A stretch of 64,000 bases of DNA, taken from contig OZ037917.1 of the NCBI GenBank assembly GCA_964035575.1, positions 372,001 through 436,000 of the forward strand. Direction: 5' to 3'. The notes under the pieces are model-generated. The model was not told the origin of the DNA, did not search any database, and was given only the letters and a program-made list of their open reading frames with translations. A program made the translations under genes and the position numbers. Positions 1-64,000 of this stretch are shown one piece after another. The stretch comes from Rhynchopus sp. YZ270_cl-10. Its lineage: Eukaryota > Euglenozoa > Diplonemea > Diplonemida > Diplonemidae. How positions within the stretch are numbered: the stretch's first letter is position 1; each line of letters begins with the position of its first letter.

Positions 1-1968
1 GGCACCGACGCTCAGTCCACCCTTGTTGTCGTCTTTGTCTTGGCTCGAGTTGTTGGTGGCGCCACGTCCAGGTGCCTGGGACGGTGCTGCAGGGGTGTTC
101 GTCTCGTTCGTGGTTCCCATTGGTGTGCGGGACGAAGATGCAGAAGGTCCGTTCGTGTTCACGTTGGGGGTTGCGCTCTCGTTCGTCGGGTCAACGGGCG
201 CACGGGATCCGCCAGAGATAGCAGGTCCCTGGGTGCGAACAGTCGGAGGCATGGTCTCCTTCGTGGGGTCGATAGGTGCACGGGATGAGCCAGTTGTGGA
301 AGGTCCCTGGGTGTTCACGGTTGGGGGCATGGTCTCCTTGGACGGGTCGATGGGTGCACGAGAGTCGCCAGATGTGGAAGGTCCCTGGGTGCGAACAGTT
401 GGGGGCATGGTCTCCTTCGTGGGGTCAATGGGCGCACGGGAGTCACCACCGGTGGAAGGTCCCTGGGTGTTCACTGTTGGTGGCATGGTCTCCTTCGACG
501 GGTCAACAGGTGCACGGGAGTCACCAGATTGGGAAGGTCCCTGGGTGCGCACAACCGGGGTCTTGGTCTCCTTCGTGGGGTCAACAGGTGCACGGGAGTC
601 ACCGGCTGTGGAAGGCCCCTGGGTGCGAACAGTTGGGGGCATGGTTTCCTTCGACGGGTCGATGGGGGCACGGGAGTCTCCACCAGTGGAAGGTCCCTGG
701 GTGCGCACAACTGGGGTCATGGTCTCCTTCGTGGGGTCAATAGGTGCGCGGGAGTCACCAGCGGTGGATGGTCCCTGGGTGCGCACAGTCGGGGGCATAG
801 TCTCCTTCGACGGGTCGATGGGCGCACGGGAGTCACTACCGGTGGAAGGTCCCTGTGTGTTGACTGTTGGTGGCATGGTCTCCTTCGTGGGGTCGATAGG
901 TGCGCGGGAGTCACCACCGGTGGAAGGTCCCTGGGTGTTCACTGTTGGTGGCATGGTCTCCTTCGTGGGGTCGATAGGTGCGCGGGAGTCACCACCGGTG
1001 GAAGGTCCCTGGGTGCGCACAGTCGGGGGCATGGTCTCCTTCGTGGGGTCGATAGGTGCACGGGAGTCACCGGCTGTGGAAGGTCCCTGCGTGCGAACAG
1101 TTGGGGGCATGGTCTCCTTCGTGGGGTCAATAGGTGCGCGGGATGAACCAGACGTGGAAGGCCCCTGGGTGTTCACTGTTGGTGGCATGGTCTCCTTCGA
1201 CGGGTCGATAGGTGCGCGGGAGTCACCAGCGGTGGATGGTCCCTGGGTGCGCACAGTCGGGGGCATGGTCTCCTTCGTGGGGTCGATAGGTGCACGGGAG
1301 TCACCGGCTGTGGAAGGTCCCTGCGTGCGAACAGTTGGGGGCATGGTCTCCTTCGTGGGGTCAATAGGTGCGCGGGATGAACCAGACGTGGAAGGCCCCT
1401 GGGTGTTCACTGTTGGTGGCATGGTCTCCTTCGACGGGTCGATAGGTGCGCGGGAGTCACCACCGGTGGAAGGTCCCTGGGTGCGCACAGTCGGGGGCAT
1501 GGTCTCCTTCGACGGGTCGATGGGTGCACGGGAGTCGCCAGATTGGGAAGGTCCCTGGGTGCGAACAACCGGGGGCATGGTCTCCTTCGTGGGGTCAACA
1601 GGGGCACGGGAGTCACCAGATGTGGAAGGCCCCTGCGTGCGCACAGTTGGGGGCATGGTTTCCTTCGACGGGTCAACAGGTGCACGGGAGTCTCCACCAG
1701 TGGAAGGTCCCTGGGTGCGCACAACTGGGGTCATGGTCTCCTTCGTGGGGTCAATAGGTGCGCGGGAGTCACCAGTTTGGGAAGGTCCCTGCGTGTTGAC
1801 TGTTGGTGGCATGGTCTCCTTCGACGGGTCGAAAGGTGCGTTTGTGTAGAGGTTGCGTGGCGGCATCGTCTCGGGTGTTGTGCTGGATGGAGGCTTTGTG
1901 CCGACGGAGTTACCAGTTGACTGTGCTGCCACGGTCGTGATCAGGAACAGAAGCGACGCGCGCATCAT
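1..1968 (-). CDS. mucin-like surface protein, copy 1 (3' end beyond window)
   Basis: Partial gene open from its ATG (1966-1968) to the window edge. The start is the first of two adjacent Met codons opening a signal peptide (MMRASLLFLITTVAAQ, likely cut after VAA), as in the two downstream copies. The body is 21 tandem 26-residue units of the type ETMPPTVNTQGPSTTGSSRA + PVDPTK, rich in Thr/Ser/Pro, so probably heavily O-glycosylated. The count comes from the start-to-last-repeat distance, which is 468 bp (six 78-bp units) longer than in copy 2. The last visible codons match the juxtamembrane NSGKDKDDNKGG stretch of the other copies, so a transmembrane segment probably lies just outside the window. 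Mucin-like surface coat is inferred from architecture; no catalytic domain is visible. Confidence 0.8.
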   Translation of the reverse strand, partial: MMRASLLFLITTVAAQSTGNSVGTKPPSSTTPETMPPRNLYTNAPFDPSKETMPPTVNTQGPSQTGDSRAPIDPTKETMTPVVRTQGPSTGGDSRAPVDPSKETMPPTVRTQGPSTSGDSRAPVDPTKETMPPVVRTQGPSQSGDSRAPIDPSKETMPPTVRTQGPSTGGDSRAPIDPSKETMPPTVNTQGPSTSGSSRAPIDPTKETMPPTVRTQGPSTAGDSRAPIDPTKETMPPTVRTQGPSTAGDSRAPIDPSKETMPPTVNTQGPSTSGSSRAPIDPTKETMPPTVRTQGPSTAGDSRAPIDPTKETMPPTVRTQGPSTGGDSRAPIDPTKETMPPTVNTQGPSTGGDSRAPIDPTKETMPPTVNTQGPSTGSDSRAPIDPSKETMPPTVRTQGPSTAGDSRAPIDPTKETMTPVVRTQGPSTGGDSRAPIDPSKETMPPTVRTQGPSTAGDSRAPVDPTKETKTPVVRTQGPSQSGDSRAPVDPSKETMPPTVNTQGPSTGGDSRAPIDPTKETMPPTVRTQGPSTSGDSRAPIDPSKETMPPTVNTQGPSTTGSSRAPIDPTKETMPPTVRTQGPAISGGSRAPVDPTNESATPNVNTNGPSASSSRTPMGTTNETNTPAAPSQAPGRGATNNSSQDKDDNKGGLSVGA

Positions 1969-2803
1969 TGTTTTACGTATAGTGTGTTGTTGTGTGGTGT
2001 AAGAATATATCTGTAGGTGACGTGGGCTGTGTTAACCAATCTAGTCGAGAAAAATGTGTGACTATTCAGTTTTTTTCAATGATACTTGTTAACCCACCTT
2101 CGAAGATATTGTTGCGAGAGCAACCAAGCAAGAGCAGTTGGAAATGTTGGCTTCAATAGATGAAAAAAATGCAATAACCTGACGTGCGACTCACCGTCAG
2201 TCTGTATAAAAATAAAAACGGAAGGCTCCAGTAAAACTGAAGAACACAGAGGTATTAAAGACAAACTAAAAGCCGAGCTATTGGTGCACAACCCTGCTTA
2301 AAAACAAGAACACGAAAGAAAAGAGAGGAAAACTAAATACCAGTTGATCCCATGAGCAGGACACGGGCAACAATAGTAAAAGGACGAAGGCCCTTGAGTA
2401 TGGAGTGTTTCTGATGATTCGCTGTGGACAAAATTCATTTGCTTGCATCAAGAGACAGACACATCATGCAGTGGAGGCAAGTGTGGTGCTTGCGCGCACT
2501 GCAGTAAGGTGTGCACCTCAGATGACAAGAAAGGGAGTAGATTAAGAATTGTATCATGATGTGTTCGCCCTGCAGAGGGAGGGAAACACAAAGTAAATAT
2601 GTGAGATGCTGTCAAAAGTATCTTGAGCATCTCGTGGAGAGGAAGAATAAACTTACACTAAAACAAAGTTGACTTGAGACATAAATCACTCAAATGCGAA
2701 AGATAGACGAGTTACATATCACACAATCATCAATACATAGTATCTTTCGACACAACTTTAAGTGCTGCTAACTAAAGCATCACCTATGTGGCGGGAAGAC
2801 TGT
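1969..2803. other. spacer between mucin copies 1 and 2
   Basis: No gene seen. It holds the 5' flank of copy 1 and the 3' flank of copy 2. From about 2226 to 2803 it is nearly identical to 4856-5384 (starting CCAGTAAAACTGAAGAACAC), so the tandem duplication included flanking DNA. Small gaps and a few substitutions separate the two. Confidence 0.75.
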
Positions 2804-4471
2804 TTACACTGTTGTCTTTCCAAAGTCGTCCGCCTGATCTGCCTGCTGAAGCAGGTCAGCCATGTCCGTCACATGCATTGCCTGAGAGGCGGCACCCTTG
2901 AAGAACACGAAGAACACTGCTGCTCCAACCATCCCCAGCACAGCAAGCACTGCCGCAATGATCCCGATGATGGCACCGACGCTCAGTCCACCCTTGTTGT
3001 CGTCTTTGTCCTTGCCCGAGTTGTTGGTGGCGCCACGTCCAGGTGCCTGGGACGGTGTTGCAGGGGTGTTCGTCTCGTTCGTGGTTCCCATTGGTGTGCG
3101 GGACGAAGATGCAGAAGGTCCGTTCGTGTTCACGTTGGGGGTTGCGCTCTCCTTCGTGGGGTCAACGGGCGCACGGGATCCGCCAGAGATAGCAGGTCCC
3201 TGGGTGCGAACAGTCGGAGGCATGGTCTCCTTCGTGGGGTCAATTGGTGCACGGGATGAGCCAGTTGTGGAAGGTCCCTGTGTGCGAACAGTCGGAGGCA
3301 TGGTCTCCTTCGTCGGGTCAACAGGTGCACGGGATCCGCCAGAGATAGCAGGTCCCTGGGTGTGCACGTTCGGGGTCATGGTCTCCTTCGACGGGTCGAT
3401 GGGTGCACGGGATGAACCAGTTGTGGAAGGTCCCTGTGTGTTCACAGTTGGTGGCATGGTCTCCTTCGACGGGTCAACAGGTGCACGTGATGAGCCAGTT
3501 GTGGAAGGTCCCTGTGTGTTCACGGTCGGGGGCATGGTCTCCTTCGTGGGGTCAACGGGTGCACGGGATGAACCAGTTGTCGAAGGTCCCTGGGTGTTCA
3601 CAACTGGTGTCTTGGTCTCCTTGGATGGGTCAACAGGTGCACGGGATGAACCAGACGTGGAAGGTCCCTGGGTGTTGACAGTCGGCGGCATGGTCTCCTT
3701 CGACGGGTCAATGGGCGCACGAGAGTCACCACCTGTAGATGGTCCCTGGGTGTTCACAACTGGTGTCTTGGTCTCCTTCGTGGGGTCAACAGGTGCACGG
3801 GATGAACCAGTTGTGGAAGGTCCCTGGGTGCGAACAGTCGGGGGCATGGTCTCCTTTGTGGGGTCAACGGGCGCACGAGAGTCACCAGATGTGGAAGGTC
3901 CCTGGGTGTTCACAACTGGTGTCTTGGTCTCCTTGGACGGGTCAACAGGTGCACGGGAGGCACCTGTTGTGGAAGGTCCCTGGGTGTTCACAACTGGGGT
4001 CTTGGTCTCCTTCGTGGGGTCAACAGGTGCACGGGAGTCACCGGCTGTGGAAGGCCCCTGGGTGTTGAGTGTTGGTGGCATGGTCTCCTTCGACGGGTCA
4101 ACAGGTGCACGGGATGAACCAGTTGTGGAAGGTCCCTTGGTGTTCACAGTCGGGGGCATGGTCTCCTTGGAGGGGTCAACGGGCGCACGAGAGTCAGCAG
4201 ATGTGGAAGGTCCCTGGGTGCGCACAACTGGGGTCATGGTCTCCTTCGTGGGGTCAACAGGGGCACGGGAGTCACCAGTTTGGGAAGGCCCCTGCGTGTT
4301 GACTGTTGGTGGCATGGTCTCTTTGGACGGGTCGAAAGGTGCGTTTGTGTAGGGGTTGCGTGGCGGCATCGTCTCGGGTGTTGTGCTGGATGGAGGCTTT
4401 GTGCCGACGGAGTTACCAGTTGACTGTGCTGCCACGGTCGTGATCAGGAACAGAAGCGACGCGCGCATCAT
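2804..4471 (-). CDS. mucin-like type I membrane protein, copy 2
   Basis: 555 residues, complete. An in-frame Met lies farther upstream (4570), but MMRASLLF at 4471 opens a clear signal peptide and matches copies 1 and 3, so I start there. Order: signal peptide (1 to about 15); short linker with NSVGTKPPSSTTPETMPPRN; 15 full 26-residue Thr/Pro/Ser repeats plus a degenerate one beginning ESATPNV; a charged stalk (GKDKDDNKGG); a single membrane helix (SVGAIIGIIAAVLAVLGMVG and on to VFFVFF); a cytoplasmic tail of about 30 residues with LLQQADQADDFGKTTV. There is no C-terminal hydrophobic GPI signal. The tail ends in T-T-V, the shape of a class I PDZ ligand (inference only). Repeat variants differ mainly at MPPT/KTPV/MTPV and V/I-DP-T/S. 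Likely cell-surface; no enzymatic role visible. Confidence 0.85.
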   Translation of the reverse strand: MMRASLLFLITTVAAQSTGNSVGTKPPSSTTPETMPPRNPYTNAPFDPSKETMPPTVNTQGPSQTGDSRAPVDPTKETMTPVVRTQGPSTSADSRAPVDPSKETMPPTVNTKGPSTTGSSRAPVDPSKETMPPTLNTQGPSTAGDSRAPVDPTKETKTPVVNTQGPSTTGASRAPVDPSKETKTPVVNTQGPSTSGDSRAPVDPTKETMPPTVRTQGPSTTGSSRAPVDPTKETKTPVVNTQGPSTGGDSRAPIDPSKETMPPTVNTQGPSTSGSSRAPVDPSKETKTPVVNTQGPSTTGSSRAPVDPTKETMPPTVNTQGPSTTGSSRAPVDPSKETMPPTVNTQGPSTTGSSRAPIDPSKETMTPNVHTQGPAISGGSRAPVDPTKETMPPTVRTQGPSTTGSSRAPIDPTKETMPPTVRTQGPAISGGSRAPVDPTKESATPNVNTNGPSASSSRTPMGTTNETNTPATPSQAPGRGATNNSGKDKDDNKGGLSVGAIIGIIAAVLAVLGMVGAAVFFVFFKGAASQAMHVTDMADLLQQADQADDFGKTTV

Positions 4472-5384
4472 TGTCTTGTGTATATGGTGTGATGTGAGAA
4501 TATATCTGTGCATGATGTGGGCTGTGTCAAATAATCTGGTGGATAAAAACGTCTGAGTAGGCATGAGCATTCACTTTGCGACTTGATACTTGCCAACCCA
4601 CCTTCGAAGCAGCTATTGCTAGAGCAACCAAGAAAGAGAAGATGGAAGTAAAAGAAACTTGAAGTGGAATGAAAATAGAACTCGAGAAAGGAAAACAAAT
4701 GCTGGGGAGAAGAAAATGAAAAAAAAAAGTAACAAACTGACGTGCGACGCACACATCAGTCTGTAAATGTCTCAGTCCAGAAAACCCCCCACCCCAAAAG
4801 GAAACCTTTAGAGAGGGGGTATTATGTTCTGATCCATATAGCACATACGGCAGGTTCCAGTAAAACTGAAGAACACAGAGGTATTAAAGACAAACTAAAA
4901 GCTGAGCTATTGGTGCACAACCCTGCTTAAAAACAAGAACACGGAAGAAAAGAGAGGAAAACTAAATACCAGTTGATCCCATGAGCAGGACACGGGCAAC
5001 AATAGTAAAAGGACGAAGGCCCTTGAGTATGGAGTGTTTCTGATGATTCGCTGTGGACAAATTTCATTTGCTTGCATCTCGAGATAGACACATCATGCAG
5101 TGGAGGCAAGTGTGGTGCTTGCGCGCACTGCAGTAAGGTGTGCACCTCAGATGACAAGAAAGGGAGTAGATTAAGAATTGTATCATGATGTGTTCACCCT
5201 GCAGAGGGAGGGAAACACAAAGTAAATATGTGAGATGCTGTCAATACATAAAGTATCTTGAGCATCTCGTGGAGAGGAAGAATAAACTTAAAACAAATAC
5301 GAAAGATGCACGACTAATATGGATCTTTCGACACAACTTTAAGTGCTGCTAACTAAAGCATCACCTATGTGGCGGGAAGACTGT
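4472..5384. other. spacer between mucin copies 2 and 3
   Basis: No gene seen. The part beside copy 3 duplicates the spacer beside copy 2. The part upstream of copy 2 (about 4560-4855) is partly unique and A-rich. Short open frames here are F/K-rich and unconvincing. Confidence 0.7.
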
Positions 5385-7286
5385 TTACACTGTTGTCTTT
5401 CCAAAGTCGTCCGCCTGATCTGCCTGCTGAAGCAGGTCAGCCATGTCCGTCACATGCATTGCCTGAGAGGCGGCACCCTTGAAGAACACGAAGAACACTG
5501 CTGCTCCAACCATCCCCAGCACAGCAAGCACTGCCGCAATGATCCCGATGATGGCACCGACGCTCAGTCCACCCTTGTTGTCGTCTTTGTCCTTGCCCGA
5601 GTTGTTGGTGGCGCCACGTCCAGGTGCCTGGGACGGTGTTGCAGGGGTGTTCGTCTCGTTCGTGGTTCCCATTGGTGTGCGGGACGAAGATGCAGAAGGT
5701 CCGTTCGTGTTCACGTTGGGGGTTGCGCTCTCCTTCGTGGGGTCAACGGGCGCACGGGATCCGCCAGAGATAGCAGGTCCCTGGGTGCGAACAGTCGGAG
5801 GCATGGTCTCCTTCGTGGGGTCAATTGGTGCACGGGATGAGCCAGTTGTGGAAGGTCCCTGTGTGCGAACAGTCGGAGGCATGGTCTCCTTCGTCGGGTC
5901 AACAGGTGCACGGGATCCGCCAGAGATAGCAGGTCCCTGGGTGTGCACGTTCGGGGTCATGGTCTCCTTCGACGGGTCGATGGGTGCACGGGATGAACCA
6001 GTTGTGGAAGGTCCCTGTGTGTTCACGGTCGGGGGCATGGTCTCCTTCGTGGGGTCAACGGGCGCACGGGAGTCACCAGATGTGGAAGGTCCCTGGGTGT
6101 TCACAACTGGTGTCTTGGTCTCCTTGGACGGGTCAACAGGGGCACGGGATGAGCCAGACGTGGAAGGTCCTTGGGTGTTCACTGTTGGTGGCATGGTCTC
6201 CTTCGTGGGGTCAACGGGCGCACGAGAGTCACCAGCGGTGGATGGTCCCTGGGTGCGCACTGTCGGTGGCATAGTCTCCTTCGTGGGGTCGATAGGTGCA
6301 CGGGATGAACCAGACGTAGATGGTCCCTGGGTGTTCACAGTCGGCGGCATGGTCTCCTTCGACGGGTCAACAGGTGCACGGGAGTCACCTGTTGTGGAAG
6401 GTCCCTGGGTGTTCACAACTGGGGTCTTAGTCTCCTTCGTGGGGTCAACAGGGGCACGTGAGTCACCGGCTGCGGAAGGTCCCTGGGTGTTCACTGTTGG
6501 TGGCATGGTCTCCTTCGACGGGTCAACAGGTGCACGGGATGAACCAGACGTGGAAGGTCCCTGCGTGTTCACAGTCGGAGGCATGGTCTCCTTCGACGGG
6601 TCAATGGGCGCACGGGAGTCACCACCTGTAGATGGTCCCTGCGTGTTCACAACTGGGGTCTTGGTCTCCTTCGACGGGTCAACAGGTGCACGGGAGTCAC
6701 CGGCTGTGGAAGGTCCCTGGGTGTTCACTGTTGGTGGCATGGTCTCCTTCGACGGGTCGATAGGTGCACGGGAGTCACCACCGGTGGAAGGTCCCTGGGT
6801 GCGCACGACTGGGGTCATGGTCTCCTTCGTGGGGTCAACAGGTGCACGTGAGTCACTACCTGTTGATGGTCCCTGTGTGTTGACTGTTGGTGGCATGGTC
6901 TCCTTCGTGGGGTCAATTGGTGCACGGGAGTCACCAGATGTGGAAGGTCCCTGGGTGCGAACAGTTGGGGGCATGGTCTCCTTCGACGGGTCAATGGGCG
7001 CACGGGAGTCTCCACCGGTGGAAGGTCCCTGGGTGCGCACAACTGGGGTCATGGTTTCCTTCGTGGGGTCAACAGGGGCACGGGAGTCACCAGTTTGGGA
7101 AGGTCCCTGCGTGTTCACTGTTGGTGGCATGGTCTCCTTCGACGGGTCGAAAGGTGCGTTTGTGTAGGGGTTGCGTGGCGGCATCGTCTCGGGTGTTGTG
7201 CTGGATGGAGGCTTTGTGCCGACGGAGTTACCAGTTGACTGTGCTGCCACGGTCGTGATCAGGAACAGAAGCGACGCACGCATCAT
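5385..7286 (-). CDS. mucin-like type I membrane protein, copy 3
   Basis: 633 residues. The start at MMRASLLF (7286) is chosen as in the other copies, over an in-frame upstream Met at 7355. Architecture is the same as copy 2: signal peptide, 18 full 26-residue repeats plus the degenerate ESATPNV unit, charged stalk, one transmembrane helix, and a tail ending GKTTV. It is exactly 78 residues (three repeat units) longer than copy 2. Signal peptide, last four repeats, stalk, membrane helix and tail look identical to copy 2, while the middle repeats are reshuffled. This points to unequal exchange confined to the repeat block and homogenised ends. Function inferred: surface mucin or adhesin. Confidence 0.85.
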   Translation of the reverse strand: MMRASLLFLITTVAAQSTGNSVGTKPPSSTTPETMPPRNPYTNAPFDPSKETMPPTVNTQGPSQTGDSRAPVDPTKETMTPVVRTQGPSTGGDSRAPIDPSKETMPPTVRTQGPSTSGDSRAPIDPTKETMPPTVNTQGPSTGSDSRAPVDPTKETMTPVVRTQGPSTGGDSRAPIDPSKETMPPTVNTQGPSTAGDSRAPVDPSKETKTPVVNTQGPSTGGDSRAPIDPSKETMPPTVNTQGPSTSGSSRAPVDPSKETMPPTVNTQGPSAAGDSRAPVDPTKETKTPVVNTQGPSTTGDSRAPVDPSKETMPPTVNTQGPSTSGSSRAPIDPTKETMPPTVRTQGPSTAGDSRAPVDPTKETMPPTVNTQGPSTSGSSRAPVDPSKETKTPVVNTQGPSTSGDSRAPVDPTKETMPPTVNTQGPSTTGSSRAPIDPSKETMTPNVHTQGPAISGGSRAPVDPTKETMPPTVRTQGPSTTGSSRAPIDPTKETMPPTVRTQGPAISGGSRAPVDPTKESATPNVNTNGPSASSSRTPMGTTNETNTPATPSQAPGRGATNNSGKDKDDNKGGLSVGAIIGIIAAVLAVLGMVGAAVFFVFFKGAASQAMHVTDMADLLQQADQADDFGKTTV

Positions 7287-7609
7287 TGTCTTGTGTGTAT
7301 GATGTGATGTGAGAATATATCTGTGGAGGATGTGAACAGTTTTCAAACTCGACACGACGATACAAAACAGGATATGAACAGTCTCTTTTTTCCCTATCCT
7401 CTTTCAACTATTGAGCTCTGACCAGAAAGCCCTGTCTCTTTTCCCTCATGATTGATGCCATGACCTTCCCCACACACATACGAAGCACACACAACAACTA
7501 TCCTCAAGAATAACCCTCTTTTATACCCTTTTCACGGGGAACCAAGACAGACCCCCTCACGAAAAACCTCACTTCTCCCTCCCCCACTAACAGAAAACAC
7601 TTCCTCCTC
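7287..7609. other. intergenic, mucin copy 3 / ankyrin gene
   Basis: 5' flank of mucin copy 3 and 3' flank of the ankyrin gene. Pyrimidine-rich on the plus strand. No gene, repeat family or stem-loop seen. Confidence 0.6.
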
Positions 7610-9883
7610 CTACTGCGAAAGCGCTGTTTTGATTGCGGCGATGATTGCTTCTTTTTCTTCAATCGCGGACTTGGTTTTGGCTTCACGCGAAGTAGCGTAA
7701 GAGAGAACGTCGTCGTTGCCTAGGTCTTTTGCGTGGACGTCTGCTTTGTGGTGGAGCATATGCTGGACGAGGGAGAGGGAGCCCAGGGAGCATGCCGGCA
7801 TGAGGGGAGTGGCCCCGTTGACGTCTGCGAAGGAGGGCGAGGCGCCAGCATCGAGGAGCAGTTTGGCCACATCTTCGTGTCCTCCCATGACGGCGGCGGC
7901 GAGGGGTGTGACCTTACCGTCGTCGCAGGCGTCCACCACCGCCTTCGCTGCCAGAAGCTGCGCCACCACCTCGACACTCCCCTGATGGCTTGCAAACATG
8001 AGTGCAGTCCGCCCCTCGACGTTTTGCGCATCCACCCCCGCCCCCTTCGCCAGCAGCACCCCCACCACACCACCCAACCCATTCTGACTCGCCACCATCA
8101 ACGCCGTAAAACGATCCTCATTCGCGTGATCCACATCGCTGTACTCCAACAGCAACACCGCACACTCCTTATGCCCGTTAAATGCGCTGTGCATCAGCGC
8201 GGTTTCTCCGGTAGCTGAGGTAATGTTGACGGTGTCGCGAACAGAATTATTGGCAACAGCAATGCCAAGAAGCCAGGACACAACGTTAACATGGCCTTTG
8301 AGGGCTGCAAACATGAGGGCAGTCATTCCGGAGGAGTTTTGATGGGAGAGGACGTCGGTTCCTTGTGTATGGACGTATTGGAGCATGGGGAGGTCGCCTC
8401 TTATGGCGGCAGGTTGTGCTGCGGTGGAGGCATCGTTGGCGTCGATGTAGGTCGCAGGGACGTTGTGTTCTTCGATAAGGGCCTTAACAGTAGGGAGGTG
8501 GCCCGACAATGCGGCAGGTATTAAAGCCTCGGAGAGAACCTTTGCTGTAGAGCTGCCCTGCTGTTTTGCGAAGATAGATAACACAGTAGTCAACCCCTTC
8601 ATTCCAGCTAACAACACTGCACTGTTCCCTTCTTTATCTCTCGCCTCAATGTCTGCTCCAGCGCTGACCAAACAGCTGATAAGATCATAACAGTCGGATT
8701 TCATTGCGCAAATTATTGGCGTCTCGTTTTTATCATTGCGGGAGTTGAGAATGAGGTTCGACCGGGAAAGGATTGAGGAGACAATAGGGGCCGTGGAGGT
8801 AGATTTGCAGGCAAGGTGGAGAGGGGTGTTGTTCTCTGCATCTTGGAGGGAGACGTCGATAGGGGAGGTGAGGAGAAGCTCTGTGCAGGGGTGGTGTGCG
8901 GCTTCGCAGGAGTAGTGAAGTGCGTTGCGGTTCTCTGCGTTGGCGTGGGTCACGTCTGCGCCGTGTTGCATGAGGAATTTGAGGATCGCCAAGCGTCCTG
9001 CATTCGCCGCAAACAGAAGTGGTGTGTTCCCATCCGCATCCTCCACCTGCAGATCCGCCCCCTCCTTCGCAAGCAGCTCCACCATCTCCAAATGCCCGCT
9101 AATAACCGCCAACGACATCGGGGTGTCGCCGTTCACAGAATCGGCGGCGCCAGCGCTGACCCCCTTCCCAATGAGGTAGGCCGCCACCTCAGTGTGGCCG
9201 CCTTCAGCTGCGCCCATCACGGCCGTCCCGTCGTCTGCGGTCTTGTGTGACAGATCCGCCCCCTTCGACTCAAGCAGCTGGATCAACCCAAGGCGTCCCT
9301 TCTGCGCGCAGAATATAATAGGGGTCTGTCCATAACTGTCCTGATGGTTGGGGTTGGCGCCTGTTTTGTTTTGTGTTGGAAAAAAAAAATTACGAAAAGG
9401 GTGATATCAAAATTGGATAATTATGTTTCTGATATGAAGTTGGAGATGTCAAAAAAAAGAGGTACCAACTGACTCTCACTCACACCTCTGGCGGGCACAC
9501 TTCGGCACGCGCCTGTAAGGGCTGCCCTGATTGATTTTTTAGTACCGCGAAATGCTGCCTGAGTATAAAAGGTAGGGTGACATACCTGCACGGAGGAGGT
9601 GCGTGACCAGAGAGGTGCGCTGTGTGTCCGTCACGTCGAGAGGGACGAAGACCGACTTTGGTGGGGTGTCTTCTCCGTCGTCGCTACCGTCGTTGCTTGC
9701 CCCCGCAGTGGCATCGACGTCCATCTTGCTGGAGTGCGAGGACGCAACATCGGCCATCTCATCATCCTCATCCTCATCATCAAGCGCAGGATCACGCCCA
9801 CACACCTCTAACAGAGCTGCGTTAAATTCCGCCTTTGGAATCTTCTTTTTCGCAAGAAACGTAAGAGATGCAGATTTCGACAT
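7610..9883 (-). CDS. ankyrin-repeat protein, two exons
   Basis: Exons 9883-9586 and 9360-7610 join to 682 residues. Residues 1 to about 70 hold a basic start (MSKSASLTFLAKKKIPKAEF) and an acidic, disordered Asp/Glu/Ser stretch. From about residue 80 to the end there are roughly 16 ankyrin repeats with typical TPL.FAA..G....V..LL..GADV cores (for example DGNTPLLFAANAGRLAILKF and EGRTALMFASHQGSVEVVAQ). The splice restores a perfect ankyrin consensus: LLRAG from exon 1 runs into ANPNHQDSYGQTPIIF of exon 2, whereas the unspliced frame stops after 14 codons. There is no enzymatic domain, membrane segment or signal peptide, so a cytosolic or nuclear protein-binding scaffold is the most that can be said. 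The C-terminus is a short Lys/Glu helix (KTKSAIEEKEAIIAAIKTAL). Confidence 0.88.
9361..9585 (-). other. intron of ankyrin gene, 225 nt
   Basis: Begins GTATGTCACC and ends AACAAAACAG on the minus strand; phase 1 (splits a Gly codon). It is about five times longer than the nuclease introns and carries a homopolymer of about 10 T near its 3' end. Confidence 0.85.
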
Positions 9884-9895
9884 TTTACTTTTTGC

Positions 9896-9912
9896 TCTGG
9901 AGAAATGAGGAG
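9896..9912 (-). promoter_or_regulatory. possible splice acceptor upstream of ankyrin ATG
   Basis: Minus-strand CCTCATTTCTCCAG ends 13 nt before the ATG. It could be a trans-splice site, or the acceptor of a 5'-UTR intron. Only the pattern supports it. Confidence 0.35.
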
Positions 9913-10342
9913 GTTTTTTGTAGAGAGGACATAAGGGAGATGATGAATAGGGGTGAAATGGGAAGGGAAACTTTTTTTTTTTTTTTTGTTTTTTTGCCAG
10001 CCTCCGCTTGTGTATGTCTATACTTCGGAATGGGGGCTGTGTAGGTTACTTTTGTCATTTTTTTTTTTTACTATGACCACACACTGGTGTTGTGTGTGAC
10101 CGGTATTGAGGTGTGTGTGTGTGGAGAATGTGGGAGGAGGAGTCAAATAGTGGGCTTATAAAGAGCTTTTTTCTGCATCAGAGCGTAGCGCTTTATTTAT
10201 AATCTGTTTAGTGTAGCTATTCAGTAACTGATAGTCTTCACTACAGTACATTTTTTTTTTTTCCGTTGTACCCAGAACTTTGAAAAACTGTTGTAGTAGT
10301 CGAGTCATCCAGAGGATGTTGCTCGCTCTGTTATTTTGTTTT

Positions 10343-10389
10343 TTGTAGTTTCGACAATCACCTGTCCGAGGACGGGTTCTGTACACAAA
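10343..10389 (+). repeat. dispersed repeat, copy 1 (GTAGTTTCGACAATCACC)
   Basis: Matches 51819-51865: TTTCGACAA.CACCTG.CCGAG followed by ACGGGTT and TGTACACAA. Not one of the A-F families; it lies beside a family A copy. Confidence 0.6.
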
Positions 10390-10446
10390 GTTTTTTTTTA
10401 ATATATGTCGTGGCTGCCTTACAGTCTTCACATATTTTTGTTTTTT

Positions 10447-10513
10447 GATAAATTGTTTGGAGTAGTGTAGTTTGCCTCGGTTTGTGTTGCCACAGTTTGT
10501 GCAAATCTCCACT
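10447..10513 (+). repeat. stem-loop family A, long form
   Basis: GATAAATTG lead, then TAGTGTAG with TTTGC, inner TGTG/CACA around TTGC, GCAAA, CTCCACT. Nested pairing gives a long hairpin. T-tracts on both sides. Confidence 0.75.
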
Positions 10514-11322
10514 TTTTTTTTTTTTTTGCCAGTCTAAGCTGGGTTAGTATACGAAGGAGAAATATACAGGGATGCGAGGGTATGCGCATTTTATTTTTTA
10601 AAATTTTTGTGATCATTGGTGCTCCTGACGACCCCCATTTTTGCGTACTTCTTGCGTACTTAGTGCATATTTGGTATTTTTTTTATTTCTGGGGCCAATC
10701 ACATGCTTTTTTTTTTCCATGATCATCCAGAATGACGCGTATGGGAGTGTTTACAAAACGCCATTGCCAGCTTCTTATTTGGTTTTTTTTTGTGGTAACG
10801 AAAACGGTTATGAATAGAACCGTAATCTTTTTAAAAAATAAGCTGGTATGAATACGATGAATATCAGAGGCAAATAATTCATCAGAAAAAGAAAAAAATG
10901 AAAAAAGAAAGTAAAAGGAGAACTTATAAATTGGACGATGGGGAAGATTGGGAAAGGGGGAGGGCTTTTTTTGGACATGAATACGTCCCAGTGTTGCTGT
11001 TTGCTTTGTATGAATACCAGAGAGAAACAAAAGAAAAAGAGAGAAAAAAAGAAAACACAACATTTCGGGAAACTCTCAGCACATTTCTTAAAAAAGGCTT
11101 TTTTATCCCATGAGTGTTGTTGTCTTGAAATGTTTCTTCCACATTTTTTTATCCAAAATCGCAAAAGCAATATAAAATCAATTCAATAATTTTTTGGGGG
11201 GAAGTAAGGGTGGGACAAACCTTGCGGTCAGTCTGCACAGCCATAATAAAAAGAGGGGATTTAAGTAACTTGAAGGTTGTAAACGTTCTGCATCAAAACA
11301 AAAAAAAAAGCAAAAAAAAAAA

Positions 11323-11361
11323 GTTTATAAGATGAACCTAAGCTCACATACTTAGTCACCT
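11323..11361 (+). repeat. stem-loop family B
   Basis: GTTTATAAGATGAACCTAAG, short loop, CTTAGTCACCT. An A-tract precedes it. The stem pairs CTAAG with CTTAG and AG.TGA with TCA.CT. Confidence 0.75.
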
Positions 11362-12016
11362 TTAAGAAAAGCGGGAAAACACATAAACATCACACGTAAA
11401 AGAAAAATAACGCGAGGGGGGTTTTTGTCAAAAAAGGGGGGAACGACAAAAAAAAACAAACAAACCACAATAACAAACTCGACCTGCATCCAGGCTCGTT
11501 TTTTTTTCGGTTTCATATGATACTGTCGTAGTCTCAAATGATATCGAAAAATTGTCGAAAACCAAAAAAAAAAAAACAGGTGTGTGTGTGTCAGAGGAGT
11601 TGGTGCACCCTCACGGGATAGTGGGCACCATCCTTCTTCCACAACAAAAAATTTTAAAAAAAGAAAAATTAAAGGATGAAGGCGCTTCTCATGCACACAC
11701 ATCATTTTCAGACAAAAAATAAGACGGTATAAGAGAGAAAGAAAACATTTCAAATGACTGATTTTTTTTTGCCACCATTTTTGGTGAATAAAAAGAAAAA
11801 ACACACCGTGTGTAGGAGGGGTTATGTGTGTAGTATAGACTAAAAGGGGGGTTAAAAAAGAGCAAAAATTAAGTCGTATAATTTCAAGAAAACAAAAAAA
11901 AAAATGCAGACCGGTCAAGAGAATCGTTTGTAAAGATGCATGAGCCTCACGGGTATACATCTTTTGAAATGAAGAGAAAAAAAGAGAGAGAGAAAAAGCG
12001 TTTAAAACCCAATGTT

Positions 12017-12058
12017 GTTTCATATACTAACTATTCTACTGAATAGAAGGTATACTAG
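12017..12058 (+). repeat. stem-loop family E
   Basis: CATATAC, TAA, CTATTC, TACT, GAATAG, AAG, GTATAC: two perfect stems separated by a symmetric 3/3 internal loop. The second (GGGTGCA) hairpin seen in other copies is absent. Confidence 0.75.
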
Positions 12059-12450
12059 AACGAAGTTGAGTTTAAAACCCAATAGGGGGGCCTCGAAATA
12101 TACGTTGAAAGATAATTGCTTTCCTCTTGAGGAACCAAAAATCTAACTTTGTAAAAAAAAAAATATATATACGTGTCTGTAACCCCAAAGGATGTTCTGT
12201 GTTGTACAAAAAAAAAAAAAAAATACACACAATACATCACAACGGGAAGAAGAGAGAGAAAAAGTACAGAAGAAAGAGAAATTACCCTTTCAAAGAGGGG
12301 AAAGGGAGTGCAGTTCCTAGCTTTTTAAAATTTTTGCGCCATATTTGTTTTTTTTTTTTTAGGCAGCAAGATTTTTATAAAAAAATAGCTGGAGAATTGG
12401 TGAGCCACACACATTATACGTGGAGAGGGGAGGAAATTTTGAAAATGAAC

Positions 12451-12510
12451 AGTTGATGCTCACCTCCGGCTGACCCAACTGTACCCTGCCAGTCATCCGG
12501 ATGAAAGCGC
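12451..12510 (+). repeat. stem-loop family D
   Basis: CTCCGGCTGACCCA, then TGCCAGTCATCCGGATGAAA; contains the self-complementary CATCCGGATG. Followed 14 nt later by a family B copy. Confidence 0.65.
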
Positions 12511-12523
12511 AAAAGAAAAAAAA

Positions 12524-12562
12524 ATTATAAGATGAACCTAAGCCTCTCATGCTCAGTCACCT
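12524..12562 (+). repeat. stem-loop family B
   Basis: ATTATAAGATGAACCTAAGC, loop CTCTCAT, GCTCAGTCACCT. One change (TTAG to TCAG) weakens the stem. Followed by an A-tract. Confidence 0.7.
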
Positions 12563-13372
12563 AAAAAAAAAAAAAACACAAAAGGCTGGGAGGATGGGGG
12601 AAATATGAATGAACAGCACTCCTCGACCAGGAACACAGTGACATTCAATGAAAAAGGAAAAAAGAAGATAACAGGTACGTATTACAAAAAAAAAAGGGGG
12701 AGGGGAGAGAAAAAAAAAGTGGGGGCAAAACGGCATCCCTGTCCTTGCAAGGGAAGAGAACAGCAACGCAAGGAGGTGAAAGAATGCCTGGTCTTGCCCA
12801 CAGAGCAGGGGTTAAAAAAAAAGAAAAGAGAAATTTGTTGAAATACTGAAATCTAAGCCCTCTACTACTGCTTAAAATCATCATTTTTTCTAAACAAAAA
12901 AATTTCTTAAAAAAATGAGAGGGCATCAAAAAATAAACAAAAAAACGAGCAAAAAGAAAATAAAAAAATGTTTGCAGCAAAAAGAAGGAGATGATGAAAA
13001 GACTGGAGTTTTCAGTTGACTCCCCCCTTTTTGCCTCTCCCGGGGTTTTTTTGTCACTTCAAAAAAGCTTAAAAATACATTTGTATTTTCCTTCTTTCTT
13101 GCAGTTTGCGTCCCCTCGGGTGTGGTATTCTTGTGTGTTCGAAGAAGGGAGAAAAGGTGTGTAAAAAACCTCAACCCTTCACTATATCTCCTTGCTGCGG
13201 TTCCCTTTGTGCATTTTCTTTTCTGGGAAGAACTTCGAGGAAAAAAAAAAAGCAAGAAAAAGACGAGTTCATCCCCATTTTTTTTTTTTTTTTGAAAAAA
13301 AAATGCTGAAGTAGTGATGCCTGTGTTGCCCACATCATGCAATTTCCACGACACACAACATTTTTTTTTTTT

Positions 13373-13424
13373 GATAAATTGGATTAGTTGTACTTGCCTC
13401 GGTTGTGTTGCCACAGTTGTGCAA
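13373..13424 (+). repeat. stem-loop family A, 3'-truncated
   Basis: GATAAATT GGATTAG lead and the inner TGTGTTGCCACAGTTGTGCAA, then a T-tract where CTCCACT would be. TAGTGTAG is altered to TAGTTGTA. Confidence 0.65.
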
Positions 13425-14922
13425 TTTTTTTTTTTTCCCGTACTTTTTTTAAGTTTCGTGTCGCAGGCTTGAAGAGACTAGCCAGCTTTGATTTTTTTTT
13501 GGGTAGATGGGAGGATTTTCTTGTATTTCTCTTTGTGTAGGTCATTTTCCAGTACGATTCGTCTGCGTTACACAAAAGAAAAAAAGAAGAAAATACTCCA
13601 GGGGTTTCACTTAGAATCCTCCCGTTTTTTTAAAGTTGAAGTTCGCAAAGCAACAACAACAACGAAAAAGGGAGGAAAACGTTATCAAGAAAAAGAAAAA
13701 AGACAAAGAAGAAAAAAAAACTAAGGTCGACGAGGAATGTCTAAGCCATTCCGTATTTGAGTAGCCGCCTCTTAAAAGGAAAAAGAACAGAAAACAAAAA
13801 ATAAAAAATGTTGAAATTGATGAAAAAGAAAATACACCTGCATGTACAGACGGAACAGGTTAACATAAAATGAAAAAGTAAACAGACATGCAAAAAAATG
13901 AGGTTTCATTTTTTGTTTTCGTTTTTTTGCAGAAATTCCACTATTTCGAGCGGGCTTGACAATATTTTTTTTGCAAAAAAAAAAAATAACAATTCATAAA
14001 AAGAAGACAGGGTAAAAAAATGAATGAAAATGTCTCAGAAAACAACCGTTTTTGAAATGGTGATAATTATCCAGACTTTCTTTTCGGACAAAAAAATTTT
14101 TTTGTTGAAGTATGGGCAGAAAAGTATTTAAAAAAAAGGACAGTGGGTAGGAAGTGTACCACTTTGTTTTTTTCTTTTTTTCTTTTTCTCTTTTTTTTTT
14201 TTCGCTAAAAAAATGCGAAGACCAATTTCATGAAACCTGATTGGCACAAGCCCGTGAAACATAGAAGGCGGGGAACATGATAAGGGAGAATGACAACTTT
14301 GGTAGATTGCTGATTCGTTTTGTTGGGGTGCATGAAAAACTGCTGCCGTGTTTTTTTGGTAAGAGTAATGGTATGAAAAAGCACCCAGAAATTTGCAGTG
14401 TTATCTGCAATTTTCCCAAAAGCGTTATCTTTCAAATAGCTCAAAACAACAACAACAAAATCATTGAGATGAATTGTTGAAAATAAGTTTCTTTTTTTTT
14501 TTTGTTCTGTTCCTGTGTTGTGCTCTTTTGTGTGTTTAGAAAATGTGGAAGGGGGAATGATTAAGTTTTTTTTGCAAATAAGATTGACCGCTAAGCCTCC
14601 GCTTTGGGCCAACCCTTTTTGAAGAGAAAAAAGAAAAAAGAAAAAAGGAGAAAAGCTTTCAATGCTATTTCTCATTTCACGAACAACAAAAAAAATCTAA
14701 AAAAAAGTTACAGAGAAAATAAATTCGTCATTGGGATTTAAGAAAAAAAAAAAAAAAAAAAAACAATTTCTCAAATCAATAAAAAAGGTGTGTTAGATAA
14801 ACACCACGACTCTCATGATTATACATCTTGTAAATAGAGAAAAAAAAGAGACAAAAACTAGACCGGAGCAACCAGGACGCTTAAATGGAGATATCGTTAA
14901 AAAAACAGAGAGAGAAACGTTG

Positions 14923-14966
14923 GTTAAGATGAGACTAAGTCCTAGCACCACTCTGCTCAGTCACCT
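14923..14966 (+). repeat. stem-loop family B, divergent
   Basis: GTTAAGATGAGACTAAG then CTCAGTCACCT, with a longer loop. Confidence 0.55.
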
Positions 14967-15265
14967 CTTAAAAAGCTAACTTACCCCGAAAGGTCTTAGC
15001 CCTAAATTGGATATCTAAATCCGATTTTTTTTAAAAGAATGGAATACCTCAGATTTCACGCCCTGCTGTGTGTACAATCCTTGTGTTAGATACGAGGATT
15101 TTCCTCTCCTTTGGGGGGAGAGATTGTTTTTTTTTTCTGGTCTGAATGTAATTGGAGCTGTCCATCATCTCCTTCCTTTTGTAGGAAAGGGGAGTACAGA
15201 CAAAAAAAAGAACGGTTGGAAGATGCATACATGCACATCTAAAAAAAAAAAATAACAAAAAATAT

Positions 15266-15307
15266 CTCGTGAGGTGAACCTAAGTCTCTCTCATCACTTA
15301 GCCACCT
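15266..15307 (+). repeat. stem-loop family B
   Basis: CTCGTGAGGTGAACCTAAGT, loop, ACTTAGCCACCT. Here AGGTGAAC faces AGCCACCT, with changes on both sides of the stem. Confidence 0.6.
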
Positions 15308-15710
15308 ATAACAAACAAAGTATACGTATGCACACGATACCTACCTACCAAAGGTAGCATAAATATGGGTTGTTTTAAAAAAAAAAAGAGGGGGACAAAC
15401 GCTAGCTGCTCGCTGCTGATAAAAATGATAATGTCGTACAAAAGGGAATGTGCACATTTCTTTATGCACAAACCCTTTATAAAATGAGGGGAAAGATCAA
15501 AGCCTCAAATGCTTGGTGGTGCTAAAAATAATCAAAAAGGGTGAGGTAGAGTAAAAAGGAAAGCATGAAGGATGTGAAGAGCGTCAAGGTGATTATAGGC
15601 AAGCACACATCTGTGTTGCAAACAAAAAACAAAGAGAAATGAGGGGGTTTGCATAAGATGACACTCAGCCGGTATTTTAAAGTCACCTTTTGATGACAAT
15701 TTACAAAGAA

Positions 15711-15775
15711 GTTGAAAAGTGCAAAAACGCCTCACCATTCATTGACCACGCCGATGAGTGGTGGGAGGGGGCACC
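15711..15775 (+). repeat. stem-loop family C, long-loop variant
   Basis: GTTGAAAAGTGCAAAAACGC at the start and GGGGGCACC at the end keep the AGTGC/GCAC closing stem. The interior is an unrelated hairpin (CCATTCAT ... ATGAGTGG). Confidence 0.55.
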
Positions 15776-15835
15776 GGGGAGAGAAAATAAATGTATTTCG
15801 TATTGTTCAGGGTTATTTTGGTTGTCTTAAAAATT

Positions 15836-15873
15836 ATTTCATATACTTTCTGTTTGAATCGAAGGTGTAATGA
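15836..15873 (+). repeat. stem-loop family E, degenerate
   Basis: ATTTCATATACTTTCTGTTT, GAATCGAAGGTGTAAT; the inner stem is largely lost. Confidence 0.4.
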
Positions 15874-16127
15874 AGAAAAAAAAAAAATGATAGCGACATT
15901 CGCTCCAGCACTAGGACAAATCCCTCACGCAGGTACGTTTGCATACCCCTGCACCAGGCAGGTTGCAGTAGAACGAAAAGTCTTCGTAACGTGTGCATTG
16001 AGGGGTCGGGGTCTCTCTGACGCTGGGAATGGTGAAGTCACCTACTTTAGAAACATTAAAAGGGAGTATGTACTCCCCTCCTGTCTGAATAAAAAGAAAA
16101 AAGAAAAGAACAACCGATTTTTTTTTT

Positions 16128-16189
16128 GAATTGTTTGGAGTAGTGTAGTTTGCTTCTGTTGTGTTGCCACAGTAGTGCAAATCTCCACT
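16128..16189 (+). repeat. stem-loop family A, long form
   Basis: GAATTGTTTGGAGTAGTGTAG, TTTGC, TGTGTTGCCACA, GTGCAAA, CTCCACT. A T-tract precedes it. Confidence 0.75.
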
Positions 16190-16447
16190 TTCCAAAAAGT
16201 TTTTTTTTTAAATATTCTGTTTAGTGTCGCTGCCTTTTCGGACAGTCTTCCATCATTTTTGTATTTCATTATTTCTATGGAGCATTATCCGCATCCATTT
16301 CTTTTTCAACGATGTTTTTTTTTCCTGACAACAATCGCGTTACAAAAACGTAAGGATCGCATTTTTTTAATATTCGAAGGGGATTAGATAAATATTCATG
16401 TCTTCAATTTGGATTTTTAGTACATGAAAAAAAAAAAAAAAAGGAAA

Positions 16448-16485
16448 GTTGATGAGGATTGTAAGCTTCGCTTACTTAGTCATCT
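16448..16485 (+). repeat. stem-loop family B, divergent
   Basis: GTTGATGAGGATTGTAAGC, loop TTC, GCTTACTTAGTCATCT. The stem GTAAGC/GCTTAC differs in sequence from the family but still pairs. Confidence 0.5.
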
Positions 16486-16714
16486 ATTTAGAAAAAAAAA
16501 GCTGTGTTTTCTTGTTGTTTCTTTTGTTTTTGATAATTTTTTTTTCATGATTTTTAGCTTTTCAGGTTGTCGGAAGCTTGTGTAGTTTATGGAACGAAGG
16601 GGCTGAGAGTCGGGATGTGTCGTTCTAGAACAGCATGTTATGTTCTACGAAATTTGAAGACAAATTTTTACGTACCTGAGTGTACTGTTACCATATAAAA
16701 AAAAAACACACACT

Positions 16715-16776
16715 GTAGTTGCTCAATGCGCCTCCGACTGACCCACGTACGATGCCAGCCATCCGGATGAAAGCAC
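16715..16776 (+). repeat. stem-loop family D
   Basis: CTCAATGCGCCTCCGACTGA, CCCACGTACGATGCC, AGCCATCCGGATGAAAGCAC. Nearly the same core as at 40167. Confidence 0.65.
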
Positions 16777-17500
16777 AAAAAACAGAGACCGTGCAGGAAC
16801 ACAGTTGGTGTTATCCCGAATAGGCCAAAAGTGTTTTTTTTTTTTTCCAGACATAAACCATTTGTGTTTCCAGGTGATCACAACGACTTACACCCCTCTG
16901 AGTGACCTAGGTGCACTTCGAGGAGTAAAGCGTTATATGACTACCAGTAAATAAAATAGCTTTTTTCTTTTTCTTTTTCAGGACGTCTCCCTGTTTGACT
17001 CATATGCACTCCCTCGTCACCTGCACTATACTAACTTCAAAATCTGAGAGCATAAAAACCACAATAAAGCAATCAAAAAGAAACAGGGCAACTTTGCACC
17101 TGTTAAGAGAGAAAGAAACGAGCATAAAATAAAAGCGAGCAAAAAAATAAAATTGATGAAGGGCTGGGTAAGGGGGTTTGGGTGGAATGAACCGTTGCTT
17201 GCGTATACTATAAAAAAAAAAAAACAACAACAGCAACATGGCATTAACAGAAGAAAAACATTAACCTCATGGTCTTAGTATTTGTCATTTTTGGTGTATC
17301 GACAATCACTTCGCTCCAAAAACGAAACAAAGTTCTTTACTTTTTTTTTCCCCACGTTCGTTTTCTCTTTTAGATCCTGTAATATAAATTCTAAAATGTT
17401 AGGGCTGTATAATCATCACAGCAAAAAAAAAAACAAAATAAATGATTAGGTTAAAACCTGTCTTCAAAGAAAGATGGAAGATAAAAAAACAGAAATAAAA

Positions 17501-17535
17501 GTTTATGAGATGAACCTAAGCTCGCGCTTAGTCAA
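17501..17535 (+). repeat. stem-loop family B
   Basis: GTTTATGAGATGAACCTAAG with loop CTCGCG and CTTAGTCA. First of three B copies within 150 bp. Confidence 0.7.
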
Positions 17536-17549
17536 CAATCGAAAGAAAA

Positions 17550-17577
17550 GTTAGTAAGATGCCTCAAGCTGAGTCAT
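17550..17577 (+). repeat. stem-loop family B, minimal
   Basis: TAAGATGCCTCAAGCTGAGT + CAT. The stem is re-formed from different bases (CTCA/TGAG and ATG/CAT), a compensatory change. Confidence 0.5.
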
Positions 17578-17607
17578 ACGTCAAAGCGTTAAAATAGAAG
17601 AAGAAAA

Positions 17608-17647
17608 GTTTATAAGATGACCCTAAGCCTCTCTCGCGCTTAGTGTG
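17608..17647 (+). repeat. stem-loop family B
   Basis: GTTTATAAGATGACCCTAAG, loop, GCGCTTAGTGTGA. The last part departs from GTCACCT. Confidence 0.65.
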
Positions 17648-18278
17648 ATTAGATTATTCTTTGGTTTATTCATCAGTCGTTTGTTTTTTTGTGTGTGTTA
17701 TTGCTACTCGTGGGTGGCAATTATTCATCAGTGCTGAGTCACCTTGATCACAAAATAATATGGTTACGTCAGTACAAATCGTGTGGAAGCATGTATATTA
17801 GCAGCCACCGTATTAATTATAGTACTGAATTTAATAAGAAAAAACGTTAAAAAAGAAACAAAATAAACAAAACAAAACAAAACAGATAAAGACGTAGGCT
17901 GCATTGTTCGGAGCAATGCAACCAGGACGTAGCAACTTAACTAACGAACCAAAACGAATACAGGCGAGCAAATATTTAAAAAAGAAAAAGAAAAAAATAA
18001 CGAGAAATGTTGGCACAATTGAACCCCCACTCCTCTCGTTCTTAGCTACCAACAAAACCTAATATGATAACGACGTGTGTTCGTACCATGGGTTCTTTTT
18101 TCCTTTTGTTTACTTCGTACATTTTCTTCCCAGAAGGGAACTAGAGGGGGAGCAGAGGCGAGCAGTAAAATGATAAAAAATTAGCGTTTGTTTGTATGTA
18201 TTTTTTTTTGATTTTGATGATAACAAGAGGGAAAGAAGGGGGGTTGAGGTATTTTTCTTTGGCTATATTTCCTTTTTT

Positions 18279-18332
18279 GATAATATTGTTGGATTAGTGT
18301 AGCTGCCATCTAGACAGATAGACATCTTCACT
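18279..18332 (+). repeat. stem-loop family A, CTTCACT subtype
   Basis: GATAATATTGTTGGATTAGT GTAGCTGCCATC, then CATCTTCACT. The 3' arm is CTTCACT instead of CTCCACT. Confidence 0.6.
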
Positions 18333-18363
18333 GTAGTTGTATTTACTTATTTATTTTATTTTT

Positions 18364-18409
18364 GAAAAATTGTTGGAATAGTGTAGTTGCCACCTGTGCA
18401 AGCTCCACT
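18364..18409 (+). repeat. stem-loop family A, short form
   Basis: GAAAAATTGTTGGAATAGTG TAGTTGCCACCTGTGCAAG CTCCACT: GTGTAG/CTCCAC plus TTGC/GCAA. A clean example of the short consensus. Confidence 0.75.
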
Positions 18410-19277
18410 GTTTTTTTTGTTACTTGCCATTTTTCACATTTTTTCTTTGGGTGATAAATAAACCTGCGCTGGACACAAAAAAAAAAAATGCCTCGTTTTT
18501 TTTAGCAGATTTAAGAAATAGCTGAAATTTTAACGATGTTTGATCATATATTTTTTTTTCGCAAAACCCAACAAAAAAATTGAAAGGACAAGCGCCTCTA
18601 CAGACACGGATACCGGTTCCATGGCCCTGGTCTTGTACAGTTTTTTTTTTTTTTTTTTTTTTTTCCCTCTTCTTTTTTGGATATTTGTACTTACGATATT
18701 TGAATTATTGGGTGCAGGGCGCGGTTTCTGTGCTCTTGCAAAATACGTTTTGTTGGATCGACAATCACTTCTTTTCTACTTCCATTTGTCGATTTGTTGT
18801 TTGAACAAATTAACATTTTCCCAAACGCTATTTGAAATAAAGACAAAGAACAAGATACCTTAAAGCAGAATCATGTAGGGGGATGAAAAAAAAAAAAATG
18901 CAAAAACGCCGCAGTGGACGTGGTCAAACAAAACACAAAATATTTTTTGAGGATTTTGTATTTCAAAAAAAAACCCCATGGTGTGGACCAACGGAAAAAA
19001 AAACGTCACAAAAAATGCACTTCCCACCTTGGGTGACTCTGCAACACAAAAAAAATGGACCACAAAGAGAGAGAAAAAAAAGGTGGCAAAGTGAGCCGCA
19101 CAACCACTAGCTACATTGATGTGAATGAGTGTAACTAAAGAGGGCAGCATGCCATCAGCTGTGGAACCAGCACACTTGGGAGTCTGAACCAACCCAAAAT
19201 GCACCACGTTCGCTCCGTTTCCTGTACCAGAGGTCAATTAAAAATACGACTTTTGTACAGATCTCAAAGCAAATAAA

Positions 19278-19321
19278 GTGAAGTTGATAGTGCAAAACGC
19301 CTCTGGGACGCAGGCACTGAC
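19278..19321 (+). repeat. stem-loop family C
   Basis: GTGAAGTTGATAGTGC, AAAACGCCTCTGGGACGCAG, GCACTGAC. Reference copy: AGTGC/GCACT closing stem, alternative GCCT/AGGC. Confidence 0.75.
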
Positions 19322-20856
19322 AATAAAAGAAGTTGGTATGACCGAAGCCTTGTTTGCTTGGTCACAAAAAAAAAAGGGGGGGGGGGGAAATGTGAATGGG
19401 CCTCTCGGCGTGAATAGGGAGTAAGTTGCGTTAGCAGGGGGAGGAGGGTTTTTGGTTGCAAGACCGGGAGAAAAAGAAAGAAAAACAAAAAGAAAATGTG
19501 AATGACGAATGTGCCTCTGATAGCGCACATACATCTTAGAAAAGAGATTTACGTTGTGCGTTTAAAAAAAAAATAATGACAAAAACGTTAAAAACGTCAA
19601 AAACGTTAAAAAGTCGACAGCGCAGGCTGGCAACTACAGACGCAGACGCCACTGAAAAGAAGAAAAAAAAGAAAATGAAAAATGCTTGCCTACCACACAT
19701 CAGGCTTTTGCGCTACCCAACTTAGGCTGACTGTAGCAAAAATAATAAAATGGGCGGAAAACAAAAAAAAAAAGAAACACTAAAAACGGGGCAAAAAAAA
19801 CCCCCCATCACAGAACAGTCTCCACTGTTTTTTTTATTTTATTTTGGAAAAAAAAAACGTTAAAAAAGAAAAGCGAGCTGCATTTGAACCATCCCACATA
19901 TAGCTCATTCAATTGGTGGCGCTTCCCAAAAACCCCCCCCATAAAGCAGATGTAAACACGCCTTAAGTGCGTTGAATACGTGAAGGGGTAAAAGAGTGAA
20001 GGAGGGTTTGAACGGGAGTTGCCACCCACGGCTATGCATGAGCAAGAAAGCCAGCCAAATAAAAAAGGCTCGCCAAAGTATTCAAGGTCCGAGGTCGAAA
20101 AGAAAAATTGACCCCCAAACAACAGTGGAAAAAAAAAATAGATTGGTTTTGAAAACAACAACTAAAATAAAAAAAACGCTTTTTATGGGAATGTGGTGAA
20201 ATTGGCGGGAGAAAAAAAATTTAGAGGAAGGCGGCGAGTTTTCGGGGTTTTTTCTTCTTTGCTCTTCTTCTTCGTTTCGTAGGCCAAATGGACCCTGATA
20301 GGACCAAAATTGACCACACCATTTCTTTGGCTAAGAAATGGTTAAGATAATATTTTCAATCGAAAAGATGGAGTTTTTTTTTGTCCATCAGCGTTTTTTT
20401 TGAAAAATCTTTTGCTTTTTTTTTGCACATAAAAAGTAGGGTACGAGAAAGAAGAAGGGAAAAAAAAGGTAGTTTATATTATGTAGGCCGGTACGCTCTG
20501 CAATCACTCTTTAATGGTTCTGGGGGGATGTATTTCCCCCCCTCATCCTTGATAACTGTGCAGACCAAAAGAAGGGGGGGGAAACATCAATAAAACTAGG
20601 CAAGTGAAAAATAAATTCCGTAGACTTTCCATTCAGAAAAGAAGAGAAAATCACACACTGAAAAGAAATACTGAAAAGATTAATGTGCCCCATCCCATCC
20701 GCGAACACATACACATCTTTTTACCACTATCCGTTATGTTGTGCTGTAACACGTTCGAACGCTGGGTTTTGGAGTTAGACGGCCTCTTCTAAGAAAGGGA
20801 AGGACATGAACTTTTTTTTATAAAAAAATGAACTTTTCAAAACAAAAGTTTTTTTT

Positions 20857-20892
20857 TAGATAAACCTAAGCCTCTCATTGCTTAGGTCACCT
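20857..20892 (+). repeat. stem-loop family B
   Basis: TTAGATAAACCTAAGC, loop CTCTCATT, GCTTAGGTCACCT. One extra G before TCACCT. Confidence 0.65.
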
Positions 20893-21357
20893 TAAAACAA
20901 ACAAAAATGAAGGCTTCAAAAGATGGATGGGTCGCTATGGACAAAATAACAAACATCTTTTTAACAATAAAGCTCGCAGGACTAAGGCTTTTTTTTGAAT
21001 AGCCGTGTGTAACGAAAGTACTAAACCTGGTTTTTTTTCAATTTTAGCAAGATCAGAAATAGATCGAGGAAGAAAAAAAAGTACAAAAAAAAACATAAAA
21101 TACTTAGGGACGTTTCCCGAATGTGTCAGAAAAAATAAAAACAAAGAAAGACTGCTCGAAAGATAGTTGCGCCCGCCAGGGAACAATCTAGCCTTTCTGC
21201 AATCGGTGTCACGTGCAGACGTTAATTTCAGCGGGGAAAAAAAATGATTCGGGTTTCTGTGCTATAAAAAAAATGTGTGTCTCTCGATGCTCACACACAC
21301 ACCACAGAACGCCCCGTATCAGCCACTGATAAATGTTTTTTTTTCTCTTACAAAAAT

Positions 21358-21401
21358 GTGAAGTTGATAGTGCAAAACGCCTCTGGGACGCAAGCACTGA
21401 C
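21358..21401 (+). repeat. stem-loop family C
   Basis: Like the 19278 copy except GCAAGCACTGA, where G to A breaks the alternative GCCT/AGGC pairing but keeps AGTGC/GCACT. Confidence 0.75.
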
Positions 21402-22215
21402 ACTCCGCAGGGAACAAAAAAAAATAATCCTTTAATTTGAGCGACATTATGTTTCACAGCAAAAGGGGTTGGCTAACTAAGCCACCCCCCCCCGATTAAA
21501 AGAAAATAAAACCAGAAATTGATAAACTGGGTTGGACTGCCAAGGAACGTTTGTGAAAATCACTTTTCCCAGTACAGAACATTGCACACAGCTTCTTCAA
21601 AAGAGAGGGAAGGGAAAAGCTAGTTTCTAGCTTATTGGCCAGGGCTTTTTTTTTTGTCTGTTTCCAGAGCTCTCTCATTTCATGAAGAAAAAAAAAACTA
21701 TTTTAAGAATGTACCTTGCGTGCACAGCTACATCTAAGAGAGAACAAAAAAAACGTTGCTATTTGTGTAACTGAAACAAAGGAAGCAGGAGCTAAGAAGG
21801 GAGCAATACTTCAAGCCGTCTGTACTTGTTGTATATAGAGACAATTACCCAAGCATCCTACGGGAGGCAGGAAAAAACCCCTGGGTTATGACATAGCTTT
21901 TCTCAACATTGTGATGTCTTTTTTTTTTTACAAAAAGCCTTTTTTGCATCATTTTCCATTTCGATTTTTGCGCGTTCTTCAAAAAAAAAAAAAAAATCGC
22001 TCACCCTGTTCCGTTTTGTTCCGAGGGGAGTTTGAAAATGTTTTTTTTTTTGTATATTTTGAAAGTGCTTTGTCCTCTATTTACTTTTGTTTGATAGTTT
22101 TGTAGACGTGGGGTTGGAGAGGAAGGGCGCGTTACTTCTTCCGAGGGGGTCAGACCGAGAGTTTTTTCAGCTGAGTTTTGAATATATATTTTTTTAGCGG
22201 ATTAAAAAAAAAAAA

Positions 22216-22253
22216 TGAAGTTGGTGCAAAACGCCTCTGGGACGCAGGCACTT
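22216..22253 (+). repeat. stem-loop family C
   Basis: TGAAGTTGGTGCAAAACGCC then GACGCAGGCACTTA. Four bases (ATAG) are missing from the lead. Confidence 0.65.
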
Positions 22254-22854
22254 ACTCCAAGGAAATGAAGTCAGTATTTTTTGGGAGGAAAAGATGGGAA
22301 AAAAATATCCCAAAAAAAGGGGTGCTAAATATTGGCGGGAGGGTGCAGGTATAGGGCATTTAACAGAAAACAGAGCAAACCGAAACATGCTGAAAAAGGT
22401 TTTGCTAAGTTTTTTTCGAACCACACTTTTTATTCACAAAGGTATTGACGAAGCGGTGGGAAATGAAAAAAAAGGGTAAGCGTGGTCTCACATCTTCTGG
22501 TACACTGATATAAATATACAAAAAAAAAAAAACGACAATAAAATAAAACGGGATTGCTCGCGCTAGCTGCAGATCCGTTTTGTGGGGGAAAAGAAAACAA
22601 AAAGAAAAACACAGAACAAAACAAACCAGAGATGCTTTTGCAGGCTGCCAGGATGATTACCCAACTACCCTTACCCCTGCATTAAAAATGAAAAAAAAAG
22701 GGTACAGATTTGGGAGAAAACTGTGTTTAATCTAATATCGTGTGTAACGAAGAACGTTGCCGGCCATCACACTGTTAGAACGTGTATTTTGTGTGTGACA
22801 AAAAAAAATGCTGATAGGGGGATATATTATAGAACTTTGTTAGAACGTTGCCTA

Positions 22855-23021
22855 CACGACGTTGAAGTAAATGACTTTACTTGTGGTTTTACATGTAATT
22901 TTACTTGTGAAAATAGTTTACTTGTGGCACACTAATAAAAACGTAAGCGTACAGCTTAAACACAAGTAAAAAAAAAATGACATGTAAAACCACAAGTAAA
23001 GTCATTTACTTCAACGTCGTG
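22855..23021. mobile_element. TA-flanked inverted-repeat MITE
   Basis: Ends CACGACGTTGAAGTAAATGA and its inverse, extending to about 40-bp near-perfect arms (22855-22896 / 22980-23021), flanked by TA on both sides. No open frame. The TA target suggests Tc1/mariner-type mobilisation (inference). The 49001-49115 element has related ends. Confidence 0.65.
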
Positions 23022-23411
23022 TAAGCAAAAAAAAAGGGTCCATCCAGAGAGAAAAAATGCAAGGAATAGTATAACACAGGGTAAAAAAAAATCCTTTGAA
23101 AATGAACAAGCTTCACGTGGTCACATTTTTTTTAAAAAAGGAAGGGGGGGGAGAGAAAAAAAAGCAATTAAAAAAAAAAATGATTCGCCAGTGTTAGCTT
23201 TATCACGTACAACCTCTTAATTGCGTGTAAAAAATTGTTGAATTTTTTTGCATGCAAAGCCTCTTTTGGGGGGGTTAGTGAAACGAAAAGAATAAAATTC
23301 ATTTTTTTTTATATCAAACGTGTTCTTCGTATTATCTTGCTTTCATTCCTGCACACCTAGCTCTCTAGAAATGCAAACCGGAAGGAGTTAGTCTGCGGGC
23401 ATTGTTTTCGT

Positions 23412-23625
23412 ATGGTGTGTTCCGGGGTATCGAAAAATACAGATTTTCATTTCAATCCACAAACCCTTCGCAAAAAAACATGGAATATACAGTGGTTTAC
23501 AAAGTTCCGCCTAAAGTATTTCAATTCCGCCTTTAGTTTAGACGTAAACTTTGTTTAACCACTGCACTATGTTGTGAAGAGTTGTGAAGATGTGTGAAGT
23601 CCCACACCCCCCCGGAACACACCAT
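23412..23625. repeat. nested inverted repeat
   Basis: A 16-bp perfect pair ATGGTGTGTTCCGGGG / CCCCGGAACACACCAT encloses a second pair (GTGGTTTACAAAGTT at 23492-23506 with AACTTTGTTTAACCAC at 23547-23562). No coding content. Confidence 0.55.
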
Positions 23626-23775
23626 CATAGATATTTAAAAAAAAATAGAAAAAAAAGATTGGATTGGAGGGAACACCTTACTGGGTCAGATGAAGAATAA
23701 AAGGGTCAGTCAGAACCAAAAAAAAAATCAAAATGAACGTACAGTCGATAGACCAAAGTGTGGATTGAAGAAAAA

Positions 23776-23814
23776 GTGAAGCATAGTACAAACGCCTCTG
23801 GGACGCAGGGACTG
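23776..23814 (+). repeat. stem-loop family C, weakened stem
   Basis: GTGAAGCATAGTACAAACGC, then GACGCAGGGACTGA; the closing stem is reduced to AGT/ACT. Confidence 0.6.
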
Positions 23815-23890
23815 AAAAAAAAATACTCCGTAAAGAGAAGAAAAAAATCAAAACTGAAAACTTTAATGAAAGAGGCATTGGCTTTTTTTC

Positions 23891-23920
23891 CGTTTACGTT
23901 TACGTTTACGTTTACGTTTA
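23891..23920. repeat. hexamer array CGTTTA x5
   Basis: Five tandem CGTTTA units. Not a known telomere unit, and isolated. Confidence 0.8.
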
Positions 23921-24578
23921 AAAAAATGCCGCGTATCCCCTGCACTGAAAAAAAGAACGTTTGAAATATGAGTTTTTTTTACGGAAACACACTATTGCAC
24001 GATCAAAAAAAATTAACTAAACATAACATTATACCAACTGATCTGTCCTTTACTAATCTACTACATATGTCGTGTTTTCGTTTCAGCACACTTCGGGTGT
24101 GCACAACAAATTTTTTTTTGGTTATTTACACACGTTGTACGTAATCATCGACCCTTTTTTCTCCCCCCTCTTGAAAGGGTACAAACACAGTCCTTACTAC
24201 CTTCCTTTACAAGATCCTGGTGTGCCTCATTTCCTTCTTTTTTTTCGCGAAGAAAAGCAAGCATATTGTTTTGGCGACTTTCACCAAAAAAAAAAAAAAA
24301 AAAAAAAAGTCTCTAAAAAAAGGGCGAGAATTTTTCACAGCGCAAAAGGGCACCAAAAAATCCTTTGAAAACAAAAGCTAAAAACGCTGTGAAAACAAAA
24401 AAACAAAAACAAAGAAAGCCACGTTCATTTAGGTGCAAAAGAGATGCAGAATGCAAGGCACCACAACGAGCCATCAACAGTGTAAGACAAATAAACGCGG
24501 GGGGAGGGTATGGGAAGTGACGTGTAAGTGTATTGTGAAGGGGGGATGAACGGCATCTTTGGGTGGGGGGAGTGGTGG

Positions 24579-24686
24579 TGGCTGTATTGTGTTAACTGCC
24601 CATCATAGTACATAATACACATCACAATACAGCTGTATTGTGATGTGTATCATGTACTATGATGGGCAATTAACACAATACAGCCA
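24579..24686. repeat. 108-bp palindrome
   Basis: Two 54-bp arms meeting at CAG|CTG (24632/24633) with two mismatches and no spacer; ends TGGCTGTATTGTG / CACAATACAGCCA. Could extrude as a cruciform or make a long hairpin RNA. No open frame of note. Confidence 0.8.
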
Positions 24687-24827
24687 CTAGGGGAGAGAAT
24701 AGCATTTCTTTAATGGGGGGCAAATGGGGGAGCAATCGGGGGGAATCGAGGACACACTATGTAATCCTAATATACCTCCTTTTTTTTACGACACATCTGT
24801 CATTGTTCCTATATTAATATGCACATG

Positions 24828-24926
24828 CACGGTGGCCCTGTCAGGTATCAATACGTGGTATTGATTTCACCCTGTTTCTTTTGGGCCCCGTCGCCCGTTA
24901 CGTCATGTCCAAATAGGGCCACCGTG
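24828..24926. mobile_element. MITE-like element with 12-bp inverted ends
   Basis: CACGGTGGCCCT at 24828-24839 and its perfect inverse at 24915-24926. Its end resembles that of 26176-26291 (GGTGGCCAG). No target duplication recognised. Confidence 0.5.
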
Positions 24927-25275
24927 TGGCTGTCCTGGTTCTTCGTTTTACCTTATAAAAAAAATCAACAAAGGAATTGCTTCAAGACCAACAAGGGGAG
25001 GGGAAAAGAGGATATTGTGTATAACAACCAACACAAAAAAAAGAGGTTGGATTGTGCAAAGAACACAAACAAAAAGTAAGGGATATTTTATTGGGAGGGG
25101 GGGGGGGGGGGGGGGCAAATGCCACTAGTTGGGTACCTTTCACCTCTTCTTATTATTAGCTGTTTTTGCTGTCGATTTTTCGCATCACTTTTGACAGAGA
25201 TTTTGACAACAAAACAAAAAAATAGCTATTTTTTTTTAAAGTGGGGAGGAAGGAAATAAATTTTCAATGTCCGGC

Positions 25276-25308
25276 ATTAGTGTAAACACCTGGGATGTGC
25301 TCCACTAT
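25276..25308 (+). repeat. stem-loop family A, minimal
   Basis: ATTAGTGTAAACACCTGGGA TGTGCTCCACTAT; lacks the TTGTTGG lead. Confidence 0.5.
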
Positions 25309-25624
25309 CCATTTTTTTTTATAAAAAAAAATCTGGCACGGTGCGTGTTGGGGTGCTTGAGGTCCCTCAATCCCCAACAGCCCCGAGGTGGAACCGCACT
25401 GAGGGGGGAATAATATAATGACCAACTGAACGAAACAAAAATAAAATCTCTTTTTTTTTTCGTTCTCGCAAAAAGATGAAGTAACAAAAAAATGACATAC
25501 CGCAACATAACGAAAGACTGACCTGGAAAATGTCAGGGTGTTGTGGATGTATGTGTGTTTTTTTAATTTTTTTATGTTTAACTTTGTGGTATCGACAATC
25601 ACCTAAGTTACCCTACCTGTCTGT

Positions 25625-25748
25625 GGTGGCAAATACAACGCGACTACCCTCCCCACGTATCGCGTATTTTACGTTAAAATACGTCTAATACGTGCGATGC
25701 AAATGAAGAAAACCGCTACGTATCACCTATACTACCATATTTGCCACC
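25625..25748. mobile_element. MITE-like element, 11-bp inverted ends
   Basis: GGTGGCAAATA and its perfect inverse TATTTGCCACC bound 124 bp. The interior is rich in ACGTAT/ATACGT palindromes. No clear target duplication. Confidence 0.5.
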
Positions 25749-26066
25749 CCAAACTACTGCCTGGGTGGGTACATTAGGGTCTGTACTCAAGTGTTGGTCG
25801 AAGCCTTTTTTTTTTTTCAAATTCCCCTGCAGGGTTCGATACCCAATGTTGCACACAGGGCGTTTTCAACTCAAAATGGGGAAGAGACGGGGGGCGTTCT
25901 TGAACCCATTTGAATTGTGTGGATACTTGGTTACACAAAAAAAAAAAATGCGTACCCAGAGAGAGAAGGTGGATTCCACTATTTGTTGCTGATAAAACGA
26001 TGACAAAATTATGGAATTTTCTTTGTCAGTACAATGTTGTTCTGTTTTTTTTCTCCCCCTTTTTTT

Positions 26067-26108
26067 CAAGGTTGGAATAGTGTAGTTGCCACATGTGCAA
26101 GCTCCACT
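26067..26108 (+). repeat. stem-loop family A, short form
   Basis: CAAGGTTGGAATAGTGTAG TTGCCACATGTGCAAG CTCCACT; differs from the 18364 copy by one base inside the loop. Confidence 0.75.
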
Positions 26109-26175
26109 GTTTGTTTTTTCGGAAGTTCTCACTACACAACACACTACCTAAGACAGGAAAGGCACAAGGCTACAC

Positions 26176-26291
26176 GGTGGCCAGTTTGAGTGGGACAGCG
26201 TCAAAATGTGACGTTATTTGGGATAGCGTACGCTATCCCGTTTGGGATAGCGGGATAGCGTACGCTATCCCAGGGAGAGCGTCTGGCCACC
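26176..26291. repeat. inverted-repeat element with GGGATAGCGTACGCTATCCC
   Basis: GGTGGCCAG/CTGGCCACC ends. Inside, the 20-bp palindrome named in the call occurs twice (near 26220 and 26250). Followed by tandem CAGGTACC/CAGGCACC units. Confidence 0.5.
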
Positions 26292-26460
26292 CAGGCACCC
26301 AGGTACCCAGGTACCCCCCAATGACATAACGAAGTATCGCTTGAAAGTACCGTTCAATATACGTTGCTTGGTGTGCAGTGAAGTAGGAACACAACAAGGT
26401 ATATCAAACGATAAATCAATCAGATAAACGTTACATCATCGGAAAATTGTTGGCACCGCC

Positions 26461-27268
26461 GCCCTGTCTTCGTATCTATTACGTCGACAGGCCAAACAGC
26501 GTTGGGCTCAGAAGAAGCAGTGTAAAATACTGGGGATCAACATGAGAACCAACTCCCAACAACACAGGCTACCGAAGTAGCAGGTGGGGTGTTGCGGGTG
26601 TTTGGGGTGAAAGAAAATCGATTTTGGTAAGTTCCAGCAGAAAATTCTTAAGTTTGCACTAGTCGAGAGAGGCTTACCCGCTGCAGTGAAGCAGTGCACC
26701 CATTTAAGGATGGAGAAGCGTGACACGCACATACAAGTATGTACGTTACTTCAACAAAGGCTGAATTCTGGTAATTCTAAGGGATGTGAATTCAGCCACC
26801 ACGCAGGTAGTGTTTTAAGGTTCCTAGCTTTGTTCTGCACAGCGGACTTATGACACAAAGGAGTTGCCCCCGCTCTCTTTCGCGCAAACTTAAGAAAATT
26901 CTGAAGTAACTACAACCTGGCGTGCGGGTACAGATGCATTGCTTTGTTCTTTCCTCAAAGTCATATCTGATCTCTCGGGTCTGTACTAAAGTCAGTGTTT
27001 AGATAAGCATCCACTTGACTCGTTCTAACAACCGTCGAAATCTAGAACAAAACAATACACTGCCCCTTCTCACACCAAGCCGCCATGCTTCAAGAGCATG
27101 CCCTGGGCAAAAATTACTCTGGCAAAAATTGGTTTTCTGGGGGAACGCAATATTTTCTTGTGTCTAGTCCTCCGCAAGCAGAGGACAGACTTTCTGGATC
27201 CCGAAGTCGAATTTCTTGCACTAGCTATGCTCCCTGGGTTAAATGGCTATAGCAGTGACTGACTAAGA
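26461..27268. mobile_element. relic related to the core of the 35-37 kb foldback element
   Basis: Its two ends match, inverted and collinear, the core of the foldback: 26461-26610 with about 36430-36575 (shared GAGAACCAACTCCCA, TGTTTGGGGTG) and 27131-27268 with 35604-35741 (shared GGTTTTCTGGGGGAACGCAA). The middle parts do not obviously match, and the long foldback arms are absent. No open frame with a transposase signature. Confidence 0.6.
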
Positions 27269-27522
27269 GAGGTATATAGTAAAAGACTTGCGTCGCTTCC
27301 TGGTCAGATCAGTGTCGGTACGTTTTACGAGAATCAGCCCGATTTAGTTGTAGAGAAAAATGCAAAAGGGAGGGGAAGGTACCGGGTGGAGAATAAGGGG
27401 GGAAGAGAAAATATAAATAAAATCATGAATCAGGAACACAGGCTCCGATATTTGGTTTCCGCACGTGTTGTCGTGAAGAAAACTGGTCATGCAAAAAAGA
27501 AAAAAAAAAAAGACAATTTTTT

Positions 27523-27565
27523 GATAATCTGTTGGTGTAATGTAGCCATCCAGACAGTCTTCACT
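27523..27565 (+). repeat. stem-loop family A, CTTCACT subtype
   Basis: GATAATCTGTTGGTGTAATG TAGCCATCCAGACAGT CTTCACT. Confidence 0.6.
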
Positions 27566-27586
27566 TTCTTTTTATTTTAATTTAAT

Positions 27587-27625
27587 TGTGTTGGATTCGT
27601 GTAGCTACCAAACAGAGTCTTCACT
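27587..27625 (+). repeat. stem-loop family A, CTTCACT subtype
   Basis: GTGTTGGATTCGTGTAGCTA CCAAACAGAGT CTTCACT, 21 bp after the preceding copy. Confidence 0.55.
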
Positions 27626-27766
27626 TTAGGGGGGGTGTAGTCTTAGGGGTGGCGAAGGGGATAATTACCTCCCTCCTCGCCACTCCAATTTGTTGTTTCT
27701 TTTCGACAAGCTGTTGGCAGGAGTTATCCTGTTAGAAGAAGAAGACAAAGAATGAAGAAAATAATT

Positions 27767-27807
27767 GTTTCATACACTATCTATTCTACTGAATAGAAGG
27801 TATAATA
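27767..27807 (+). repeat. stem-loop family E
   Basis: GTTTCATACACTATCTATTC TACT GAATAGAAGGTATAATA. CATAC instead of CATATAC; the inner stem is intact. Confidence 0.7.
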
Positions 27808-28385
27808 AAAGAACAAAAAAAAAATTGTGTTTAATGACAAATAAGGAAGCCCTGCCTCTCCTGGTGGTGCGAGCGCCCAAATACGCTTCGTGAGGGCTGG
27901 ACTGCCTATTTGCAACAATCGTCCTCTTACAAGAACGGGGTAATCTGTCTATTTTGTTTTTATTATTATTGGTCGACTATCACTTTATACCGCTGATATA
28001 AAGATTGTTGTAACTTTTTTTTTTCAACGCTGTTTTTAACTTTTTAATTTGTTGAGCAACCGCAATACTGGGCCATCCTTCGTCTCTCCGTGTTCCTGTG
28101 TTCCTGTGAGAGCTTACTGAGAGCAAGTGAAAAAGAAGAAGAAAAAAACTCTCTCCGTTTCATAGATGGCCCAAATACCGACAGTCTTCATTTTTCTACA
28201 CTCCTTTTTTATTGATATTCTTGAAAAATTATGGGACGAGAAATAGAAAAAAAAAGAGAAAGATTGAATGGGGCACTCCAGGTTCCCATAGATTTTAGAG
28301 CAAACGGGTGTGACGATTGCAAGAAATATATGGAAAGAAGAGATACCAAAACACTGATGTGGGGGGAAGAGAAAAAAAAAAAAAA

Positions 28386-28429
28386 GTGAAGTTGATAGTG
28401 CAAAATGCCTCTGGGACGCAGGCATTGAC
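28386..28429 (+). repeat. stem-loop family C
   Basis: GTGAAGTTGATAGTGCAAAA TGCCTCTGGGACGCAGGCA TTGAC. C to T in ACGCC and GCACT to GCATT (still pairs with AGTGC by G.U). Confidence 0.7.
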
Positions 28430-28818
28430 AAAAAGAAAGAAATAAATAAAGGTAGAAATACCACCATGCCTGAAGTACCGTACAAAAAAAGACCTTCAAT
28501 ATGATTGAAGACAATTTCACTGCTGGCACGGATAATGTCATTTTCCCCCCTAAAAAACATTTTTTAGAAGTGATAAAAAATGCTAAATGCTCTCATGATT
28601 ACTAGTGGTCACCTCAAACTAAATGTTTAAGTACTTTTAAGAAATAGGATTTAATGTGTGATCCGGGGGAAACGCCAGAAGCGGGGAGAAGCTGTCTAAC
28701 AACCTTGTCAGTACGAAGACAACGGACACCCTTTCCTTTTATGCGAGCGTAAATGATTGTTGAGTGCGTTTGTGTGGGGTATTTTTTTTTTTTTTTTTTT
28801 TTTTTCTCTTCATCTTTT

Positions 28819-28853
28819 GATAACTTTGTTGGAGTAGTTGTGCAAGCTCCACT
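28819..28853 (+). repeat. stem-loop family A, internally deleted
   Basis: GATAACTTTGTTGGAGTAGT TGTGCAAG CTCCACT; the GTAGTTGCCAC segment is missing. Confidence 0.55.
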
Positions 28854-29339
28854 TTATTTTGACATCCCCCACCCTTGCCGTGAAAAAATCACCCAGATAT
28901 CCACTTTTCCTTTTCTTATTAAACTGGTGCTCCGGGGGGGGTCGATATTGACAGGTCGCTGATGGGTCATTGACGTAGGGGGTGCCATTTTCTAATTTCC
29001 CTTAGCGACTTTGGGTGGAGAAAAAAAAACACACAAAATGCAATGGTAAATTTAAAAAAGGGCACACCCCTGTCACACCTATATTTGACAGGTCGTTGGC
29101 CGATTTCCGTAAGGACCATAAAGCTCGTATAACTTCTTTTTACAGAGGTTGGAACAACAAAAAACAGTGTCAATGAAAACACCCACCTCATGTTTCGAAA
29201 TCACTCTTCATTTTAAACTTTTTTTGTATTTTTTTTTTTTTTTTGTGTGCTTATCTCGGGGGAATAATAGCTGTTTCGATTGCAAACACGAGAGAGATTT
29301 TTTTTTTGTTTTTTTTTTGTGCGATGAGGTTGGGTTTAA

Positions 29340-30155
29340 CCCTTTGGGGACCGAGCCAAAAAGTTAAAAAATTTTTTTTTGATTTTTTATGAAAAAGGTG
29401 ACCTAAGTTGGGATAAACATAGAGAAAGTCTAAAATTTTGGGTGCAATGGGCTCATTTGGGCTCAGAGGGTCAAAATGTATGTGAGAAAATGATTTTTTG
29501 AAAAACTGCTATTACACTGTGGGTATAGGGCCCGTATACCCAGAAATAGGGTAAAAATGGCAAAATAGGTGGGGGACTCCTTCCTGACCCCTTTTCCCAG
29601 CAACCAGACCTTCAGCTCACCCTTTTTCACACGAGGAGAGGTCATTTTGTGTCAAAAAAGTGCCAAAAAATGGGTGAAAAGGTGTTAGTATTGTGTAATT
29701 GTGGGTAAAGACTTAAAATCTGGGTTTTGGGGTGCTGTGGGGGGTTGCGGAGGGGTGAGCGGGGAAAGGGTGCCCCTGTGCCCATAAAATAACAAAAAAC
29801 ATTATTTTTGGGGCTATATAACCCCAATAAGTCCATTGGAGCCTAAATTTTTGTGATGTCCAAAATTTTTGATTTTTCATCCACCCGCGGGTCCAGGGCA
29901 CACAGTTCAAGAAATTCTCAGAAAAAGGCCAAAAAACGCGTTTTTCAAAAAAAGGGGTTTTCTGAGAAACCACGCTGCGATATTAGGAGAGCATCTTCTT
30001 TTATCGACTCTTATGCATTTTTCAAGAGGGAAACGCCCCTGAGTCCATTAAAGCATGAATTGACCTAATTATCGTCTCCCTGGTACTTTTAGGAAGGGTC
30101 GTAAATAAAAAAAAAAAAAAAAAGACATGTATATATGTCGCTGGTCCCCAAAGGG
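29340..30155. mobile_element. piggyBac-like non-autonomous element
   Basis: 816 bp with 13-bp perfect inverted ends CCCTTTGGGGACC / GGTCCCCAAAGGG, each directly flanked by TTAA (29336-29339 and 30156-30159). TTAA duplication plus CCCTTT-type ends is the signature of the piggyBac superfamily. No transposase frame inside, so mobilised in trans if at all. Confidence 0.75.
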
Positions 30156-30170
30156 TTAAAGAATTTTTAT

Positions 30171-30201
30171 TGTAGTGTAAGCATCTGAGGAAGAGCTCCA
30201 C
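30171..30201 (+). repeat. stem-loop family A, fragment
   Basis: TGTAGTGTAAGCATCTGAGG AAGAG CTCCAC, just outside the piggyBac-like element. Confidence 0.5.
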
Positions 30202-30407
30202 GTTTTTTTTTAAATTATAATTTCCACTCAAGGTCGAAGCCACGAGAGAATATGAATCTAGGCACCCCAGGTAAGTTTCCTGTTGAGATTTTTTTTTTTT
30301 TTTTAGGGAATTGCTTTTTCAGGTCAGGCCAACCTGATGGTATCAAAAAAAAAACTATAGGGGCTTCCTGGGTGCGTTATGGAAAAAAGAAATGCAAAAA
30401 AAAATGG

Positions 30408-30450
30408 GTAAAGTTGATAGTACAAACGCCTCTGGGACGCAGGCACTAAC
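30408..30450 (+). repeat. stem-loop family C, weakened stem
   Basis: GTAAAGTTGATAGTACAAAC GCCTCTGGGACGCAGGCACT; AGTAC faces GCACT. Confidence 0.65.
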
Positions 30451-30559
30451 ACAAATGCAAAAACAAGGTAAGAAGAGAAGAAAGTCAACAGAAAAGTTAG
30501 ATGATTGCTTAACTTGTTGGGCTTAGCTGTTCAATAATGTACATGTTTTTTTTTTTTTT

Positions 30560-30607
30560 GAAAAGTTGGTTTGTATTAGTGTAGACACGCAAGGATGAAC
30601 TCCACTA
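30560..30607 (+). repeat. stem-loop family A, GATGAA subtype
   Basis: GTTGGTTTGTATTAGTGTAG ACACGCAAGGATGAA CTCCACT. Same subtype as at 51325 and 58032. Confidence 0.65.
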
Positions 30608-30660
30608 TACTTTTTTTCTTCTTCGGTATATGGCTCGATTGCGATGTAAGTATATATTTT

Positions 30661-30722
30661 GATAAATTGTTGGAGTAGTGCAGTTGCCTCGGTAGTGTTG
30701 CCACAGTTGTGCAATCTCCACT
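30661..30722 (+). repeat. stem-loop family A, long form
   Basis: GATAAATTGTTGGAGTAGTG CAGTTGCCTCGG, TGTTGCCACAGTTGTGCAAT CTCCACT. Confidence 0.75.
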
Positions 30723-31110
30723 TTCTTTTTTTCGCATAATTGCCAACAAAAGGCTGGAAAGAGGGTGACTAAATGAAACCTGTAAGAAGACCTGGTCTGA
30801 CCCATTATTGAAAAACTATTAAAAAGAGACATCATTTCACAAACGGGGTCGGTACACAAAAAAAGAAAAATCAAAATTTCGTTCATCAAAATTTCGCTTC
30901 GAATTATAAATCAGAAAAGTTCTTGTCTTGGTAAGATGCCTAGATCCTAAGTTCCTATCCTCTCCTCAATGAAAACAATCCCAGTAACAGAGTAATGAAA
31001 AAAAAAAAGAGCAAAGTCAATTTTTAAATTAAAAATTAAAAAAATTCAATTAAAAAAATCACAATGGTTCACAACTGTACTTAGTTCCTCTGTTGGAGAG
31101 GCTGTTCTTC

Positions 31111-31315
31111 AGCCAAGCCAAGCCAAGCCAAGCCAAGCCAAGCCAAGCCAAGCCAAGCCAAGCCAAGCCAAGCCAAGCCAAGCCAAGCCAAGCCAAGCCA
31201 AGCCAAGCCAAGCCAAGCCAAGCCAAGCCAAGCCAAGCCAAGCCAAGCCAAGCCAAGCCAAGCCAAGCCAAGCCAAGCCAAGCCAAGCCAAGCCAAGCCA
31301 AGCCAAGCCAAGCCA
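31111..31315. repeat. perfect AGCCA pentamer array, 41 units
   Basis: 205 bp of uninterrupted AGCCA (TGGCT on the other strand). All six frames are open through it, giving spurious pentapeptide-repeat open frames. Perfection implies recent expansion. Confidence 0.95.
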
Positions 31316-32695
31316 ATAAAAGAGTTGGAAAAATAAAAAACTCAGGACACCTCCAAGGAAAGCAAAAAAAAAACAAAACAAAACTGCGTCTGTAAGAACG
31401 TGCTACAACAGAGAACACACATGGTCGATGCGGGAAACTCTTGGGGAAAGTCCCTCTGACATCACACACCATAAATGACTCACTGCTGGTCAATACGTTA
31501 TGAAAAATGCAATAATCTCACGGGGGGGGAATGGGGTTATTTTTTAGGGGTGAAGAGGGGGAAGTGGTTTTGCCAAAATAAAAGGGTGCAAAATCCATTT
31601 CAGCCCACTGAAAATGACCAAAAAAAAATAAATACTAATGATGAACATAAGCACAGTAACAGCAACAGCATCGAAGGGACAACAACCCCCCTGATAAGCA
31701 TTTATCAGAAGCCCCGAAACCCCTCCATTGCTTATGCCCGCGACTGTAGTTACCTTTAAAAAAAATGTGTGTGGGGTGGGTGGGGGGTTTAATATGCTTT
31801 TTAAGCTGATTGACAAAAGTAAGCATGACGAAAAAAAACTTAAAAATATTAGAAATATTCTGATGTGTTTTCAGACTACCATCAAGGATAGCAGCCACGA
31901 TTTTATGACAAATATCACAAAAAAAAAATAAAAAAAAAATAAATATACTGGAATGTTGCGGGGTAGGGTAAATAAATAGGGGAAGTACTGAGCTAATGTC
32001 CCCACTTTTTTTTTTCTCAATCGCATTGAAGTACTTAGCACCCTTCACCCTCCCCAATGAATAAGTTGTGTATGGTGTTGTACGGGGGGCAGGGTACTGC
32101 CACCATTTAGGCAGGGTTTCACAACATTTCACAACATTTCACACCCACAAGTCCAGCAACGTACGAAAACGTTGCAAAAAGTTGTGAAACCACCCCCGAA
32201 AAGCACCATGTTTTGGGTAATATTTTGTTCTTTGCAAAATTTACCCCCTCAATCCTCCTCCTGATTTAAAAAAAAAAAAAATTAGAAAATACTGATGATC
32301 TAAGTCTTGAAGAGGGATATCACTCCCTCTTTTTTTGTGTTTGTGACAACAGAAAAAGTAACAAAATATGAGGGGAAGATTGAGGTTTGTTTGTTTGTTT
32401 GTTTTTTTTTTTTTTTTGCCGAAACGTAGATTTCTGCTTATATTATAAAGATTGTATTGTATTACTGATTTTTTGTATTGGTGCATACACCCAAGAGAAG
32501 GATGTGCAGCCGGTTATTTTCCGTTTTTTTTTTTTTTGTTTATAAGCTCTTGGGGTAAGAGCATTTATTGGTATTCGGGTTTGAGACAATGAGGTTGGGA
32601 GCCCCCTCTCCTGCTGAACCCAGGTTGCCTGAGTAGGCCGGGGTTGCAGGAAAGGGTTGTTGGTTGAAACATAGGAAAACCTACGTTTCAAAAAA

Positions 32696-32876
32696 GATCG
32701 GGTCTTTTGTTTGTGCGCTCAAAGCCGGGAAAACAAAAAGGTGAAAAAATGTGTTAAACTGAAGTACGGTTGTTGTGGTTAATTGAGTACTCAAAGAAAA
32801 CAAGCAAGCTTCTGTTTTTTTCAATCCGTTTTGTTTGCCCTGCAGCGCTGCCTCCAATCTTTTTAGAATTGACAAC
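32696..32876 (+). repeat. dispersed repeat, copy 1 of pair
   Basis: Shares with 47377-47526 GATCGGGTCTTTT, GTTGTGGTTAATTG, ACTCAAAGAAAACAAGCAAG, CAATCCGTTTT and GCAGCGCTG, ending AGAATTGACAAC. Same orientation; about 50 bp longer than its partner. Confidence 0.7.
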
Positions 32877-32940
32877 AAGTTGTTTTATCAAAAAAGAAGA
32901 AAAAAAACGCAAACTCAGTCACTAAAAAAAGGGGGCAAAA

Positions 32941-32977
32941 GTGCTGTGCAAGCGTCTCTGAGGACGCAGGCACTGAC
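32941..32977 (+). repeat. stem-loop family C, re-paired variant
   Basis: GTGCTGTGCAAGCGTCTCTG AGGACGCAGGCACTGAC. Here GCGTC and GACGC pair perfectly around TCTGAG. Confidence 0.6.
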
Positions 32978-33204
32978 AAAGAAAAGAAAAAAAAAACAAT
33001 TTTTTTTTTCGAACGTACCCCACGTAAACGCAACTAAGGCTACGGGTATGGGTTTAAAAAAAAAAGGGGGGGGTTTGGTGATAAAACACCCTGTCCTTTG
33101 ATGGTATCACAATAAAAAAATCGCATAAATCTGTCAATGACAGATTTTGAGTGCAATAGACTAAGAGGAACACTTCAAGAGAACATTTGGTTTTTTTTAT
33201 TTTT

Positions 33205-33249
33205 AAAAATTGTTGGAAGAGTGTAGTTGCCACCTATGCAAGCTACACT
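33205..33249 (+). repeat. stem-loop family A, perfected outer stem
   Basis: TTGTTGGAAGAGTGTAGTTG CCACCTATGCAAG CTACACT. The 3' arm is CTACAC, so the usual mismatch with GTGTAG is repaired. Confidence 0.7.
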
Positions 33250-33254
33250 GTCTG

Positions 33255-33285
<31 letters not shown>

Positions 33286-33705
33286 GGAAGTGCAATTTTT
33301 TCAGGTCGAAGCGACTTTGAAAAAACGCTATTCTTTTTTAGGCAGGATAACATAATAAAAAAGGGGGGTCCCTGCAGAAACTCAGCAGCGCAGTTAAAAA
33401 AGGGAATTCAAGATAACATGGAGCGCTGTTTTTGTCACCAAATGTGCAAAAAATGCGAAAAACCTCCACATTCATTTTTTTTTTTTTTCGTGCATTATTT
33501 AATCACCCTGTCAGAACGACAGAGAATAATTTTTTTTAAAAAACGTACACAAATCGCCAAAAAGATATTGAGACACACGGGAAAAATAAACCACCCCGTG
33601 CTTGACGGAGTGTGAATGACACATTGTTTTTTTTTTTTAAGGAATAAAATGTAGCTCGTCAGACGCGCATTGAGCGTAATACTGCTGGATCTACCACAAA
33701 GAAAG

Positions 33706-33746
33706 GTTTATAAGATGACCCTAAGCCTCTTTGTGCTTAAGTCACC
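33706..33746 (+). repeat. stem-loop family B
   Basis: GTTTATAAGATGACCCTAAG C, loop CTCTTTGT, GCTTAAGTCACC. Confidence 0.7.
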
Positions 33747-33880
33747 AATCGAAATCGTATGGAAAGCAACGCCTCTTCCCTGGTGTCTCCGGAGTACCAG
33801 AGACCACAGGGCCTTTGTTTGGATATTGAAGAGGAAAGCTTGCAAGATAAAATGTGCATCTCTCTTGTGTATATATCCAT

Positions 33881-33970
33881 CCACCTGATGTTGCCTGAAA
33901 TTTGGAGGAGTTTTGGTGGTATTTAAACACCCCAAACTCCACGAAAATTTCAGGGGGAAAAATCAGGTGG
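33881..33970. repeat. 90-bp palindromic element
   Basis: Arms CCACCTGAT ... CCTGAAATTT ... GGAGTTTTGGTG and their inverse. Hairpin or MITE; no target duplication recognised. Confidence 0.6.
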
Positions 33971-34296
33971 AGCTAAGAATTGATGTACATCACAACAGAT
34001 ATTTTGCATCGACAAAGCACCATTATTTATCCCGAAAAAAAAAACAAAAAAAAAACATTTTTTTAGCAAGAGTGGGAATACTGCACAGACGGTAGCAACC
34101 CGCATTACCAGAAATGAGATGTACTGTCTGACCTCTCCCACCCCCCATTTTATTGTAAAGAATTATATTTGAACCGCAGTCTCTCACAGGGACGTAGTCG
34201 CAAGATTTGATATGGGTTTATATGGTGTATAACAACAACAACAAAAAAAAAATAACAAAAAGATAAATATGATTCGTGTGTATGCACATCGTAATT

Positions 34297-34355
34297 ATTT
34301 CATATACTTTTCCATTCTACTGAATAGAAGGTATAATAGGGTGCACTAAATGTAC
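34297..34355 (+). repeat. stem-loop family E with second hairpin
   Basis: CATATACTTTTCCATTCTAC TGAATAGAAGGTATAATAGG then GTGCACTAAATGTAC. The inner stem is one pair shorter than usual. Confidence 0.7.
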
Positions 34356-34396
34356 ATCTTAAAAAAACAAACAAGAGAAAAAAGCGAAAAAAAAAA

Positions 34397-34437
34397 ATTA
34401 TAAGATGACCCTAAGCACTCTCGTTGCTTACTCACCT
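34397..34437 (+). repeat. stem-loop family B
   Basis: ATTATAAGATGACCCTAAGC, loop ACTCTCGTT, GCTTACTCACCT, 42 bp after a family E copy. Confidence 0.65.
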
Positions 34438-35026
34438 TAGAAAAAAATTGCATAGAAAAGCTACAAATACAACACCTTTCTATTTTAAAAGTACGGTTCT
34501 TTGAAAAATATTTAAAAAATCAATACATTTTTTTTTTGATGCTGCGCTTAAATGGTTTGATGTATGGTACCGCGTGCGTAAAGGATATGCCGCTGGTAGG
34601 TTTCCGTTTCCCCCATGATTTGCTGCGCCATTATTTGCGGGGGGAAATGGTGTCGTTCATATTTGCCTATAACAAACTTAAGAAAAAAGAACTTTTTAAA
34701 AGATGCTGTGCCGCTCGTGCACAAAACATAAAGACGCAAAATGAAAAAAAAAAGCAATGAGGGGATGGGGAGTAGGGGAGAAAAGGGGGGGGGGGGGGGG
34801 GTCAGCAATTCACTTTGTTGATAAAAATAAAACAAAAAATGACACTACGAAACAAGACTCTGATAAAAGGTAATTGATAAACGATTCACTCATACAAAAT
34901 TCCGGGTCAAGCTCATGCAAAGGGTGGACAACGCGAGAATGTTCCGCACCGTAAGAGAACGGAGGCGGTTCACAACCGCTCGACCCCTCTCCATACCCCA
35001 GCCTTTTTTAACAACCAAAACAAAAG

Positions 35027-37075
35027 GGGGTAAGGACATTCTGGTACCCCCAAGTTTGACTTTTGGACAATTCAGACCCACAAGGTTTCGATAAAGACAA
35101 TTCAGACCCACAAGGTTTACGATAAAGACACTTCAGAACCACAAGGTTTGCATTTTGGACAGTTCAACCCCACAAGGTTTGCACTTTGGACAGTTCAGAC
35201 CTTGTGGGTCTGAAGTGTCCAAAATACAAACCTTGTGGTTCTGAACTGTCCAAAAGTCAAACCTTGTACGTGTTTTCTTCTTCTAAGGTGCTTGCTCTCC
35301 ATACCTAGACCCTCGAATTTTTTTTCTTGACCCCATACATATGGGTGCATTTCGACGATTTGAGGCCATTCAAAGCAAAAGTTGGCACTTTTGATCATCT
35401 GCGGGGGTCTAAAACACGGTTTTGCGTACACCACGCTGGATGATAGGGGTCACATCATGTGGCCATATATCAAGTTACACCGCAAAAATCTACCAGACCC
35501 TGTCTTCGTGCACCTTTTTTCACCCACCCACACCCACACCTCCCCACCCATCCCTCACAGGATTACACCAAAATAATGAAAATTGGGTTTCAAGTACCCT
35601 GTTTCTCTCAGAAGTCAGTCACTGCTATCCAGGGAGCATAGCTAGTGCAAGAAATTCGACTTTGGAAACTTTCCGGAAAGTCTGTCCTCTGCTCGCGGAG
35701 GGACGAGGCACAATAAAATATTGCGTTCCCCCAGAAAACCAGTGCACATTTCACACTCCTTGTGGGTGGTATTGTTGCCTTTTTTTTTTTTTTTTTTTTG
35801 TACTCAGGTAGCTACGTAGCCTTCAGGGAGGCAATCGTGTGCTAATACAGAAAGTATCAGTCAAGGCTGTCCTTACAGACGCATGCCAAAGCGGCCGCCA
35901 CATGGGTGTGGACTTTAGATTGAAGTTTCATCATTGTACTAGCCCAGGGAGGGTTCCCGGCTACCGGCGAGGTCTCTTCCAATCCGTTCCCTAGTTTCCT
36001 AGGGGGGCCTCCTTGGCTTCACTGGCTAGGGCTCTGCAGGTCCCTCCACACATGTTGTGTGCCTGCCTTCAGCACCCAGGGTAGCATACCCAGCACCTTT
36101 TACCCTCAGGTCAGACCTTCATAGAGTTTCAGGAGGAGTGCCACAAAAGGGCCCCCGGATGCAATTTAACGTCCAGCCCAGGACGTTTTACGTTTTATTT
36201 TCTGTTGTTATTTCTTCGGATTTATCATCATACAGCGTAACATGGTGGATTCGCCTGGTCGACACAACCTTTGATAGATATGGGATAACCAACCCCCTTC
36301 GACCCCTCGTGGGTTCACTGAACAAGCCTAGACTAGTGGTAGTTAAACGCGATTGAACATTTAAATTCCTAGAGATGAAAGAACAAGACAACGCTTCTGT
36401 ACCCGCGCATCAAAATTGTGGAAAACTTTGCACCCCAAACACCCTCAACAACGCCTGCCAAAAGGCGCCCCTTGTTGCTGGGAGTTGGTTCTCATGTTTG
36501 ATACCTGCACAGCGGGCATTCCTCTGAGTCCAACGCATGTTTGGCCTGTCTGCGGCGTTGTACGAAGACAGGGTCTGGTAGATTTTTGCGGTGTAACTTG
36601 ATATATGGCCACATGATGTGACCCCTATCATCCAGCGTGGTGTACGCAAAACCGTGTTTTAGACCCCCGCAGATGATCAAAAGTGCCAACTTTTGCTTTG
36701 AATGGCCTCAAATCGTCGAAATGCACCCATATGTATGGGGTCAAGAAAAAAAATTCGAGGGTCTAGGTATGGAGAGCAAGCACCTTAGAAGAAGAAAACA
36801 CGTACAAGGTTTGACTTTTGGACAGTTCAGAACCACAAGGTTTGTATTTTGGACAGTTCAGACCCACAAGGTCTGAACTGTCCAAAGTGCAAACCTTGTG
36901 GGGTTGAACTGTCCAAAATGCAAACCTTGTGGTTCTGAAGTGTCTTTATCGTAAACCTTGTGGGTCTGAACTGTCTTTATCGTAAACCTTGTGGTTCTGA
37001 ATTGTCTTTATCGAAACCTTGTGGGTCTGAATTGTCCAAAAGTCAAACTTGGGGGTACCAGAATGTCCTTACCCC
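35027..37075. mobile_element. foldback (MULE-type) element with 9-bp target duplication
   Basis: Long inverted arms 35027-35509 and 36562-37075, nearly identical, beginning GGGGTAAGGACATTCTGGTA. Flanked by AAACAAAAG at 35018-35026 and 37076-37084. Each arm holds tandem units of about 31-38 bp (CAGACCCACAAGGTTT joined to GATAAAGACA or CTTTTGGACA); the right arm has one extra unit, which explains its extra 31 bp. The 1-kb core is not a recognisable transposase. A 9-bp duplication and long arms fit Mutator-like or Drosophila FB-like elements. Arm identity suggests recent insertion or arm conversion. Confidence 0.82.
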
Positions 37076-37808
37076 AAACAAAAGAAATATACTGTGGGTG
37101 TTACAACGTTTTCGATAACGTTGTTCCATAACACGCATAGTACGATATGTATGAGGAATAACGTTTATAACGCTTCTCAACCAGGAAACAAATGCATATT
37201 ACATCTTTGTGGAACACGTGGAGTCACCAGGAGGTGTGTGAGGTGGGGTTGGGTATGCGATGCCGTTCGCGGGTGTGTGGGGGGGAGGAAACCCGAAGGT
37301 GGTGGTGGTGGTGGGTGGTAGTGTGAGGGAAGAGGGAAAACCAAGGGGTGAACAACACAACGCTTCATGTCAGAATCGACATTGCAAAAATGAGATATCA
37401 TTTTGACAATCAGCAAAAACAGAAAAAAAAGGGGGGGGGGGAAAAAGAAACGGTCTTGCAAAAAAAGGGGGAGGTGGGAGTTTAAAAAAAACGACGGCAA
37501 AAAAACAAACTGTGAGCCTTCGTTTCCTTTGTGTAGTCCACCTTTGTGGGGAGTTTTTTTTTATTATAAAATGACAACCTATTTTGTAGCCACCGCAGTG
37601 TGGATATTTTTAAAAAAAAAGAAAGAAGAAAAACCCGATGAATACACTGTTGTATTGATCAAACAAAAGCGAAGAAAATATCACCAAACAAAACAAAAAA
37701 CACCCCTCTACGGTGGCCAATGTGATAAATGGTTGTCAAGGGGAGGGGAAGGGGTGGGGAGTTTGGAGGTTTGGGTAAGGGAGAGTGGGAAAAACAAAAA
37801 AATTCCGG

Positions 37809-37844
37809 AAAGATGAACCTAAGTTGTCCCGTCTTGCTTAGTCC
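37809..37844 (+). repeat. stem-loop family B
   Basis: AAGATGAACCTAAGT, loop TGTCCCGTCT, TGCTTAGTCCA. Confidence 0.6.
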
Positions 37845-38766
37845 AGCTCCACAAAGGTGGATTCCCAGAGGGGGAGAAAGAGAGAAAAAAAAAAAGAGGG
37901 GATATCACGGGGTCGAAGGGAGTGAGGAAGGGGCGGGCTGTCTTTGACGTTTGCATGTCTTTTTTTTTTTTTAGAATAATTGAGGGTGAACTTGGAATAG
38001 GGGTTTATTTGAACCTAAACAGGGAACAAAGGGAATGGGGGGTGGGGATAGCAACGATGGTTGAAAATCGGTTACTTTTTTTTTTGGAGGGAAAAGGGGA
38101 GAGAGGAGGGGGATGTGGGTTGTTTGCCATGGTTCACAAGAGCGAAACATTGACGAAAAAACAGGGTGCGTGGGTGTGTGTGTGTGTGTGTTGCGCATGC
38201 AAGAAAAGAGGAGGGGCATTTACAGCAAAACTGCTCTAAACCCCCTCCCTCAGGCGTGTGTGTTATTTTTTTTTGGATATGTGATGTGTGGAAGTAGCGG
38301 ATTTTCTTTTAAAAAAAAAGGTGAAATTTTGATCATGCATTAAAAAAAAAAGGCTTTCGTGCACGCGGGAAGCAAAAAAAAAAATGTAATACTGTGAAAA
38401 CAAAAACAACAAAAAAAAAATGCAACGGTGTCAGAAAACGGAGAAATTTCGGTCAGAAATCTCAGCACCTATTTAAATACCAAAAAAAATAAATACAAAT
38501 ACAAGATATTTGGTTTGCTGTTATAGTTCTTTAATGATGGCGGGGGTGTGGATAAGGGGATTTTGTGAGGGGGCACAATTAAGTAAATGACTCGCGTATG
38601 ACTTTAAAAAGAAAACGGCTTGTGCGAGGAATACAGACCATGATACAATACAATGCAAACCCCCATCCCCTATTCTTATTAAAATTGATAATCTTTGTTG
38701 ACTTGTCAGCTAGCCACGCTAGCAGTGTTGTACTGAGTCTTGAATGAGGGGCATTACAATTTAATT

Positions 38767-38826
38767 GTTTCATATACTAACTATTCTACTGAATAGATGG
38801 TATAATAGGGTGCACTAAATGTACCC
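38767..38826 (+). repeat. stem-loop family E, full two-hairpin form
   Basis: CATATACTAACTATTCTACT GAATAGATGGTATAATA, then GGGTGCACTAAATGTACCC: hairpin 1 CTATTC/GAATAG and ATAC/GTAT, hairpin 2 GGGTGCA/TGTACCC with one G.U. Confidence 0.8.
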
Positions 38827-38953
38827 AATTTAAAAAAAAAAAAATCATGTCAGAGAAAGTGTACACAAAAAAGCTGGTCTGAGTCCTCAATTCATCCGTC
38901 TGTTTTATTGTCAGATGGATTGCAACAAAAAAAAAAAAATGTATTTCAACATA

Positions 38954-39099
38954 TGGGACAGTCCATAAAACCCCCCCACCTAAACGAATACCTTTTGTAC
39001 TTATGTGGACACCTTCTACTCGGACTTTTTTTGCTCGCAGAAGTTATCTCAGTTCCACAAAAAGGTTGCCTTTTAGGTGGGGGTTTATGGACTATGCCA
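38954..39099. mobile_element. TA-flanked inverted-repeat MITE
   Basis: Arms TGGGACAGTCCATAAA.CCCC and inverse (right arm ends GGTTTATGGACTATGCCA), with TA at both edges. No open frame. Family not recognised. Confidence 0.6.
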
Positions 39100-39210
39100 T
39101 ATGCAATCAATAAATTGATAGCATAGGGAGGGATCAATAAAAATGGTCCCTTCTTTATGTGGTATGTTTTGCAAAACAAAAAAAAAAAGGGGGGGGGTGT
39201 CAAAAAAACC

Positions 39211-39234
39211 CCCCCTAAGCCCGCGCTTAGTTGC
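39211..39234 (+). repeat. possible stem-loop family B core
   Basis: CCCCCCTAAGCCCGCGCTTAG: only the inner stem remains, without AAGATGA or CACCT. Confidence 0.3.
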
Positions 39235-40011
39235 AGTTCACAACAAAAAAGGGAATCATCATAAGGACTTTGTGAACCCCGTTCCCAGAACAATACGATT
39301 CTTTGTTATGGGACACAAATAGGATCACAAAATAACAATGCAATGAAACGTTCGCATTTTGTTTTTTTTGTCGTGACGATTACCATCTAAACAGTAGGTT
39401 AGTATTAGGGTCTGTACGCAATGGCCGAAGCCGTCTTCGTTCCCTCTGAGGCCCACCCCATTTCTTGTAGTTTGATGCGTTGACGCTTCCACACACGTAT
39501 CTCTCACCTGTTAGGTGGCGGTGTTGTGGAGAAGGGGGGGGATAGGGTGAGTGAAAACGATCCTCACAAAAGTAGTGTGCATAAAAATTTAAAAAAAAAA
39601 AACACACAGCCTTTTTTTTTGGTATCAAAATAGGCCTTTTGAGTTTCCTTTTTTTTTTCTGCAAACTACTTTGCAAAGCAAATATCGTGGAAAAAAATTG
39701 GAAATATGAGCAGAATGCAACTTAAGCACCCCAAAAACAGTTTCTTGTAATTATCTGAAGAGAAAAAAAAAAAAAAGAAATAACGGTGGATGTGGGTAAG
39801 GGTAAGGCTGTCTCGCAATGATGGGACAGTTACACGGATATCTAAGGGGGAATGGGGGTTATCGAGAGAGCACATCGATCGATGCGCAACAGAGAGGAAA
39901 GAAAGGTGTGAGGGGGTAAACCCAAAGAGATCAAGCAATTTTTTGCGCATAATATGGGCAAAAGAGAGGATCTGGCGTTTTCGCGATAAAAGAGAAACAG
40001 AAAAAAAAAAT

Positions 40012-40054
40012 GATTTCATATACTTTCTATTCTACTGAATACAAGGTATAATAG
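40012..40054 (+). repeat. stem-loop family E
   Basis: CATATACTTTCTATTCTACT GAATACAAGGTATAATAG; GAATAG changed to GAATAC removes one pair. The second hairpin is missing. Confidence 0.65.
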
Positions 40055-40166
40055 ACTGGTTTTGTGTTTTGTTTTGTTTTTGACACAGACCAGACGAAGG
40101 GCCAGGGTCTGCCACCTTTTTTTTTGCAGGAACGTACTCAGTACTACTGCAAAAAAAAAAAAAAAG

Positions 40167-40226
40167 GTGAAGTTATGAATGCAGGCACCTCCGACTGACC
40201 CACGTACGATGCCAGCCATGATGAAA
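40167..40226 (+). repeat. stem-loop family D with C-like head
   Basis: GTGAAGTTATGAATGCAGGC ACCTCCGACTGACCCACGTA CGATGCCAGCCATGATGAAA. It starts like family C and continues like D, linking the two families. Confidence 0.6.
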
Positions 40227-40327
40227 CAAAAAGAACGCGAAAAAAGGGTATCACGAACAGAAGTAAACACGACACACATCTTGGTTTTTTTTTTGTCTGA
40301 AACAAAGTACGCAGCAAAAAAAAAGTT

Positions 40328-40368
40328 TTTGTAAGATAAACCTTACTGACGAGCCTCACTGCGTACCT
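40328..40368 (+). repeat. stem-loop family B, divergent
   Basis: TTTGTAAGATAAACCTTACT, GAGCCTCACTGCGTACCT; the inner stem is mostly lost. Confidence 0.4.
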
Positions 40369-40888
40369 TAGAACTACAAAAATAGGGAGGGAAAAAAGAG
40401 AGAAAAAAATCCCATCAAAACCAAAATTCATTGTATAATCGGAAGGAAAAAGGAAAGAACTGAACAGGGGAAAAAAAAAAATGAAGAAACACATAGTGTA
40501 CATGGGTAGAACACTGACACCACTTCTTCATTGTCCTGTTTTACGAGGTCATGTAAAGGCAGTCAGAAAAGCTGTGGTAATACGATGCGGAAATCACCGT
40601 AAAAATACAATGATGAAGGTAAAAAAGGGGGCCACAATATTATTTTTTTTTAGCAATAAATGAGGGTTGGTGTTGTTGCGGGAGGGCGCAAAGGGGTGCG
40701 TCTATTTAGAGCACCACAGTACCCTGAGTGTATCATTTTTTTTCCCTTCGATTTGGTGTGATTCAGTGTGTCCAGGTTGTGTGAGGTAATGTGCATCAAA
40801 GCACAACACAACGTGAAAAAAAAGACACACAAAAAAAAAAATCGAGACAAAATACACCGCAAAGACAACAGAGAGAGAGAGAAAAATA

Positions 40889-40936
40889 GTTGAAAAGTGC
40901 AAACGCCTCACCGTTCATCAGCGGACGCAGGCACTT
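40889..40936 (+). repeat. stem-loop family C, expanded loop
   Basis: GTTGAAAAGTGCAAACGCCT CACCGTTCATCAGCGGACGC AGGCACTT. Closing stem kept, loop about 10 nt longer. Confidence 0.6.
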
Positions 40937-41370
40937 TATTCTCCGCGGGTTATCAAATAATAAATAAAGAAATAACGATGGAGCTCTTGCTTTATTTTTG
41001 CAGGAATCAGGGGGTCTTCCTTAAAGCAAAATACATAGGACGAAATGGGGGTTTTTTTTTTTTTTTTTTTGTATTTGTCAGTTTTGTGTGGGACAGCAAT
41101 GTGTTCCCCCACGAAGTAACCAATGAGACTACATGCCTAACGGCAGAGTCAGTCAATCATATCATAACGTACATATTTGGTGGCAATATTGAGGCAGTGA
41201 GGCAATGTAGTTAATGTTAAAGGCAGTCAGAAAATTTTACAAAAAGGGGGGAAATCTTTAGATAAACTAAATCCCGGAACTCAAGGTGCAGGGACAGAAC
41301 CTCTGGCCTGAACCCAACAAAGAAAAAGGTCTCACAAATTAGCGAGATACGGAGTTTTTCAGTTTTATCA

Positions 41371-41406
41371 AAGATGAAACGCAAGCCTTTTCGTGCTTGG
41401 TCACCT
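41371..41406 (+). repeat. stem-loop family B
   Basis: AAGATGAAACGCAAGC, loop CTTTTCGT, GCTTGGTCACCT. CAAGC/GCTTG replaces TAAGC/GCTTA, a paired change. A family A copy follows 23 bp later. Confidence 0.65.
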
Positions 41407-41428
41407 AAATCTTTATTTTTTTTTTTTT

Positions 41429-41491
41429 GAAAAATGTTTGGAGTAGTGTAGTTGCCGCGGTTGTTTTGCGACAGTTGTGCAAATCTCCACT
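41429..41491 (+). repeat. stem-loop family A, long form
   Basis: GAAAAATGTTTGGAGTAGTG TAGTTGCCGCGG, TTTTGCGACAGTTGTGCAAA T CTCCACT. Confidence 0.7.
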
Positions 41492-41782
41492 GTTTTTTTT
41501 TTTTCTCCCTCCAGGTAAATAATATTAGACTCAACGTTGCGACAAAAGAGTCTGCGCAATTCAGATGTGTATTGCGCGAAAAAGAAGAATAATTTATGGT
41601 AGTGGCACATTGAAGCATGGGGTATGAGGGGTATAGCGTGTCATTGCTTCAATGAAGAATACAAAAGAATACGTGACACTTTCAAATAACAGAATAATTC
41701 TTTCCGTTTTTTGTACCAAATGCTTGGAATGGTAGGTACAAGAAAAACAAAAGGGGATGGGGGGGGGGGAAATGGACGGTAC

Positions 41783-41816
41783 AAGATGAACGTAAGTCTC
41801 TCGAGTTTATTCACCT
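41783..41816 (+). repeat. stem-loop family B, divergent
   Basis: AAGATGAACGTAAGTCTCTC GAGTTTATTCACCT. Confidence 0.5.
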
Positions 41817-42206
41817 TGGACACAAAATCGTTAGAAAAAAAAAATGAATTTTACACAAATCGTTGCAGACAATACAGCATTTTTGCGTTTATTTTTTTTT
41901 TTTTTGTTTTGAAAAATTTTTTTTTTTGGAAAGCTATCGTAGCGTTGCAACATTACGTACAAAACAACTACTCACATTTCCACTATTTCTTCATTCAAAG
42001 GGAGCTAACCAGCATTTATAGGTAATGTGAGTACCTTTATATCATGTGGAAGAGGTGAGTGGGGAGGAATTTTAAAAAAGGCATGTTTTCCCCCCTCAAG
42101 AAACCCCGCTGTTTATTGCTACTGTTATAACAAAACAGAAAGGGGAAAATGAGGGGGGTCGGATGGGTTTTTATGAAGTTTTTTTTGGTGTTGTTGTTTT
42201 TTTTGA

Positions 42207-42243
42207 AAACTTGGTTGTACCACCCTAGAGTGTGCTCCACCAT
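42207..42243 (+). repeat. stem-loop family A, TGTGCTCCAC subtype
   Basis: GAAAACTTGGTTGTACCACC CTAGAGTGTG CTCCAC; resembles the copy inside the nuclease gene at 62299. Confidence 0.55.
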
Positions 42244-42622
42244 TTTTTTTTTTTTGCTTTGTGCTCTCAGAAAAGAGAGGAAGTCGTAACTTTCAAGGCG
42301 GGGAGGTAAATGGGTGAGGGGCCTTCTCATAACACAGAACACGCTATAAGAACAAAAGAAATTGGCAGGGAGGTGGGGGTTTTCTAATAGGGGTGCTTTC
42401 TTTTTTTGGAATCAAATTTAACGCCTGTTCGAATACTTATTGTGTATGGCCATTTAACCACAAAATGTATCAGATGTATTGAGTTCGTAACCCAAAGGAA
42501 GTTGTGATCTGGCCAAAAAAAAAAAAAAAATCGACGTAATTCTGATAATAATTAACTCATCTCCTTCCTCGTCTCCTGTTTGGTTTTGTTGGGGTAAAAA
42601 AAAAGAAGGGAAAAAAAGAAAA

Positions 42623-42670
42623 GTTTGTAAGATGAACCTAAGCATCTCGAGCTCTCGTGCTTAGTCACCT
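42623..42670 (+). repeat. stem-loop family B, expanded loop
   Basis: GTTTGTAAGATGAACCTAAG C, 15-nt loop containing CTCGAG, GCTTAGTCACCT. The stem is perfect while the loop is enlarged. Confidence 0.75.
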
Positions 42671-43055
42671 ATAAAAAAAAAAAAACTCAACGTGTGTTTC
42701 AATTCCGGAGAACATAAACTATATTTTTTTTTGGGGGGAAATCGTGAACAATAATTTGGTTGAGTTATTCGTAAATGAACAATAAAACAAAAACAAAAAA
42801 CAAAAAGTTAAGTTTTCAGTACAAAACACTTTTATGAGGTTTCATTTAAACCAAACCTCCTAAGATTGTCACCATCGTACATAAAAAAATCCCCCCACCC
42901 CTCCCTTTACCCAACCAATTAATTTGATAAACATTATTTTCTTCAATAGAAATTTTGAGTGGTTTTAAAAAAAATTTCCTTCTCATGAACATAATCAAAA
43001 ATTTGTTGAGGTGATGTTTGTTTTGTGGGCCGAGCGTATCAGAAAACAAAGTAGA

Positions 43056-43092
43056 GTTGAAATACAAAGCCCCTCTCGTGAACAGTGTACCT
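43056..43092 (+). repeat. short repeat family F
   Basis: GTTGAAATACAAAGCCCCTC TCGTGAACAGTGTACCT; ATAC can pair with GTGT. Confidence 0.55.
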
Positions 43093-43731
43093 GGTGCATG
43101 ACCGGCTGTACCGTGGGTGGACACCCCAACCATGCAGTCCTACCTTCATTTCGTGATTTTACATCTGAACAAATATGAAAAGATTCAAAAAAGAGGAAAA
43201 CGTACTTTTGGGTGTCATCAAACCAACTGTTGTCATGTTGAGAAAATGGAGGGTATTTTTTTCCCCACCCGCTCTGTGCCATTTTATTGTTTTTTCCCTC
43301 ATCACAAAGTGGGTTGGGTAGGGGGTTGAGAGAACACCGTTTTACAAAAAAAGATGTCGAAAAAAGAAAAAGAAAAACAATAATTGCAGGGGGGAAGACA
43401 TCACCATTTTTTTCTTCGAAGTATACTCAAAAAAAAAAAGGGCGTGTTTTATGTGATGATGGAAGGGTTAAATAAGTTTGCCTTACAAGACAATAAGGGT
43501 AAGACGGGAGAGACAAAAAAAAATACATCCATCAAAACAAGATTCACTGTTCCTCATTAACCCCTCTAAAAAACCTCCTCTTTCATCCCACACGACGACA
43601 CTTTTCATGACATGACAATCAATTAATTAACGCTTTGTTTGGTATAGTGCTTGTAACTAACGTTTACCATGTCATTGACAAGCGCCGTCGTGAGTCCCTA
43701 CAAGACATTAATTTCCTTTTTTTTTTTAAAA

Positions 43732-43774
43732 GTGAAGTTGATAGTGCAAACGCCTCTGGGGCGCAGGCATTGAC
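43732..43774 (+). repeat. stem-loop family C
   Basis: GTGAAGTTGATAGTGCAAAC GCCTCTGGGGCGCAGGCATT GAC. Confidence 0.7.
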
Positions 43775-44623
43775 AAAAATCGGGGTAAAACAAAAAAAAA
43801 AAACAAAACAAAACATTGTTGAAAGGCATCTACCGTCACTATACGATGTTCAAAAAAAAAAAAATACTGTCTGAACATTTCCACAGAGAAATGAAGGGTA
43901 GGGTAAAACAGCACAAAAAACTGCATTCCCCCCCACCTCCCCCACCCACATTATTTTTTCTTTGTTTCTTTTTTGCATTTTTTTTTTTTTTTAAATTATT
44001 TTCCGGTTTTCCTCCCTCCCCTCCTACGCACACTCAACCCTTCTGTTATCATGGTTTTGCTAAGCGAGGAAAGTACAAGGTAGTTACTAGTACACGACAA
44101 ATTTCCACAAACTGCTCCATTTCCCATTATTTTTCCATCCCACTCCCCGATTCTTCCAGAGGGAGAATGAAGAGCAGAACTTTTTTTATCGGAAAAAGGG
44201 AAAAGAACTTAGTGCTTGCGGGTCTGTCAAATGAAAATGAAATACGTGGAGACCAGGGCTGGTCAACTGTTATTCGGGAATAATACCTCAACCGCTGGTT
44301 TTATTTTCGTTGTTTTCCTCTTTTTTTTTCTTCCTATTTCCTGATGCTGGGTGATGGGGGGTTGCAATTCGGCGCATCCTTACAAGTCCCTCAAACCTAT
44401 TCCTTTCTTCACACACGTTTCCCCCTTTTCATTGCCTTTGTTGGTATGGTGAAAGCCTTCTGGCGATTCACCCAGGGTTTCCGCGAGGATACAAAGAGGG
44501 GCTCTTTGGGAAAACACTTCACACCCCTTTTTTTATTTAAAAATCTCCAGGCATCGGATTGTTAGAAAAAAAAACATAGTTGAAACGTGTTGAAACGCAT
44601 CTCAGTAAAATATAAAAAAAAAT

Positions 44624-44659
44624 GACTTGAAATACAAAGCCCTCTTGTGACAGTGTATC
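44624..44659 (+). repeat. short repeat family F
   Basis: GACTTGAAATACAAAGCCCT CTTGTGACAGTGTATC. Confidence 0.55.
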
Positions 44660-45256
44660 TTAAAAAGGAAAACTTTAAAAAAAAAAAAAAGATCTCAAAA
44701 AAAGAAGACATTTTTTGTTTCCTTCCCAAACAAAACCAATAAAACGAGAGAGAGTGGGGTCAGGGGGATACCAGAAAGGGGGGAAAATGCACAAAAAACA
44801 AAACAAAAATGTGGTGACGGGGGAGGTGAACGAGCGGAGGAGAGAGAAAGAGTTTTGTGGACGAGCCGGGAGTGTTTTGTTTTATACTTTGAGACCTGTA
44901 CCAGGTTGTTTTTGTTGTCTTTTGTTTTGGTGTAGTTTTGCTTTGTTTACCTGACACAGATCTGGATTTATGATAAAAATTTGGTTGGTTCGCGCAAAGG
45001 TTGGGAGATGATTGTTTGTTTTGTTTTTTTTTTAAAGTTTGAAAATTGCAAAACGTAAGAGTCATTGCACAGCAATAAAACCCTATAGTTTTGGTCTTGA
45101 AAAGCGTAGAGGGAATGCTGAAAGTGTGTGCAGAGGATACAGAGGTAAAGGAAGAAAACAAAAAAATCGGGAATATATTACAATATATTCTGACCCTGAT
45201 TGTTCACGAAAAAAAAAACCCCCAAGCAAAAAAATAAACAAAAAAAATTTTTTTTG

Positions 45257-45293
45257 GTTGAGTTAATCTTAAGCATCTCGTACTTAGTCACCT
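45257..45293 (+). repeat. stem-loop family B, divergent 5' arm
   Basis: GTTGAGTTAATCTTAAGCAT CTCGTACTTAGTCACCT; 3' arm intact, 5' arm altered. Confidence 0.5.
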
Positions 45294-45925
45294 TGAACGA
45301 AAAGAAAGAATACACACACGGGGTAAAATTGGTATAAAAAAATGTGGACAAAGGGAGAACTCAGAAGGGGGCAGTCAGAAAAAAAAAAAACATGTGGGGT
45401 TGAAGGTTTTGCAAAATAAAAATAAAAAACAAAAAAGACCACAAGGGTTGGTTACACAACAAAACAGCAAAAATCTTTTTGATGCGTGCCCATTATTAAA
45501 AAAAAAAAATAACAGAAAATCTTAGAAACAAAATCCGCGTTTCATCACATATCCAAAAAACAAAAAACCACACACACACACGCGCACAAAATAAAAAAGG
45601 CGCAATTTACGAAATAGTTGCTACACGAAAAGAGGTGAAATTGATGATGGGGGTGGTGTGAGGGAGGGAGAGAGAAAAATGACGATACTTTCGAACAGAG
45701 GGGGCAAAGAGGGAATTTTTTTGAATGGGGTCTTTGTTTTTTTATGAATTTTTTTTTTTTGTTTTTGTTTTTTGTGTATTGTGCATGAGGGAGGTACATA
45801 TTCTAAGAGGTTGCGTCTTTGGTTGCACACTAAACGGAGCAAAAAAAAGGGGGCCGTTGTGTGCAAGCCATACTACTATTTTTGAAGAAATGCAACAAGA
45901 AAAAAAAAAACAAGCAAGGGAAGAT

Positions 45926-46484
45926 CCTCCTACACTCACGTGCCCGTGAAGGGTACAAACTCCACCTGCACTACATCCCCTCCCACGTGGGGGTGCTAGG
46001 CAATGAGGCAGCCGACAAGCTCGCTAGCCGTGCGAACGGCAGCCCTGCGAACCACGAGTGGATCAGCCTTGCGAGCATCCGCGCGTGCGTGAAGCGACGT
46101 GCCCTCAGCCGTGAGCCCACACCGGCTGAGAACAGCATCTACTCCTACAAGAGTGGATCCACCACCGCCCTGCACCGACCTGCGCTGCGTACACCGCACC
46201 TCACGCGGCTGGGTGCGACGACCATCCGCAACCTCCGAGTGGAACGCCACCCACTCGTCTACAACAAGCTGCACCCGGACAGGACGGCGTACTGCCCACG
46301 TTGCTCCGAAGAGGCTTCGCTCCGCCACATCTTCTCCCGGTGCAGCAACCCCGCAACCCCACGCTCCAGCCTCCCTACAACGAACCTGGGGCAGCTGATG
46401 CAGCGCCATGAGGCAGACGTGCTCCGCTTCCTTTGCGAGGCTGGATATCTGGACGATGAAATTGAATCACTCATGCGCCATTGA
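45926..46484 (+). pseudogene. LINE polyprotein C-terminus: end of RNase H domain plus CCHC knuckle
   Basis: The frame is open from flanking DNA at 45861, but element sequence begins near 45926. The first conserved block, HYIPSHVGVLGNEAADKLA, is the last RNase H motif, with the final catalytic Asp in EAAD; the earlier RNase H and RT motifs are lost by truncation. Further on, CPRCSEEASLRHIFSRC is a CX2CX7HX4C zinc knuckle, as found at the C-terminus of several RNase H-bearing LINE clades. The stop at 46482-46484 is the natural end. With no RT or endonuclease it cannot function alone. Confidence 0.85.
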
Positions 46485-46785
46485 GTCACTGATGTGACAC
46501 CGGCGTGATGACTTTTTAAACCTACCTTATCAAAATAAGAAACAAAATTTGAAAAAAAAAAACAAAAAAAAAAAAACAGAAACAGAAACAGAAACAAAAA
46601 CAAAAAAACAAAAAAAAAACCCAAATTTTTTAGCTTTTTTCTTTGAGGGCATGTCCCCTTTTGTCGTCAGCCCAGAGTCAGTAGGCTCTGCCACACCTTG
46701 GGGAGAGGTGTGCGGACTGTGTCTCCAAGAGGAAAAGGGAAGCTGTCCCCCCTGCCCCGTCGCAGTGTGGAACCCCGCTAAGTAG

Positions 46786-46882
46786 CACAACAACAAAACT
46801 AAGCAAGAGGCAGTACCAGTGGCGCGGCTACCAATAATTACCGTGTAGTCAGCGTCACGCCTACCATGGTAGGTTACAGTGG
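46786..46882 (+). repeat. LINE 3'-end segment, reference copy
   Basis: CACAACAACAAAACTAAGCA through CATGGTAGGTTACAGTGG, just before the poly(A) tail. Partner of the solo tail at 50429; one substitution between them. Confidence 0.85.
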
Positions 46883-46915
<33 letters not shown>

Positions 46916-47104
46916 AAGCAAGGGAAGATTATGGTGTTTGATGGAATACTATAGTTGCCACTGGGGGTTTTTCTCCCCCCTTTTTTTCCCTCTCTCGAAA
47001 GCAACGTTTAGTCCCTGTTTTTTTTTTGTATCACCGCACTGCTAAGATATTCTCATTATGTAGAAAGCCAAAAAAAATGAGATCTACCAGCAGTAAAAAA
47101 AAAA

Positions 47105-47143
47105 GTTGACTTGCAATACAAAGCCCTCTCGTGACAGTGTACC
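47105..47143 (+). repeat. short repeat family F
   Basis: GTTGACTTGCAATACAAAGC CCTCTCGTGACAGTGTACC; the most complete F copy. Confidence 0.6.
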
Positions 47144-47376
47144 AAAAAAACAAAAAAAAAAACAACGTATGAAGTGATCTGTGTGTTGCTCTCCTTTTCT
47201 TTTTTTAAAAATGGATAAAGGGAGGCTGGTATTTCTTTGGATGATCGTTAACACGAGCCACCTCTTGCCTCCCCTGACCTTCCGAAGCTCGAAGAGTTGC
47301 TAGTAAAGGAATAGAGAGAATCGCCCCTTCTCTTCAGAGGGCACAGATGAAGGAGAATTTTAGAGGGGAAAAAAAA

Positions 47377-47526
47377 GATCGGGTCTTTTTGTTTGTGCGG
47401 GCTGTTGTGGTTAATTGGGTACTCAAAGAAAACAAGCAAGCTTCTGTCTTTTTTTTTTTCCAATCCGTTTTTTTTTTTTTTTTGTTTGCCCGCAGCGCTG
47501 TCTCCAATCTTTTAAGAATTGACAAC
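47377..47526 (+). repeat. dispersed repeat, copy 2 of pair
   Basis: Partner of 32696-32876; lacks about 50 bp of that copy's 5' part and has longer T-tracts. Confidence 0.7.
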
Positions 47527-47583
47527 GTTGTTGATGCAGGCACCTCCAACTCAGAGAAAAAGAGAGGAAAAAAAGGGGGAAAA

Positions 47584-47626
47584 ATTATAAGATGAGTCTA
47601 AAAGCCTCTCGTTTGCTTAGTCACCT
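47584..47626 (+). repeat. stem-loop family B
   Basis: ATTATAAGATGAGTCTAAAA GCCTCTCGTTTGCTTAGTCA CCT. Confidence 0.65.
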
Positions 47627-47860
47627 TGTATATTGTGGGAAGGATATTTATTTTTTTCAAAAATAAACGAGCCGCAATATTGATTACAAAACTCCACTAT
47701 AAATCAGTGGACACTGTAGAAAGATGCAGGATGTAGTGAAAAAAAAGGTGGGCAGAAAAAATGAGAACTTCCACAATAGCAAAAAAAAAAGTCTCCACTA
47801 TGGGTACTTCTCTATGTATGGCTACTAAATAATATACACAAAAAGAGAAACGAGATAACA

Positions 47861-47901
47861 GCTTATAAGATGACCCTAAGGACTCTCATGCTTAGTCACC
47901 T
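47861..47901 (+). repeat. stem-loop family B
   Basis: GCTTATAAGATGACCCTAAG GACTCTCATGCTTAGTCACC T. Confidence 0.7.
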
Positions 47902-48324
47902 TAACAAAAATAAAAACACCACAATCTGAATCAACAATCCCATTTGGGTATGCTCGAGAATGTGCTGGAATATGGTCGAGAATCTTAGTACGGCCCTCTG
48001 GCAATAACACACAATAGGTTTGGGGTGCAGACAGTGGTCCCCATATAGTTGTGAAACGCCTTCTGTAGACGAGGTGTACAATACTCGTACCATTTTGCTT
48101 TTTTTTTAAAAAAATCGACTGTCTTTCAGACAGTCCTTTAGGTTTCTCTGTTTGTTCAACTTTTCATTGGTTAAAGGTTGAACAAACTGTGGCAGATCTT
48201 TCTGAAGGGGAAAAAAAAAACACAATCACTGTTTGTCATTTATTTGACACAGCTATACGCGGCGCACACCAGCACTTCTGTGGTGTATTACCTTTTGTAG
48301 TGTTTTTTTATTTTTACTTTTTTT

Positions 48325-48394
48325 GATAAATTGTTTGGAGTAGTGTAGTTTGCCTCGGTTTTGTGTTGCCACAGTTTTGTGCAAAATCTCCACT
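48325..48394 (+). repeat. stem-loop family A, longest form
   Basis: GATAAATTGTTTGGAGTAGT GTAG, TTTGC, TTGTGTTGCCACAG, TTTTGTGCAAAA, T CTCCACT. Paired runs are lengthened on both sides relative to the 30661 copy. Confidence 0.75.
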
Positions 48395-48862
48395 ATTTTG
48401 TTTCCTTGAGGTTTTTTTTTTTTTTTTCCTCCCCCGCTCGCTCATTAGTTTTGGCCATAAAATTACTACCCCAGTATTCGGTTCTGTAGGTTGCAAAATA
48501 CGTCCGTCGTGCGGGAAACCCCAGGAATGATGGAAAAGCGATGACACTATTTTAAAAAAAAAAAAAATCAGAATAGACAAAGAGATATAAGGAAAGAAAG
48601 CCCAGTTCTCTTGGTTTTTTTAATCGAATCATCAAAAGAAGGGCTCGACACTGTGAAAAAAGATGATAATATTTTCAATCGAAAAAGATGGAGTTTTTTG
48701 TCCACCAGCGTCGTCTCCAAACAGAAAACATGCTCGAGCGATAAATGTACCTCCTCTGTGCACATGGTATCTACAAGCAGAACGACTTTGCCACGCGACT
48801 AAAGCTCCATGCTATTATAAACACTTTAGAGCTCTGCGCGACAAAAAATTTTATGTTTTGTA

Positions 48863-48962
48863 CCGTCCGGTAAAAATGTTCGACCGCAAAAAAGGACGAA
48901 CTTCCAGAAAAATCCTGAAAAGGACGAACTTTATTACGGTCGAACATATTTACGAAAGACGG
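48863..48962. mobile_element. 100-bp TA-flanked palindromic MITE, copy 1
   Basis: CCGTC ends, ATGTTCGACCG inside, core GGACGAACTTCCAGAAAAAT CCTGAAAAGGACGAAC. TA at 48861-48862 and 48963-48964. Same length and core as 57080-57179. Confidence 0.7.
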
Positions 48963-49000
48963 TAATCGACAAAAGTAGTAGTCGAAAAATAGCTATGATA

Positions 49001-49115
49001 CACTACAGTAAAAGCAAATGACTTTCACTTATGGTTTTGTAGTTTTTTATTGTTGGTTTAACCATACAGTGAAAACTACACATAAAACCACCACACCATT
49101 TACTTCACCATAGTG
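49001..49115. mobile_element. TA-flanked MITE related to 22855-23021
   Basis: CACTACAG... and ...CATAGTG ends with AAATGAC and GGTTTT motifs shared with the 22.9-kb element; TA at 48999-49000 and 49116-49117. Arms imperfect. Confidence 0.55.
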
Positions 49116-49452
49116 TAGGGGAGGAGTGTATCAAAAACGAAGTATTTTTCAACCATGTATTATCAAATAAATTGATAGCATGGAAGAGGAATCCACAAAA
49201 ATGTTTCCAACTTTAAAAAAAAATGAAAAGCAAAATGTGCAAAGCGCCATTTTGCGAGGTACTACGCTGATTAGAAGAGGGGAGGGGAAAAAAACCACCC
49301 CTTTTTTTGTGCAAAATGAAGTACGCCTCATCGCGTGCAAACACGAATCGTTTATACGAGGCAACAAATTGTGTTAGATAGAATTGTTTGAGCTTTTTTT
49401 TTACAGTAGCAGAGGTGATGTCGAATAAATTGTCGCCCTATTCATCAAAATT

Positions 49453-49512
49453 GTTTCATATACTAACTATTCCACTGAATAGATGGTATATTAGGGTGCA
49501 CTAAATGTACCC
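49453..49512 (+). repeat. stem-loop family E, full two-hairpin form
   Basis: As at 38767, but CTATTCCACTGAATAG and TATATTAGGG; both hairpins intact, changes fall in loops. Confidence 0.8.
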
Positions 49513-49900
49513 AAACAAGATCAAAATCCAAGGGCTCACGAGCAGATAATTGCTATATCTAAAAGAGAGTGAAAGAAGAACAGAGAGAAGTCGTTACAAA
49601 TCAAACACAGAGGTCCTCGGTGAAGCAACTGTATTTTATTATAAAAAAAAAAAGAGAGAAAAGGATGGGAGGAAAACAAGAGAAACAAAAAAAAAAAAAA
49701 AAGACACCAATCCTTGTATGGAAGACCAGTGCCCTCTGTGTGTGTGTTTTTTTTTTTTTCTTTGTGAGGCAACATTCGTTGAGATTTTGTGGAGAACTCG
49801 CCTACCAAATAAGAGGTGGTATTCTAATATTGCCCCCTTTTGTTGTATGGGTGATAATACCTTTTCCTGAAGAGTAGATAAGATTGTAATATTCGTACAA

Positions 49901-49970
49901 AATTATCGGTAAAAAGGTCGAACTTCCAGAAAAATCCTGAAAGGTCGAAACATATTTACGGTCGATAATT
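49901..49970. mobile_element. palindromic MITE, copy 2 (rearranged)
   Basis: AATTATCG/CGATAATT ends with the core GGTCGAACTTCCAGAAAAAT CCTGAAAGGTCGAA of the 48863 and 57080 elements; outer CCGTC ends missing. Confidence 0.55.
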
Positions 49971-50054
49971 TGGTAATTAGCAACTCTTGTCCTGATATTG
50001 TTTTGTTGTTTGTTTTTTTTTTTTTAAATTCTGACCCCAGTACAGAGAATGAAT

Positions 50055-50100
50055 GTTAAGTTGATAGTGCAAAAACGCCTTCAGAGCGCAGGGGCACTGA
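50055..50100 (+). repeat. stem-loop family C
   Basis: GTTAAGTTGATAGTGCAAAA ACGCCTTCAGAGCGCAGGGG CACTGA. Closing stem kept, loop sequence changed. Confidence 0.65.
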
Positions 50101-50428
50101 TACTACGAGAAAAAAGGGAATGAACAAAACACCTTTTGTATCGCTGTCGCTTCCTCAGTGTTGGGTGTCTACACCACTCCAATAAAAGAAAACATCCGCC
50201 CCGAATTATTAACAGTGGCAGATCGGTTGGAAGGGGATTTTCACCCCAAAAAAATGAGGGCTTTTTCCACTACCAGGGATACAAAAAAATGTTGTTCGGA
50301 TGAAGTAATAATAGAGTGAACAGAGAGATAATTTGAGAATTTGTTCTTTTTTTTTTTTTTTTTTTTTTTGAAAAGTATTGTCCAACGGGGAGAGAGGGGA
50401 AAATAAAAATCTAATAAAAATTGTGAAA

Positions 50429-50535
50429 CACAACAACAAAACTAAGCAAGAGGCAGTACCAGTGGCGCGGCTACCAATAACTACCGTGTAGTCAGCGTCA
50501 CGCCTACCATGGTAGGTTACAGTGAAAAAAAAAAA
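50429..50535 (+). mobile_element. solo LINE 3'-end copy with A tail
   Basis: CACAACAACAAAACTAAGCA to CATGGTAGGTTACAGTG followed by A's; differs from 46786-46882 by one C/T (ATTACC/ACTACC). Either an extreme 5' truncation or a SINE sharing the LINE tail. Flanks are too A-rich for a clear target duplication. Confidence 0.75.
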
Positions 50536-50900
50536 AATAAAAAAAAGATCGTCTGGGGAGAGAGAGGGAGAGGGAGATGGGGAAAAAGGAGTGTGAACAC
50601 CCCCTCCCCCAGTACTGCTTGTGGGAGAGGGAGTAATGATGATGAAGAAAAAAAATGATTGGAGAGATGAGCCTATCTAACACTATAGAGTTCACCATAA
50701 ACAACAGAGAGAAGAGATGGAGTAAGAGAGAGAGAGAGAGAGAGTGTGTGTGTGTGATTTAAAAAACAGCGATATTTTTTTTTGTGTGTTTTTTTTTTTT
50801 GTGCGCTAATCCTAACCGAACCTGGTTCTTAGGTGAGCGTGTCTTTGATTGTTCTTATTTTTCTTCAAAACTAAAAGGTAATACAAATAAAAACACCCGC

Positions 50901-50944
<44 letters not shown>

Positions 50945-51324
50945 AAAAAGAAAGGAACGTTGCTTCCTTCTTTCCCTATCTCGTTATTAGATAACCTTCC
51001 TCGATGGAGCGTCAACGGTTGAGAGGTTGGGGAGAAGGTAACAACGGAAGAGACAAGTGCACAAGGCACAATAACAAATTGTGCAAATAAAAAAAAAAAT
51101 AAAAAAAATCTCGCAGAAAGAAAAAAAAATGGGGGGGAAAAATAGGCTAACAAAAGAACTGTGAACCCTTCCTCTGAATCGCGCCTTTTTTATGAAGGTC
51201 AATCTGCACAGTGCTAGGATGCAATAGTCCACACTGAACACATCTTCCAAAAAAAGAAACGCGGATAAGAAGGAGACAGTCGCTGCCCTAGTTGTGTATT
51301 TTGCTTTTTTTTTTTTTTTTTTTT

Positions 51325-51370
51325 GAAATTTTTTGGTATTAGTGTGGGCACCCAAAGATGAACTCCACTA
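51325..51370 (+). repeat. stem-loop family A, GATGAA subtype
   Basis: GAAATTTTTTGGTATTAGTG TGGGCACCCAAAGATGAA CTCCACTA. Confidence 0.65.
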
Positions 51371-51574
51371 TACTCAAGTAATAGCAGGGGGGGGGGACTT
51401 TAAAAAAAAAATTTTTGATGAAATTTCCGGGAGCGTTTACCACCCTTTGTCTAGACCCTTTTTGTTGTGTAAAAAAGGAAAAGAGGAAACAATAAGATAC
51501 CAATAAAAAAGGAAACTTTTTTTTTCTTCGAGAGTTTGTCAAAAAGTTCTTTTTTATGATTTTTTGTCTCGTTT

Positions 51575-51616
<42 letters not shown>

Positions 51617-51818
51617 ACCATCATAATATTCGAATGTAATGTATTATATTATAATAGTCGTTTGAAGCATGAAAGGAATGAATGTGACTCTCGTCCGATT
51701 TTAATCACAAACAAAAAAAAAAAAAAAAAAAAAAAGGCAGAATGAGGAAGTATGTCATTCTCTAAGAATAGTTTGGCATCAAGGTGGTTATACCCGCTGT
51801 TTTTTTTTTTTTTTTTTT

Positions 51819-51865
51819 TGTAGTTTCGACAAACACCTGCCCGAGAACAGGTTATGTACACAAGG
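51819..51865 (+). repeat. dispersed repeat, copy 2 (GTAGTTTCGACAAACACC)
   Basis: Partner of 10343-10389; a T-tract precedes both. Confidence 0.6.
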
Positions 51866-54000
51866 TTCGCCCGAAGGCTATTTGTTTTTTTTTGTGTGTG
51901 AAAAAATAACTCAATTCTTCTTCAACAATTCCCAACAACGTCAAGTAAAGAAAACAAAATCCATTCTCTCCCGTTCTGGAATTGTTTTTCGTTTTTTTCT
52001 TTTTAGAAAAAAATACGCTAAATGAAATAAAAAGAAAAGAAAGCCAATGAGTACAAGAGTCGCATGTTCGCATTTTTAAAGATTAAATAGTTTGCCGTTT
52101 CCCGATATCAACAAACAGTTGTAAAAAAGAAAATAGGGGAAGGGGAACACAATGAAAAAATTGTTGCGCAATGAGAAAAAAAAAACCCTCACGTACCGTG
52201 CATCTTACATCTTACATCTTACCTCCCGCGAACAAAGATCTGGTACTTTGGGGTATTGCACTGCATCGCAGCTCGCTGCGACGAATAGAAAAAGAAATGC
52301 GGGAAAAAGAAAATCTTAAAAACGGATTTTTTTTTTTCCCCTTCCAAAACTGGAATAGAGGAATAACAAAATGACACTTTTTGTTAATGAACACAGGGCC
52401 TAAAATAGGGAGGCTTTCTTTTGAAGGAAAAACCCCCCTATATAATCCAAAACACAACACAAAAGAAACCTCCCCAACAAAGAAATTCTAGAGGGAAGAA
52501 AGCATGGGATTAAGCAGTACTGGGGGTTCATGTATTGTATCGGTTTTTTTTTTCCCCCCCCCTCCCCTTTGTTTTCCCGTCAAAAGCAAGATGGTATATT
52601 TTGTTTTTCTTTCCATTCTTTCGTTCTCTCCAAAGAATCGATGTTGATTGGTCATCATTAAATGAAAAGTATACAAGAAAAAAATGGATTAATGAGAGGA
52701 AGAAAAGGTTATTTCACCTCCTTTTCCCTTTCCCCCCTCCCAAAATAGCTAAAAAAAAAAGCCTCTCTGATTGGAGTAAAAGAACAGAAAGAAAAAAAAA
52801 CATGAGGAAAATGGAGTGATAATATAACTCGCTTATTTTTCCACCATTCTCTGACCCCCCTATCAGGAGACTCGCGTAACAAGACAGATAACGAAAAAAA
52901 AAAAAATAATTCCAAACAAAACCTGACTTTTCAAGAGAGAAAAGAAAGATGAGAGAAAAAAAAAACATACTTTGTTGCTGATGACGGTAGGGGGGAGGTG
53001 GGGTGGGGGATAAATCGAAGAAAAAAAAGGGGGTATTTTCATGGGAAAATTTCTTTTTGCTATCTTTTTTGCTTTTTTTTTGTATTGTTTTTTTGCACAC
53101 CCACGGGGAGTGGAAAGGGGCAATGAGATTTGTCTCAATATTTTGTCCAAGTAGACCTTTTCATGGGAAAAAAAAAAATTGTTTTTATGCAAACGTCGCC
53201 GACAAGCGAGGGTAGGGAGACAGAGAGAGAGAGAGAGAGAGAAAAAAAATTCTGAAAAGGGAAGGGAAAAGAAAGACAAAGAAGTGGGGGGGGGGGTGGG
53301 GTGGTGAATTCTCAGAGCACATTTGTTTTTTTTTTCGTTCGAGGTTTTTTTTTTTTTTTTGCTTTTTTGAAATCGTTCGTTATATTTTTTTTTTTTTTGT
53401 TTTTTTTGTTTTGACACTGCGTGGATTTTTTTTCCCCGTGCTCTGAGGGGGGGTGGGATGATTAAAGTTAATGGAATGGGGAATAAAAAGAAAAGAAAGC
53501 AAAGTTTAAAATCAAGTATTGAAAATAAATAAAGTTCAAAGAAATGGGGGAACGATGGATGGAAAAAAAAATGATCAAGAATAGAGGCAGAGAAAAAAGT
53601 AAAACTAACAAGATAAAGAATGTTTGTTTTTTTTTTTTGTTCTTCGAGTATTAAAGATACAAGAACAAAAGAAAGTATTTTAGAATAGTCAACGAATAAA
53701 GAAATACAAAACAAGAAGCGAGGAAAGTCCTCAAGAAAAAAAAAACACTGTGGCCAGAGAGGGGGAGAGTAAGAGGTAAAGGGGGTTGGGGTTGGCACAT
53801 TGTATTCTTTTTTATTTGCTTTTTTTTTTTTAGGAAGAGAAGATGTTTTAGATTTCTTTTTGTGCAGAATTTTGTTTTTTTTTATTGGAAAAATATGTAG
53901 CGTTGCTACCGAAAAAAAAAACTCTGATATTTTCTTTTTGCGTTGTGTATCAACTCAATTTTTTTTCATTGAGTCGAACAACAAAAAAAAGGGTGGGGGG

Positions 54001-54037
54001 GTAAGGCTACTCTAAGCCTCAACGTGCTTAGCCGCCT
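54001..54037 (+). repeat. stem-loop family B, divergent lead
   Basis: GTAAGGCTACTCTAAGCCTC AACGTGCTTAGCCGCCT; the inner CTAAGC/GCTTAG stem is perfect. About 240 bp downstream of the cyclin stop codon. Confidence 0.55.
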
Positions 54038-54281
54038 TGAGAAAAAAAAAAAAAAGAGAGATTAGAGAGAGGGGCGGAATGGAAAGTATACTTTTTTTTG
54101 TTTCTTCTCAAAATAAAAAACGGATAATTTCGATTTCACATTTGTTTTTTTTCCCTCGATAAATCAATGCACGCCAGCAAAACAAAAACAAAAACAAAAA
54201 ACTACAACTGGGTGGCATTGCTACTAAAAAAAGATCAATCTTATTTTTTTTTTATCTGGTTTTTTTTCATATTTTTTTTAT

Positions 54282-55103
54282 TCAAACCACCGAGCGGGAG
54301 AAGTCGAGAGCAGTTCCAAGACGTCTGCCAGATTCGGTGCGGGTTGCGGACACTTCGTTGGAGGGCGCGGCATCAACTGCAAGGAAAGCCAGGCTTGCTG
54401 CAGCACGTGGAGTCTTGAGACGGCGGGTCACCGAGCGCACAGACGAGGTCTGCGACACTGCACTGCGTGGGGATCCCTCCTCGGACATGGACACCTCGCT
54501 GCGCGCGCTTGCGAAAGACACGTTGTCGCACACCCACTCTCTGGGCGACGTCACCGGGGAACGCGACACCGCGAAGGGCATCTCCGCAGACATCTCAAAC
54601 TCCTCCCTCGAGATGTACGTCTCAAAGTCCATATCGAGCAGGAACGTCCTCTCCATCTCGTTGAGGTTTCCCACGGTGACTCCACCGTACTTTGCCATGT
54701 TGGTGTTCGAGAGACGCTTCTCCGAGGTGACCTTCATTGCAACGAGGAAGGCAACCAGGACGATACGGTGCTCGGTGTAGGGCGTGAGGATGGTGGGGAA
54801 CTTCTCGACGAAGCGGTTGATGAGGATGAAGGTGGCGGCCCAGCACTTTGTCGCGTCGGGGAGCTTGAAGTGTGCGGCGGTGTGGCGGAGCGCCTTAGTG
54901 TACTTCTCAATGCTGAGTCCCGGAAGCGTCGCAGACTCGTACACAATCTGCGGGGTGTTCACCTCAAGACGCACGCTCTCATTGCGCGACGACAGAGACG
55001 CAACCCATGCAGCGCACCTCTCCACCCAGGCATCTCCCTCCTTCGGGCTCGACACTGGGGACGCACGCGCCTCACACACGGCCTGAACAGCGCGGTGTGC
55101 CAT
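54282..55103 (-). CDS. PHO80-type cyclin
   Basis: 273 residues, single exon. A cyclin of the PHO80/Pcl (cyclin P/U) type would bind and activate a CDK. The cyclin box spans about residues 55-170: VYESATLPGLSIEKYTKALR, then ILINRFVEKFPTILTPYTEH, VLVAFLVAMKVTSEKRLSNT, AKYGGVTVGNLNEMERTFLL and DMDFETYISREEF, matching the family pattern (LV.A.LVA.K..DD....N..yAk.GGi...ELN.LE..FL..l.F...v..eEF). The N-terminal 50 residues and the Ser/Arg-rich C-terminal 90 are not recognised. The start is the only plausible Met, directly after a pyrimidine tract and CAG. Codon use is strongly G/C at third positions, unlike the surroundings. Confidence 0.9.
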   Translation of the reverse strand: MAHRAVQAVCEARASPVSSPKEGDAWVERCAAWVASLSSRNESVRLEVNTPQIVYESATLPGLSIEKYTKALRHTAAHFKLPDATKCWAATFILINRFVEKFPTILTPYTEHRIVLVAFLVAMKVTSEKRLSNTNMAKYGGVTVGNLNEMERTFLLDMDFETYISREEFEMSAEMPFAVSRSPVTSPREWVCDNVSFASARSEVSMSEEGSPRSAVSQTSSVRSVTRRLKTPRAAASLAFLAVDAAPSNEVSATRTESGRRLGTALDFSRSVV

Positions 55104-55132
55104 CTGAGAAATTGAAAAGAAAAAAGGGGGAA
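55104..55132 (-). promoter_or_regulatory. splice-acceptor-like tract abutting the cyclin ATG
   Basis: Minus strand CCCCCTTTTTTCTTTTCAAT TTCTCAG immediately followed by ATG. Could be a trans-splice acceptor or the 3' end of an intron with an upstream exon. The best of three such sites here. Confidence 0.45.
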
Positions 55133-55382
55133 AAAAGGGAGAAAGAGAGAGAGTAAAAAGCGGACCTTAATAAATCAGGAGACCAATGGGGTAACTTCCT
55201 TGTTTGTTAAAGGGTGCGCTTTTTTGTGGGTTTTTTTCTTTGCGGAAAGTTTTGCAAAAGTAATAGAAGATAAGGTTTCAAAAGAGTTTTGAAAAATGTA
55301 GTGTATTATGTGTTGTGTTTGTCTGAGGGGATTTTTTGTAGGTATCGTTGGGGGGGGGAAACTCCGAGACGAAGGAGAAATC

Positions 55383-55418
<36 letters not shown>

Positions 55419-55722
55419 ATAGAATTTTCTTCCACCTCATCAGCAATCCCCCTCCTCGCACAGTAACATACCCCTTTTTTTCCTCCACACGAAGTGTGTT
55501 TAGAAACCAGACAAAAAGAAAGCCAACATTCGACTTGTTAACGACTTATCCATTTCTTTTTCACCTCATTTCACTTTGCGCATCAGGATTTCACCTTTTG
55601 GGCTGCGTTCAACGAAAATAAGTCTTCTTTCCTTTTATCAAGTTATCAAGGTCAGTTGGCGGGTATAATTTGTCTGGTTTTTTTGTTAAAACACCCCACA
55701 CTTTCCATAACCCCATTCCCGT
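55133..55722. other. intergenic, cyclin / TPR gene
   Basis: About 590 bp without a gene. One A homopolymer of 30 or more at about 55385-55417; no stem-loop family member seen. Confidence 0.6.
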
Positions 55723-56220
55723 TTAATCTGACCCTTCTACTCCTCCACCTCCACCTCCCCCATGCATCAACCCTCTCACCCTCCTCAGTGTGTCATGGAA
55801 GGTGCCGATCTCGATCCCTGATGTGTCAGCGGAAGGGAGGTTGAAGAGCGCAATGCCTTCTTCAAGGGTAGCTTTTGCAAGAGAAAGCTCACCGAAGTTG
55901 ATCTGCGCGCGGGCGAGCGTAAGGTATGCTGGAGGGTATGCGTGTGGGAGGGAGCGGGCGAGGGAGACCGCACGCTCGGCAGATTGGACAGCAGGCCAGT
56001 GGTTGCCGGTGTTGGTGTGGACCTGGGAGAGCATATCGTGAAGTTTGTGGTCTGTGTCCAGGACGGAGGCGGCTCGCCCCAACAACGCTGCTGCCTGTGC
56101 AAAATCCCCCTCCACTGCCAAGGAAACACCCCTCCGCCGCCACCCCTCCGCTGCATTCCGCTCTGCAGTGAGCATGTCCTCCTCACTGCTCTCAGACTCG
56201 GAGCCAAATGGGTTTGACAT
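55723..56220 (-). CDS. small TPR protein, TTC33-like
   Basis: 165 residues from MSNPFGSESESSEED. An in-frame Met lies 18 codons upstream (56274), but its extension is not conserved-looking. Two to three TPR helices: AERNAAEGWRRRGVSLAVEG DFAQAAALLGRAASV, then HDMLSQVHTNTGNHWPAVQS AERAVSLARSL, then AYLTLARAQINFGELSLAKA TLEEGIALF. The order (residue-rich acidic start, GVSLAE-type first helix, SQVH...W.AV..AE.AV, then LARAQ..FGE..LA) resembles animal TTC33, whose biochemical role is unclear. The C-terminus has a seven-Gly run encoded by a low-complexity tract. No membrane or signal segment; likely cytosolic or nuclear. Confidence 0.72.
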   Translation of the reverse strand: MSNPFGSESESSEEDMLTAERNAAEGWRRRGVSLAVEGDFAQAAALLGRAASVLDTDHKLHDMLSQVHTNTGNHWPAVQSAERAVSLARSLPHAYPPAYLTLARAQINFGELSLAKATLEEGIALFNLPSADTSGIEIGTFHDTLRRVRGLMHGGGGGGGVEGSD

Positions 56221-57032
56221 TAAAAAATAGTAGGATCGGGTAGGTAAGTAAAGTTGCTTTCGTTGATTGCACAATCCTCCTGTTTGAGGGATGATTGGCG
56301 ACCGTACCCGGTAATACTATTTCTCCTTTAAAGCAAGCTTCGTAGGAATATAAAAAAAATTCCAAAAAAAATGGGTGAATTTTCCCCTATTTTTTTGGAG
56401 GTTTTTGATCAGATAGCCCCGCAAAAGAGAAAAAGTTAGGGGGAGAAGAAAAGGGTGTTGGGACTAAAGGGGGAGAGGGGGAGATGACTTTTTTTAATTT
56501 TTCACTCCAAAAAAAGGCTTATTGGGGAAGAAGGGGATTTAGGAAAAGGCATTGTGGGGGTTTTTTTTTTGTAGAATTTCATTATGTATTATTTCCGCGG
56601 CAACAAAAAAAAAGGAGCGGGCAAAAAAAAAGTCTAAACAAATTAGCAAACAAAGAGGGTAAGAAAAGAAAGCTTGAAATAATAAATATACCTCGTGCAT
56701 AAACGTCTTGAAAAGATGACAGGCCGCTCTTTTCATTTTTAATTATTTTTTTTTTTTTGCGAGAAAAAATAAAATTATGCTGACAAACGCTCTGAAGGAC
56801 GCATTTTCCATGCGGAACGTTCCGCAGATTAAAAAAAAAAAAAAAAGAAAGTAAAATTTGATGTGATCACCAAACGGATTCTCCGTGGTTCCCCCGTGGG
56901 TTGTCTGTACCCCTGAATCACACCAAAAATTGAAGGCTCTATTATCCACAAAAAAAAAAAAATAATAATCTTTAGTCCCGCCTTCAAGAAGAAGCCTTCA
57001 TTAGCTTTCATTGAAAAGGAGGGGGGAAAAGG

Positions 57033-57067
57033 ATTGTAAGATGAACCTAAGGCACAGCTTAGTCTGA
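57033..57067 (+). repeat. stem-loop family B
   Basis: ATTGTAAGATGAACCTAAGG CACAGCTTAGTCTGA; a 10-bp spacer separates it from the MITE at 57080. Confidence 0.6.
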
Positions 57068-57079
57068 TTAGATTACTTA

Positions 57080-57179
57080 CCGTCTTCGTAAATATGTTCG
57101 ACCGTAAAAAAGGACGAATTTCCAGAAAAATCCTGAAAAGGACGAACTTTATTACGGTCGATCATTTTTACGAAGACGG
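57080..57179. mobile_element. 100-bp TA-flanked palindromic MITE, copy 3
   Basis: CCGTCTTCGTAAA and inverse TTTACGAAGACGG as ends, near-palindromic throughout around TTTCCAGAAAAATCCTGAAA; TA at 57078-57079 and 57180-57181. Confidence 0.75.
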
Positions 57180-57491
57180 TAATGTTTTTGAACATGTGTG
57201 CTCCACTATTTTTGCTTTTTTTTTTTTTGTGTGGCATCAACAAATAACTGTTGTCAAAAGACAACAGCTCTGTACAAACTGTCACCCCCCGTAAAACGAG
57301 GGCTGTCAAATGCCGAGAGAGTGGGAACCAAAGGAAATTCTGGTCCAACTCTCTTTGCTCTTTTTTTTTTACTAAAAACCGTCTAAAAATATGCTTTTTT
57401 TGGTCAAAATTTCCTTCAATTTTTTTTTCCAGTTTTTGTAGTTTTAATTCTTCACTTTTATTTTTTATTCGCCTCTTTCCCCTCTAGATTA

Positions 57492-57819
57492 CTGGGGGGG
57501 GCCGAATACAAGTCCCCTGCCGAATACAAGTACCCGCCAAATACAAGTCCCCCTTTTATTTTGGCCGTTTTCATAAAATATATTTTAGAATACAAGTCCC
57601 TACACGGAGTACCAGTAGGGGGTACTCCAGTGTAGGGACTTGTATTTAGCATACTGTAAAAAAATTAATTTTTTGCGACATGCAAAATCCTTTTAGGGAC
57701 TTGTATTCAACAGATCATAAAATATTTTATACAATAATTTTATGTTTGAAAACCCCCCTAAAAAAAGCGCTGACATGGTGAATACAAGGGGGGGGGGGCT
57801 TCTATTCGACCCCCCCCAG
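57492..57819. mobile_element. TA-flanked MITE with CTGGGGGGGG ends
   Basis: 328 bp; left CTGGGGGGGGCCGAATACAA, right inverse matching 19 of 21. TA at 57490-57491 and 57820-57821. The interior repeats GAATACAAGTCCC in both orientations, around a small palindrome (GTACCAGTAGGGGGTAC). Confidence 0.7.
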
Positions 57820-58031
57820 TAAAAGACACAGTTCTTTTTTTATTTTTGTGCCCCCCTCCCCCTCCCCCTCACCCATGAGAACCTCCCCCCCTTAACGTTT
57901 TATTTAGTTTCTTTTGAAATGGTTTTTGGTGCTCTTTAGTACTATTTCTTCTCCTTTTTATTATTCTTTCCGTTTCTTTGATCCATTAGGTGCAGTAATA
58001 CCGCCATTTTTTTATTGGTTATTCCTTCTTT

Positions 58032-58092
58032 GAAAACTTTGTTGTATTTTTTTTTTTGTATTAGTGTAGACACCCGAGGATGAACTCCACTA
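58032..58092 (+). repeat. stem-loop family A in the nuclease 3' flank
   Basis: GAAAACTTTGTTG, T-tract, TATTAGTGTAGACACCCGAG GATGAA CTCCACTA. It lies about 40 bp past the stop codon of the large nuclease, so is probably in its 3' UTR (antisense orientation). Confidence 0.7.
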
Positions 58093-58131
58093 GAATTTTT
58101 CTTTCTTCTCCCTCCCCTCCCCCCTCCCCTC

Positions 58132-61100
58132 TCATGACGGAGGCACCATCCCTCCTGCTTCCTCCTCCTCCTCCTCCTCATCGCTACTCGTTGCATGGAC
58201 TACCTGCATGATTCTATCTCTTTGCGGGCTCACTGTTTGGTCCTGGAGAACGACGTTACCTAACAGAGGGTTAAATGCGGGTTCACCATAGGAGAAGAGA
58301 CGTTCCACATGGCCTTCTAAGACAGGGAGAAGCTGGGGCAGGAGCACTGCGTAACGCCACCCCATCCATTCTTGCGGAAGAACTAATGGGAGTTGCTGTT
58401 TGAGTGAGGTTTCGAAGGACGAAACCAAATCAAGCAAATTGTAGTACGAAGCAAGACTGTTTGGCAGGACCTTTTCAAACACCCCGGCACGTCCTTGGCT
58501 CATCTCAAACTGTAAATGCTGTGCAATGTAGTCCACATTAGCCGCCAACGATAAACTCTGTTTCACCCCCTGACCACTCACTATTAACTGCTCTACCGGC
58601 AATGCAACATCGACCGTTCTCTTTACCGCTTCATTGATAATCCCACAAACCGTCTCACCCCATTGCGACGCCGCCTGCGGCCCCATCCCCACTGCAATCA
58701 AATCATCAATCCCGAAGCTATGCGACCCATTCTGCACCATCTGCGAAATCTGAATCAGCGCCTTATCATGAATCACAGAGTCATGGTTGATATGAAGCAC
58801 CCGCACCATCGGTATCGCGTCGCTGTGGTACACATACTCCCCTCTCATCGCAAGCGCAGTGACCCCTGCATCTCCTTGAGGCCTCGCGAGGAATGGGAAT
58901 TTGATGCGCCCTCTGCAGATGTTCTCCCTCCAAACACACAAATCGCACAATACGCTTAATGCCTTCGAAGAAGTCCGCATATTATCTAACACCGCTTCAG
59001 GGAATTTCGAGAGAAGGATATGGTGGTATGGAACTGAAGGGAATGGTGTGTCAGTACGAGGTCCACTATGTTGCGACAGCTTAAGAGGATCGGTCTGGCA
59101 GGTAATAGCGTCAGCCATCCCGCAGTCTTCCAAGGTAATGTCCAGGAGATTGTTTTCACGGAGTTTGTTGCACAGCCGTTTCGCGACCCTCGGGAGTTGG
59201 TGAAGCGACACCCTGCTCATCGGGTCAGAAAAGGTGGTTTGGGTGTGCTGTGGGTTCGGAACTCCCCCAGCCTTTTCTCCCCTCGGTTTTATCATTACTT
59301 CGTGCAGGATTTCCCAATACTCCATTTCATCTCCAATCCCTAAATATGCCGCACCCAACTGAAGGTTGAATAGAGAAAAGAAGAGGTATTCACCGCTCAC
59401 CTTCTCTGCGTCTTGCCTTTCAAAAAATATTGAAAATAGTGACGTCAAACAAGCATCGCTTTGTACACTCTTTGCGAATGTCACAAAAAATATTTTTGAA
59501 GACCGTATTGCGCCTGCCTGAAATTCTGCCTCCTTTTTGCAATGCAAAAGCGTTTCGAGAAAGGTTGCGAAGAGCTCCGTTGTGTCTTCCCCTTTCACGA
59601 CAAAAAGAACGTCGCGGATCTGAATTGAAACTGATTGGAGCATACCCCACGCCATTTCCGCTGCGAGACCGTAGAATGAATACGCTGTGTCGCACTTCTT
59701 CGCAAACAACTCCATGAAAACACCGCTCAACGCTGTCACCTCCACCGCATCCCGCACCACAAACTCTTTATACTGTGATGTCTGCCCCTCCCCAGGGACA
59801 TCACGCTTAAGGTATGCCTTATTAAATTGATCCAAAACAGATGCAACCCCATCACGCTCCGAAAATTGCTCTGCAACTAGCGCAGAGTCATCTTTTGGTG
59901 ACGCAATGGTGTTCATTTGCTTGAATTGGTCTAATAGGGATTGGGAGACCTCTGTCTGCTGGGTCTCCCCTCCGAGCAAAGAGGTGACAGAAATCCCCGA
60001 ATCCGATCGAAGTTGTTGTGAGGTAATAGACGTTGCGACACCCTGAATGAAGCTGGTTCCGTCTGGAAAGCTGGTTTCTTTTTGAACCGAGACGGCAGCG
60101 GAAGAGGCATCAGAATCGCGTCTGAAAGACGCAAAAAATGAATCAACCGAAGTAGTATTCGTCGGTGTCTGACTGTCCTCCTGGGTGGTAGGTGGGGGTG
60201 CGGACATATCCTTTCCTTCAGTATTCACTTTATAGTCCTGAAGCATTTCACTCCGAAGAATCCCAAAGCACCTCTCTACCAACGGTACGTACACATTGTC
60301 AAACCGCCAGCCCTTTTCCCCTTCCCATATCGAAGCCTGCAGGGCAGCCTGCGGGTCATACGTTGTGGTGGTTCCTGTAGAGAGTGCGTGCACTTCTTCG
60401 GAGAGAGCGCTGCGGAATTTTTGGACAAAACTGGCACACATCTTTGAAGTGAGAAGCATTGAAGGTTCGAGGCCGTGTTGTGCGGAAATCTCTTGCATGG
60501 TACCAGAGACTATGGCACGGTATTTGTCGCCGTGTTGCTCGATGGTTCCATTGAGGGTCTTTTGGATGAAGGTGAACGGCAGGCTGTGGCGGGCGGTCTG
60601 CTTCGCAGGCTTCTCTACTACGCTGGCAACGCGCTTCTGAGACTCCTCCTGGACCCAGCCGAATCGGCCGTTCTCCTGCAGCACGCAGCGGAGGCGGTCT
60701 GCAAGCTGTGGGAGGTGCTTTACGTCGAGCGCAGAGTACTTCAACTGCGAGGCACTGAGGGGACGAGCCTGCCAGTTCGACCGTGAGATGCTTTTGCTCT
60801 TTTCTACTTCGATTCCTGAGATGGGGGAGGGGTGGAGGGGAGGGGAGGGGTAGGTAGGGCATACCAAGAAACTCCTGCAGCACGCTGTCGAGCGACCCCT
60901 GGTTCCACCCCGCATACTTCGCCGCGATTTGCGTGTCGAAAACGCTGGCCGGGATGACACCGTACTTTGCGAGAATGTACGACACATCGTGCTTGCAGTC
61001 GTGAATCGCGAAGATCAGATCCGCTCTGGTAAAGAACGATGCGAGGAGCGCTTGGTCCAAATCCTCCAGTGTGTCCACTAGGAACGTTCTGGGGCCGATC

Positions 61101-61339
61101 TGAACCTGCATCAGGCAGAGCAGGCGGGCGGACGACACAAACTCCGTGTCAAGCCCAATAACCTGAGGCCTCGCCGTATCCTCCTCCCCCAGCAAGCGCA
61201 GCATCTCCACCACCCCCTCAGCATCCCTCACCTCTGTGTACCCCACCTGCCCCGACTCCGCACCACCCTTCCTCCCATAACTCACACTGTTTAAACTCTG
61301 AACATCCCCCTGGCCGCGGCCCTTCCCATACCCACCCAT
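58132..61339 (-). CDS. DEDDy 3'-5' exonuclease with long unknown C-terminal region
   Basis: Exons 61339-60865 and 60815-58132; 1052 residues. The N-terminal RNase D/Rrp6/WRN-exo-type domain (about residues 30-210) has Exo I (VIGLDTEFVS), Exo II (IFAIHDCKHDVSYIL) and Exo III (QLKYSALDVKHL, Tyr and Asp present), i.e. all DEDDy residues. FLGIEVEKSKSISRSNWQAR PLS across the splice is typical of the family. A following region (ISAQHGLEPSMLLTSKMCAS) resembles the helical RNase D C-terminal part only loosely. The remaining roughly 650 residues are mostly Ser/Gln-rich linker plus helical segments I do not recognise; the protein ends in an Asp/Glu run. Typical RNase D is about 375 residues and Rrp6 700-900, so this is long. 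Substrate (RNA or DNA) cannot be told. A gene model lacking the intron would break within Exo III's approach, so the intron is well supported. Confidence 0.87.
60816..60864 (-). other. intron of large nuclease gene, 49 nt
   Basis: GTATGCCCTACC ... CCCCATCTCAG on the minus strand, phase 1 between FL-G and IEVEKSK. Extremely C-rich interior. Confidence 0.9.
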
Positions 61340-61347
61340 GATGGTGC

Positions 61348-61376
61348 CGCCTGAAGGTGTATTGTGAGGGGGGAAA
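61348..61376 (-). promoter_or_regulatory. possible splice acceptor upstream of nuclease ATG
   Basis: Minus strand TTTCCCCCCTCACAATACAC CTTCAG, 11 nt before the ATG. Confidence 0.35.
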
Positions 61377-61453
61377 CAGAGAAACGAAGGTAACGAAGAA
61401 GGAGGGGGCTGTTTTGCAAACTTGACTATTTTTTTTTTTTTTTTGCTTTACTC

Positions 61454-62114
61454 CAGGGTATTAGGGTGAAAATCCAAAATTCCGGAAAAAACTGGTTTTT
61501 CTGGTTTTCTCTCCTGGGTGGCGAAAACTAGTGTTTCCGGTGAAAACCTCCACCGTTGACGGACACAGTCACCTTTTTCGGGGGTGGGGTCGTCTTATCC
61601 AGGAATCCAGATTTCAAGATTGGGGAGGTCAGCTTGACCCTCCCCAATCTCCCCTCAAAATATATTTCGGCGCTGCTGACCAGGGTAGACATTGGGAACA
61701 TAGGGACTGTATATTTTTGCGGAGCAAAAAAAAATAATATAAATGGCGCCGCAGGCGAAAAATTTTGAGGGTATGATGTAGAAATCTAGCTTTTTACACC
61801 ACAGAGCCACTCCGAACCCTTTTTTGCGGAGCAAAAAATGAAAAATGGCGCCGCAGGCAAAAAAAAATCAAGGAACAGCCATTTCCCAAAGGCACTCCCG
61901 TGGTTCAACCATGGTTCTACCAGGCGGGGGGAAAATGCGGGGAAAAAAATCGAGTCCGCCCTAATCTGGGGACGACATTTACAGAAAGGCCTGGTGAAAA
62001 GTGTCGGTTTTTTTTTTCCCTCCAGATTTCTCTGTTTTTTTTTTTTTTTTTGAAAACCAGTTTTTGGAAAAACTGGTTTTCAAAACCAGTTTTTTTAACC
62101 ACCCTAATACCCTG
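61454..62114. mobile_element. hAT-like non-autonomous element with 8-bp target duplication
   Basis: 661 bp; perfect 15-bp inverted ends CAGGGTATTAGGGTG / CACCCTAATACCCTG; flanked by CTTTACTC at 61446-61453 and 62115-62122. CAGGG ends with an 8-bp duplication are hAT hallmarks. Subterminal AACTGGTTTT/AAAACCAGTT repeats could be transposase-binding sites. An internal segment (TTTTGCGGAGCAAAAAA ... GGCGCCGCAGGC) is tandemly doubled. No transposase frame. It sits between the large nuclease gene and the next nuclease unit. Confidence 0.85.
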
Positions 62115-62210
62115 CTTTACTCTAAATACAATTTGTGATAACAGGCTGATCTTATTTCCGCCTTTTTTAGATACGTGATTCTACCTCACAAAATGATGCA
62201 AAAAAAAAAA

Positions 62211-62232
62211 AGAGAGAGAGAGAGAGAGAGAG
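62211..62232. repeat. AG dinucleotide tract
   Basis: Eleven AG units just downstream of the stop codon of nuclease unit 2. Confidence 0.8.
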
Positions 62233-62242
62233 TAATGCTTTT

Positions 62243-63078
62243 TTATACTACGTTACCACCCTTCTTCTTTTTCTTCTTTTTATTCTTTTTCTTCTTTTGA
62301 ATACTTGGTTGCGTTAGTGTAGCCACCCTATAGTGTGCTCCACTATTACTTTTCTTTTTTTCCACCCGCTTGAAGGATTTCGCTCGCCGCATCATCTCCT
62401 GCGAGTCTTCGAGCACCCTCAGAAACTGCCCATTAGCAGTGAGGGCCTCCCGCAGAGTGCCGTAAAGGGTAATGAGGTGAACCGTGTCGAGAGCCGCGTA
62501 CTGGCATTGCGCGATTGAGAGTGGGCGGATGGCCCAGTTCGACCGTGTCATTTTCTTGCTCTTTGGCATTTCGATTCCTGTGAGGGTGGTTTAAAATCGC
62601 AAGAAAAGAAAAAAGTAGGGATACCTAAAAACTGTTGCATAACTGCCTTCAGACCCATTTTATTCCCTTCGCCTGTAACGTACTTTGCGGCGATATATGT
62701 GTCGAAGAGGTGCGGGATGGTGACGCCGTAACGGTTGTGGAGGAGTTCGAGGTCTTGGCCGGCTGAGTGTAGGACGAATACGAGGTCTTGCCGTTGGAGG
62801 AAGTCACGCATGAGTCCTATGTTCAGGTCCTCGAGGGTGTCAATCAGGTATGTATTCGGACCGATCTGCACCTGAAGCACGCACAACCGAAACACCCCAG
62901 GCCGGCTAATAAACTCAGAGTCCATGCCCGCAATCTGTGATTGGGGAGCCCCCACAGGGCCCAATGCTTCAATCATCTCGAACAAAGCTTGGTCCGACCC
63001 CACCCATGTGTACGGCAGACCACCAGACCCCATACCACCAGACCCAACCGACAGAGACTGGCCAGAGTGTTCTCTCAT
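62243..63078 (-). CDS. DEDDy 3'-5' exonuclease, unit 2
   Basis: Exons 63078-62625 and 62577-62243; 262 residues from MREHSGQSLSVGSG. Exo I (IAGMDSEFIS), Exo II (VFVLHSAGQDLELL) and Exo III (QCQYAALDTVHL) are all present, so it could be catalytic. The intron is at the same codon as in the large nuclease (QFLG/IEMPK). Another in-frame Met at 63150 would add MRRANGSSKRGKKKKKK, but that stretch is the tail of the neighbouring unit 3, so I prefer 63078. Fusion to unit 3 cannot be excluded, as the frame is open between them except for one TGA. The C-terminal about 35 residues (SNSGAH... and a Lys-rich run) are encoded by a family A stem-loop and its A/T-tract, so the native end has been replaced. 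About 72% of the way along, the family fold ends and only this tail follows. Confidence 0.78.
62299..62345 (+). repeat. stem-loop family A inside coding sequence
   Basis: GAATACTTGGTTGCGTTAGT GTAGCCACCCTATAGTGTG CTCCACTA, antisense to nuclease unit 2 and translated as its last residues before the Lys run. Confidence 0.7.
62578..62624 (-). other. intron of nuclease unit 2, 47 nt
   Basis: GTATCCCTACTTTTTTC ... CACCCTCACAG; TTTTAAAC lies 14 nt before the acceptor, as in unit 3, and could be the branch region. Confidence 0.9.
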
Positions 63079-63836
63079 TGCGCCATTGGTGTGGTTATTT
63101 TTCTTTTTCTTTTTCTTCCCCCGCTTGGAGGACCCGTTCGCCCGTCGCATCCTCTCTTGAGAGTCTTCGAGTACCCTCAGAAACTGCCCATTAGCAGTGA
63201 GGGCCTCCCGCAGAGTGCCGTAAAGGGCAATGAGGTGAACCGTGTCAAGAGCCGGCGCGATTGAGAGTGGGCGGACGTCTCAGTTCGGCTGTTTCATTTT
63301 CTTCTTCTTTGGCATTTCGATTCCTGTGAGGGTGAGGTTTAAAAGCGCAAAAAAAGAAAAGTAAGGATACCTAAAAACTGTTCCATAACTGCCTTCAGAC
63401 CCATTTGATTCTTTTCGCCTGTAACGTACTTTGCGGCGATCTGTGTGTCGAAGAGGTGCGGGATGGTGGCACCGTAGCGCTTGTGGAGGAGTTCGAGGTC
63501 TTTGTCGGCTGCGTGTAGGACGAATACGAGGTCTTGCCGTTGGAGGAAGTCACGCATGAGTCCTATGTTCAAGTCCTCGAGGGTGTCAATCAGGTATGTA
63601 TTCGGACCGATCTGCACCTGAAGCACGCACAACAGAAACACCCCAGGCTGGTTGATAAACTCAGAGTCCATCCCCACAATCTGTGATTGGGGTGCCCCCA
63701 CAGGGCCCAATGCTTCAATCATCTCGAACAAAGCTTGGTCCGACCCCACCCATGTGTACGGCAGACCACCAGACCCCGTACCAGACCCCATACTACCAGA
63801 CCCAACCGACAGAGACTGGCCAGAGTGTTCTCTCAT
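63079..63836 (-). pseudogene. DEDDy 3'-5' exonuclease, unit 3, broken in exon 2
   Basis: Exon 1 63836-63371 (from MREHSGQSLSVGSGSM) and exon 2 from 63323. Exo I (IVGMDSEFIN) and Exo II (VFVLHAADKDLELL) are intact. After the 47-nt intron, however, codon 15 of exon 2 is TGA (63280-63282) where unit 2 has TGG, and four codons including the Exo III Tyr are deleted (unit 2 AQCQYAALD, unit 3 APALD). Past the TGA the frame stays open and homologous (DTVHLIALYGTLREALTANG) and runs without another stop into unit 2. The frame is also open upstream of the chosen Met to the window edge (RPSVKTTRSPPPPPKKTPAK), so the true start may be elsewhere. Best read as a decayed tandem unit. Confidence 0.75.
63324..63370 (-). 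other. intron of nuclease unit 3, 47 nt
   Basis: GTATCCTTACTTTTC ... CACCCTCACAG; same length and position as in unit 2, still intact although the exon behind it has decayed. Confidence 0.85.
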
Positions 63837-64000
63837 TGCGCCATTGGTGTGGCGGATTGTGCATTGCCCAAAAGGGTCACTTTTCAGGGGGGGTCCATTT
63901 TCTAATTTTTTAGCCGGTGTTTTTTTTGGTGGTGGCGGTGGTGATCGTGTGGTTTTCACGCTAGGTCTGGCCCGGCAGAGGTAGAGGCACCTCCGCATAG
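63837..64000 (-). other. open frame upstream of nuclease unit 3, to the window edge
   Basis: In frame with unit 3, encoding a Pro/Lys-rich stretch. It may be an N-terminal extension, a linker to a further unit, or untranslated leader; the window ends before this can be decided. Confidence 0.4.

What the first reader, a model, noticed from the sequence alone, without database searches (positions are those of the whole stretch)
10447..62345. More than 60 short stem-loop elements in six families, all in one orientation
By eye I find about 20 copies of family A, 23 of B, 11 of C, 3 of D, 7 of E and 3 of F between 10.4 and 62.3 kb, and not one in the opposite orientation. Random insertion should give about half in each. 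The host genes on both sides read on the minus strand, so in their transcripts every element would appear as its complement. Either the elements arrived by a strand-biased route (e.g. reverse splicing or priming on nascent transcripts), or orientation is selected because the strand is transcribed, or the region is itself a source of small structured RNAs. I know of no described system with six hairpin families this dense and polarised.
Basis: partly seen in the sequence, partly recalled or inferred. Interest (0 to 1): 0.88.

Follow-up and report, generated by a model that had tools for sequence, protein, structure and literature searches.

The report
Strand-locked hairpin ends of LINE retrotransposons
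The small hairpins scattered through this flagellate-like genome include thousands of tiny copies of the tail ends of jumping genes (retrotransposons), and nearly all examined point along the direction in which the surrounding genes are read, which suggests that these jumping genes may choose their landing strand by transcription.

Summary
The window has 62 hairpins on one strand and one weak partial match on the other. Patterns for five families match about 18,600 places in this 152-Mb, diplonemid-like genome, equally on both strands, but in blocks. On oriented sequence, elements read 158 sense to 2 antisense.

They are not a hairpin system of their own. Families H and A are 3'-terminal stem-loops of LINE retrotransposons: the hairpin starts 10-13 nt after the stop codon of the LINE ORF and is followed by A22 or a T run. 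Most copies in hand are hairpin-only. One filled site has an 8-bp direct repeat and three empty paralogues.

The polarity is the new part. LINE-A fragments are 18 sense, 0 antisense and hairpin-only A copies 68/0; LINE-H-type bodies are 8/8, other reverse-transcriptase genes 10/6, H copies 69/7. Best reading: target-primed insertion largely confined to the template strand of polycistronic transcription units. Selection and replication polarity remain rivals. Families B, C, E, F and G were not tied to a LINE.

The parts
10445..10513 (-). B hairpin element
   Evidence: nhmmer
11325..11362 (-). A hairpin (3' end type of LINE-A)
   Evidence: LINE-A link in L051
12016..12059 (-). F hairpin element
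12453..12508 (-). G hairpin element
12525..12562 (-). A hairpin
13298..13349 (-). B hairpin element
13371..13425 (-). B hairpin element
14925..14966 (-). A hairpin (weak)
15270..15307 (-). A hairpin
15708..15733 (-). C hairpin element (weak)
15836..15871 (-). F hairpin element
16129..16189 (-). B hairpin element
16715..16775 (-). G hairpin element
17503..17534 (-). A hairpin
17610..17644 (-). A hairpin, interrupted by another insert
18285..18332 (-). E hairpin element
18367..18409 (-). E/B hairpin element
19277..19320 (-). C hairpin element
20855..20893 (-). A hairpin
21358..21400 (-). C hairpin element
22216..22253 (-). C hairpin element
23776..23815 (-). C hairpin element
25274..25308 (-). 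H hairpin (3' end type of LINE-H)
   Evidence: LINE-H link
26070..26108 (-). E/B hairpin element
27526..27565 (-). E hairpin element
27587..27625 (-). E hairpin element
27766..27807 (-). F hairpin element
28385..28428 (-). C hairpin element
28825..28853 (-). E hairpin element (weak)
30165..30201 (-). H hairpin (weak)
30408..30447 (-). C hairpin element
30557..30608 (-). H hairpin
30659..30722 (-). B hairpin element
32469..32507 (-). H hairpin (weak)
32946..32976 (-). C hairpin element
33207..33249 (-). E/B hairpin element
33708..33746 (-). A hairpin
34297..34344 (-). F hairpin element
34398..34438 (-). A hairpin
37810..37843 (-). A hairpin
38766..38813 (-). F hairpin element
40013..40058 (-). 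F hairpin element
40172..40226 (-). G hairpin element
40888..40935 (-). C hairpin element
41371..41406 (-). A hairpin
41427..41491 (-). B hairpin element
41781..41817 (-). A hairpin
42202..42243 (-). H hairpin
42625..42670 (-). A hairpin
43731..43773 (-). C hairpin element
45260..45293 (-). A hairpin
46939..46963 (-). B hairpin element (weak)
47527..47551 (-). G hairpin element (partial)
47585..47627 (-). A hairpin
47863..47902 (-). A hairpin
48323..48394 (-). B hairpin element
49452..49499 (-). F hairpin element
50055..50100 (-). C hairpin element
50161..50187 (+). weak partial H-like match, the only one opposite
   Evidence: 17.9 bits; doubtful
51322..51371 (-). H hairpin
57034..57064 (-). 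A hairpin, interrupted by another insert
58052..58092 (-). H1 hairpin 40 nt after the stop of the exonuclease-type ORF
62296..62346 (-). H2 hairpin about 200 nt past the stop of an exonuclease-type ORF

Best explanation
Shown: families A and H (H1, H2) are the 3'-terminal stem-loops of LINE (non-LTR) retrotransposons; most copies in hand are hairpin-only, 40-65 nt long; they are mobile (filled and empty paralogous sites); and they lie sense to the local gene cluster. Inferred for families B, C, E, F and G: the same origin from other LINEs (shared stem or 3' end, 5' truncation in C and G, homopolymer flanks). Mechanism, inferred: the LINE protein binds the 3' stem-loop, as in stringent-type LINEs, and primes reverse transcription on a nick in an A or T run. 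A sense insert means that first-strand synthesis started on the template strand of transcription. In this genome most DNA seems to lie in long one-way transcription units. LINE-A-type machinery seems to prime only there, perhaps because polymerase pausing or R-loops at homopolymer runs expose that strand. Passing polymerase, or repair coupled to it, may also cut the growing cDNA short, which would explain why little more than the bound hairpin is copied.
For: LINE link: L049+L048 is one 916-aa open frame with RVT_1 (E 4.3e-21), a stop, 13 nt, H1 and A22. L050 is the 3' end of a 1747-aa-ORF LINE: stop, 13 nt, H2, A22; L051 is the 3' end of a 1462-aa-ORF LINE: stop, 10 nt, hairpin A, T run. Four of the 100 listed A hairpins (C1:494782, C4:968130, C5:110962, C5:1201113) and two listed H hairpins (C1:636551, C1:1349144) sit at LINE C-terminal ends. 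Hairpin-only: 0 of 52 A copies compared have LINE-A body in the 40 nt upstream; 2 of 43 H copies have the LINE-H1 segment. Mobility: an H insert in L006 with direct repeat CAAAGAAA and three distinct empty paralogous sites; a B insert in one of two beta-tubulin paralogues. Direct repeats of 8/8 in 4 of 36 copies against 1.2 expected, p=0.013. Polarity: 158/2 sense, of which 17/0 in 8 of 14 loci picked for a gene of known strand; elements and genes change strand together on C2; A 68/0, LINE-A 18/0, H 69/7, B 77/5. Not polar in the same units: LINE-H-type bodies 8/8, other reverse transcriptases 10/6, one ~1-kb repeat 4/3. T runs exceed A runs only about 1.0-1.5 fold.
Against: LINE-A copies are sense even when long, so the truncation part of the model is not needed for them. 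Antisense hairpin-only copies exist: H in L047 and B in L046; H in L045 sits inside a 705-bp inverted-repeat element. Direct repeats are not significant at fixed offsets in any family. B, C, E, F and G were not tied to a LINE, and two other LINEs examined (L052, L053) end without such a hairpin. Repeat pairs outside the masked hairpins were 269 same-strand to 88 opposite; that set mixes gene paralogues and unmodelled hairpins and was not sorted, so non-polar controls rest on few families. In one search, 28 of 96 A, 20 of 96 H, 18 of 100 B, 4 of 22 LINE-A, 4 of 20 LINE-H-type and 13 of 29 other places were undecided; its reference (C and G hairpins) assumes that these mark gene direction, checked only in the window, C2 and eight loci. 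Some LINE-A places may be duplicates of one another. No RNA data exist here.
Confidence: 0.55

Rival explanations
1. Post-insertion selection: hairpins land in both orientations, but antisense copies are purged because in that orientation they disturb a polycistronic transcript (premature processing or termination, or double-stranded RNA with thousands of sense copies).
For: Bias is near-total in dense gene clusters; a few antisense H and B copies survive. Whether this organism has RNA interference was not examined.
Against: LINE-H-type bodies, three of which were seen to carry hairpin H (L044, L048, L050), lie antisense as often as sense (8/8) and other LINEs 10/6. The bias holds in a 45-kb stretch with few ORFs and for copies that match the search pattern exactly.
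Confidence: 0.3
2. Replication polarity: insertion occurs on one arm of the fork, and forks run with the gene clusters.
For: Gene clusters and replication can be co-oriented in kinetoplastids (recalled). Blocks are up to hundreds of kb long.
Against: LINE-H-type bodies and other LINEs in the same blocks are not polar. Direction of replication could not be measured here.
Confidence: 0.12
3. The hairpins are working RNA signals (3'-end, polyadenylation or trans-splice elements) kept in sense because the transcript uses them.
For: Several elements lie 10-200 nt after stop codons (window 58052, 40 nt; c2a 29679, 45 nt). A, C, G and H fold better on the transcript strand in most copies.
Against: Presence varies among close paralogues, many copies are far from ORFs, B, E and F fold better on the other strand, and A and H are LINE tails.
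Confidence: 0.06
4. RNA-level insertion (reverse splicing, as an idea for introner-like or euglenozoan nonconventional introns), which would be sense by necessity.
For: Euglenozoan nonconventional introns are hairpins, and one newly gained in Euglena agilis gapC has 8-nt direct repeats (PMC4770533, passages), the same length as at the H site here.
Against: A direct repeat at an otherwise empty site and a shared LINE tail point to DNA-level target priming; no splicing data.
Confidence: 0.05

Closest known systems
Stringent-type LINEs with a 3' stem-loop (zebrafish ZfL2; PMC4176376, abstract and outline seen)
   Same: LINE RNA ends in a stem-loop recognised by its own protein, with general recognition of the stem and specific recognition of the loop. 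H1 and H2 share the outer stem and differ in the loop.
   Different: Here the stem-loop alone is a very common product, and orientation is locked to gene direction. Binding was not tested.
SIDER retroposons of Leishmania (PMC2689281 and PMC11520807, passages seen)
   Same: Truncated retroposons in one-way gene clusters of a euglenozoan, with more sense than antisense copies (about 4-fold in gene clusters; 82% of SIDER2 in 3'UTRs).
   Different: SIDERs are far longer (recalled, about 0.5 kb) and relate to a 79-nt signature; between polyadenylation and splice sites they are mostly antisense. A copies here are 68/0.
Human L1 orientation bias (PMC5717806, passages seen, abstract among them)
   Same: The strand of insertion depends on transcription; a sense insert is one in the template strand.
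   Different: The opposite sign: in human cells transcription-coupled repair lowers sense inserts; here sense is nearly all that was seen for these families.
Introner elements of Amoebophrya (PMC7789003, passages seen) and euglenozoan nonconventional introns (PMC4770533, passages; PMC12621601, abstract and three sections seen)
   Same: Short hairpin-forming repeats, often with direct repeats; the Amoebophrya genomes also have co-oriented genes.
   Different: Those are introns in genes; these lie mainly outside long ORFs and end like LINEs.
MITEs
   Same: Short, non-coding, hairpin-forming, very abundant.
   Different: No terminal inverted repeats in the H insert examined: the paired arms are inside and a one-sided 3' tail follows.

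Membership tests
LINE-derived retroposon (5'-truncated LINE end or SINE with LINE tail) | 3' end shared with an element that encodes reverse transcriptase | tested here: met
   A in L051 (same open frame as RVT_1 at C9:1093204); H1 in L048/L049; H2 in L050. For B, C, E, F and G not established
LINE-derived retroposon (5'-truncated LINE end or SINE with LINE tail) | target-site duplication | tested here: inconclusive
   perfect 8 bp with three empty sites in L006; 4 of 36 perfect v 1.2 expected; no significance at fixed offsets
LINE-derived retroposon (5'-truncated LINE end or SINE with LINE tail) | 3' homopolymer or simple tail | tested here: met
   A22 in L048 and L050, A20 in L047; T run after A in L051; flank composition. 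Hairpin copies also have A- or T-rich 5' flanks, so tail and target are not always separable
LINE-derived retroposon (5'-truncated LINE end or SINE with LINE tail) | variable 5' truncation | tested here: met
   long and short forms of H, and of C and G by eye; but most copies stop at the hairpin base, not at random
SINE | internal Pol III promoter derived from tRNA, 5S or 7SL RNA | not tested
   only a negative Rfam scan of the window and of L043-L045
SIDER | length near 0.5 kb (recalled) | tested here: not met
   elements are about 40-65 nt
SIDER | relation to the 79-nt trypanosomatid signature | not tested
   not searched for
MITE | terminal inverted repeats | tested here: not met
   L006 H insert begins TTTAGTGGAG and ends CCAAGTTTT; other families not examined for this
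nonconventional intron or introner | removed from transcripts of genes | not testable with these tools
   needs RNA-seq; elements lie mainly outside ORFs of 180 aa or more, with a few inside such frames near their start

The most novel reading that the evidence does not exclude
A group of LINEs, LINE-A foremost, integrates only into the template strand of transcribed DNA, so transcription itself sets the strand of target priming. Their main product is a hairpin-only copy some 40-65 nt long, among the shortest retroposons, whose orientation is a genome-wide fossil record of transcription direction.
Probability: 0.4. Interest if true: 0.9.

Novelty: new variant of a known kind. Interest (0 to 1): 0.74.

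Why it matters
How a LINE chooses the strand to nick and prime is, as far as I know, studied through modest biases (human L1, Leishmania SIDER). A LINE family that is 18/0, with hairpin-only copies 68/0, beside LINEs that are 8/8 in the same gene clusters gives a natural contrast that can separate insertion from selection. It may also give a practical tool: orientation of these hairpins would map polycistronic units in a genome without RNA data. [quoted passage not shown]

Tried and rejected
Convergent strand switch at L044: first read as proof that orientation flips within 400 bp; withdrawn, because the opposite H there is attached to a LINE fragment.

Known RNA family: no Rfam match in the window or in L043-L045.

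Pure target-sequence asymmetry: T and A runs are too nearly equal.

Fixed-offset duplication test: nothing significant; a variable-offset test on 36 H/B-type copies gave modest support.

Strand of folding as a general rule: A (33 v 6), C (19 v 2), G (19 v 0) and H (22 v 5) fold better on the transcript strand; B (3 v 19), E (10 v 21) and F (4 v 10) on the other. RNAalifold consensus on MAFFT alignments was weak and was not pursued; no covariance model was built.

Organism: beta-tubulin against PDB was uninformative; the homologue search failed; 18S searches failed. Diplonemid-like rests on the spliced-leader sequence (the euglenozoan motif was recalled), a GTATG intron read by eye and gene clusters (papers).

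Gene-direction calls on C2: before offset 75 kb nine scored ORFs are minus and three plus (30060, 57033, 59594), the three left unexplained; after it all 16 are plus. The listed places of each pattern search are the first 100, not a random sample.

In print: ten paper searches (one search was rejected for a word) did not list a paper on hairpin-only LINE copies with such polarity; this covers only the held open library, with the terms used, and the lists shown.

Full report
What is there. The window is C85:372001-436000 of a 152.4-Mb, 126-contig genome. It is eukaryotic: minus-strand ORFs at 1-9.3 kb and 54-64 kb, including a cyclin and 3'-5' exonuclease domains, enclose 45 kb of AT-rich DNA with few long ORFs. 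The genome has 736 matches to a euglenozoan spliced-leader 3' half (motif recalled), and one unit reads CCAACGATTTCTAAAGCTACAGTTTCTGTACTTCATTG followed by GTATG. With one-way gene clusters this looks like a diplonemid. D. papillatum is described with unidirectional arrays of five up to 120 genes (PMC10161547, passages), and three diplonemids have GTATG as the commonest 5' splice site (PMC12621601, section). The species is not identified.

Check of the observation. Profile models, grown from typed seeds over the sequences in hand, find 63 elements in the window, 62 one way and one weak partial match the other way. The 62 are on the strand of the window's genes once the hairpins are read as the genes are. 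Genome-wide the patterns searched match 9305 (A), 2856 (H), 2651 (B), 2108 (C) and 1729 (G) places, split evenly between strands, against 0-16 for reversed patterns. The counts are of the patterns and so are probably low for the families.

Polarity follows genes. In 200 kb of C2, nine of twelve scored ORFs are minus before offset 75 kb and all sixteen plus after it. Families A, B, C, F, G and H occur on both sides and change strand with them, with one antisense B. In the window, C2 and fourteen loci picked for a tubulin or DEAD-box gene, elements are 158 sense and 2 antisense; in those fourteen loci alone 17 and 0, in eight of them. Among 500 listed copies on C1-C9, 328 of 358 agree with the nearest copy of another family within 25 kb; 310 have at least four neighbours within 60 kb, and 297 of these agree with the majority. 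Of the 13 that do not, the 12 printed are H (8) or B (4).

What they are. Three LINE 3' ends end in these hairpins. L049+L048 is one 916-aa open frame with reverse transcriptase (RVT_1, 4.3e-21), a stop, 13 nt, hairpin H1, AATACAACCAAGTTTTC and 22 A. L050, the end of a LINE with a 1747-aa open frame, has a stop, 13 nt, H2 and 22 A. L051, the end of a LINE with a 1462-aa open frame, has a stop, 10 nt, hairpin A and a T run. A shorter LINE piece in L044 ends like L050. H1 and H2 share the outer stem and differ in the loop, and the C-termini of their LINEs are about 34-46% identical. Four listed A and two listed H hairpins on C1, C4 and C5 lie beside LINE C-terminal ends. Most copies in hand have no LINE body: 0 of 52 A, and 2 of 43 H compared extend upstream of the hairpin base (L044 and c2a 47920). 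L052 and L053 are other LINEs without the hairpin.

They move. Among four paralogous places on C1 (near 165.95, 167.85, 170.96 and 172.9 kb), the one in L006 has a 48-nt H insert flanked by CAAAGAAA, and three lack it (two of the five aligned rows are the same place, since L006 and L007 overlap). One of two beta-tubulin paralogues has a B insert, and a related T-flanked hairpin is present in L007 and absent in L005. Eight-base repeats beginning CAAA are exact in 4 of 36 copies, against 1.2 by permutation (p=0.013), and 7 or 8 of 8 in 12 against 7.7 (p=0.016); fixed-offset tests were negative.

Which part is polar. With C and G hairpins as reference for direction (the nearest ones on both sides must agree), LINE-A C-termini are 18 sense, 0 antisense and 4 undecided of 22. 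Hairpin-only A are 68, 0 and 28 of 96; H 69, 7 and 20 of 96; B 77, 5 and 18 of 100. LINE-H-type C-termini are 8, 8 and 4 of 20, and other reverse transcriptases 10, 6 and 13 of 29. LINE-H-type bodies differ from H hairpins (p=0.0005) and from LINE-A (p=0.0007). The more distant of the LINE-H-type bodies (37-46% identity) were not all seen to end in H. A 1-kb repeat in the same units is 4 to 3 by the pairwise strands; all other repeat pairs of that call, hairpins masked, are part of a total of 269 same-strand and 88 opposite, an unsorted mix of gene paralogues, unmodelled hairpins and other repeats. So polarity is not common to all LINEs here; it belongs to LINE-A and to the hairpin-only copies.

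Exceptions looked at. L045: H inside a 705-bp element with 34-bp inverted ends, in a region whose four other modelled hairpins are the other way. L048: LINE-attached. L044: LINE-attached. L046: a hairpin-only B in a T run, antisense. L047: a hairpin-only H with 20 A and an AAAAGTA repeat seen by eye, antisense. C2:202159 B lacks the usual tail. The other minority copies were not fetched.

Mechanism. Stringent LINEs bind their 3' stem-loop (PMC4176376, abstract), which fits a hairpin as the minimal unit. A sense insert is one primed on the template strand; in human cells transcription-coupled repair acts against such inserts (PMC5717806, passages). Here they dominate. I infer that priming needs the template strand of transcribed DNA for LINE-A and usually for the H and B hairpin copies. 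That cDNA is cut short by transcription is a guess that would explain why hairpin-only H is polar while LINE-H-type bodies are not; it is not needed for LINE-A. Selection is the main rival and cannot be excluded without polymorphism data.

Against what is known. Leishmania SIDERs are sense about four times as often as antisense in gene clusters, but mostly antisense between polyadenylation and splice sites (PMC2689281, passages). A new nonconventional intron of Euglena agilis has 8-nt direct repeats (PMC4770533, passages), an interesting match in length with the H site and no more than that. I rate the finding as a new variant of a known kind.

Noticed in passing
window 1-7355, minus strand: Three neighbouring ORFs encode a secreted or membrane-like protein made of about 26-aa repeats (78-nt period).
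   Followed up: no
window 31111-31315: Tandem array of 41 exact AGCCA units.
   Followed up: no
window 32689-32903: A 215-nt stretch with near-identical copies in L037 (99.5%) and on C2 (97.6%), all in the same orientation to genes: perhaps another recent polar insert.
   Followed up: no
window 45861-46484, plus strand: LINE fragment with a weak RNase H match (E 1.5e-4, below the curated cut-off), antisense to the genes; a 98% identical copy lies on C2.
   Followed up: partly
window 35027-37075: Large element with inverted arms of about 500 nt (about 93% identical).
   Followed up: no
window 17610-17644 and 57034-57064; c2a 51200; L038 near 3413: Several A hairpins are broken after about 6 nt by another sequence with TAATCTAATCA or a near form at its edge, as if a second element prefers this hairpin.
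   Followed up: no
L043 (C1:1392501-1393500): Spliced-leader RNA genes in short arrays on several contigs, with isolated single copies as well.
   Followed up: partly
c2b 53934-66714 (C2): Tandem gene copies share elements at fixed places (G about 133 nt after each of three stops), so those inserts probably predate the duplications.
   Followed up: partly
many contigs, e.g. C30, C38, C74, C88: 68 tubulin-domain matches, many with identical scores, dispersed and in long-period arrays.
   Followed up: no
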